Shown: positions 1-34,492 of the stretch, piece after piece
Position numbering within the stretch: position 1 is the stretch's first letter
How the letters are laid out: the number at the start of each line of letters is the position of its first letter
Virus record (IMG/VR): IMGVR_UViG_3300038657_000084
Span: 1-34,492 of that record
From: a virus
DNA length: 34,492 nt
Reading direction: 5' to 3' (one strand)
Made by a program: the position numbers and the translations under genes
The notes under the pieces: model-generated
The model's database searches: none
The model's input: the letters and a program-made list of their open reading frames with translations, nothing else
What the model was told of the DNA's origin: nothing

Positions 1-33
1 ATGGGATTTATCAACGACGTTTGCCCTAAATCG

Positions 34-81
34 CCAAAAACAAATCGTCCCACAAATCCAAAAACAAATCGTCCCACAAAT
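34..81. repeat. Two perfect 24-bp tandem repeats, candidate transposase end-binding sites
   Basis: Positions 34-57 and 58-81 are identical 24-mers beginning CCAAAAACAAATCG and ending TCCCACAAAT. A degenerate partial unit precedes them at about 22-33 (GCCCTAAATCG). The core CCAAAAACAAA recurs near the other end of the window on the opposite strand (34350-34368, 34463-34481). Repeated sites in inverted orientation at the two ends are what MuA-type transposases bind. I infer that this is the Mu right-end equivalent. The exact terminal dinucleotide of the element cannot be fixed from this window. Confidence 0.6.
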
Positions 82-89
82 ATGGACAT

Positions 90-126
90 AAAAACGCCGC
101 TCAAACATCGTTCGAGCGGCGTTTTT
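90..126. terminator. Bidirectional intrinsic terminator after the tail operon
   Basis: The stem is AAAAACGCCGCTC (90-102) pairing with GAGCGGCGTTTTT (114-126), a perfect 13 bp around an 11-nt loop. A run of A on the left and T on the right give a U-tract in either direction. It lies 19 bp beyond the stop of the last minus-strand tail gene, so it should end the late tail transcript and also block transcription entering from outside. Confidence 0.88.
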
Positions 127-144
127 TATGTACCTAAGCGATGC

Positions 145-861
145 TTATAGCACGTAAGATACATCTAAATTAAGGTCGCCGGAGACCGTAACCTGAGAAC
201 CTCCAGAATCGGTGGTTCCTATGATCACTTGACCAGAGGAGGGAATAGAAATCGAGCCACGTGAAATAGCTAATCTACGAGTCTCAGAAGGCCGATAAGC
301 CAAAGGTACCGTAAACGCCAAAAGGTTAGTTTCACCGCCTGTAATCGCACCAGTGATGTGAATTACGTTTCCTTTTTTGTGGTACTTCGGCACAAATCCA
401 CTCGCGGCTCCCCATCCATTATCAAAAGCGTTAACATTTTCTACTGCGTAAAAACGGCCCGTGGTATCCAGTGGAATCTCTACGCCAGAGTTCAAGCCAT
501 CGGATATGATTGCACGACGATTTTCGTACGTCTCACGACTCACGCTGTCGGCGAAAACCTCTGTCCCAGCAGCGTCGAAACTGCTCACTAATTTGAGGCT
601 CGAAACGGCCAAAGAGGCTACACCAACCGTCTGCGCTGGACAGTAGCAAATCTCCCAATCTAGCATCACATATCCTTCTGTGACACTGGCAAATCCAGCC
701 GCAAAAGTGGCCACACAGCCACTAATAACAAAGTTCCCGGAATAGGCTTGGCCATACTCGAAAAAGATAGCCTTAAACGCCTCCACGACGCCAGCATTAA
801 TCCAGTTAAAATCGTCGCCTTCAAGTGGCATTCCGCCGTTTGGAATAAGTAGTTTTTTCAT
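145..861 (-). CDS. Distal tail fibre or tail-tip structural protein (238 aa)
   Basis: This is the last gene of the tail operon, 1 bp after the gpI-position gene, where contractile-tail phages place fibre genes. The sequence is rich in G, S, T and aromatic residues, with a short N-terminal adaptor-like part (NGGMPLEGDDFNWINAG). The C-terminal half (about 150-238) has alternating beta-type segments like those of trimeric fibre tips, ending in DLNLDVSYVL. No enzymatic motif, signal peptide or membrane segment is visible. The role in host attachment is inferred from position and composition. I do not recognise a specific family. Confidence 0.55.
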   Translation of the reverse strand: MKKLLIPNGGMPLEGDDFNWINAGVVEAFKAIFFEYGQAYSGNFVISGCVATFAAGFASVTEGYVMLDWEICYCPAQTVGVASLAVSSLKLVSSFDAAGTEVFADSVSRETYENRRAIISDGLNSGVEIPLDTTGRFYAVENVNAFDNGWGAASGFVPKYHKKGNVIHITGAITGGETNLLAFTVPLAYRPSETRRLAISRGSISIPSSGQVIIGTTDSGGSQVTVSGDLNLDVSYVL

Positions 862-862
862 A

Positions 863-1459
863 TTAGTTGTATGGCCAGGCAGGGCCGCCCGGAGTGACTT
901 GAATAGAGTATCGTTTGCCAGCTTGTTTGTACTGGTTTACTCGCGCTCGAATGAGGCTTTCTCCAGTGCTGGTGATATTACTGTAAGGGATGACGATAAT
1001 AAAATCATCATCATTGGCTAGGTCTGCGCGATTGAGCAAAATAGGCGCGGTCTGTGCCTCGCTCTTATTGTACACAATTATCGGCTGAGCATCTGGCTTG
1101 TTGTCCAGATACAATGGTACGGAAGCATCTCCGTCCTCTATATAAATACGGATGCTAATTGGGTCGTATAAGTCATTCAAATACTTCTCCAAATACACCA
1201 CCTGGCCAGTCAGGTACATAGAGTACCTGGTACCAGCCACAAACGTCCGGAACAACTCATTCACCGCAGTCAGCGGAGAGACCAAAACACGCAACCAGGC
1301 AAGGTGCCTACTGGCCGACCCGGTACCCCACGCTTGGCCATCAGCAGTAACCCAAAAGAAGTCACTGGCCGTGACCCAGCTCACTGCACCTTTTTGCTGA
1401 AGAAAATGCGGTAGCAAATCCTTCGTAATCTTCACGAAGTCGATCAGGTAGCTTCTCAT
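863..1459 (-). CDS. Baseplate-to-fibre protein in the gpI position (198 aa)
   Basis: The start ATG overlaps the stop of the baseplate J gene by 4 bp, so the two are translationally coupled. In P2 and Mu-type tails the gene after J encodes gpI/gp48, which joins the baseplate wedge to the fibres. The N-terminal 30 residues (FVKITKDLLPHFLQQ) are helical, followed by aromatic-rich beta segments and a C-terminal part rich in N, Q and G. I do not see a clear match to the classical gpI family, so the assignment is positional. Confidence 0.5.
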   Translation of the reverse strand: MRSYLIDFVKITKDLLPHFLQQKGAVSWVTASDFFWVTADGQAWGTGSASRHLAWLRVLVSPLTAVNELFRTFVAGTRYSMYLTGQVVYLEKYLNDLYDPISIRIYIEDGDASVPLYLDNKPDAQPIIVYNKSEAQTAPILLNRADLANDDDFIIVIPYSNITSTGESLIRARVNQYKQAGKRYSIQVTPGGPAWPYN

Positions 1460-2298
1460 CCTATGAAGGGTATGAAGTTAAACAAATTGTCTACGGTATC
1501 ACTCATAGTGAAATAGCCCGCAGCAGGTACATACCTCACGTTTATTGTGATGTAGCTGCCGCCATCTGGCAGCACCTTTGTATTAGTCTCCACGGGGTCT
1601 ACGACACCCGTAACAGCCTGGAGCACGTCAGTAAACTTTGTCACCCGGTACTCACCATTAAAAGGTAGCGTAGAGAAGTACGCATCCACCGCCGATTGCA
1701 ATGCTGGCACCAGGTCAGCAATTGGAATAATAGGATCGTAGTACACGTCGTAAAGCGGTGTGATCACATCAGGATTAAGGCTCGTTACAGCCAACCTGGT
1801 ACCCGCAAATTTGATCTTATTCGCGTAGCTCTCGGCTGCGGATTTCTCCGGAGCAGAAAGCGGCGACAAAGTAGTCGTTCCCTTAGCCACCTTCACAATC
1901 AACGCCCCATCGCTGCGCTCCTCAATAGCGCACCTGGTGATGATCTGCGCATCTGTGTCAATGGTGGCGTAATTGTATTGAAAATTCGCGTACACCAGCG
2001 CATAGCCAAACTGAAACTTGAGCATTTGCGCCCGGTACCATTGCGCAGTGCCTGCCGGAGCTGCGGCGGCTATTGCCTCTACCTCCGTCTTGAATATATC
2101 CCAGGCTACTTCGTGTACATGAATCGCCACGGCGGTAATCCACGCCCACAAACGCCAAACAGCCGCCTTACTGTTACTCGTAAGGTCGGCCAACAAGGTA
2201 GCAGCAGTATCAGGATCAGGCAGTAATCCCGCCAGCTCCGTCTGCTCTTCTTTTTCCGCGATAATCGCATCGTAAATGTCTGCTATCGTGCGTGCCAT
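1456..2298 (-). CDS. Baseplate J-like protein (280 aa)
   Basis: This is a baseplate wedge component of the contractile tail. The N-terminus (ARTIADIYDAIIAEKEEQ) and the helical tract at about 45-75 (AVWRLWAWITAVAIHVHEVAWDI) are typical of the short Bacteroidota version of P2 gpJ/Mu gp47. The C-terminus has the usual beta-rich end with an NVRYVPAAGYF segment. It starts at the stop of the LysM-like gene (1-base overlap) and precedes the gpI-position gene, matching the conserved order spike, gp25, J, I. Classical J proteins are usually longer. Confidence 0.8.
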   Translation of the reverse strand: MARTIADIYDAIIAEKEEQTELAGLLPDPDTAATLLADLTSNSKAAVWRLWAWITAVAIHVHEVAWDIFKTEVEAIAAAAPAGTAQWYRAQMLKFQFGYALVYANFQYNYATIDTDAQIITRCAIEERSDGALIVKVAKGTTTLSPLSAPEKSAAESYANKIKFAGTRLAVTSLNPDVITPLYDVYYDPIIPIADLVPALQSAVDAYFSTLPFNGEYRVTKFTDVLQAVTGVVDPVETNTKVLPDGGSYITINVRYVPAAGYFTMSDTVDNLFNFIPFIG

Positions 2299-2522
2299 TA
2301 GTACGTGGTGTTTTGACGGGGTGCTAGGTAATCAACTATGCTTTGATCCACTACCTCCTCCCTTATTTTTAGCGTCTGCTCTTCTTGCTCTACACTGCCC
2401 AGGATAAACTCTCCAGCGTAGTCATTGTCTTGCATGAGCCAGCCAATGGCAGCAATACTACCATACTTAGCGAGTGCGACATCCCACACCGTTTGCCCTG
2501 GTTGTATCTTTGCTGTGCTCAT
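2298..2522 (-). CDS. Small LysM-like tail protein (tail protein X type, 74 aa)
   Basis: The segment IQPGQTVWDVALAKYGS followed by a helix and an ND pair resembles a LysM/gpX fold (G-x-T-x-W-D-x-A-x-x-x-Y-G). Such small proteins sit near the tail hub in P2-like and Mu-like phages and are thought to help tail assembly or contact the cell wall. The ATG overlaps the end of the gp25-like gene by 4 bp. The C-terminal 25 residues fall outside the LysM core. The call rests on the motif plus position between gp25-like and J. Confidence 0.65.
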   Translation of the reverse strand: MSTAKIQPGQTVWDVALAKYGSIAAIGWLMQDNDYAGEFILGSVEQEEQTLKIREEVVDQSIVDYLAPRQNTTY

Positions 2523-2809
2523 ATTCCTATATCTAGTATTCCGTTCTCATAACTTACCTGGCGTGTCTTGTAGCCATCGCTTGCCGCCTGGAGCTGGATC
2601 GTTCGGCGGACTTTCCCGTCAATGATTCCATTCAAATACCGACGGATACCGACGCCCACGAGTGGCCATTGCTTATACTGTCCAGTATCAGCCTCCAGGA
2701 TGTGCGCCAGGTGTTGCAGGTCGCTACTCTCTACAAAGAAGTCGCCCTGGTACACCACAAGATCGTTATCATCCAAAGGGTCAACAATGATGTCAGTACG
2801 TTCACTCAT
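2519..2809 (-). CDS. gp25/gpW-like baseplate wedge protein (96 aa)
   Basis: The length and order are those of P2 gpW/T4 gp25, the small wedge protein whose helix and beta-sheet domain bridges sheath and baseplate. Visible features are an acidic N-terminus (DIIVDPLDDNDLVVYQGDF), a central helix (LQHLAHILEADTG) and the segment WPLVGVGIRRYLNG. It overlaps both neighbours by 4 bp. An EPR-type signature of gp25 is not obvious, as in many Bacteroidota homologues. Confidence 0.65.
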   Translation of the reverse strand: MSERTDIIVDPLDDNDLVVYQGDFFVESSDLQHLAHILEADTGQYKQWPLVGVGIRRYLNGIIDGKVRRTIQLQAASDGYKTRQVSYENGILDIGI

Positions 2810-3369
2810 ATCGTTGTTACTTTTTCACTCAGGTGGTCATCTAGTACCGACCTGATCTGATCCACACGCAATTGCACATTGCTCGTATTAGCAAACAGGT
2901 TGGTAAATCCAGACGCCAGTGGAGCCAATGGCCCGGTACACAAAGCGGCCTGATTAGTACCAAAGATTTTAAGATCAGTAAAAAACTGATCCAGTTGACC
3001 AAAAAGAGCATCCAGCGTTTCGTTTAGGCTTTCGCCTAATACAACCGGCTCACCATCTTCGCCACCAAGCTCTACTAAGCCAGCATGGAGCAATGCCATT
3101 TCAACTTCTGGAGTAGTCACAATACTCGCCGATTTCGGGCTGGTAAATACAGCCAATACCTTACTACCAACCTTTGGCACCAATACCCACCCCTGACCAA
3201 TGGCCACGCCTTGCATCGGAACATCGAAAATATCAGCCCGCCCATCGAGTGGCGATAGTGTACACGTAAGCGTCATATCATCTACCTCGCTCACCGTGGC
3301 CATCACAGCAAACATCTCCTGTCCAGGCTCCGAAAGCTTTCGGATGCTATCTCCTATAGTTCCACTCAT
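2806..3369 (-). CDS. Baseplate spike / gpV-gp45-like protein (187 aa)
   Basis: The N-terminal half reads as an OB-fold spike base: short beta strands around VDDMTLTCTLSPLDG, then GQGWVLVPKVGSKVLAVFTSP, a segment characteristic of gpV/gp45-type central spikes. The C-terminal half lacks the expected needle beta-helix and ends in a helical region (LDQFFTDLKIF ... VDQIRSVLDDHL). It sits between hub and gp25-like genes and overlaps both by 4 bp. The short, helix-ending tip suggests that a separate tip or a host-specific modification completes the spike. Confidence 0.7.
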   Translation of the reverse strand: MSGTIGDSIRKLSEPGQEMFAVMATVSEVDDMTLTCTLSPLDGRADIFDVPMQGVAIGQGWVLVPKVGSKVLAVFTSPKSASIVTTPEVEMALLHAGLVELGGEDGEPVVLGESLNETLDALFGQLDQFFTDLKIFGTNQAALCTGPLAPLASGFTNLFANTSNVQLRVDQIRSVLDDHLSEKVTTI

Positions 3370-4313
3370 AATTTGGCGTCTAAGGTTAGTGTTTGGCGGT
3401 AGCCATCTGCACCAAATGCAGTGACCACCGTTTTCACAAAGTATCTTCCATCTCGTTCGGGATAACTGGCATCTCTCAAATCAACAACATCACCATGCTG
3501 CACAAACGGCTGGCCGAAGATGGTGATCTCACCCCGGTAGCCTTCGTATTTCAGTCGCTCGATCTCCTGGTCGGCCAGGGCTTTCATTTTCGCCTGGCTC
3601 ATACTGTGGTAGTACATCGTGCGTTGCTCTCCGTCCTGGTCGCCAGTTTCGTACTCTTGGCGTGATCCGTCGGGGAACATGCTCACCATCTTCAATTTGA
3701 TGGCCACATCTTCCTTACGCATATACTCCAGGCTATGGCTTACCACATTGCGCTCCATGCGGATAATGTGGGTACTTTGTAGCTCCGGCACGTAAGCTAG
3801 GCCGCAATAAAGCGTACCGTTCCGGAAGAACGATTTCAAGAAATACGTCTTCCTCAGCTCGGCCAACACTTGCGCCGGTGACGCAGACGAAATACGAAAC
3901 GGCCCCAACTCTACAGTCGGGGCCTGAAACGGCAACTCGCCCGGTAAAATGGCACGTAATAGCTCTGTCAATTCTACGCTACGCCACGCTTTCGTGATCG
4001 TGCTTTGTTTTAGCCTCCACGCGGCGTCCTGACATTCAAGTAGGACGGGCGTGTCTGCCGTTATCTTGTGCAGGTAGCCCTCAAAGACTACCTGGTTATT
4101 ATCATCATATCCCAGCTGCACTTGTACCTGGTCCCCTCTGCGCATGAGCGCTTGGTTTGTCCAGGCGAGCGGCTTTCCTCTCCAGTTGAGCTTACGCGGG
4201 ATCGTCAAACGACAAACATCGGTCAGCTCATCCCAAGAGCTTTCTACCTCTACGCCAACCACCTGATTGAAGCGAAAGGTCGATATTGATATTTCGGAGC
4301 TGAGCCTAAACAT
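3366..4313 (-). CDS. Tail hub protein, gpD/gp44-like (315 aa)
   Basis: This is the late-control D/Mu gp44 family baseplate hub, a trimer that caps the tube and carries the spike. Typical features are VGVEVESSWDELTDVCRLTIPRK near the start, GDQVQVQLGYDD with FEGYLHKI, a middle domain, and the C-terminal GQPFVQHGDVVDLRD...GRYFVKTVVTAFG. The open frame continues upstream to a TTG. I chose the ATG at 4313, which overlaps the previous stop by 8 bp. The neighbouring DUF6046 and spike genes support the role. Confidence 0.85.
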   Translation of the reverse strand: MFRLSSEISISTFRFNQVVGVEVESSWDELTDVCRLTIPRKLNWRGKPLAWTNQALMRRGDQVQVQLGYDDNNQVVFEGYLHKITADTPVLLECQDAAWRLKQSTITKAWRSVELTELLRAILPGELPFQAPTVELGPFRISSASPAQVLAELRKTYFLKSFFRNGTLYCGLAYVPELQSTHIIRMERNVVSHSLEYMRKEDVAIKLKMVSMFPDGSRQEYETGDQDGEQRTMYYHSMSQAKMKALADQEIERLKYEGYRGEITIFGQPFVQHGDVVDLRDASYPERDGRYFVKTVVTAFGADGYRQTLTLDAKL

Positions 4314-4908
4314 CCTCAATGAGTTCTATCGGTTCGTCGCTCAGGCAGGTGATCTCAAACACCTGCATATTTTGAAAGCCCTGGAGTTGCTCAAAACGAA
4401 AATCAGAAACCACCACATTGAATATCCGGAACAACTGCAAAAAAGGAGACACTGCCACTATCGAGGCGTTGATCTCTACTAAGTCGAGCAATAGCTTAAC
4501 TTGCTGTTCTGGATAATCACCAGGACCAGCACCCACCAAAGCTCCACGGATACTGATAATGTAATCACCCGTGCTCACGTATTCTTTTACAGTGCCGTTT
4601 CTACCCTGCACAGCAGTCTGTACAATGTTCTTTGATTGATCAACCGTGAGGAGCACTGTTTGGATGTTCAGCTCTTCCTCTGTCGTTTCATCTGCCCTGA
4701 GGGTGAGATCAGCCCAAACAGGTGTTCCGAGCGAAGACAAGATTTCAGCATCCTGTCCACCCGTATTCATACGGGTATTCGTAGAAGCTTCCTGCTCGTC
4801 GTAATCGCCACCGCCAACAGGCAGCGGCTGACGCAAACCAGCACGATAAACAACTGGCTTCAATGCCGACAAACCGGCTGATCGAAGTATAATTTCTTTG
4901 CTAGCCAT
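4306..4908 (-). CDS. DUF6046 family tail protein (200 aa)
   Basis: The segment QTVLLTVDQSKNIVQTAVQGR followed by GTVKEYVSTGDYIISIRGAL is the hallmark of DUF6046, a family I know from Bacteroidota phages. It lies between tape measure and hub, the slot occupied in Mu by the DNA-circulation protein gp43. The C-terminal half (EINASIVAVSPFLQLF ... EITCLSDEPIEL) is beta rich. The likely role is connecting the tail tube or tape measure to the baseplate hub. That role is inferred from position. Confidence 0.75.
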   Translation of the reverse strand: MASKEIILRSAGLSALKPVVYRAGLRQPLPVGGGDYDEQEASTNTRMNTGGQDAEILSSLGTPVWADLTLRADETTEEELNIQTVLLTVDQSKNIVQTAVQGRNGTVKEYVSTGDYIISIRGALVGAGPGDYPEQQVKLLLDLVEINASIVAVSPFLQLFRIFNVVVSDFRFEQLQGFQNMQVFEITCLSDEPIELIEDV

Positions 4909-6538
4909 AGTTTGCGTCGTTTACGACCGAAAGCAAAAGGCGCTCCAGCTCTGCTTTGAGCTGCTGGGTACCCATACCTATGGTGCTGGTAGAAATAGTG
5001 ATGCCACCCTTGTTCAGGGCGTCCACATTTATCGTGATATTCTTTACGTTGCCACCGCCTCCAGACACGGCAGCACCTACGGCTTTGTTCACGCCTACGG
5101 AAGAACTACCGGACGCTCCCTTTCCGCCCCCGGAGGGAGAATAAGGGTCTTCCTCAAAAAAAGACTTTTTGCCAAACTCTGGCCCCGACGCAGCGATGGC
5201 CACCGGGTCTTTAAAATCGAAGAAACTACCAAAGAACTCTTTGATAGGCTTGAAAATGTTCTCAGACAACCAATTCCAGGCCGACTTAAACATGTCAATA
5301 ACACCACCCAAGAGGTTGTTAAGCTCTCCTTTAAAGCCTGGAAAGACTCGATCAACCAGGTCAATCATCCACTTAAATGGATGGTTCTCCCACATGAATT
5401 TTCCGAAGTCAACAAAGAAATTACGGAAGCCTTCAAAGTTTTTCCAGAGATAAACCACAGCACCAACGGCGGCAGCTATCCCGATCACTAAGGCTCCTAT
5501 GGGGTTAGCCCCCATTGCTACATTCAGGAGCCACTGCCCCGCAGCGGCCAGTCTCAAAGCTTTAGACACTCCAATAGCAACTACAGATACCGTCTTGAGC
5601 ATAGACCCAATACCAAGGATTGTCTTCGATGCCGCCCACAATCCCAAGAAAGTGCCTCCAGTCCACATTATCACCTTACCCCACCGCAAAAGCACCTCGC
5701 TATTAGCTTGCACCCAGGGGATAATACTCGTAAGCCGCTGCACCAAACCACTCGCGCCTTCGATGAGGCCGTGAATTTGTGGGCGCAACCCTTCACCAAT
5801 CGCCAATTTCAACTGAGTGACATTGTCCCAAAAATTAGACACTTTACCAGAGGTCGTTTCCATGATCGCCGCACTGGCACCCTGCACACCATCTAGCTGG
5901 CCCAGGCTCAGCAGATAACCCTGGATAGCGTCCTCTGTAAACTTAACTTGTTTTTGCTGACCCTTGAAACTAAAGGTCACCTGGTCACCAGATTTTGAGG
6001 CCCGGATACCAAATTCTTTCAATCGCTCAAACTCTCCAACCTGAGCGTCAATAATCGCTTCGCTAAGCATATTGAAGTCCTTACCTGTAGAGCTGGCCAG
6101 ATCAGAGAGCGACATCATCTGATCCATATTTGGGCGAAAGCCTTGGTTGGCCAATCTCACCCAACTATCGGTCAGCTCGTTCACCTGAAACGGTGTGCGC
6201 GTAGCAAAGTCGGTGATGTCACTCATCACCTGCTCGGCCATACTGCCAGAGCCGAGCGTATTGGTAAGCACTGCCTCCATACGCTCAAACTCGCCCAGGG
6301 TATTAATGACTTCGCCACCCAGGTTCATTAGACCCTGGGTGACAAAGCTACCGATCAGCAAATTTCTGATATTCATCAAACCACTACCCATACGGTTAAG
6401 ACCCGCCGTTTGGCGGGCTACACCAGCACCGAACATTTGCAAATTAGCATTGGCGGAGGCTAAGCCCCCGCCAATCTTTTTGATCGCTGGTGAAAACCGA
6501 TCTTTTAGATCGAAGCTGTATGAGTAGTTCTGTAGCAT
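4901..6538 (-). CDS. Tail tape measure protein (545 aa)
   Basis: The N-terminus contains SYSFDLKDRFSPAIKKI, the usual opening of Mu-type tape measures. A long helical region follows, with hydrophobic segments near 285-310 and 345-365 that could insert into the host membrane during DNA ejection. A Gly/Ser-rich linker (about 455-500) precedes a C-terminal amphipathic helix (QQLKAELERLLLSVV). By the usual relation of about 1.5 angstrom per residue, the tail should be near 80 nm. It overlaps the DUF6046 gene by 8 bp. It is short beside Mu gp42. Confidence 0.88.
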   Translation of the reverse strand: MLQNYSYSFDLKDRFSPAIKKIGGGLASANANLQMFGAGVARQTAGLNRMGSGLMNIRNLLIGSFVTQGLMNLGGEVINTLGEFERMEAVLTNTLGSGSMAEQVMSDITDFATRTPFQVNELTDSWVRLANQGFRPNMDQMMSLSDLASSTGKDFNMLSEAIIDAQVGEFERLKEFGIRASKSGDQVTFSFKGQQKQVKFTEDAIQGYLLSLGQLDGVQGASAAIMETTSGKVSNFWDNVTQLKLAIGEGLRPQIHGLIEGASGLVQRLTSIIPWVQANSEVLLRWGKVIMWTGGTFLGLWAASKTILGIGSMLKTVSVVAIGVSKALRLAAAGQWLLNVAMGANPIGALVIGIAAAVGAVVYLWKNFEGFRNFFVDFGKFMWENHPFKWMIDLVDRVFPGFKGELNNLLGGVIDMFKSAWNWLSENIFKPIKEFFGSFFDFKDPVAIAASGPEFGKKSFFEEDPYSPSGGGKGASGSSSVGVNKAVGAAVSGGGGNVKNITINVDALNKGGITISTSTIGMGTQQLKAELERLLLSVVNDANYG

Positions 6539-6539
6539 C

Positions 6540-6947
6540 TTATGCTGCTACCTCTTTCTTCGTCATCGCACGAGTGCGACTGATAAGAACAGTTCCACGG
6601 TTCAGCCATTCGATCCAGTCCTCGATGAGGTATTCCGCCTCGTCGTTGCTCAGGTCGAACTCTTTTGCAAAAACGTCGATAAGCTGCTGGCGCTCGGTTG
6701 GGTCCAAGTCCTTCAGCTCCGCTTTCACTTCGCCAAGGTTGAATCCACGGAAGACCGCAAAAGCGTCAAATCCGATATTCTGAGCAGCTTTGAGGATTTC
6801 CGAACCCTCGACTTTTCCGTCACCATCTTCGTCGATATTAACGACCGTGGTGACCAGACGGCCAGTGAAAGCAACAACCGGGCTTACTGCCTGGATGCCT
6901 AATTCAGCTACCGTCTTAGGTACGAATACTAATGTCTTGGTTGCCAT
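6540..6947 (-). CDS. Phage tail-region protein with a canonical EF-hand loop (135 aa)
   Basis: It lies between tail chaperone and tape measure, with its stop one base before the tape-measure start. Residues 39-50 (DEDGDGKVEGSE) match the calcium-binding EF-hand loop exactly: Asp at 1, 3 and 5, Gly at 6, a hydrophobic residue at 8 and Glu at 12. A helix (ILKAAQNIGFDAF) follows. The remaining sequence is helical and acidic, with a second acidic stretch (FDLSNDEAEYLIEDWIEW) that lacks a full loop. I do not recognise a family. A calcium-dependent assembly or structural role is inferred only from the loop. Confidence 0.75.
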   Translation of the reverse strand: MATKTLVFVPKTVAELGIQAVSPVVAFTGRLVTTVVNIDEDGDGKVEGSEILKAAQNIGFDAFAVFRGFNLGEVKAELKDLDPTERQQLIDVFAKEFDLSNDEAEYLIEDWIEWLNRGTVLISRTRAMTKKEVAA

Positions 6948-6966
6948 TTTGATGGTATTAAAGTGA

Positions 6967-7499
6967 TTAAGAAGACTTCTTTTCTTCGCCCCAAATCAGC
7001 TTGCGCACAACGCCCAGGGAATACATCACCTGGCTAAAGCTGGTAGCCCACTCCTGGTCGTTCATGTCAGAGGGATCCTCATTGAGAAAAAACCGGATCA
7101 GTGCATTGCCTTGGGCTATATCGTCGCCTTCGCGGGTGGGGTGAATCTCCGCGTCGGCTACAGCTTTTTTATACTGTTTTTGCGTTTCTCCACCAAGGCG
7201 TTGAGATGAGGGAACACGTTAGACATCACGTCCACGTCTTCTTTCCAGTGCTCCATATCCTTATTGAGGAGGCAGTTTTGAAAAAGGAGCACATTGGCTT
7301 TCACCGTGTCTTTTTCGATGTGCTTAGTGAATACTGACATGATGACCATATCAGGTTTACGAAGGAAGAAATACAGGGGATCACCATTAGCGTCCGCACA
7401 TTCAACCATGTGAAGCGATCCGTATTGTTTCTTCCAACGGTCGACCTGATCTTGGGCGATACCGCCAATCAAATCCTTTTGTTCTTTCGGAGTTGCCAT
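6967..7499 (-). CDS. Tail assembly chaperone long form made by -1 frameshift (about 177 aa)
   Basis: The short chaperone frame (from 7499) reaches an A AAA AAG heptamer at 7170-7164. Slipping back one base there continues as AVADAEIHPTREGDD for 65 further codons to a TAA at 6969-6967. The extension has no credible start of its own and ends in a helical segment followed by a basic and acidic tail (GEEKKSS). This is the gpG/gpGT arrangement of long-tailed phages, in which short and long forms are made in a fixed ratio and load the tape measure for tube polymerisation. The tape-measure gene follows after one small gene. Confidence 0.8.
7158..7499 (-). CDS. Tail assembly chaperone short form (gpG-like, 113 aa)
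   Basis: This is the unshifted product, ending in KKL at a TAG two codons after the slippery heptamer. It is a small helical protein with an N-terminal MATPKEQKDLIGGIAQ segment and a central FFLRKPDMVIMSVFTKHIE, in the position between tail tube and tape measure where gpG-type chaperones are always found. The lysine-rich end (EKRKNSIKK) lies over the shift site. It is made in excess over the fusion. It should not be part of the finished virion. Confidence 0.82.
   Translation of the reverse strand: MATPKEQKDLIGGIAQDQVDRWKKQYGSLHMVECADANGDPLYFFLRKPDMVIMSVFTKHIEKDTVKANVLLFQNCLLNKDMEHWKEDVDVMSNVFPHLNALVEKRKNSIKKL
7164..7170 (-). promoter_or_regulatory. Programmed -1 ribosomal frameshift site A AAA AAG
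   Basis: Read on the minus strand, the codons are ATA AAA AAG CTG TAG, so the heptamer A-AAA-AAG is in the correct phase for simultaneous slippage of two lysine tRNAs. This is the same heptamer used by E. coli dnaX. The -1 frame is open for 65 codons while the zero frame stops two codons later. I do not see an unambiguous downstream stem, although the sequence after the site is GC rich. Confidence 0.82.
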
Positions 7500-7533
7500 T
7501 TTACGTTATTTAAGTTGCCGTTCAATAATTTCT

Positions 7534-7968
7534 TTACGCCGTCTGACCCCATTCGACATGGGAGATAACTAGAGGTATTTGCACCTCTATCTCCATATCG
7601 CCACGGCCAACACTGCGTTCGTTGCGCTTGAAGCGCACGTTACGGATAACATCCGTGACGATGTTGCCAGACTTTGGCAAGTACGCTACTACGATGTCAA
7701 ATTCCGGAATATCACGGAGGTTGCCACCTGGCGCAGCGTTCTGCAACGCCACCACCTCTTCGGCAGTGACAGTGATCGACGCCTCTGGCGTGACCTGGCC
7801 ATAGCTGCGGCTCACGGGTTGGTTACCAGCGCCGTAGTTGTTTTGCATTTCCTGTTCGTCGCTGTATTCAATCTGCGTAATACCCGCTACAGGTACCCCC
7901 AGGATGTTTACAGTGATCTGGCCCCAGCTGTAGGCTTCGCCGTTTATTAGTGGTTGAAAGTCTGCCAT
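7534..7968 (-). CDS. Tail tube protein (144 aa)
   Basis: This is the major tube subunit of the contractile tail. Length, beta-rich pattern and the sequence INGEAYSWGQITVNILGVPVAG...IEYSDEQEMQNNYGAGNQPVSRSYG are typical of the Hcp-like tube fold in Bacteroidota myophages. It is followed by the chaperone pair and tape measure in the canonical order. It is separated from the sheath gene by two unrelated genes, whereas sheath and tube usually adjoin. Its start overlaps the upstream membrane-protein gene by 22 bp. Confidence 0.82.
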   Translation of the reverse strand: MADFQPLINGEAYSWGQITVNILGVPVAGITQIEYSDEQEMQNNYGAGNQPVSRSYGQVTPEASITVTAEEVVALQNAAPGGNLRDIPEFDIVVAYLPKSGNIVTDVIRNVRFKRNERSVGRGDMEIEVQIPLVISHVEWGQTA

Positions 7969-8201
7969 TTTGCTATTAGTTTAGGGAACGCAGTGCCCCC
8001 GATTGTCCATAAAATATCAGCGTACTCTATAAAACTGTCTGCAAACTCTTTGCCGACCGCTATCAGCACGGCTATCCAAAACCATATCGCGCCCAAACGA
8101 AACCGTACTAATATTGCCCCCATCAACAAGCCGATTACAAGATGTCGCAACCATCCATTTGGGTCTTCTGGCCAGTAGGCTAGTGGGTTGATCGCGAACA
8201 T
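7947..8201 (-). CDS. Small integral membrane protein, possible lysis-related protein (84 aa)
   Basis: After a short N-terminus (FAINPLAYWPEDPNGWLRH) there are two adjacent hydrophobic segments at about 20-35 and 38-50, then the charged GKEFADSF and a third weakly hydrophobic stretch. The pattern HxxxGxxMG ... GKE(F/Y) is that of small phage membrane proteins often placed near lysis genes or fibres. I would not call it a holin on this evidence alone. It is coupled to the fibre-like gene (shared base at 8201) and overlaps the tube gene, so it was probably inserted together with the fibre-like gene. Confidence 0.55.
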   Translation of the reverse strand: MFAINPLAYWPEDPNGWLRHLVIGLLMGAILVRFRLGAIWFWIAVLIAVGKEFADSFIEYADILWTIGGTAFPKLIAKWQTFNH

Positions 8202-10696
8202 TATTGAAAATATTCGATGGTGATCTTATCGCCTGCTATCGCTGGAGTTACTAAGGTTACAATACCAGTAGCTGCCACATAGGTGTACTCGTCGCTGATC
8301 CTTAGCCTTGCACCTAAATTGTTGAATACGCGAACGTTTTCGGAGGCGGTTGGTAGCTTTCCTCCGGTCACCGCGAAATCTGTTTGTGCTGCTGTAGCTG
8401 TGAAGGTTTGGGTGTTCCATACCCCTTGACCTTCGCAGTATACTAGAGAGACATTTGCGCCTACTTTGTCGCGTGTTAGGTTCGTGTTACAGACATTTAC
8501 TGTTATAGGTGTTGCGCCAGAATCTACCCAAATAGAGTTCGGGCTTTTAAAAATTGTGTTTGATATGCTTAGCCCGGATGTTGAGTAAATCAGCGGCTTA
8601 CTTGCTAGTCCTTTTATGTTAGAGTCAATTAAATTAATCCGGCTCCCGCTCAAGATGCTGGTCGTGCTAATGTGAATAAAAACATCGTTATTCACGATGC
8701 AATCAAGGCATGAAATATTAACTGTTGAGGTGTCGGAAAAACTGGCCCCTGAAAAATTCAACAATCTATAGGCTCCTCTATACGATCCAATATTGTAGTT
8801 TAACGAACTTTTCACGAAGCTTTTACTTACGTGAGTAAGAAACTCCCCTTTTACGCTAGACACTTCTATGTCAAATACACAGTCGGTTGAATTAGAGACA
8901 AAAAAAACACTATTAAATAAAGCGGAAGTAGATGCGCTGGCGGCAGGGATTGCCCTTAAAACTTCGGATTGTAGCGAATTTATCTTTAGCGAAAAATCAG
9001 TATTGTATTGGGTGCTAACTGCGTTTGCGCCAAAGAAAATTACACCATAACGACCGTTACTCTGTTGTAGAAGCTTAAAATTACCTATTTCTGCAGTTGC
9101 AAAACTTCTTTTAGTGACCGCCGTATCTGGGCCAGTCAATAAAAAAGCTTTTTCGTTTCTGAATAATGGATCACTGGCTTTGTTGTAGACGTAGTCTTGA
9201 ACTGTAAATCTTGTATTTAACCCCCTGATGCTTAGAAAAGCGATACCGCAAAAAGTGTTGACCGTTTTTGCGTCAAAAGATATATTGCTATCATAAGCCT
9301 TAAACGAATACCTGTTATATCCAGTTGTGGTGGAAATTGTATCTATCCAGTTATTTACGTCGATTGAAATATCGGTGTTGTATAAGCTTTGAGAAAAAGT
9401 AGTATATCCTACGTCTATAGGATTAAAAATAATATTAGGCTTTCCCGCAATCCTTACGGTTCGATCCGTACCAGAAAGTTCTACAAAGTTAGTAGTACCT
9501 GACTGTAAAAAATCAACACCCGGAAAGGTGAACACATTAAAATTAGTGCTTGGTAAATTTGCAAAAGCGTAGGTGCTTGGGTAGAATGACAATAAGTCTC
9601 TATTAACGTAATCGCCGGACGCACCCGAAATGCTTTCGTATGTCGCCGTTAGGCTACCCCTAATACCTGTCGCGTCGTCCCCCTCTTCTGAAAACAGAAT
9701 AACATTACCAACTCCTCCATAAATCAAGTCTACTCGCGCGTTTGTTTCTTCTACTTGCGCCTGAATATTAGTCCCGGTAATACTCCCAAACGGCGTAGCG
9801 GGTAGCGTCTCCGAAGTCTGCAATTCGTTCGTGGGGTCACTATCCGCATCATCCACGCTAGCAGGAATAAGTTTGCCCACAGCATCCGTACCCACAACAG
9901 GAGCAGAAACAAGATCAGGGATATAGACTGAATTAGAGTCTACCTTAAGGCCCACATTATTTGATCGGCTTCTTACCTCAAAGCTTTCGCCCTGAGCAGA
10001 GAGAACATTACCATCCATTTCGATCCGCGCACCATTGCCGGAAATATCGCCCTGGATGAAAGTACCAGGAGCGGATTGCATGCCCCAACGGTTGCCAGAT
10101 TCGCCGCCGGAGAGTTCTACCACATCGCCCTCGATCTTTAGCCTGGCAGCATCGCTGGCTAAGTCAAAGTTGCCATAACTGGGAATAGTGGCCACCGTAT
10201 TGTTAGGCAGGTCACCAGAACCATCTTTAAAACCGTTTCCATCTCTGCCAAAGAAAGTAAACCATCGGCCATTTCCTCGAATCAAAAGCGTATCGTCAGC
10301 AAGGGCGAAGTCTCCTGGTGCGGGGTCAATGATTTCAGTCGTATCAGCTACGCTGGCAATCTCATTAACCAAAGGCATTCCGGTATTTAATCGAATACCA
10401 TATCCCGCCCAGTCTACATACCAGATACTTCCGTCGCTGGTTACGTCAACGATCTTGTTCCGGCTGCTTTCCAGGTTGTTGGAAAGTGGCGGTGGGTAAA
10501 TCTGACTGACAATATTCGCAGCAAAATACTGCCGTAGTGCCGCCAAAGAAGCTTTCTTATTTACGCCATTCTTTTGGCTGTACACTTCAAAGTTGCCCGC
10601 GTTCGGGGCGCTCTCCTCCGGAAACTGATCTGGCCGCACCTGGGCCACCAGCAGCAAGGGAAGAAACAAAGCGAGTAGTAAGAATATTCTTTTCAT
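8201..10696 (-). CDS. Large beta-rich fibre-like protein with a signal peptide (831 aa)
   Basis: The N-terminus is a textbook signal peptide: MKRI, then a 13-residue Leu/Phe/Ala core, then LLVAQ with predicted cleavage near residue 18-19. Next comes a conserved-looking adaptor (NAGNFEVYSQKNGVNKKASLAALRQYF). The body is beta-solenoid-like, full of N, S, T and short hydrophobic strands, and ends in an F-TATAAQTDFAVTGG module with YTYVAATGIVTLVTPA, common at the end of phage fibres. The segment encoded by about 8440-9700 is visibly more AT rich than both ends. It lies between sheath and tube. It may be a receptor-binding fibre or a lysogen surface protein. Export is unusual for a virion protein. 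Confidence 0.7.
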   Translation of the reverse strand: MKRIFLLLALFLPLLLVAQVRPDQFPEESAPNAGNFEVYSQKNGVNKKASLAALRQYFAANIVSQIYPPPLSNNLESSRNKIVDVTSDGSIWYVDWAGYGIRLNTGMPLVNEIASVADTTEIIDPAPGDFALADDTLLIRGNGRWFTFFGRDGNGFKDGSGDLPNNTVATIPSYGNFDLASDAARLKIEGDVVELSGGESGNRWGMQSAPGTFIQGDISGNGARIEMDGNVLSAQGESFEVRSRSNNVGLKVDSNSVYIPDLVSAPVVGTDAVGKLIPASVDDADSDPTNELQTSETLPATPFGSITGTNIQAQVEETNARVDLIYGGVGNVILFSEEGDDATGIRGSLTATYESISGASGDYVNRDLLSFYPSTYAFANLPSTNFNVFTFPGVDFLQSGTTNFVELSGTDRTVRIAGKPNIIFNPIDVGYTTFSQSLYNTDISIDVNNWIDTISTTTGYNRYSFKAYDSNISFDAKTVNTFCGIAFLSIRGLNTRFTVQDYVYNKASDPLFRNEKAFLLTGPDTAVTKRSFATAEIGNFKLLQQSNGRYGVIFFGANAVSTQYNTDFSLKINSLQSEVLRAIPAASASTSALFNSVFFVSNSTDCVFDIEVSSVKGEFLTHVSKSFVKSSLNYNIGSYRGAYRLLNFSGASFSDTSTVNISCLDCIVNNDVFIHISTTSILSGSRINLIDSNIKGLASKPLIYSTSGLSISNTIFKSPNSIWVDSGATPITVNVCNTNLTRDKVGANVSLVYCEGQGVWNTQTFTATAAQTDFAVTGGKLPTASENVRVFNNLGARLRISDEYTYVAATGIVTLVTPAIAGDKITIEYFQ

Positions 10697-10720
10697 AGCG
10701 AGTACCGTATAGGTTTTGTT

Positions 10721-11887
10721 TTAAGAAATGGCAGCCACAAAGCCAATTGTGGCTTTGATCGTCCGCGCCACGCCACGCGGCTGCAACTCGAGCTGCACAG
10801 CTACCTCAGAGGTGGCCAGTACATTCTGGTTGGGATCAACGAGCACAGAAAGGTTGCTCAGTTCTCCAGCGTTTTGCATACGCTCTAGTGGGCGCTTGGC
10901 CAGGCTCTCGAAGAACTTGACCGTATCGGGTGCCAACGTGCCGTCGGCGTTCGTCGTCAGTGGGCTGTTCAGGGTAGGCAGCAAGGCGGTGCGAACATTG
11001 CGCTTGGCTTTGTGCATCGTCCGGTTGTTCTCGATGTAGGCGTAGTCACTGGTGGATGCGGTGGCCGTGTGGCTATCGTTGAGGTAACTACCAGCGATGC
11101 CGTTATGCTTGCGCAAAAACAGGTAGCCGTTGGTATTGACCGTATCCAGCGTAGCGGCTGCGATAGCGCCGTACTCTTGGCCATCGCTCAGGATGACCTT
11201 TTGTAGTTCTTCACCTTGGGTGAGATTGAAACGCTCTACCCATGCGATGTTTTCGTGTACAGCAGCGCGGGAAATTGCGCCCAATACTGCGCCACCAGCA
11301 GGAATGTAGTTTATGCCCAGGCTAGTGGCCAAGGCCAATCCTGAACCACTACCGTCTCCGGCAATCAGTACACTTACTTCCGGGCTAGCCGCAGCACGTA
11401 GGGTTACTTGCAGGGTACCATTTACGGCACTAGCTTCATCCTTCACGTTGGTGAGGATCACCATTGGCGCATCGAGCGCAGCCATCGCCGTAGCGAAAGC
11501 CTGGCAAGTACCCACCTGTGCCACGATACCAGCGTAGTTCGTTTCCGCATACCAGAACGCCTGGCGAAGATCGCCACCCGTAAGGTTAGACACCTTTTGG
11601 GCAGTGAAATCAGTATCGCTGGCGTCAATGATCCATAGCTCACTGGCTCCGGCCACGCGGAAAAACTCCTTGACGAAGTAATGGAGTAAGCCAAAGTTGG
11701 CGCTGCCAAATTCGATACCATCAGCAATCGCCTCAGCGGTGCTCAGGTATTTCTTGCCCAGCGTACCCGTCCAATTGGAAGGAGTAGCCGCCAGCTCGAT
11801 GAAGATAGCCGAGACGTAATCCTTCTCAGCAGGCAAGCGGCCCAGGCCACCCGCAGCGGTTACAAATCTTACGTCATTCAGTGACAT
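10721..11887 (-). CDS. Contractile tail sheath protein, DUF2586-like (388 aa)
   Basis: The N-terminus SLNDVRFVTAAGGLGRLPAEKDYVSA and the domain that follows, with FRVAGASELWIIDASD, GGDLRQAFWYAETNYAG and APMVILTNVKDEAS, match the sheath family found in Bacteroidota Mu-like phages. The C-terminal third (LPTLNSPLTTNADGTLAPDTVKFFESLAKRPLERM ... RGVARTIKATIGF) is the conserved inner-tube-contacting domain of sheath proteins. It identifies the virion as a myovirus. The start overlaps the upstream 64-aa gene by 14 bp. Confidence 0.88.
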   Translation of the reverse strand: MSLNDVRFVTAAGGLGRLPAEKDYVSAIFIELAATPSNWTGTLGKKYLSTAEAIADGIEFGSANFGLLHYFVKEFFRVAGASELWIIDASDTDFTAQKVSNLTGGDLRQAFWYAETNYAGIVAQVGTCQAFATAMAALDAPMVILTNVKDEASAVNGTLQVTLRAAASPEVSVLIAGDGSGSGLALATSLGINYIPAGGAVLGAISRAAVHENIAWVERFNLTQGEELQKVILSDGQEYGAIAAATLDTVNTNGYLFLRKHNGIAGSYLNDSHTATASTSDYAYIENNRTMHKAKRNVRTALLPTLNSPLTTNADGTLAPDTVKFFESLAKRPLERMQNAGELSNLSVLVDPNQNVLATSEVAVQLELQPRGVARTIKATIGFVAAIS

Positions 11888-12068
11888 CGCTTACTTCTTT
11901 TTTGTCTGCCTTCGCTTTCTTCGGGGCCGTGGCTTGTACTTCCTCCAATAGGAGGCCGGTCTGAGCGGCGTACATTTCGGCAGCCTCGCGGGCGTGGTGC
12001 AGCCAGGTCTTATCCCCGACTTTCCACAGCGGTTTGGCAGATGGATATTTTTGGAAAAAATCTTTCAT
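11874..12068 (-). CDS. Small hypothetical head-tail region protein (64 aa)
   Basis: I do not recognise the family. The N-terminal half has an aromatic and basic run (FFQKYPSAKPLWKVGDKTWLHHAREAAEMYA). The C-terminal third is a lysine-rich, disordered-looking tail (APKKAKADKKEVSDVTE). It is tightly packed between a membrane protein gene (4-bp overlap upstream) and the sheath gene (14-bp overlap downstream). Small genes here in Mu-like phages (Mu gp38 position) are linked to head-tail joining. Confidence 0.6.
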   Translation of the reverse strand: MKDFFQKYPSAKPLWKVGDKTWLHHAREAAEMYAAQTGLLLEEVQATAPKKAKADKKEVSDVTE

Positions 12069-12358
12069 CGTTCAAGGGCTATTTTCACCTGGCGCATGAT
12101 CTCGGCATTTTCATGAATCACATCCAGCGTCTGCTGGCGATCATCGCGGTAGAGGCGTATCATTTCATTCTGGCAAGCCATCACCCGCTCTTCCGATTTA
12201 TCAATGCGTAGGTTGACCTCATGCAGTGTTGCGTGGCGTTGCCATTCTGTATAGATCAGCAACGCCACCAACAAGGTTACAATCAGGCCATGCTTTAGGA
12301 GCGCGTCCACTATGCGTGTAAGCGCTCCCGCGTCAATTATGTATTTGAGCCAGGACAC
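12065..12358 (-). CDS. One-TM coiled-coil protein, holin candidate (97 aa)
   Basis: There is a short amphipathic N-terminus (SWLKYIIDAGALTRIVDALL), one membrane segment at about 24-38 (GLIVTLLVALLIYTEW) and then a charged coiled-coil helix to the end (INLRIDKSEERVMACQ-like heptads). This layout resembles BhlA-type small phage holins but also simple membrane anchors. The only usable start is a GTG at 12358. It lies directly after the capsid gene (2-bp gap) and overlaps the next gene by 4 bp. I saw no endolysin beside it, which weakens the holin reading. Confidence 0.55.
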   Translation of the reverse strand: MSWLKYIIDAGALTRIVDALLKHGLIVTLLVALLIYTEWQRHATLHEVNLRIDKSEERVMACQNEMIRLYRDDRQQTLDVIHENAEIMRQVKIALER

Positions 12359-12360
12359 TA

Positions 12361-13272
12361 TTAAGCGCCTGCGGCTTCAATGATAGCAACGACACCACGC
12401 TGATCGTTGTAAGCCTTCCGGCCACCAGCACGTGCCATTACACTGAAGATACTACCAGTGAAAAGCGGGTTGTCCTGGTCAGCGAAGACCTTGACGGATC
12501 CTTTAGCACGGCGTACAAAGCGACTGTGCCAGATCAATAATCCAGCATTTGCGGTAGTCAATGCGGCAGCACCAGGAGTGCGAATAACAGGAGTTGCTGC
12601 ATTGCTGTAAGAGATTGCATAGCTACGCTTGAAAAAGCGCAGGCCAAACACCTGGTTGATCGCTCCACCAGGAATACGACCAGAAAGGTTGTACTCTGCG
12701 CTCAGGATCTTGTCGATCTCCAAAAGGTCATTGTACATCTCTCCAGATACCAGGGCGTTCAACTGTCCATCCTCGGGCAAGTCCATGTTGTCAAGCAAAC
12801 GCTTGGCACTTAACAGATCAGCCAACTGGAGTTTCTTACGAGTGCCCGTAGCGCCAGCCACATGAGCAGTCCGATCTGCACCAGTGGTACGCACAAAGTT
12901 GGCAGCAGCGGTAGGAGACCAGTCATGAGCCATCCAGTCAGAAATCTGACGATTAAGCTCCATGTTGTGATCAACGAGGACACTGATACGTTTCTGGAAG
13001 CTCGTTTCAATCTCTTCGATGTCACGAACAATGGTAGGCGTCGTCACATATTCAGCAAGGTCATAACTTGCATCAGTGTCGGTACGCTGTGCGCCTGTGA
13101 GAGGAAAAGAAGTTGGATTTCGCTGTACAGTAGGAGCTGCACCAGACTGAGGCAAGTGAACGGTTTTGTTCTCAACGAAAACGCTGTCGTCGATACTCTG
13201 CATCAAGAAGGTATCGTTGGGAAAAAGGTTGGCGGCAATATCTCGTGCCCAAACTTCTGTTTGAATAGCCAT
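12361..13272 (-). CDS. Major capsid protein, HK97-type fold (303 aa)
   Basis: The opening MAIQTEVWARDIAANLFPNDTF, then KTVHLPQSGAAPTVQRNPTSFP, belongs to a capsid family I know from Bacteroidota Mu-like phages. The central DADYDL-type E-loop region (TDASYDLAEYVTTPTIV) and the closing LFTGSIFSVMARAGGRKAYNDQRGVVAI fit the P-domain and A-domain layout of HK97-fold capsids. It follows the protease/scaffold gene with a 61-bp gap holding a small palindrome, the usual order. It should be the most abundant virion protein. Confidence 0.85.
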   Translation of the reverse strand: MAIQTEVWARDIAANLFPNDTFLMQSIDDSVFVENKTVHLPQSGAAPTVQRNPTSFPLTGAQRTDTDASYDLAEYVTTPTIVRDIEEIETSFQKRISVLVDHNMELNRQISDWMAHDWSPTAAANFVRTTGADRTAHVAGATGTRKKLQLADLLSAKRLLDNMDLPEDGQLNALVSGEMYNDLLEIDKILSAEYNLSGRIPGGAINQVFGLRFFKRSYAISYSNAATPVIRTPGAAALTTANAGLLIWHSRFVRRAKGSVKVFADQDNPLFTGSIFSVMARAGGRKAYNDQRGVVAIIEAAGA

Positions 13273-13316
13273 AGGGCATATTTATTTTTCGTTTACTAAT
13301 GCAATTCTTACAATGT

Positions 13317-13331
13317 TCAAGCAGTGCTTGA
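13317..13331. other. Palindrome between protease and capsid genes
   Basis: TCAAGCA (13317-13323) and TGCTTGA (13325-13331) form a perfect inverted repeat around one base, ending 3 bp from the protease stop. In RNA it can form a 6-bp stem with a 3-base loop. No U-tract follows on the minus strand, so it is more likely an RNA processing or stability element that sets capsid above protease than a terminator. Confidence 0.4.
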
Positions 13332-13333
13332 GC

Positions 13334-13810
13334 CTAGCTATTGGCATATGCCACCGCTAGTTGCTCATACTTGGTGGCATCCTTCAAGCGCAGCTCATTG
13401 AGTGCCTTAGGATCTTTCTTTTGATAATCATCAAACGTCCAGGCAGCCCGGTCGTCTTTTTCACCATCGGCTCCGACTTTGAGGGTACCTTTGTTCGCAG
13501 CAGCCAAGAGTTGCTTTACCAATCCTTCCTGCTGAGCAGTGTCGGTACTGCCTCCACCTTGGTCGCCCGTATCGTCGGGGCCATCGGTAGCCTTGATCAG
13601 TTCCATCGTGGTACCAAAATCACTGGTCGCCAGTTTTTGGTAGGTAGCCTTGTTAGCGTCATTCACTACGCCTTTGCTTTCGCCAAAAGCGAGCAGCGCA
13701 TCCGCCCGGTCAGCCTTCAATTGGTTGATGGCAGCGGTGGCCTGTTCGTCGGTGGCATCGAGTGCCAGTCCCAAAGCCACCAGGACCAGGGAGAAGTTTT
13801 GCTTACTCAT
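13334..13810 (-). CDS. Possible separate scaffold from an internal start (158 aa)
   Basis: Met156 of the protease frame (ATG at 13810, reading MSKQNFSLVLVALGL) begins exactly where the protease domain ends. The 10 bases before it (TTTTCAAAACGAT on the minus strand) are A/T rich, which is the leader type Bacteroidota ribosomes favour. Mu makes its scaffold gpZ from an in-frame internal start in the protease gene, and lambda makes Nu3 from C in the same way. Separate expression here is therefore inferred, not shown. Confidence 0.45.
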   Translation of the reverse strand: MSKQNFSLVLVALGLALDATDEQATAAINQLKADRADALLAFGESKGVVNDANKATYQKLATSDFGTTMELIKATDGPDDTGDQGGGSTDTAQQEGLVKQLLAAANKGTLKVGADGEKDDRAAWTFDDYQKKDPKALNELRLKDATKYEQLAVAYANS

Positions 13811-14275
13811 ATCGTTTTGAAAATTAAGTTTCGGTAGGATGTCATCAATAGACTCACCTTCACACAGATTAAGGCGCACCGCCTTGGGGTCTCCTGGAAT
13901 ATCAACGAAGCTCACCTCTAACAGCTCCCACTCCGTAACGGTAGCGCGATACTGGCCGGTAAGCATCATGTCAGGATTTTCACTAACAGAAACACGATCA
14001 AACCCAACAGAGGTAGCATTGAGATAACCAGCCTCTACTTTGCGCTTGATCTCGGCACCCATTTTGTCTTCTACATCGAAGTTAGGCGTACCAATAAGCT
14101 TATCACCTTCCACCCTCAGATTGTCCCACTTGCCGACCGGGAAACGCTCACCACTGCGGCGGTGCATATACAGCATGATCGGATTGGCCAGAAAGTTATC
14201 TAACTGAGCGCCCGCCATAATTAGGCGGTATCCGTAGCGGTTAACATTTTCGGTAGCAAGAATAAAGTCAGGCAT
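13334..14275 (-). CDS. Prohead protease with C-terminal scaffold domain (313 aa)
   Basis: Residues 1-155 are an HK97-type (S78) prohead protease: NPIMLYMHRRSGERFPVGKW holds the catalytic His (H38), and EWELLEVSFVDIPGDP holds the catalytic Ser (S122). Residues about 156-313 are helical and acidic with a Gly/Asp linker (DGPDDTGDQGGGSTD), as in internal scaffolds that the protease destroys during maturation. It corresponds to Mu gpI fused with gpZ. It is the first gene of the minus-strand late operon, with the capsid gene next. No recognisable Shine-Dalgarno precedes the ATG. Confidence 0.85.
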   Translation of the reverse strand: MPDFILATENVNRYGYRLIMAGAQLDNFLANPIMLYMHRRSGERFPVGKWDNLRVEGDKLIGTPNFDVEDKMGAEIKRKVEAGYLNATSVGFDRVSVSENPDMMLTGQYRATVTEWELLEVSFVDIPGDPKAVRLNLCEGESIDDILPKLNFQNDMSKQNFSLVLVALGLALDATDEQATAAINQLKADRADALLAFGESKGVVNDANKATYQKLATSDFGTTMELIKATDGPDDTGDQGGGSTDTAQQEGLVKQLLAAANKGTLKVGADGEKDDRAAWTFDDYQKKDPKALNELRLKDATKYEQLAVAYANS

Positions 14276-14343
14276 AAAAAATGTGTGCGTGATGATTAAT
14301 TACATCAGCAAATCTCACCCACTTTTACGAGATGTACAAGCAC

Positions 14344-14406
14344 AAAAAAACAGGTTGTTTGAAGACAACAATAGGTTGCAGGTTTTCAACAACATCCTGT
14401 TTTTTT
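14344..14406. terminator. Large symmetric hairpin between the two divergent late operons
   Basis: AAAAAAACAGG (14344-14354) pairs perfectly with CCTGTTTTTTT (14396-14406), and TTGTT (14355-14359) with AACAA (14388-14392) across a 3-base bulge. Both strands end in a run of seven T, so it reads as a bidirectional intrinsic terminator. Its position between two divergently transcribed genes means that it would insulate each promoter from antisense reading rather than end a gene. It could also be an operator for a late activator. Confidence 0.6.
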
Positions 14407-14407
14407 C

Positions 14408-14440
14408 TTTGAAATACTATTAATAATACCGTGAAATTTG
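14408..14440 (+). promoter_or_regulatory. Candidate Bacteroidota-type promoter for the packaging operon
   Basis: TTTG at 14408-14411, then 21 bp, then GAAATTTG at 14433-14440, matches the TTTG / TAnnTTTG pattern with one mismatch in the -7 box. Transcription would start near 14447, 12 bases before the ATG at 14459. It begins immediately downstream of the hairpin at 14344-14406. If correct, the TTG at 14438 cannot be the start of the terminase gene. Confidence 0.45.
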
Positions 14441-14458
14441 AGCCAAAAGGCAATAGAT

Positions 14459-14914
14459 ATGAGCCGAATGGATAAGGTAAGGGCGGCGGCGCAGGAGTTA
14501 TACTTGACTGGATGGACACAGGCAGAGATTGCGCGTACCCTGAAAGTAAGCGAAAACACCATTTCGAAATGGAGCGCCCAGATGAAGTGGGGCGAGAAAA
14601 AAACGCGCTACAACTTACTGGAGGAAAACTCCCTCCAGATGCTGATGTCGGTGTTTGACTACCAGGCGACTTGCCTTTATAAGATAGTAGAACAGCGTAT
14701 CGAAAATGACAACTACGAGCCTCTCCAGGGCGGAATCTTCGACGCACTCAATAAAGCCTACAAACCTATAGAGCCTCAGTTCAAAGACTTCAAGGCTTAC
14801 GCCAAGATTACGCGCGAGCTGCTCGACCACATCCAGGCCAACAATATCCAGATAGCCAAAGACGTGGAGCCGATTGTAAGCCAATTCCTGAACGAAAAGC
14901 GCAACCTCTTATGA
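14459..14914 (+). CDS. Small terminase subunit (HTH, 151 aa)
   Basis: Residues about 5-40 form a helix-turn-helix (AAAQELYLTGWTQAEIARTLKVSENTISKW) of the type that binds packaging-initiation DNA, followed by a helical oligomerisation region. It is the Mu gp27-position gene, directly upstream of the large terminase, with its TGA overlapping the next ATG by 4 bp. The frame opens at a TTG (14438). I chose ATG 14459 because the promoter-like box would cover the TTG. A second ATG lies at 14468. Confidence 0.78.
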   Translation: MSRMDKVRAAAQELYLTGWTQAEIARTLKVSENTISKWSAQMKWGEKKTRYNLLEENSLQMLMSVFDYQATCLYKIVEQRIENDNYEPLQGGIFDALNKAYKPIEPQFKDFKAYAKITRELLDHIQANNIQIAKDVEPIVSQFLNEKRNLL

Positions 14915-16461
14915 GTAAGATGACCCGTGCCGATCAACAAGCCTACCAGGAGTACCTCGACCTCTGCGAACGCATCCGCGAGCAAACGGCTGACATGCCG
15001 CTGGAAACACCCGACCAGCAGACCAAGCGCATAGAAGAACTCAAAGGCGACTTCGTGAAATTCTGCAAGTACTACCTCGGCCAGTTCATGGACAGTGACT
15101 TTGGTTGGTTTCACAAGAAAGCAGCCAAGCTTATCGGAGCCGACCCCAAAGCATTTGCTATTCTGGAATGGTCGCGCGAACACGCCAAATCTGTTTTCGC
15201 CTGTGTGATGATGCCCATGTGGCTTTATGCCCGAGGCGAGATAGACGGCATGGTAGTGGCCAGCGCAAACCAAGACAAAGCCGTCACGCTGCTCGCCGAC
15301 TTACAAGCCCAGCTGGAGCACAACCAAAAGTGGATAAGAGACTTTGGCGAACTGGCCGCCCTGGGCGATTGGCAAAGTGGCCACTTTACCACCACGGACG
15401 GTATCGGCTTCTGGGCCTTCGGTAGAGGGCAAAGCCCCCGAGGTATCCGCAAGGCTCAACGCCGCCCCAATTATGCGGTAGTGGATGACATCGACGATAA
15501 GATCATCGTGCGCAATCAGCAGCGGGTGCGCGATGCCGTAGACTGGATAACAGAAGATTTATTGGGGGCCCTCTCCATTAAGGGTGCTCGCCTGGTCATT
15601 GCAGGAAACCGCATTCACAAACAGAGCATTCTAGCTCACCTGGTAGGCGATGTAGAACCCGACGACCCCAAGCGCGAAGGTATTACACATATAAAGGTGT
15701 ACGCCATCGAAAATAAACGGCACAATAAAGCCGATGCATCCAATGGCCGCCCAGCCTGGAAAGAGCGCTACACCCTCAAAGAAATTTCCGACCGGATGGC
15801 TCTCATGGGTTACCGATCAGCTCGGCGCGAGTTCTTCCATGAACATCACGAGGAAGGCCACGTCTTCCAGTTTGAGTGGATGCAGTGGCGCAAGTGCTTG
15901 AAGCTGGAGCAATACGACGACCTCATCGTATACTGTGACCCTAGTTTTAAGGATACCAAGAAGAGCGACTTCAAGGCCATCGTACTGCTAGGAAAGAAAG
16001 GGCTACAGATCGACCTCATCAAAGCGTGGGTTCGCCAGGCGAGCACCACCTCAATGGTGGGGGTATTTTACGACTGGTTTGAGGACAAGCTGAGGGAACG
16101 CGCCCGTTACTTCATCGAGGCCAACATGCTACAGGATTTACTGCTCGATGATTTCCGCCTGGAAGGTGAGCGCAGAGGCTACCACCTCCCTATCCGACCA
16201 GACAAGCGCAATAAGCCCAACAAAGAGATGCGCATCGAAAACCTGACGCCCCTATTTGAGCGCAGCCTGATGTATTTCAACGAAGCCGAAAAGCAAAGCC
16301 CGGATATGCAAACCCTATTGCAGCAATTCCTGGGCTTCCCTTATGGTCACGACGATGGACCCGATGCCGTAGAGGGTGGCGTATTTTATTTACAAGGAGC
16401 CGGAAGAAGTGCAGGGTTCAGACCCCGCATGGGTGGCTTCCGCAAAAGTACCAGCCGATGA
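14911..16461 (+). CDS. Large terminase subunit (ATPase and nuclease, Mu gp28-like, 516 aa)
   Basis: This is the packaging motor. The P-loop is the REHAKS variant (EWSREHAKS, residues 86-94), usual in this branch of terminases. The Walker B is NYAVVDDID with D192 and D193. The C-terminal RNase-H-like nuclease shows VYCDPSFKDTKKSD (D343) and GHDDGPDAVEG (D481, D482 and D485). The length is normal. It would dock on the portal encoded two genes later and cut DNA by headful, taking flanking host DNA if the Mu mode holds. Coupled to neighbours by 4-bp overlaps. Confidence 0.93.
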   Translation: MSKMTRADQQAYQEYLDLCERIREQTADMPLETPDQQTKRIEELKGDFVKFCKYYLGQFMDSDFGWFHKKAAKLIGADPKAFAILEWSREHAKSVFACVMMPMWLYARGEIDGMVVASANQDKAVTLLADLQAQLEHNQKWIRDFGELAALGDWQSGHFTTTDGIGFWAFGRGQSPRGIRKAQRRPNYAVVDDIDDKIIVRNQQRVRDAVDWITEDLLGALSIKGARLVIAGNRIHKQSILAHLVGDVEPDDPKREGITHIKVYAIENKRHNKADASNGRPAWKERYTLKEISDRMALMGYRSARREFFHEHHEEGHVFQFEWMQWRKCLKLEQYDDLIVYCDPSFKDTKKSDFKAIVLLGKKGLQIDLIKAWVRQASTTSMVGVFYDWFEDKLRERARYFIEANMLQDLLLDDFRLEGERRGYHLPIRPDKRNKPNKEMRIENLTPLFERSLMYFNEAEKQSPDMQTLLQQFLGFPYGHDDGPDAVEGGVFYLQGAGRSAGFRPRMGGFRKSTSR

Positions 16462-16877
16462 GTACCTGGATAACTGCCGACGACTACAAGGTGAAGATCA
16501 CCGACAATCGGCTGAACATGATAATTGAGGCAGACAGCGCCCTGCTCGATGACGCAGAGAGCACCGCTATCGCGATCATCAAAGACGCCCTATATCCTTA
16601 CTACGATATAGATACCATCTTCACAACTGCTGGAACATTACGTCCCGCTCAGGTGGTTAGGTGGGTGGTGAGCATGTCGCTGTACTTTCTTTACGAGAGG
16701 ATCCCCGACAAACTGGTACCCGACAGAGTAGTGCAAAACTACCAGGACACCAAAGAGACATTGTTCCAGATTTCGGATGGAAAACACTCCATCAATCTAC
16801 CCAGGGCAGTAGACGAAGAAGGTGAAACAAAAAGTAAGTTTCGCTGGGGAGGTGAAACTAAGCGTTTGCACTCGTAG
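16458..16877 (+). CDS. Head-tail joining protein, gp36/DUF1320-like (139 aa)
   Basis: The opening WITADDYKVKITDNRLNMII, the all-helical middle (ESTAIAIIKDALYPYYDID, VVRWVVSMSLYFLYERIP) and the size match the Mu gp36 (DUF1320) family of head-tail connector proteins. In Mu this gene lies after the capsid gene, but here it is between terminase and portal. The C-terminus (EEGETKSKFRWGGETKRLHS) is polar. ATG overlaps the terminase stop by 4 bp. Confidence 0.72.
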   Translation: MSTWITADDYKVKITDNRLNMIIEADSALLDDAESTAIAIIKDALYPYYDIDTIFTTAGTLRPAQVVRWVVSMSLYFLYERIPDKLVPDRVVQNYQDTKETLFQISDGKHSINLPRAVDEEGETKSKFRWGGETKRLHS

Positions 16878-16894
16878 CTACACCCCGCTTAAAT

Positions 16895-16966
16895 AGTGCT
16901 TAAACTCGCCCACAATCAACGATCTCCTTTTTTAGGTAGTAGTGGACGCAAGCACTTAGGATCGTT
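16895..16966 (+). promoter_or_regulatory. Interleaved inverted repeats (pseudoknot-like) before the portal gene
   Basis: This is the only gap of 110 bp in the packaging operon. AGTGCTT (16895-16901) complements AAGCACT (16950-16956), and AACGATC (16918-16924) complements GATCGTT (16960-16966). The order A-B-A'-B' is that of an H-type pseudoknot. The second pair extends by CCT/AGG past a one-base bulge. The last arm ends 21 bp before the portal ATG, so the fold could control portal translation. Two 7-bp pairs in 100 bp can arise by chance. Confidence 0.35.
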
Positions 16967-16987
16967 TAAAACACGAAAGATTTCAAA

Positions 16988-19459
16988 ATGTCACGACTTA
17001 CCACATTTATTAGCACAATCCGGCCACTTTTCCTCAAAGAAGAGCAGCCTATGAATAGCCAAGCCAACGCATCGGTAACCAACCAACTGGCCAGCCAGAC
17101 GACTACCGACAAAAAAGGCAGCATTCTGCACAAGCTTCGGCGCTATTACCAATACCGGGTAGAGCTAGAAATGAAGCTTTGGAAAATGGCCGTAGCTACA
17201 GCGGAGGACTTATTGCGCCCGAGGCGCTTTGAACTTTACCAGGTGTACCACCGGACGATGGAAGACGACCACCTGCTGAGCCAGGTACGGACGGCACGGT
17301 TCACCGTACAGCTTGGTGACTTCTCAATAGTGAACAACGGCATAGATGACGAAACGCTGAGCGATCTCTTTGAGCGCCCCTGGTTTGAGGAGTACGTGCA
17401 GCACGCTGTAGACGCTGAACTGTTCGGGCATAGCCTGGTAGAGTTCACGCCCAAGCGTGGACCCGAGTTTGAGAGCCTTACGCTCATACCACGTGAGCAC
17501 GTGCGTCCGGAGACGGGCGAGGTACTCCTGGACGTGTTTGCAGAGGAGGGTATCCCTTTCCGAAATAGCCTGATCGGCAAGCACCTGGTAGAGATAGGAA
17601 AACCTAACGACCTGGGATTGCTGAAGGTGGCCAGCCGTAGCATCATCCGCAAAGAGTACTCCTTGGGCGACTGGAGCCGGAGGAACGAACGCTACGGTAT
17701 GCCGTTCCTGGCCATTAAGACCATGAGCCGCAACGAGGAGGAGATCAACGCCAAAGCGAATATGGCCGAGAACCTTGGGGTAAATGGTTGGGCCATCCTC
17801 GACGACCAGGACGACCTAACATTCCACGAAAGTAGCCAGCCTTTAGCCTACCAAACTTATGAGGCGTACGCCGACAAGGTAGACGGCTACATATCCAAGC
17901 TCATCAACGGCCAAACGGGCACCACCGAAGAGCAAGCCTACGTGGGTAGTGCGGAGGTACACGAGCGACTACTGAACACCTACACCAAGGCTCGGATGCG
18001 CCGCATTCAGTATCACATCAACTACTGCTTGCTTCCATTTCTGCGTAAGCATGGCTACCCTATCCCGGAAGATGCCGTATTTGAATACCACGACCTACGG
18101 AAGAAAGAGGCACAGGTGAACCCCGACAACATGGACGAAGGCACCAGCCAGGGCGATGACCCCAAAGGTGGCGGCGACCCTAAGCCAGAGCCACCGAAAG
18201 GAAAGCTGAGCGCAAAAAAAAAAGTAGGTACGCCTTCCGACGACAGCGAGCTGCACCTACTATATAAAGGTGTGCACGAGAGTTGCTGCGCAGCATCTGG
18301 TCACCAACTCAACTACGACATAGACCTGGACGGCATCGTAGGCCGAGCGATCCGCCGGGTATTCCAGCAGAAGCTACAAGCTGGAGATGTAGACGCTGAG
18401 GCATGGGAAGCAAACACCCATGCACTATGGCAAGGACTAGAGGAAGGCACCGGCACCATAGCCACCGACTACCAGAACCCGGCGAGCTACGAGCTGCTGA
18501 GCCAACTGCGGCGCAATGTGGCCGTATTTGCCACCTTCAAGAATCACCGCCAGGTAAAAGATTTGGTAGATGCCCTCACTGACGATGAGGGAAACGTGCG
18601 GAGTTGGGAGCAGTTCCGACCTATCGCCGAGGGCATCACTAAAAACTACTTTGAGAACTGGCTGCGGGCGGAATACGAAACCGCCATCGGTACCGGGCAG
18701 ATGGCCACCAAGTGGCAAGACTACCAGGCCAACGCCGATATACTGCCCATGCTGCAATATGTGACCCAACGTGACGAGCGCGTGCGCGATGCCCACAAAG
18801 CCCTGGACGGTGTGACCCTTCCGATCAACGACCCGTTTTGGGATCAGTACTACCCGCCCAATGGTTGGCGCTGCCGCTGCGACATTATACAGGTGATTGG
18901 CCCCGAGCGAAAGGCGGAGCTATTCCCACGCGAAGACCAGGTACCACCCGTGTTCCGGCACAACCCCGGCAAGACACTGGAGCTATTTCCGCAAAGCCAC
19001 CCCTACTACGCCAACATTCCGGACAAGCAACGACAGAACCTGATCCGTGGCGCAGCGCGATTGCTGTACGATAGCTACGATGAGAACTGGAAGAAAGTAA
19101 CCTTCCACGAAAAGACAGGTGGTTATCTGGTGAGACACAACGACCAAGAGGTGGCCGTGAAGCTGGAAAATCACACGCTAGGCACCATGCTGGCCAGAAC
19201 CGGCGAAGCGGTAGAGATGCTACCACAAGGAGCGCCCGACCTCAGCCGCAACGGCCTACTATGGGCAACCGCCAAAAAGCGCACCGACCTGGCCGACATA
19301 CTGAACGAAGTGCGCCAAGCTGCCCGGCGCAGCGAGCGCGTACTACTACGCACCGATGAACTGACGCCGGAGCTAAAAGCCGCCCTGGTAAAAGCCAAAG
19401 CCGACGAAGGCATTTACAAACTACAGGTGATCGAAGGCGAGAACCTGCATAATCTCTAG
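16988..19459 (+). CDS. Portal-MuF fusion protein with an extra C-terminal domain (823 aa)
   Basis: Residues about 45-375 are a DUF935/Mu gp29-type portal, which forms the ring at the head vertex. A disordered linker (about 375-415, rich in D, G, P and K) leads to a MuF/SPP1 gp7 head-morphogenesis domain at about 440-640, with its signature VTQRDERVRDAHKALDG and the motif PPNGWRCRC. In Mu these are separate genes (29 and 30). A third domain at 700-823 (KTGGYLVRHND, MLARTGEAVEMLP, PDLSRNG, TAKK) recalls the PD-(D/E)xK-like nuclease tails found on MuF and CdiA proteins, but the expected ExK reads TAK. Start ATG has an A-rich leader. Confidence 0.88.
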   Translation: MSRLTTFISTIRPLFLKEEQPMNSQANASVTNQLASQTTTDKKGSILHKLRRYYQYRVELEMKLWKMAVATAEDLLRPRRFELYQVYHRTMEDDHLLSQVRTARFTVQLGDFSIVNNGIDDETLSDLFERPWFEEYVQHAVDAELFGHSLVEFTPKRGPEFESLTLIPREHVRPETGEVLLDVFAEEGIPFRNSLIGKHLVEIGKPNDLGLLKVASRSIIRKEYSLGDWSRRNERYGMPFLAIKTMSRNEEEINAKANMAENLGVNGWAILDDQDDLTFHESSQPLAYQTYEAYADKVDGYISKLINGQTGTTEEQAYVGSAEVHERLLNTYTKARMRRIQYHINYCLLPFLRKHGYPIPEDAVFEYHDLRKKEAQVNPDNMDEGTSQGDDPKGGGDPKPEPPKGKLSAKKKVGTPSDDSELHLLYKGVHESCCAASGHQLNYDIDLDGIVGRAIRRVFQQKLQAGDVDAEAWEANTHALWQGLEEGTGTIATDYQNPASYELLSQLRRNVAVFATFKNHRQVKDLVDALTDDEGNVRSWEQFRPIAEGITKNYFENWLRAEYETAIGTGQMATKWQDYQANADILPMLQYVTQRDERVRDAHKALDGVTLPINDPFWDQYYPPNGWRCRCDIIQVIGPERKAELFPREDQVPPVFRHNPGKTLELFPQSHPYYANIPDKQRQNLIRGAARLLYDSYDENWKKVTFHEKTGGYLVRHNDQEVAVKLENHTLGTMLARTGEAVEMLPQGAPDLSRNGLLWATAKKRTDLADILNEVRQAARRSERVLLRTDELTPELKAALVKAKADEGIYKLQVIEGENLHNL

Positions 19460-19461
19460 CA

Positions 19462-20055
19462 ATGGAATTTCTACTTCCTTTTTTGATCCGCGTGGCCAGC
19501 GGTTTACAAAACGGCCTGGGCTACGCCAACAACGGAAAGTGGCGCAGTATCTGCTCACTGCTATTAATGGCTTTCACTGCATTGGCCGGGCTGGGTTTCA
19601 TCAAAGCCACGGCAGGCAGCTATGGCCAGGAGGTAGCCGCCTACTTGCCGCTGCTGCTTACCGTGGTGGCATTAGGTGGTGTGGAGGATAGCTTCTCCAG
19701 TAAGTTCTCTATACTGCCGCGTGATATTCATTTGTACGAAACCATCTTTGGGTATACGCTGCCGCTGTTCTTTATGGTAGCGGGTGGCAATGTACTGTGG
19801 ATAGTGGCCAGCACCTACCCGGCGCTGATTCTACACAAGACGGCCATCAATATAGGGAGCGGTAAGCACTGGAGCTACGAAGGCACCGACGATCCGACCG
19901 GCAAAACCTATACCATACCGCTCCTGGGCATAACAGTGCCACGCCTAAATCTACGCTGGCGCATTGGGCTGGCGGTCGTTAGTATTCTATTTTTTGTGGT
20001 CAGCTGGTTACTAGGTTGGGAACTGAGGCTTTGGCCGTGGGTATTGCATTTGTAA
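19462..20055 (+). CDS. Polytopic membrane protein of unknown function (197 aa)
   Basis: At least four hydrophobic segments are visible at about 29-48, 57-72, 95-124 and 167-186, with a conserved-looking extramembrane stretch GSGKHWSYEGTDDPTGKTY (134-150) before the last. It starts 2 bp after the portal-MuF stop, so it is co-translated with it. No other late gene here needs a membrane, so it is out of place in a head operon. It could be a holin-like or superinfection-exclusion protein, or an immunity partner for the MuF C-terminal domain. All three are guesses. Confidence 0.7.
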   Translation: MEFLLPFLIRVASGLQNGLGYANNGKWRSICSLLLMAFTALAGLGFIKATAGSYGQEVAAYLPLLLTVVALGGVEDSFSSKFSILPRDIHLYETIFGYTLPLFFMVAGGNVLWIVASTYPALILHKTAINIGSGKHWSYEGTDDPTGKTYTIPLLGITVPRLNLRWRIGLAVVSILFFVVSWLLGWELRLWPWVLHL

Positions 20056-20065
20056 TTAATTGTTG

Positions 20066-20087
20066 TATTTTTGAAACAAATTGTTTA
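20066..20087 (+). promoter_or_regulatory. TAnnTTTG box and AAACAA/TTGTTT palindrome before the gpG-like gene
   Basis: TATTTTTG (20066-20073) is an exact match to the Bacteroidota -7 consensus, followed at 20074-20086 by AAACAA-A-TTGTTT. No TTTG lies at the usual 19-21 bp upstream, the nearest being 13 bp away at 20049. It may be a weak internal promoter or just an A/T-rich leader. Confidence 0.25.
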
Positions 20088-20089
20088 TC

Positions 20090-20578
20090 ATGCCAATACA
20101 ACGACGCCAGGAGTTCCCCACCTTTAAGAAGGAAATAGGACAGAGCACCAAGCTCTTCCGCGACCTGCCGCGCCTGGCAGGAAACACGGCATTGAACTTT
20201 TTTAAAGACAGTTGGGATCACGAAGGCTTCGTGGATCACCGGCGCGAGCGATGGATGAAGCGTAAGGTTAACACTGGCAGCCGGAGGAGGCTACTGGTAA
20301 AAACCGGACGCCTACGCCGTAGCCTGCGGATGCGCTACACCCAGCGCAGGGTCATCATCTCTACCGATGTACCCTACGCCAAAATCCACAACGAAGGCGG
20401 CACTATTTCTGGCAGCGTGAACGTACGCGCACACAAGCGCCGCAACCGGCCAGTACGCGCACACACCCGGACGGTAAACACCGTCATACCCAAAAGGCAA
20501 TTCATGGGCCATAGCCACACCCTGGACAAAAGGCTGGAGCTACTGGTAACCCGATCACTCACCCAAATATATGGCTAA
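20090..20578 (+). CDS. Virion morphogenesis protein, Mu gpG-like (162 aa)
   Basis: The segment LLVKTGRLRRSLRMRYTQRRVIISTDVPYAKIHNEGG is the classic core of the phage virion morphogenesis/gpG family (tail completion, P2 gpS type), and PKRQFMGHSHTLDKRL is its usual C-terminal end. The protein is strongly basic. The open frame begins at a TTG (20081), and I chose the ATG at 20090. The stop overlaps the start of the next gene by one base. It is expected to act in joining the head or maturing the tail end. Confidence 0.85.
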   Translation: MPIQRRQEFPTFKKEIGQSTKLFRDLPRLAGNTALNFFKDSWDHEGFVDHRRERWMKRKVNTGSRRRLLVKTGRLRRSLRMRYTQRRVIISTDVPYAKIHNEGGTISGSVNVRAHKRRNRPVRAHTRTVNTVIPKRQFMGHSHTLDKRLELLVTRSLTQIYG

Positions 20579-21117
20579 TGTTAAGAGAGATTTACATGCT
20601 GCTCAAGCAGCGCCTAAGTACTGAGGTAGCAGCGCTCAAGCACGTAGACTGGCACCTGGAGCAAACCAACCAGGACGGAGACGATCCGGTGCCGATCACT
20701 CCGGCTGCCTACATCGCCTTTGAGCCGATCCCCTGGGGAACACAGGGAAGATCTGGCCAGATACAAAAGGGGCTGCTGGAGTTCCAGGTGTTGCTAATCA
20801 GCGATACTGCCTATGGCGATGACCGGGACATGACTGATAAGGTGTACATCAACCACCTGGCCATTGAGCAGGCGATTTACCAGGCACTGCAAACCTGGCG
20901 TGGGCGGATCAGTATGCTGACTGAATACGCAGCACTGTCTGGCACCCCTAACGATGTGTGGCTACTGGAGACCATCGTGCGCACCCAAAGCGACCCGCAC
21001 AACATCCTTGATACCAGGATACAAACGTCGCAAACATTCCAGTGCCAAATATTTGATTATGCTGCTGTGCCACAACTGGTGCAAGCGATGGCCAGCCTAA
21101 ACCTTACTTGTGTATGA
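20578..21117 (+). CDS. Tail terminator / neck protein candidate (179 aa)
   Basis: Size, alpha-beta pattern and position after gpG-like fit the Mu gp37-position neck or tail terminator proteins. The N-terminus REIYMLLKQRLSTEVAALKHVDWHLEQ is helical, and the middle GLLEFQVLLISDTAYGD and C-terminal QTSQTFQCQIFDYA are beta strands of the type seen in tail terminators, with long insertions. No signature motif allows a firm family call. The ATGA overlap with the next gene shows coupling. Confidence 0.6.
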   Translation: MLREIYMLLKQRLSTEVAALKHVDWHLEQTNQDGDDPVPITPAAYIAFEPIPWGTQGRSGQIQKGLLEFQVLLISDTAYGDDRDMTDKVYINHLAIEQAIYQALQTWRGRISMLTEYAALSGTPNDVWLLETIVRTQSDPHNILDTRIQTSQTFQCQIFDYAAVPQLVQAMASLNLTCV

Positions 21118-21302
21118 GAAAGAGCACCATCATAAAGTATCGCGCCATCCAGAACAAGTACCAGGAACTATACAACCAGGGCTTGCGCACTGATGTCATC
21201 ATTCCGAAATTGATGAATATCTTCTACTACCAGCACCCCGAAAGCGTGTGGCGGGTAATCCGCACACCACTACCAGAAGAACAAGCAGCCAGCACTGCGT
21301 AA
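21114..21302 (+). CDS. Small basic helical protein ending the packaging operon (62 aa)
   Basis: I do not recognise it. The N-terminal 50 residues read as HTH-like helices (KYRAIQNKYQELYNQGLRTDVIIPKLMNIFYYQHPESVWRVI), similar in layout to small DNA-binding or phage-regulatory proteins. The C-terminus is a short acidic and Ala tail. The start ATG overlaps the previous stop as ATGA (a TTG at 21108 is in frame but less likely). A strong terminator follows 23 bp later, so it ends the operon. Confidence 0.6.
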   Translation: MRKSTIIKYRAIQNKYQELYNQGLRTDVIIPKLMNIFYYQHPESVWRVIRTPLPEEQAASTA

Positions 21303-21325
21303 GATTGGTATCAGTAAGTTTAAAT

Positions 21326-21361
21326 AACGAAGCCCCGGTCATTGCTGGCCGGGGCTTCGTT
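21326..21361. terminator. Strong bidirectional terminator between converging operons
   Basis: AACGAAGCCCCGG (21326-21338) and CCGGGGCTTCGTT (21349-21361) form a perfect 13-bp GC-rich stem with a 10-nt loop. It sits between the end of the plus-strand packaging operon (21302) and the end of the minus-strand early/accessory operon (21379). A short T run follows on the plus strand and the A-rich left flank (TTTAAATAA) gives the U-rich tail on the minus strand. Confidence 0.88.
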
Positions 21362-21378
21362 TGTGTTGGGTGTAAGAT

Positions 21379-22026
21379 TTATTGTGCTAACTCTGCGGGA
21401 ATAATCATAAAGTATCCGACGACATTCGGTTTGCCATCAAATGCGCTGATCTGATACTTGTCGTAGTTCCAGCGCGTCACATCAGCGGTAACTAGATCAG
21501 ATACCTTTTCCGGCCAGCCGATGGCCACTATAGCGTTGTCGTAAGTAGGAATGTCCCGATCTGGTGTGATGGTCATATAGACAACCATTCCGTTGTAAAC
21601 ATAGACCTCGTACATGCCACCTGCGTAAGATTGCTTTAGGCAATCCCGATCTTTACAGGGATACTTGTCGTTGTGCTCCTCACTGCTATCGGGTTCACCG
21701 AACTGAGAGACCATATTCTCTACAGAATTATAAAAAAGCTTTGTTGCGTCGACCATAACTTCCGGCTCAGGGGTCGAGCACATCCGCGAACAAAACGAGA
21801 TTCCAAAGATCATCAATACTATAACAATAACAGTAGCGATTCGACTGTTCTGCTTTTCTATTTTAGGATCAACGCCAAGGATAGACCTTGCTGCCTCTTC
21901 GGATAGTTTCAGGACGGCCTTACCGTTTTCGGTAACTACGTCGTACTCAGCACCTGCCGACTTTAGCTTTTCGATCCAGTGCTGGAGCTGCGTTTCGTTT
22001 GCTGGAGTCAATGTGATTTTCTTCAT
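21379..22026 (-). CDS. Single-pass membrane-anchored protein, unknown (215 aa)
   Basis: Residues 1-62 form a cytoplasmic domain (ENGKAVLKLSEEAARSILG), 63-80 a membrane segment (IATVIVIVLMIFGISFC), and 81-215 an exported domain with paired cysteines (around CKDRDC) that could form a disulfide. The sequence MVVYMTITPDRDIP is beta-like. It is the last gene of the early strand, beside the terminator and followed by 74 bp without genes, the usual place for accessory lysogenic genes. It may alter the host surface or block superinfection. No family recognised. Confidence 0.6.
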   Translation of the reverse strand: MKKITLTPANETQLQHWIEKLKSAGAEYDVVTENGKAVLKLSEEAARSILGVDPKIEKQNSRIATVIVIVLMIFGISFCSRMCSTPEPEVMVDATKLFYNSVENMVSQFGEPDSSEEHNDKYPCKDRDCLKQSYAGGMYEVYVYNGMVVYMTITPDRDIPTYDNAIVAIGWPEKVSDLVTADVTRWNYDKYQISAFDGKPNVVGYFMIIPAELAQ

Positions 22027-22100
22027 AATTGTCTGCTGTTAAAATAGGGATGAAAAATATTGATTACGTAATAAGGTGTGTAGTAGTTGCAGTATTAAAG

Positions 22101-22547
22101 CTATTCCTCTACCATCGTACGGTACATCTTTTCGATGTAAGCAAAAATCTCATCGTAAAAATCGACCGTCCTGATGCCTGTCTGAAAGGTTCTTAGATAG
22201 GTATTTAATTGATTTAATGTATTGATTCCATCGATACCCCAGCCAACAGCAACACCCCTGGCCAGGTTGATACGTACAATCAAACTTTTCCAATCCAAAG
22301 ATAAACCATCTTTTCCATCTTCCCACTCGCGGTGGTTTTGGTAGTAGGTGCTGGCTTCTCCTTCGGTGACGTCGCTGGTGCCGATGACGATGGCGTGTTC
22401 ATCCCTTCCGGTTTCTACGTAGTGGATGCGCAAGCCTGCGTTGTGGCTCAGTACCGCCTCTACTGCATCGGTGATAGCTGCCCAATCGGGCTGCGCTCTC
22501 CAGTCGTAGGTGTGTACCATTAAAGGGAGTGAGGGGTGGTAAATCAT
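22101..22547 (-). CDS. Hypothetical protein (148 aa)
   Basis: I do not recognise this protein. It looks globular, mixed alpha and beta, with Trp-rich parts (YDWRAQPDWAAITDAVEAVL, NHREWEDG) and the pattern IHYVETGRDEHAIVIGTSD. No membrane or signal segment. The start is ATGA-coupled to the preceding 75-aa gene. A 74-bp gap with no visible feature separates it from the membrane-anchored gene downstream. Confidence 0.6.
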   Translation of the reverse strand: MIYHPSLPLMVHTYDWRAQPDWAAITDAVEAVLSHNAGLRIHYVETGRDEHAIVIGTSDVTEGEASTYYQNHREWEDGKDGLSLDWKSLIVRINLARGVAVGWGIDGINTLNQLNTYLRTFQTGIRTVDFYDEIFAYIEKMYRTMVEE

Positions 22548-22771
22548 TCTTCTATCATTTTAGGTTGATCGAGCATTGCTGCTACCTGGTGGGTGTAGCC
22601 TGCCTTTACCAGGATACTGGCCTGCTGGCACTCTACTTTTTTGATTTCGATAATCTTACTGGCGATGTCGGTAGCTCGCTTGGCTTGCTCCAAATCCATT
22701 TCGCCATCCTTGACCATCTCCAGCATCTCGAAGAGATGGTTGTTTAGGTCACTTAGTTTGTTCCGTGGCAT
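22544..22771 (-). CDS. Small phage-associated helical protein (75 aa)
   Basis: The sequence LSDLNNHLFEMLEMVKDGEMDLEQAKRATDIASKIIEIKKVE is a helical hairpin of a type I have seen in many phages and mobile elements, without known function. The C-terminus (GYTHQVAAMLDQPKMIEE) is polar. It is coupled to the 148-aa gene by an ATGA overlap and is separated upstream from the cassette-like gene by about 75 bp. Confidence 0.6.
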   Translation of the reverse strand: MPRNKLSDLNNHLFEMLEMVKDGEMDLEQAKRATDIASKIIEIKKVECQQASILVKAGYTHQVAAMLDQPKMIEE

Positions 22772-22842
22772 GTTTAATTACTTTTTTGAGTTTTGATAAT
22801 TTCCTTATTGATTGCTTGATCTCGGTCGGGTAGCGTTGTATG

Positions 22843-22858
22843 GTGTTAGCTGTAATGC
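22843..22858 (+). repeat. Inverted repeat flanking a gene cassette, 3' copy
   Basis: GTGTTAGCTGTAATGC at 22843-22858 is the inverse of GCACTACAGCTAACAC at 23261-23276 with 15 of 16 matches. In gene orientation it overlaps the stop codon of the 159-aa gene (AGC TAA CAC). A motif of this kind at the end of small Bacteroidota genes recalls integron attC core boxes (GTTRRRY / RYYYAAC), though the bases do not match that consensus exactly. Confidence 0.45.
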
Positions 22859-23325
22859 TGAGGAAATTCCGTTTTCATTATAACATTTTGGTTTTCGTTA
22901 TACCTCTCAATAGAACAATCATTTAAACTTTTATTATCTGTAGTTCCTAACAAGTGTTTTAATAATTGTTCTGCAAATTCATCACTACTTATTAATCCTA
23001 AGTATTCTGTCTTTGGGTTTAATTGTTTGCCGTATTCGCTAGGTATTCTAAAGTCATAAAGACCACTTTTTATTTCTATTCTATCATCACCTTCAAACCC
23101 AATAAGAGTTGATAATACTTTATACCAATAAAATAAACCACCGTGGTTTGAGAAACAAACAACTTTAATATAATAACCATCAATTAAAGGGAAATTAAAC
23201 GCCATTTCGGGAAAGTTTGATATTGGTTCAAATCCGTGTTTTAAAGGGTTAAGTGTGTATGCACTACAGCTAACACTTGGTATAGTGCATTGCTCGGTTT
23301 CGGTTTTTTTATTATCTGTATTCAT
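22846..23325 (-). CDS. Cassette-like AT-rich hypothetical protein (159 aa)
   Basis: No recognised family. The sequence is globular with aromatic-rich beta segments (NFPLIDGYYIKVVCFSNHGGLFYWYKVLSTLIGFEGDDRI). The coding DNA is clearly more AT rich than its neighbours. An inverted repeat overlaps its stop, and a second copy lies inside the frame at codons 17-22 (SCSAYT), so the true mobile unit may have carried only the part after it. The first 14 bases overlap the end of the HNH gene. All this points to recent insertion of a foreign cassette. Confidence 0.55.
   Translation of the reverse strand: MNTDNKKTETEQCTIPSVSCSAYTLNPLKHGFEPISNFPEMAFNFPLIDGYYIKVVCFSNHGGLFYWYKVLSTLIGFEGDDRIEIKSGLYDFRIPSEYGKQLNPKTEYLGLISSDEFAEQLLKHLLGTTDNKSLNDCSIERYNENQNVIMKTEFPQHYS
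23261..23276 (-). repeat. Inverted repeat flanking a gene cassette, 5' copy
   Basis: GCACTACAGCTAACAC, the partner of 22843-22858, separated by about 400 bp. It lies in the N-terminal coding region of the 159-aa gene, read on the minus strand as GTGTTAGCTGTAGTGC. Confidence 0.45.
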
Positions 23326-23953
23326 AATTCAAAGTTTTTGTATTATTAATTAAGTTCGTGCTGTGAGGTCGCAACGACACCATACCATATACGTTCCTGC
23401 TCATGTTTTCAGCGCGGCTCACCAGCTCCAGGTTATCTATGTCGCAGTTCAAGCTGTCTCCATCTTTGAAAACTACGTTGTAGCCTTTTGGTATTTTACC
23501 ATGGTGTTGCTCCCAGGTCACGCGGTGCAACTCGCGCCACTTACCCAGGGATACGCGAATCCATTTGTAGGGCCAGTTGCCCTTGTTCACCCGCACCGAG
23601 ATGTCGCCATCTTGCCGGGTGTTGTGGGGTAGGCTTCCTTTTTTGAAGCGGGTTTTCTTTGTGCGGGCGATCGCCGTCGGAGACATATACTCCGTTTGCT
23701 TTCGCCCTTTGTTCATTGGTTCCTGGCCTTTTTTGTAGCGGCTGTCTTTGCCGTGCGTAGCCAAGTTGCCGCGCCCGCTGAGCTCGGGATCACTCAGGAA
23801 TGCTTTCGACTTACGTAGTCCTTCAGTAGCTGCTCTACCACAGACACTGCTATAAGTGCGCCCCATAGCTTTAGCCAGCTCCTTTGTAGGGGTGTCGGCA
23901 AAGTGTTCGCGGAGGTAGGCTATTTCGGTTGGTGTCCAGATTTTGCGTGGCAT
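23312..23953 (-). CDS. HNH endonuclease with N-terminal SANT/Myb-like HTH (213 aa)
   Basis: Residues 1-55 (RKIWTPTEIAYLREHFADTPTKELAKAMGRTYSSVCGRA) form a Myb-like HTH. The C-terminal half has the HNH endonuclease layout: ELHRVTWEQHHGKIPKGYNVVFKDGD (His residues), then NCDIDNLELVSRAENMSRN with the terminal Asn. Free-standing HNH genes of this type are homing nucleases that invade phage genomes. The open frame runs upstream to a TTG (23986). I chose the ATG at 23953. It lies next to the cassette-like gene in the accessory block. Confidence 0.85.
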   Translation of the reverse strand: MPRKIWTPTEIAYLREHFADTPTKELAKAMGRTYSSVCGRAATEGLRKSKAFLSDPELSGRGNLATHGKDSRYKKGQEPMNKGRKQTEYMSPTAIARTKKTRFKKGSLPHNTRQDGDISVRVNKGNWPYKWIRVSLGKWRELHRVTWEQHHGKIPKGYNVVFKDGDSLNCDIDNLELVSRAENMSRNVYGMVSLRPHSTNLINNTKTLNYEYR

Positions 23954-23963
23954 TGGTTGTGTT

Positions 23964-24308
23964 TTAGAATAATGACAATTGGCCAACTTCTTGGCTTGCC
24001 TCTAAGTCTTCGAGAAATTCTACATTCTCGCGGATAATTTGCAGACAGCGTTCTGGCGTGATGCGACTCCAGTCACCAATTACTTCCATGTGTATTTTGG
24101 TGCTGTGCTTATAATCATCTATGCTTAATATGGCTTTGCCGTCTCTGCTCAATATCGAGCCTAGGTAGTTGTAAGTATTACAGCCAATGTTGTAACCAAA
24201 CTGAGCCTTATCAAACCACCAGCAGAAGTAAGATCCGCTCTTTACTTCCTGGTAGCGCTGCTTTAACTCGATGAGGCTAATGCCGGGTTCTTGCACGGGG
24301 TAGTTCAT
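23964..24308 (-). CDS. Hypothetical protein (114 aa)
   Basis: No recognised family. It is a small mixed alpha/beta protein with Trp and Tyr-rich parts (YFCWWFDKAQFGYNIGCNTYNYLG), a C-terminal helix (ERCLQIIRENVEFLEDLEASQ) and the final residues GQLSLF. Proteins ending in QLSLF sometimes carry a clamp-binding peptide (QLxLF), which here matches the beta-clamp consensus. It lies 9 bp from the DUF2786 gene and just upstream of the HNH gene on the same strand. Confidence 0.6.
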   Translation of the reverse strand: MNYPVQEPGISLIELKQRYQEVKSGSYFCWWFDKAQFGYNIGCNTYNYLGSILSRDGKAILSIDDYKHSTKIHMEVIGDWSRITPERCLQIIRENVEFLEDLEASQEVGQLSLF

Positions 24309-24317
24309 TGCTCTATC

Positions 24318-25007
24318 TTAATTTAAAAATGAAGTCCTCCCCACCCCACCCTTCACGCCCTGCTGAATATCTACCTGACTACCATCCTGGTAGCCTTGGT
24401 TTGCATCCCATTCGGCTGCGGCGCTGTTGGTATTTGGTTTACGTGCGGGCCGAGCTTCTTTTTCTACCAAGTCACGCTTAGCACTTAAGTACTGCTCAAT
24501 GATAGCGGGCAGCTCGGTGGCGGGTACCAGCTTCTCGCAAGCGCGGCGCACACCTACTACCCAGCCGATGCAGTACTGATCGGCGCGGGCGATTCTATTG
24601 CTGCGCTTGAAACGCTTTGAAACACCGCCTAGGAACTCCTTACGCGCTTGCTCCATTTTGCGGCGTAGCACATCCCAGGCATACCCGGCTATTTCCGCCG
24701 ATGGTTCCACGCCTACGAATACTACACCACCTTTCGACCAGCCGATCTGCGTGTAGTAGATTTCACAAGAGAATACCTTCGCTATGGTACCCGCCAAGTG
24801 GTGCATGGCAGTGGTAGGATTCACGCGCTGGCCGATACCTTCGGTGTGCTCCTTTACTTCGCTCAAAGCTATGTCGGCCATCGTCACCTGGTACTCGGCC
24901 ATGAGCTGCTGCGCCTTGGCCATCGCGGCGGCGGCTTCGTTGGCGTTGGGGCTTTTGCTCAACGATAGGCACTTGCGTATTTTTTGGATGATGGTTTCAG
25001 TCTTCAT
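24318..25007 (-). CDS. DUF2786 family protein (229 aa)
   Basis: Residues 1-45 (IIQKIRKCLSLSKSPNANEAAAAMAKAQQLMAEYQVTMADI) are an unmistakable DUF2786 domain, a helical module common in phages and prophages. The following region (SCEIYYTQIGWSKGGVVFVGVEPSAEIAGYAWDVLRRKM) is the usual partner DUF7168-like part. The C-terminus is low complexity, Gly/Gln rich. Function is unknown. It is read with the MazG-like gene 7 bp upstream as part of the early operon. Confidence 0.85.
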   Translation of the reverse strand: MKTETIIQKIRKCLSLSKSPNANEAAAAMAKAQQLMAEYQVTMADIALSEVKEHTEGIGQRVNPTTAMHHLAGTIAKVFSCEIYYTQIGWSKGGVVFVGVEPSAEIAGYAWDVLRRKMEQARKEFLGGVSKRFKRSNRIARADQYCIGWVVGVRRACEKLVPATELPAIIEQYLSAKRDLVEKEARPARKPNTNSAAAEWDANQGYQDGSQVDIQQGVKGGVGRTSFLN

Positions 25008-25014
25008 TGGTTGA

Positions 25015-25410
25015 TTATTTTAGATGGTAACAAACGCCGTTTTCATCTGGCGAACTCCACTTACGCGACTTATTGATCCTATGCTTATCCTTGATAAACC
25101 AGTATATCTGACTCATATTCAATCCAGCTTTCTTAGCTGAATGAATTAGGATAATGAAACAGTCAGCCCACTCTTCAGCAGATTGATGGTCTGCTATCAA
25201 CTCGTTTACCTCTTCCTTTAAATGATGAAGAGAAGGTTTCGGGTCTGTGGGGTTTCCAAACATCTTAACCGTCCATTCATGTAGTTCATCTTGGAGCGAT
25301 TGCCACCTGATTTCATTACATAGATCAACTATTACATCAAGCTCCGATTCAACTAAAACTAAATCATGCTCTTCATTCAGGTGCGACCATAAGTCATCAG
25401 TAGTTTTCAT
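25015..25410 (-). CDS. MazG-like dATP/dGTP pyrophosphohydrolase, DUF550-type (131 aa)
   Basis: The region LHHLKEEVNELIADHQSAEEWADCFIILIHSAKKAGLNMSQI has the MazG/all-alpha NTP pyrophosphohydrolase pattern: EEVNE followed by a WADC helix, whose acidic residues bind magnesium. The end NKSRKWSSPDENGVCYHLK is typical of DUF550 proteins. Such enzymes hydrolyse dNTPs and can help a phage tune nucleotide pools or alarmone levels. The frame opens at a TTG (25431). I chose ATG 25410, which overlaps the upstream stop by 4 bp. Confidence 0.75.
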   Translation of the reverse strand: MKTTDDLWSHLNEEHDLVLVESELDVIVDLCNEIRWQSLQDELHEWTVKMFGNPTDPKPSLHHLKEEVNELIADHQSAEEWADCFIILIHSAKKAGLNMSQIYWFIKDKHRINKSRKWSSPDENGVCYHLK

Positions 25411-25736
25411 ACTTTCAAATACTTTGCCCAACCAAACGGCTGGCGGTGAAGAGTGAGGTATCTAAAATCATCCTCCCAGGTGTAGGCTTCGCGCTCAAAG
25501 GAAATATTGCGGTAAGCATCGACCCAGTTGCGGTACTGGATCAGGCGCACCAGGAACTCGATGCCGTACCAGAGAAAGAAAGGGAGGAACAGCATTTCAC
25601 GCTGTTGGTGCAGGTGGAGGTACTCGTGGTTGCGGGTGCGCCAACTGAGGGCTTCGCCTCGGCGGGCGACGATCACAAAGCACAAGGCCATTGCTGTGTA
25701 TGGCCACCACTTGGGCAGCCAGTAGAGGATAATCAT
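25407..25736 (-). CDS. Small membrane-associated HEXXH metalloprotease-like protein (109 aa)
   Basis: The sequence TRNHEYLHLHQQREM holds an HEXXH zinc motif (H37, E38, H41). The stretch NISFEREAY about 40 residues on supplies a plausible third ligand Glu, a gluzincin-type arrangement. An N-terminal hydrophobic segment (WPYTAMALCFVIVA) and a middle aromatic one (FLPFFLWYGIEFLV) suggest membrane association. I have seen similar small proteins in Bacteroidota mobile elements. It is coupled to neighbours by 4-bp overlaps. With no endolysin visible, a lysis role is possible but unproven. Confidence 0.7.
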   Translation of the reverse strand: MIILYWLPKWWPYTAMALCFVIVARRGEALSWRTRNHEYLHLHQQREMLFLPFFLWYGIEFLVRLIQYRNWVDAYRNISFEREAYTWEDDFRYLTLHRQPFGWAKYLKV

Positions 25737-25909
25737 TTGCGGCGATTTTTGCGGCGAGAGATACTGGCCATCTTATTACGGCGGCGACGGCGTTGTGTGG
25801 CCATGCGTAGCTGCACAATCTTATCGTCTACACGCTTCCGACATTTACCGTAGCGGGGTTCGGGAATCTCGTACTCCTTTAGTTCTTCTTGAATTCCGTT
25901 GTGGTTCAT
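25733..25909 (-). CDS. Tiny arginine-rich protein (58 aa)
   Basis: The frame starts MNHNGIQEELKEYE and ends in the very basic QRRRRRNKMASISRRKNRRK. TGA overlaps the next ATG (ATGA), the coupling used throughout this operon, which supports it as a real gene. It fills a 197-bp gap between larger genes. A basic tail after a short acidic helix suggests nucleic-acid binding. No family recognised. Confidence 0.68.
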   Translation of the reverse strand: MNHNGIQEELKEYEIPEPRYGKCRKRVDDKIVQLRMATQRRRRRNKMASISRRKNRRK

Positions 25910-25935
25910 TATGATAATAGTTCAGTTGATGAAAA

Positions 25936-26109
25936 TTATTTACTACGCTTTTTATCGCGCTTTTTATTTTTGGGTTCTGATGCTTCATCCATTTCCCGTT
26001 GCCGTTTTTTTACTTGCTGCGGTATGCGCCTTTCAGCAAGCCTAGCAGGGTTGTTACCTGCAAGCACTTTACCGTTTGGGCCATACTCTACTTTGATCTC
26101 CTCACCCAT
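25936..26109 (-). CDS. Tiny charged protein (57 aa)
   Basis: The frame begins MGEEIKVEYGPNGKVLAGNN and ends in a lysine/arginine-rich tail (PKNKKRDKKRSK). Its ATG overlaps the stop of the DUF6633-like gene by 8 bp, so translation is coupled. No family recognised. Together with the 58-aa gene 26 bp downstream it fills what would otherwise be a 365-bp gap in a packed operon. Confidence 0.65.
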   Translation of the reverse strand: MGEEIKVEYGPNGKVLAGNNPARLAERRIPQQVKKRQREMDEASEPKNKKRDKKRSK

Positions 26110-26797
26110 TTTTGTTTCCGTGTTGATGGTTATGAATGACAGCCCGGAGGCTTTTGCTATATCGCTTGTCCCACTTGGTGGCTTTGGCAGCCAGGTGGCC
26201 AGACTGTGCAGCCATGCTGCGCTTTTCTACCAGTGCCTGGTGGTAGATTTCTACCCAGGCCAGTAAGTCTTGCACATCCACCTTGCCGTACTGGCGCTGG
26301 TAGTGGCCACCTACGGCGTTGCGAAAACAGATGGCCACATCGGCCAGCCGCAAAGAACCGTAGCTGCCCACTATCATGGCCGAAGCCGTGAGGATCTGAT
26401 CTTCCAGTAATGGTGCCTGTACATTCAGCTGATCCTGTACCCAGGTGATAAGTAAGGCTACCTCCATCTCGGCCTCGTCCATTCGGTCGTCGCGGCGCAT
26501 ATCGCCCAGGGTTTCCTGCTCCAGGTAGTTCATCATTTCCTGGCGAACAAGGAGGCCAGCCGACGTGATGTCTTCCTTTTCCTTATCGCTTTGCGCACGC
26601 TTGTAGAGACGCAAGAGTTCGCGCCGCCTGGTGAGCAATCCATCCAGCTCTGCTTTCCTTTGCTCCAGGCGGGGCAGGTTTAGGCGGGTGATGATCCTGC
26701 CTACCGCTACGTTATCCCCTTCCCTTGCCGCTGCGCTTAGCTCTGCTACGAATTGCTGAACTGGTACGACGGCCCGCTTCTTGTTTGGTGTTTCCAT
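26102..26797 (-). CDS. DUF6633-like early phage protein (231 aa)
   Basis: The central part (ILTASAMIVGSYGSLRLADVAICFRNAVGGHYQRQYGKVDVQDLLAWVEIYHQAL) resembles DUF6633, seen in Bacteroidota phages and linked by layout to replication initiators and helper proteins. The N-terminus (about 40-75) is a helical coiled coil. The C-terminus is basic and His-rich. The start overlaps the preceding gene by 86 bp in another frame, the longest overlap in the operon, and no later Met offers a better start. Confidence 0.65.
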   Translation of the reverse strand: METPNKKRAVVPVQQFVAELSAAAREGDNVAVGRIITRLNLPRLEQRKAELDGLLTRRRELLRLYKRAQSDKEKEDITSAGLLVRQEMMNYLEQETLGDMRRDDRMDEAEMEVALLITWVQDQLNVQAPLLEDQILTASAMIVGSYGSLRLADVAICFRNAVGGHYQRQYGKVDVQDLLAWVEIYHQALVEKRSMAAQSGHLAAKATKWDKRYSKSLRAVIHNHQHGNKNG

Positions 26798-27266
26798 TGC
26801 GTAGTTGCGTTAGTATTTCCTGAAGGTTCTTTTTAATCTGTGCCAGGGTAGTCTGGTTACGTATATAAGGTGTGAGGTTTTCCCACTTCTGGAGGATGAA
26901 CAACCAGGCCGCTAAGGCTCCGGCTTCATCCTTTGCTTTGCAATTATTAATCAAGTAGGCGATGATTTCGCGCATGGCTTTGCCCTGGCGGCCATCCATC
27001 ACCGGATCAACATTTATGTAAGACTGGCAAAACTCGAAGTACACATCCACAAATTTTTGGTACTGGACATACGCTTGTTTTTGTGGCTTTGTAGCAGCCT
27101 CGTACATCTCCAGCAGTTTCGCCGGGTCTTCCAGTTGCACACCTGCATCACGCAGCAGTACCAGCAGGCGCAAGCTCTTCCGTATATGCGGAGCGGCCTC
27201 GCCCATTTCTGGCTGATGGTGGTAGCTTATGCTGTCTACCGATGCTATTTGCTCCTCGTAGGTCAT
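26712..27266 (-). CDS. Hypothetical helical early protein (184 aa)
   Basis: This is an all-helical protein: residues 25-80 (HIRKSLRLLVLLRDAGVQL ... QKQAYVQYQKFVDVYFEFC), 90-130 (QGKAMREIIAYLINNCKAKDEAGALAAWLFILQKWENL) and 135-155. The last 30 residues are a basic disordered tail (RRTSSAIRSRAKRSGKGRG) encoded in the stretch shared with the next gene. The middle helical repeat resembles DnaD-like replication proteins in layout only. ATGA overlap with the upstream gene. No family call. Confidence 0.6.
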   Translation of the reverse strand: MTYEEQIASVDSISYHHQPEMGEAAPHIRKSLRLLVLLRDAGVQLEDPAKLLEMYEAATKPQKQAYVQYQKFVDVYFEFCQSYINVDPVMDGRQGKAMREIIAYLINNCKAKDEAGALAAWLFILQKWENLTPYIRNQTTLAQIKKNLQEILTQLRNGNTKQEAGRRTSSAIRSRAKRSGKGRG

Positions 27267-27682
27267 GCTTTAGCGGCTTTTAATTCGCGCTTGTACCAGG
27301 CTTCTACCTGGCTACATACGGCGTTCATTTCCTTAGGACTCAAGTAAAACAGCTTGCGACGCTTGGGATTATTGGTACCTATCGCCTGCACGTAGCTATT
27401 GATCCGAGGATAGTCGGGCTGGCCATCGTCCGTCACCATGCCCAGGAGGCAAAGGAGATGGATGATCTTGCCACGGGTTTTGCCCACTGCCGCTTCGCGC
27501 TCTTCTTTCAGGCGTGAGATCAACTGCTCGGCTTCGTTGTACAGCAAGTCTTTGCTACTCTCAGAGCGCCCGTTGCTGGCTCCGAAAATAAGATCCGCTT
27601 TTTGCTCTCCCAGGTTGAGCTGGGTAATGAGCATGTGCAGCTGCCGATTCTGCCGACTATCTATGTTTCTGATTCCACTCAT
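27263..27682 (-). CDS. Early protein in the GemA/gp16 position (139 aa)
   Basis: The C-terminal region (RGKIIHLLCLLGMVTDDGQPDYPRINSYVQAIGTNNPKRRKLFYLSPKEMNAVCSQVEAWYKRELK) has the helical pattern of Mu gp16/GemA-like proteins, which act in early regulation or host gene control, though the similarity is general. The open frame runs up to 27745, but MSGIRNIDSRQ at 27682 is a far better start because the upstream part reads like non-coding. It is the last gene before the 0.4-kb non-coding stretch. Confidence 0.6.
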   Translation of the reverse strand: MSGIRNIDSRQNRQLHMLITQLNLGEQKADLIFGASNGRSESSKDLLYNEAEQLISRLKEEREAAVGKTRGKIIHLLCLLGMVTDDGQPDYPRINSYVQAIGTNNPKRRKLFYLSPKEMNAVCSQVEAWYKRELKAAKA

Positions 27683-27745
27683 TGTAGTTGCGTTTAAAAT
27701 GTGGAGCCACCGCAGCGGCTCCACCTCATAACAAATCATAATCAT

Positions 27746-27900
27746 GAAAAAACGACCTAATTCTTTGGGCTAAGTCCGGTGAGCCATCTACTGACAGCCC
27801 ACCGGTTGAACACCTATAAACCCATATTCAATCGTAGGTTTTGAGACGCTCCTCGGGCTACCCTCAGGCAGCCCTCGGAGCGTGTACATCCCAAAACCAA
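27746..27900 (-). ncRNA. Structured untranslated stretch with two hairpins
   Basis: No convincing gene lies between 27683 and 28104. Two hairpins are clear: CCGGTG (27776-27781) with CACCGG (27800-27805), and ACGCTCC (27846-27852) with GGAGCGT (27877-27883), the latter extended by GGGCT/AGCCC across a 2-by-2 internal loop. Neither is followed by a T run. The stretch could be a small RNA read from the minus strand or a 5' leader of the gene at 27682. No known RNA family recognised. Confidence 0.4.
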
Positions 27901-27987
27901 AGGTGGAAGAGGCAGGATTCGAACCTGCTATGCGCAACTCTCAGTTGATGCGCTCCGTATCCCATGCTTGACTCCGGTTACCTGAGT
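27901..27987 (-). tRNA. Degenerate tRNA-like element (intact T-arm, no proper acceptor)
   Basis: On the minus strand the T-arm GCAGG-TTCGAAT-CCTGC (27928-27912) is perfect, followed by CTCTTCC, discriminator A and CC then T instead of CCA. A D-arm-like ACTC AGGTAACCG GAGT lies at 27987-27971. A 7-base loop CTGAGAG with a 3-bp stem would read anticodon GAG, but the surrounding stem does not close. The 5' strand GGAAGAG needed to pair with CTCTTCC is absent (AATAAGT stands there). It is therefore a tRNA relic or mimic, not a functional tRNA as it stands. Confidence 0.35.
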
Positions 27988-28051
27988 AGACTTATTGATA
28001 ATGCTGTCAGCGCCCGGCCCGGTGGCGGCCAATGCCATCTCCTCCAACTTT

Positions 28052-28075
28052 CCCGCCCTGGCTTTCCAGGGCGGG
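28052..28075. terminator. Very strong GC hairpin without U-tract
   Basis: CCCGCCCTGG (28052-28061) and CCAGGGCGGG (28066-28075) form a perfect 10-bp stem with a CTTT loop, 29 bp after the stop of the 92-aa gene. On the minus strand no T run follows (AAAGTTGG), so it may protect or process the mRNA, or slow the polymerase, rather than terminate on its own. It separates the transposition half of the early operon from the rest. Confidence 0.5.
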
Positions 28076-28104
28076 CAAAACTTCTCAAAAGGAAAACTAA
28101 TGGA

Positions 28105-28383
28105 TCAAATCGTGACAGCGGCTTCCTTTAAAAACTGCTGTATCTCTTGTAGCTCGGCAGACGACAAAATGCGCGTTTTCCCAAGCGCAAACTGCATCCG
28201 TGCCATCCCGATCACGTGGCCAGTTTCGACGATCTCGTAGTGGCCAATCAAGTAGAGCCTGCGCTCCATCTTCACCCGGTACTCGATGCTCGACGTCAAC
28301 TGACATTCTACACGTTGCACGTTTGGGTGGCCATCGTAGTTATCATCTAGCCAGGCGATCAATTCAGGGAGGATCGTTCTCAT
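28105..28383 (-). CDS. Hypothetical early protein (92 aa)
   Basis: I do not recognise it. It reads as a mixed alpha/beta protein (VQRVECQLTSSIEYRVKMERRLYLIGHYEIVETGHVIGMARMQ, then a helix LSSAELQEIQQFLKEA). No membrane segment. The ATG overlaps the stop of the Gam-like gene (ATGA), so it belongs to the MuA-MuB-Gam operon, and it is the last gene before the non-coding stretch. Confidence 0.6.
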   Translation of the reverse strand: MRTILPELIAWLDDNYDGHPNVQRVECQLTSSIEYRVKMERRLYLIGHYEIVETGHVIGMARMQFALGKTRILSSAELQEIQQFLKEAAVTI

Positions 28384-28865
28384 TTGATGAAGAATTTCTC
28401 CTCTTGTTCCACATCAATGCCGAAGCGTTTGAGGTCGGTACCTTTGTCCTTGACCAACTCTACGACCTTCTTGGACTCCAGGCTCTCCGTCACTTTCGTG
28501 CTAACGAGATCGGGGTACCGGGCCTTTAACTTGGTGAGAACATCAGCAAGCTTAAAGCCGTCCAAGATGACTGGCTTGGCAGGATTTAGGCGGAAGCCTA
28601 CTTTACTGGCTCCGAGATCAGTGCTTTTGGCATCACCAGTAAGTAACTCTTCGCGATGCTCCACCACGTACTCCTCGATGATCTTGCCACACTCTTCGAC
28701 TTTAGCCTGGTGATCGACCAGTTTCGCGGCGTGGCGTTCTTCTGCCTCGCTCACCTCGATGCGCTTTTGGGCATTAATAGAATCTACCGCAGATTGCGCC
28801 TTGATGCGGTCACGCACCGCCTGGAGGACTTGTTCTTTGGTAATAGTTGCTTTCTTCTTACTCAT
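28380..28865 (-). CDS. Mu Gam-like host-nuclease inhibitor (161 aa)
   Basis: Mu Gam binds double-stranded DNA ends and shields them from RecBCD-type nucleases. The long N-terminal coiled coil (about 8-75), the segment STDLGASKVGFRLNPAKPVIL and the C-terminal KVTESLESKKVVELVKDKGTDLKRFGIDVEQEEKFFIK follow the Gam family plan (Ku-like). The open frame runs up to 28940, but MSKKKATITKEQ at 28865 is the likely start, overlapping the previous stop by 8 bp. The early-operon position after B matches Mu. Confidence 0.8.
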   Translation of the reverse strand: MSKKKATITKEQVLQAVRDRIKAQSAVDSINAQKRIEVSEAEERHAAKLVDHQAKVEECGKIIEEYVVEHREELLTGDAKSTDLGASKVGFRLNPAKPVILDGFKLADVLTKLKARYPDLVSTKVTESLESKKVVELVKDKGTDLKRFGIDVEQEEKFFIK

Positions 28866-29271
28866 AATAATCAATAGATTGAGGGTTATAAAAACCAGGG
28901 CGTACATCGTTGATGACGGTACGAATCTGCATATCTTCACTGGTCAATAGTTCATAGCGTCCGGAGAGGGTGAAATAAATATCAACCAGCTCTTTCAGCA
29001 TGTCGTACTGATCCAGGTTCATTTTAAAAGGGCAGTTGGCCGCACCCATTGAGTCCTTGATGAGGGTAACAATACGGGTGCGCTTTTCCAGATCGCAGTT
29101 ATTGACACTCATGTCGTCGCTAGTGTTGCGCTTGTAGATTTCCGAAGAGACTACGCGCCTCAACACTGTACAATTGATCTGTTCTGCCAGAATTTCAATG
29201 CCGTTAAAAACTTCGCTTTGGGCATAGCTAGCGCTACGGCCGCTAAGCCTTCCTTTAATTACCATTTCCAT
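28858..29271 (-). CDS. Hypothetical early protein (137 aa)
   Basis: No family recognised. The N-terminus is beta-like (VIKGRLSGRSASYAQ), the middle is basic (VLRRVVSSEIYKRN) and the C-terminal half is helical with acidic patches (NLDQYDMLKELVDIYFTLSGRYELLTSEDMQIRTVINDVRPGFYNPQSIDYYE). It lies between the 116-aa gene (34 bp away) and the Gam-like gene. In Mu the comparable slot holds small semi-essential early genes. Confidence 0.6.
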   Translation of the reverse strand: MEMVIKGRLSGRSASYAQSEVFNGIEILAEQINCTVLRRVVSSEIYKRNTSDDMSVNNCDLEKRTRIVTLIKDSMGAANCPFKMNLDQYDMLKELVDIYFTLSGRYELLTSEDMQIRTVINDVRPGFYNPQSIDYYE

Positions 29272-29305
29272 TATTGTTGCTATTAGTCCGGGCGTAGCCG
29301 GTGGG

Positions 29306-29656
29306 TTAAACTGTTAATTCCTCCGTTTCACGGAGAGCCGCTTCTATTAGTGGCGGCACTGGCTTGTAGGTCTCAAAACGCTCTCTTTGGAATAACTTGT
29401 AATGCTGCATACGGTAGTGGGCCTTGTGCTTCTTGATCCACAGATCATTGAGGTGCCAAATGCCACGGTACCACTGCCAAAATAATCGGCTTCTATTTAG
29501 CCGCGCCGCCATCTGCGGGTAGTAAGTATTGAGGTAGATGCATCCCATGTGGTAGCGAATCCAGAAAAGGTCTTCGCTACAGTAGGCTTCGCCGCCCCAT
29601 ATCTCCTGGAGCATCGTTTGCTCCGTTGCTTCGTGCTTTTGGTCGGAGTTCATCAT
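29306..29656 (-). CDS. Hypothetical Trp/Tyr-rich early protein (116 aa)
   Basis: No family recognised. It is unusually rich in aromatic and basic residues (DLFWIRYHMGCIYLNTYYPQMAARLNRSRLFWQWYRGIWHLNDLWIKKHKAHYRMQHYKLFQRERF), consistent with a small nucleic-acid or protein-binding factor. The start is joined to the stop of MuB by one shared base (TAATG). It stays in all positions on the early strand, so early expression is expected. Confidence 0.6.
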   Translation of the reverse strand: MMNSDQKHEATEQTMLQEIWGGEAYCSEDLFWIRYHMGCIYLNTYYPQMAARLNRSRLFWQWYRGIWHLNDLWIKKHKAHYRMQHYKLFQRERFETYKPVPPLIEAALRETEELTV

Positions 29657-30558
29657 TACGCGAGGGCTTCGTAGGCCATGTCTCCTACGTGGAGGTCGGC
29701 CAGTATTTCCCGGCTCACGGGTAGGTTACGTTCCTGGCTCAGCTTCTCAGCGTTTTCGATCATGTTGCGCAGGGTGCCGTAGTCTTTGGCGTGTGCTATC
29801 AGGTAGTTCAGTGCGTAACTGTCGGTGATGCCGTAGTCGGAGGCTATCGTCTGCACCACCTTCTTGGTGGGGCGGTACAGTGGCTGCCAGTAAGCGATGC
29901 GGCGACGGAGTTCGTCGAAGCCCATCACCTTGCGGCTCGCCTGGCGGTCGATCTCGCTTTTCAAAAACTCGGTACCACCAATTACCATTCCGGCGCTGCC
30001 TTCGGTTGCGTCGTAGATGACCTGGAGGAGGCGTAAGCAGGTGTTGCTCAGCTTTCCGGCATCGTCAATAATCAGGAGGGCATCGGCAGTAGAGACCAGT
30101 TTGCGGATGATGGCGTCCATCATTTCGGCGATGCTACCACCATCATTAAGCCCCATGCTTTGCTGGATGCTGCGCACAAAGGTGCGCTTGGTATGCAGTA
30201 CCGTGGCCAGCACGTAAAATACGTGGTTGTTGGTGCGCTGGTAGTGGCGTAGTGCGGTGGTTTTTCCTGCGCCGGTGTAGCCCGCTACGCCCAAAAAGCG
30301 GCGGTTTTGCTGGGCATCTTTGCACAGTGCGCTGATGCTGGCGTAGTTGCGAGTGTTGCGGATATTCCAGGTATCGATGCGGAAATAGTGCTGCACTTTG
30401 GCGGCCATTTGATCAGATACCTTTTCATCCCACTCACCACGCTTGATGTTGATAAGTGTAGCATCGCTTATGCCGATTTGCGAGGCGAGTTGCCGCTGAC
30501 TGATGCCCGTGCCTAGTGCATCGTTTACCGCTTGTTGTATTGCCGTTCTTTGAATCAT
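29656..30558 (-). CDS. B: MuB-like transposition ATPase (300 aa)
   Basis: Residues 1-60 are a Cro/XRE-like HTH (GISQRQLASQIGISDATLINIKRGEW), as in Mu B. The AAA+ core has Walker A GYTGAGKTT (93-101) and Walker B ALLIIDDAGKL (D165, D166), followed by GGTEFLK and the Arg-rich LRRRIAYWQPLYRP, a sensor/arginine-finger region. MuB forms filaments on DNA, chooses targets, activates MuA and gives target immunity. It is 4 bp after the MuA stop in the same order as Mu (A then B). Length is close to Mu B (312 aa). Confidence 0.93.
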   Translation of the reverse strand: MIQRTAIQQAVNDALGTGISQRQLASQIGISDATLINIKRGEWDEKVSDQMAAKVQHYFRIDTWNIRNTRNYASISALCKDAQQNRRFLGVAGYTGAGKTTALRHYQRTNNHVFYVLATVLHTKRTFVRSIQQSMGLNDGGSIAEMMDAIIRKLVSTADALLIIDDAGKLSNTCLRLLQVIYDATEGSAGMVIGGTEFLKSEIDRQASRKVMGFDELRRRIAYWQPLYRPTKKVVQTIASDYGITDSYALNYLIAHAKDYGTLRNMIENAEKLSQERNLPVSREILADLHVGDMAYEALA

Positions 30559-30562
30559 GTTG

Positions 30563-32557
30563 CTATTCGATTATTGAGCCATCGGCATCGTCGCCGCCAA
30601 AAAGGGCGTAGGCCGGGGCTGTCTTTGGTTTTGGTTTAGTTTCCCGCTCCTGGATGATGCCCAGGAGTTCATTGGTCAGGTCGTTCTCCAGTTGGTTGTA
30701 AGCATCTTTGTGTACCAGCTCGGCTGAGAGCACTGGTAAGCCTTCGTTGCGTACTTCCTCCTTGATCGCTTCCATCTCCGTGCGCTGCCAGTGCAGGTAT
30801 TCGCGTCGGTCGTCCAGGGCTTTCGCCAGAACAGCTCCTTCGCCTTCCGCCCTGTCTACCAGGGCCATTGCCGTTTCGTATTTCTGCCGTGCCGTGGCTA
30901 CCCAGGCTCCGTCTTTGTAGAGGTTGATGTACTCCAGCATATCAGGGTCGTACTTCACTGTGAAGCGTTCGCCCAGGTATTGCTTTCTGAACTCCATGTC
31001 CTCCAGTCCTCGCGAGCGCTCCACCTCGTAGGTGATCCGCTCGCCGTTTACTTGTATCGTCAGGCCGTCTTTGCTGTAGATAACCTGGTGCTTGCGTTCT
31101 ACCCAGAAGAGGTCTACCAGTAGGAGGTAGTCGACCTCGCGTCGTTCCGAGTGTTCAACATGGTACTTTTCCAGCCGCGTCCGGCCATCTTTGTCCTTCG
31201 TATTGTTCCACAGCTCAATAGCGAGCCGTAGTTGTGCAGCAGCTCCTGCTTTGGTAGGCATATCCTTTTCGCGTATTTGCTGCTGGATATGGTCTACATT
31301 GGCACGTGTGCGTTGGCTTTTTGCCGTAATATTGCCGCCTTTCCAGTTGGCAAAGTAGCGCAGAAAACAGCCTTCAATAGCTCCCTGTACCCGCTCGATG
31401 GACTTGGCCTTACCGTTGTAAGGAGCGGTAGGGAACGCTACTCGTGACAGGCGCTTCATTAGGTCGCTAGACTCTGCGCTTTTGTTTGCACTGCTGTTAT
31501 CGTACTGCAACTGGTGAGGCAGGTGCATGGTATTGCCCACTGCATCACGCAAGGCAGCTTGGACCAGGGTGCTGCGCTCTGAACCGCCCAGGGCATAACC
31601 GATGATAGCATCGCTGTTGGCGTCCATTACGTAATAAGCGTAAAGGTCGCTACGTGGCTTGCCGTTCTCCAGGTACAAGAGCTGCACCGTAGTGCCATCG
31701 AGTATCCAAAGCGCATCGGCGAACGAAGGTCTGCGCCGTTTGATGGTTCGTTCCATCTCGTTGCGCATAACCTCCGTTCCGTGCCGATGCCCGAACGAGA
31801 TTTGCTTCATCTTCGGAGTGCTAAGGATCTGGCGCACCCGCTCCTCTGTGAGCGTAGCCCAGCCGTAAGCCTCAGCCTCGCGGTTGTAGATGTTTGCGAC
31901 CGTGACGAAGTCCGGTTTCTGCGGACTAGCGTAGAGGTCTATCAGTCTTTTCAATCCCAGCTCCGTCACTTTGGCGGCGTTGTTGTTGCCTACCGTGCCA
32001 GGTACCAGGCTTTCGTGCTGGCTCTTTAGCCAACGCTCCAGGCGACGCCCGTAGGTGCGCCCGTTTCCTACTTTGAAGCCGTACAGATCGCGCACTTTTA
32101 TCACTTGCGCGGCATCGGCCATAAAGGCGGTTTTGCCGTTCCATCTTGGCGCCCACCACTTGCTTTGCGCGAGGCGCAACCACCCGCAAGCTTCGGCCAG
32201 TTGGTCGGCCTTGTCAGAGGGGAAGGACTGATGAAGGAAAAACGGTGCATCATCAGGCAAAACGCGGCGCAGGGCTTCGTCCAAAAGCAACTCCTGAAGG
32301 TAAGCCAGTTCAGGGGTGCCGTAGTGGTGTTCGATGCGTCGTAGGTACTGATCTGGCACTGCATCCAGGCGCACCCATTTGCGGCGGCCATCGGTGGGGT
32401 CATCGTAGTGCATCCAGCTTTCTGAAGCACCGCTACGGTAGCGCTCAAGCCCCTTTTTAATGGTATTAAAACTCTGCTCTACCACTGGCGCACAAGCGTC
32501 AGCAATGGCCTGCGGATTGATGCAGAGGTGTGTTTGTATTTTGGAAAATCTCGTCAC
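30563..32557 (-). CDS. A: MuA-like DDE transposase (664 aa)
   Basis: The RNase-H-like catalytic core is clear: WILDGTTVQLL (first Asp, D287), LQYDNSSANKS (second Asp, D353) and APYNGKAKSIERVQG (Glu, E388). N-terminal helical domains with basic residues (about 40-190) would bind the end repeats, and the C-terminal part should bind MuB. Length is close to Mu A (663 aa). The frame opens at a TTG (32599) with a hydrophobic, non-coding-like lead. The GTG at 32557 (VTRFSKIQTHLCINPQ) is my chosen start. It catalyses strand transfer for integration and replication. Confidence 0.93.
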   Translation of the reverse strand: MTRFSKIQTHLCINPQAIADACAPVVEQSFNTIKKGLERYRSGASESWMHYDDPTDGRRKWVRLDAVPDQYLRRIEHHYGTPELAYLQELLLDEALRRVLPDDAPFFLHQSFPSDKADQLAEACGWLRLAQSKWWAPRWNGKTAFMADAAQVIKVRDLYGFKVGNGRTYGRRLERWLKSQHESLVPGTVGNNNAAKVTELGLKRLIDLYASPQKPDFVTVANIYNREAEAYGWATLTEERVRQILSTPKMKQISFGHRHGTEVMRNEMERTIKRRRPSFADALWILDGTTVQLLYLENGKPRSDLYAYYVMDANSDAIIGYALGGSERSTLVQAALRDAVGNTMHLPHQLQYDNSSANKSAESSDLMKRLSRVAFPTAPYNGKAKSIERVQGAIEGCFLRYFANWKGGNITAKSQRTRANVDHIQQQIREKDMPTKAGAAAQLRLAIELWNNTKDKDGRTRLEKYHVEHSERREVDYLLLVDLFWVERKHQVIYSKDGLTIQVNGERITYEVERSRGLEDMEFRKQYLGERFTVKYDPDMLEYINLYKDGAWVATARQKYETAMALVDRAEGEGAVLAKALDDRREYLHWQRTEMEAIKEEVRNEGLPVLSAELVHKDAYNQLENDLTNELLGIIQERETKPKPKTAPAYALFGGDDADGSIIE

Positions 32558-32589
32558 GTTATTATCTTTATAGCTAAACAGCAGAAATA

Positions 32590-32778
32590 ATGACAGCAAA
32601 ACAATTAGCAGACGAAGTGCTGCACGAAAAAGAAGTCACGCTTCTACCGTATGTGGTGGCTAAATTCATTCTGGCGTGTCAGCGTTCGTTGCGAGATCAC
32701 AATCATCATACTGAGGCAAAGGCTGCTGCTGAGATATACCTCCAGTTGCTATTGCAGAATCCAGGATTGAGTCTTTAA
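32590..32778 (+). CDS. Possible small plus-strand gene opposite the early operon (62 aa)
   Basis: The frame starts at ATG 32590 with MTAKQLADEVLHEKEVTLLPYVVAKFILACQ and ends in a helical segment (EAKAAAEIYLQLLLQ), plausible as a small helical protein. It is the only plus-strand candidate between the packaging arm and the repressor. Its 3' part overlaps the end of the minus-strand 130-aa gene by 113 bp, and its start lies 33 bp from the MuA GTG, facing away. It may instead be a chance frame. Confidence 0.4.
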   Translation: MTAKQLADEVLHEKEVTLLPYVVAKFILACQRSLRDHNHHTEAKAAAEIYLQLLLQNPGLSL

Positions 32779-33058
32779 AGTACTCTTCCATGACGCTACG
32801 CATGTTGTTAGCACTCCTCCGAAGAGCTACTGTAGAAGGATGATCATTGCTAAGTTCAGTATTCATTGATCTCAGAAGAGACTTCAATTTAATTGCGTCG
32901 GTTACGTGAATAGTCAAGTACTCACCGGTCACAGACTCTACGACTGACTTGAGTTGTCTTTTGAGTTCTGCAAGTTCAGATACAGAGACACCATTGCCAC
33001 CGAAATACATATTGGTAGCTAGCTTCTCTAATCGAATATTGATCTGTTGTCTTTCCAT
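32666..33058 (-). CDS. Hypothetical early regulator-region protein (130 aa)
   Basis: No family recognised. Residues 1-50 are helical (ERQQINIRLEKLATNMYFGG, ELAELKRQLKSVVESV) and 60-95 continue helical (DAIKLKSLLRSMNTELSNDHPSTVALRRSANNMRSVM). The last 30 residues are low complexity (QQQPLPQYDDCDLATNADTPE) and coded in the stretch shared with the opposite 62-aa frame. It lies between the Ner-like gene and MuA on the early strand. Confidence 0.6.
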   Translation of the reverse strand: MERQQINIRLEKLATNMYFGGNGVSVSELAELKRQLKSVVESVTGEYLTIHVTDAIKLKSLLRSMNTELSNDHPSTVALRRSANNMRSVMEEYFKDSILDSAIATGGISQQQPLPQYDDCDLATNADTPE

Positions 33059-33086
33059 GATTTTTGAATGATTTTATGGTGAACAA

Positions 33087-33374
33087 TTAGGACATTGCGG
33101 CGGATGGAATGAAGTGGGTAGGGCGGAGAGAAACCATCTTTTCCTCTAGCTCCTTCATGCGCTTGCGGTGCTCTGATGTAGCTGATTCTTTTGCTAGCAA
33201 AATTTTGCTCGCTTCTAAGAGAAGATCAGCATCGGCAGACTCTCCTTTTAGTACTGCACGAACCCAATTCCTGTGATTGCCTGTCTGTTCAGCGATCTCA
33301 TTGATAGAGCCTCGATGTCTACGTGCAGCATCGTACCAAATAGTATCCATTTTACTATCGTTTGCTTTAGTCAT
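33087..33374 (-). CDS. Ner-like HTH regulator, first early gene (95 aa)
   Basis: Residues about 17-45 (AARRHRGSINEIAEQTGNHRNWVRAVLKGE) form a helix-turn-helix. The rest is a helical, charged tail. In Mu the first early gene, ner, faces the repressor and shuts down the early and repressor promoters. The same position holds here, directly after the divergent operator region. Its sequence is not a close Ner match, so the name is functional by position. Confidence 0.7.
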   Translation of the reverse strand: MTKANDSKMDTIWYDAARRHRGSINEIAEQTGNHRNWVRAVLKGESADADLLLEASKILLAKESATSEHRKRMKELEEKMVSLRPTHFIPSAAMS

Positions 33375-33424
33375 TTCAAGTTGCTATTTTCGCACTGTCT
33401 GTGCGTTCTCTGTTCGTTATGTGT

Positions 33425-33452
33425 GCAATATTATAGCATTTAGCAATACTAT
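33425..33452. promoter_or_regulatory. Operator-like direct repeats in the lysis-lysogeny switch
   Basis: GCAATATTAT (33425-33434) and GCAATACTAT (33443-33452) are direct repeats 18 bp apart, under both candidate promoters. A further short palindrome GCAC-tgtct-GTGC lies at about 33392-33404. These are the best candidates for sites bound by the repressor and the Ner-like protein. Confidence 0.5.
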
Positions 33453-33457
33453 GCAAG
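33426..33457 (-). promoter_or_regulatory. Candidate early promoter (minus strand)
   Basis: Read on the minus strand: CTTG (33457-33454), 20 bp, then TAATATTG (33433-33426), fitting TTTG/TAnnTTTG with one mismatch in each box. TATAAT and TTGCAT 15 bp apart are also present. It would start the Ner-like-MuA-MuB transcript with a leader of about 45 bases. Confidence 0.5.
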
Positions 33458-33471
33458 TATTTCTATATTTC
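33439..33471 (+). promoter_or_regulatory. Candidate repressor promoter (plus strand)
   Basis: TTTA (33439-33442), 21 bp, then TATATTTC (33464-33471), an approximate match to TTTG/TAnnTTTG with one mismatch in each box. It faces and overlaps the early promoter, so polymerases would exclude each other. The repressor ATG lies about 20 bases after the expected start. Confidence 0.4.
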
Positions 33472-33496
33472 TTTTTGAAATATTTTTTATTCCTAC

Positions 33497-34342
33497 ATGG
33501 AAATGGAAGAAAAGGGAGCACGATTAAAGGCTGTTAGGAAGAACTACAAACTCAATCAAAAGGAGTTTGCAGAGTCTATAGAGGTCACGCAGCCTCATTT
33601 ATCGTCAATGGAAAATGGCGGTAGATCCCTATCTGCGTCGGTGATAGAAAATATTGCGCAGTGCTATAATGAGGTAAATGTAGATTGGTTGATACACGGT
33701 CGTGGAGAGATGCATATAAATTCAAGTGCAAACCGTGTGCAAAGTACGCCTGAATCGCGTCACCTAATTGCTGAAAATGTCACCTATCTCGACCAAAATG
33801 ACGTTTTAGAGGAAGAATCGGGAGAATATGTTAAGGAAAAATTTGTCTTGGTAGGAGGCGTTACACATGCGGGCATCGCGCTCGATATACCAACGAAAAG
33901 AGGGATAAGGAACACATTTAGCATACCAGGCATCGCGGGGCCGGGTATGATCGTCCAAGTCCAGGGAAACAGTATGACGCCAGTGCTCACTGACGGCGAC
34001 TACATCGTAGTCACGGAAAAACTCAACAGCTTCGGGGAACTAAAACCCGATAGTATTTACCTCGTAATAGACTCAGAATCAACCGCTAGAGTCAAGTACG
34101 TACACATGAAGGAAAAAGGATTTGAATTGCGCAGCGCCAACGGTATAGAATATCCGCCGCTGTTCCTTATCTTTGATGAAGTGAAGGAGCTATGGCCTGT
34201 AAAGCTCCGTATCACCGTCTCCCTGGAGGTACCAGACACCTCGCCTCACCTCACGGCCCGTATTGCTCAGATAGAACAATACCTCTCCAAGAACGAACCC
34301 GGTTGGCACACCGGTCCGCCCCATTCGTCCAAAGAACCTTAA
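33497..34342 (+). CDS. Phage repressor, XRE HTH plus S24/LexA-type peptidase (281 aa)
   Basis: Residues about 6-60 are an XRE helix-turn-helix (GARLKAVRKNYKLNQKEFAESIEVTQPHLSSMENG). Residues about 115-245 are a LexA/CI-type serine peptidase with Ser159 in VQVQGNSMTPVLTDGDYIVV and Lys200 in TARVKYVHM, and a possible Ala-Gly cleavage bond at 125-126 (VTHAGIAL). RecA-stimulated self-cleavage would make the element SOS inducible, unlike Mu, whose repressor lacks this domain. It is divergent from the early operon. A short polar tail (PHSSKEP) closes it. Confidence 0.92.
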   Translation: MEMEEKGARLKAVRKNYKLNQKEFAESIEVTQPHLSSMENGGRSLSASVIENIAQCYNEVNVDWLIHGRGEMHINSSANRVQSTPESRHLIAENVTYLDQNDVLEEESGEYVKEKFVLVGGVTHAGIALDIPTKRGIRNTFSIPGIAGPGMIVQVQGNSMTPVLTDGDYIVVTEKLNSFGELKPDSIYLVIDSESTARVKYVHMKEKGFELRSANGIEYPPLFLIFDEVKELWPVKLRITVSLEVPDTSPHLTARIAQIEQYLSKNEPGWHTGPPHSSKEP

Positions 34343-34349
34343 ACAACAA

Positions 34350-34368
34350 TGTAGCTTTTGTTTTTGGG
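34350..34368 (+). repeat. End-type repeat copy 1 (TGTAGCTTTTGTTTTTGGG)
   Basis: It matches the copy at 34463-34481 (TGTAGCTTTTGTATTTGCC) at 16 of 19 positions. Its reverse complement starts CCCAAAAACAAA, sharing the core CCAAAAACAAA with the 24-bp repeats at 34-81 on the other strand. A third, weaker copy is at 34401-34421 (GTAGAGCCTTTGTTTATG). Confidence 0.5.
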
Positions 34369-34390
34369 TAGTTGCGAGTGCAACTACTTT
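34368..34390 (+). terminator. Hairpin after the repressor gene
   Basis: GTAGTTGC (34368-34375) and GCAACTAC (34380-34387) form a perfect 8-bp stem with a GAGT loop, followed by TTT. It lies 26 bp after the repressor stop. The T run is short, so termination may be partial. Confidence 0.5.
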
Positions 34391-34462
34391 CAGAACAGGC
34401 GTAGAGCCTTTGTTTATGCGGCTCACAGGGTTTTATGGGTTGCGCCCGAAAATGCCGCCCAT

Positions 34463-34481
34463 TGTAGCTTTTGTATTTGCC
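34463..34481 (+). repeat. End-type repeat copy 2 (TGTAGCTTTTGTATTTGCC)
   Basis: It is the partner of 34350-34368 and lies 11 bp from the window edge. Read inward from the edge (minus strand) it begins GGCAAATACAAAAG, comparable to CCAAAAACAAA at the other end, so the two sets are in inverted orientation as transposase sites should be. Confidence 0.5.
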
Positions 34482-34492
34482 CCCTTATAAGC

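Follow-up and report, generated by a model that had tools for sequence, protein, structure and literature searches.

A Mu-like transposable phage of Bacteroidota with both ends very probably present in a 34.5-kb viral record

The sequence analysed here (the window) is the whole of IMG/VR record IMGVR_UViG_3300038657_000084, 34,492 bp in length, and comparison with 11 relatives indicates that it very probably holds, almost to the base, one full-length Mu-like transposable phage of Bacteroidota, which runs from position 27 (R) to position 34487 (L) and has both of its ends. The element bounded in this way measures 34,461 bp and lies with its R end on the left and its L end on the right. With the same high confidence, the repeats at both edges can be read as recognition arrays of the phage's two ends, to which its own transposase would bind. 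An earlier inspection of the letters alone, here called the sequence-only reading, had proposed that both ends lie inside this stretch and that the repeats are inward-facing arrays of putative transposase sites of a Mu-type phage. Both proposals held up, as the tips and the motif layout recur at the ends of the 11 relatives, with the L end beside the repressor. The record is a member of the Bacteroidota transposable phages, a group already known, and the host of the phage was most likely a member of the Saprospiraceae.

The features of the window are collected in Table 1. The transposase has 678 aa when read from a TTG, or 664 aa from a GTG 14 codons later, and contains a DD35E triad (D301/D367/E402) whose acidic residues do not vary among six homologues. 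Its similarity to Mu A is remote (a weak profile match, E 7e-6) and its nearest solved chains are those of Tn7-like TnsB (E 2.6e-10); Mu A and Mu B themselves match phrog_310 and phrog_296, as the MuA- and MuB-like proteins of the window do. The Mu-type head genes Portal_Mu and Phage_Mu_F are present, and tail genes reach to ~65 bp from R2. Read along the minus strand, the order is repressor (-), MuA (+), MuB (+), and further on portal and terminase (-) and protease to tail (+). The same order was found in transposable phages of P. gingivalis, in hankyphage, in the Elizabethkingia phage TCUEAP3, and in prophages of Saprospiraceae and other Bacteroidota, with synteny across the whole length to integrated and published elements. 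Gene order and size thus fit the traits of the Bacteroidota transposable group, whose members span 33-43 kb. The relatives in genomes were found using a terminase alignment; with the MuA or the MuB protein as query, no close relatives turned up in viral contigs, and a genome scan with a two-sequence MuA alignment gave no matches. The sequence-only reading had named phage genes continuing beyond the edges, or a lack of conservation of the repeats, as arguments against itself; the ORFs nearest the edges (145-861 and 33497-34342) both end within the element, and the repeat layout is kept at the ends of related prophages.

Table 1. Features of the window, with positions counted from its first letter.
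Positions	Strand	Feature	Basis
1-26		Flank preceding the R tip, not of the phage, presumably host DNA from a single insertion	Beyond the comparison-defined tip
27-39	+	R tip TAAATCGCC and spacer	First 9 bases equal the R tip of integrated G011
34-57	+	R1, putative transposase binding site	24-bp repeat
58-81	+	R2, exact copy of R1, 24-bp period	Repeat search
90-126		GC hairpin followed by a T-run, terminator-like, just inside R2	Inverted repeat of 17 nt, 94%
145-21117		Late genes: tail, capsid, protease, terminase, portal (Portal_Mu, Phage_Mu_F)	Domain and PHROG matches; synteny with six other elements
28380-28940	-	Mu Gam-like end-protection protein	phrog_491, E 1e-16
29656-30558	-	MuB-like AAA+ ATPase with HTH	phrog_296 DNA transposition protein, E 1e-49; AAA_22
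30563-32599	-	MuA-like DDE transposase	phrog_310, E 2e-47; rve
33497-34342	+	CI/S24-type repressor beside the L end	HTH_3 and Peptidase_S24; phrog_4
34350-34368	-	Inner L site CCAAAAACAAAAGC, putative, 113 bp from L1	Repeat pair; PWM
34402-34419	-	Possible weaker third L site between the other two, GCATAAACAAAGGCTCTA	Tentative; PWM 13.7 bits, rank 7 in the window
34463-34481	-	L1, putative transposase binding site	Repeat pair; PWM 23.6 bits
34475-34487	-	L tip TAAGGGGGC and spacer	TAAGGGGG unique in the window
34488-34492		5 bp outside the L tip	Comparison

The perfect 24-bp tandem repeat described earlier at the R end proved exact, and the window has no exact tandem repeat that is longer; none was present in 8 dinucleotide shuffles. 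The 19-bp pair reported for the other edge is also present, but its copies are not identical, agreeing at 16/19 positions (90% over 20 nt in the repeat search). Similarly, the repeats do sit at the ends of the element but do not form its very tips, which lie ~7 bp further out, at 27 and 34487. The exact core of the sites, the 11-mer CCAAAAACAAA, is limited to three positions in the window (34, 58, and 34367(-)), each less than 140 bp from an edge and facing inward, and the outermost copy of the core, at 34480(-), reads GCAAATACAAA with two mismatches. Allowing one mismatch resulted in 6 matches versus 0.99 expected, and none of the shuffles reached 6. A matrix built from the four sites scored these same sites at 23.6-26.4 bits, which is high by construction, and the best other site in the window at 14.1 bits. 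An 11-mer common to both A-rich 150-bp edges arose in 6 of 500 shuffles, so that the shared word is by itself not very rare, and the strong evidence is comparative.

Equivalents of R1 were found in G010, G011, G012, G013, G014, G016, G243, P. gingivalis phage 008 (Pg008), hankyphage, and Mu. G010 is the closest element with both ends (49% identity in MuA); its R1 and R2 form a tandem that repeats every 23 bp, and its L end carries the motif too. A second L site lies 66-103 bp in for G010, G011, G013, and G014, and the spacing of L sites in the clade is 66-113 bp. The sequences of the sites differ among relatives, as would be expected if each transposase had its own specificity. By eye, hairpins similar to the one just inside R2 are visible just inside the R sites of Pg008 and hankyphage.

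A third R site was sought in the window but not found, and the sequence-only reading had taken the R tandem, which lacks a spacer, as a possible sign of a distinct end architecture. It is very improbable that this perfect tandem binds the transposase in a way unseen in Mu: R1 does equal R2 over all 24 bp including the spacer, and relatives keep only the core identical, but R1 and R2 of Mu are contiguous as well, with a 22-bp period in the Mu genome record, and the periods of relatives range from 22 bp in P. gingivalis phages over 23 bp in G010 and G011 to 24 bp in G014, the same as in the window. What is unusual at this end is only that R1 and R2 agree at 24/24 positions, as would follow from one site having recently been duplicated or converted. 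A distinct architecture is not supported, the R1-R2 array being of an ordinary kind.

Placing the tips enabled an exact delimitation of the element. In every element tabulated, the core of the first site starts 13 bp inside the tip at both ends, and the tip sequences TAAGGGGG / TAAATCGCC together with this tip-to-core distance recur in 11 relatives. The records of Pg008 and hankyphage p00 start and end at curated tips, TATGGGG / TATAATCGG in the former and TAAGGGGGG (L) / TAAATCCGG (R) in the latter. The window matches curated tips with TAAGGGGGC at 34487(-) and TAAATCGCC at 27(+), which fit the Bacteroidota group pattern of TAAGGGG or TATGGGG at L and a TAxATC-type tip at R. Its L tip is also found in G010, G011, G013, G014, G243, and hankyphage, while TATGGGG is found in Pg008 and in IMGVR_UViG_3300030397_000513 (L014). 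The L tip was placed at 34487 and not at 34489 because of the 13-bp phasing, which likewise told against a tip displaced outward by 2 bp (TATAAGGGG, the form seen in G012). The TG...CA tips expected by the sequence-only reading were not observed, the tips of the clade being TA...TA; a TG does precede TAAGG in G010 and G013, but a TG...CA tip was rejected as there is no such TG in the window, G011, G014, or G243. Scans of viral contigs with tip patterns gave 3 and 56 matches that were mostly chance-like, a 12-mer search for words shared by L and R in distant prophages returned only noise, and a blind search for tips and target duplications in G020, G024, and G028 found no convincing pair.

The edges of individual records show further details. 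The record of the P. gingivalis phage BK068094 (L026, 1-90) has a start unlike a tip and a tip-like TATGTCGCAAAAAAACG ~88 bp in, so that its left boundary may have been set too far out. Positions 1-17 of IMGVR_UViG_3300030397_000513 read GTTTCCCAGTCACGATC, which resembles an amplification primer tag left in the assembly. In the window, an 8-bp palindrome, CTTATAAG at 34484-34491, straddles the L tip and could be due to chance or to a fold-back artefact at the contig edge.

Relatives that are integrated in host DNA strongly suggest that ends of this kind are transposition ends. Exact 4-bp target duplications were found in four of them, at four unrelated host sites: ATAC in G011 (JALHQW010000008.1, flanks ...CAATAC, element, ATACGG...), GCTG in G012 (CALLPN010000013.1, flanks ...AGCTG, element, GCTGTG...), TATG in G016 (a Mariniphaga MAG, flanks ...CTATG, element, TATGTG...), and TACT in G243 (flanks ...CTACT, element, TACTGA...). 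The sequence-only reading had expected a host duplication of 5 bp or a similar length. The fifth base does match in G011 but is mismatched in G012, G016, and G243, and since it differs in three of the four relatives, the duplication was taken to be 4 bp and the 5-bp alternative was rejected. Removing the element and one ATAC from G011 restored a 364-aa ORF matching Peptidase_M19 (E 1.5e-47), and joining the flanks restored a Cas10/Csm1 ORF in G016 (E 1.6e-32) and an SRPBCC-like ORF in G243 (E 1.7e-8), while no long ORF across the joined flanks was found for G012. In G011 and G012 the R tip was located from the site motif, independently of the duplication. The search in G016 already included the 4-bp match, and the duplication helped to place the tip of G243; as the duplication was used in finding these tips, the restored ORF serves as the independent check in both cases. 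The flanks of G010, G013, and G014 mismatch, and their contigs end close to one or both tips. As a side note, the prophage of G016:C64, between contig positions 25113 and 62154, interrupts a type III CRISPR gene, Cas10/Csm1 (L190, L107, L108, L191).

The window itself carries 26 foreign bases outside the R tip and 5 outside the L tip, and the adjoining 4-mers, CTTA and GGGC, do not match. Such a mismatch would be expected if the contig came from virions or a replicating population, as I infer for the window, because each copy would then carry different host DNA. In the MAG contig of G010 (L097, G010:C34, 1-76), a leading stretch that I take to be adapter-like from sequencing precedes 26 bp, presumably of host DNA, after which the L tip begins, as if the contig began at a sequenced end of packaged DNA, a molecule end comparable to that of the window. 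The host DNA packaged by hankyphage measures 29-31 bp on the left and 1-2.3 kb on the right (PMC12135933). In the record of TCUEAP3 (OK632026, L025, 1-31), ~31 extra bases seemingly precede a possible TATACCCCC tip, about as many as hankyphage packages from its host.

The missing duplication in the flanks, and the fact that an 11-mer shared by two A-rich edges is only moderately rare, would also suit a record that was cut at repeats marking the edges by chance or through assembly, with the real phage being longer. This is slightly less probable still than a distinct R end: relatives that lie within long host contigs and show target duplications and restored host genes have these same tips, equally far from the corresponding end genes, and the 34.5 kb of the window equals the length of complete relatives (33-36 kb). 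Equally improbable is that the repeats are operators of the repressor or part of a terminator instead of transposition sites, as a CI-like repressor gene adjoining the L repeats and a terminator-like hairpin adjoining the R repeats might suggest, given that the motif is common to both far ends, faces inward, keeps a 13-bp distance from each tip, and tracks the element boundary in relatives with different end genes.

Taking the repeats as transposase-site arrays, the window can be compared with named systems. The integrated Saprospiraceae prophage G011 (G011:C8:71420-107268) has the tips TAAGGGGGC / TAAATCGCC, with the first 9 bases as in the window, and is 48% identical in MuA and 63% in terminase. 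It differs in an R1-R2 period of 23 bp, in L sites 66 bp apart, and in having its early module (repressor, MuA, MuB, e1, e2; L098-L100) inverted inside the element, an orientation that may be genuine or may stem from the assembly. Transposable phages of P. gingivalis (for which the name Alisviridae is proposed, e.g. BK068090) are alike in gene order, size (34.6 kb), a second L site, tips starting with TA, and an R1-R2 tandem with its own period of 22 bp; they differ in a transposase only ~24% identical overall (29% over the conserved part), in the core, AACGAAACGGGA as opposed to CCAAAAACAAA, and in having three R sites where two were seen in the window. Bounding repeats of 4 bp have been reported for these phages (PMC10367356) and agree with the target duplications in the relatives. 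Hankyphage p00 (BK010646) shares the style of both tips, tandem R sites, the MuA-MuB module, and the gene order, but is 42.8 kb long, carries a diversity-generating retroelement, and has a transposase ~24% identical to that of the window.

Escherichia phage Mu (AF083977) shares the arrays at the L and R ends, the contiguous R1-R2, the module of MuA, MuB, Gam, and repressor, and the Mu-type portal and protein F. In contrast to the TA tips of the window it has TG tips, and its duplication is 5 bp (PMC8705779), compared with 4 bp in the Bacteroidota relatives; Mu A matches all four Pfam models, the Mu-specific HTH_Tnp_Mu_1/2 and DDE_2 among them, whereas the transposase of the window matches rve and, below threshold, Mu-transpos_C only. 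The duplication of B3 is 6 bp, compared with 5 bp for Mu (PMC8705779). For TA tips there is one earlier description, in transposable prophages of Leptospira whose duplication is 6 bp.

In the most likely mechanism, the MuA-like DDE transposase would bind R1-R2 and the L sites, pair the ends, and nick at the TA tips, which would then be joined with a 4-bp stagger to target DNA captured by the MuB-like ATPase. The phage of the window would presumably move by replicative transposition.

It is likely that the Bacteroidota transposable phages form a mechanistic branch of their own, with TA...TA tips, a G-run at the L tip and an ATCG-type R tip, the core 13 bp in, and a 4-bp stagger, as compared with TG...CA and 5 bp in Mu and 6 bp in B3. 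The parts were already known; what is new is that they occur together in phages of Saprospiraceae, Bacteroidales, and P. gingivalis. For the window, the analysis gives exact boundaries to a full-length phage; database entries of this group frequently lack their ends or place them wrongly. A rule that asks for a TA tip at each end, with the first site 13 bp further in, could be used to delimit other transposable prophages in Bacteroidota and to locate where they inserted. Should TA tips and a 4-bp duplication prove general in the clade, these phages would lend themselves to comparisons of how the stagger and the tip dinucleotide are set by a MuA-type transposase.
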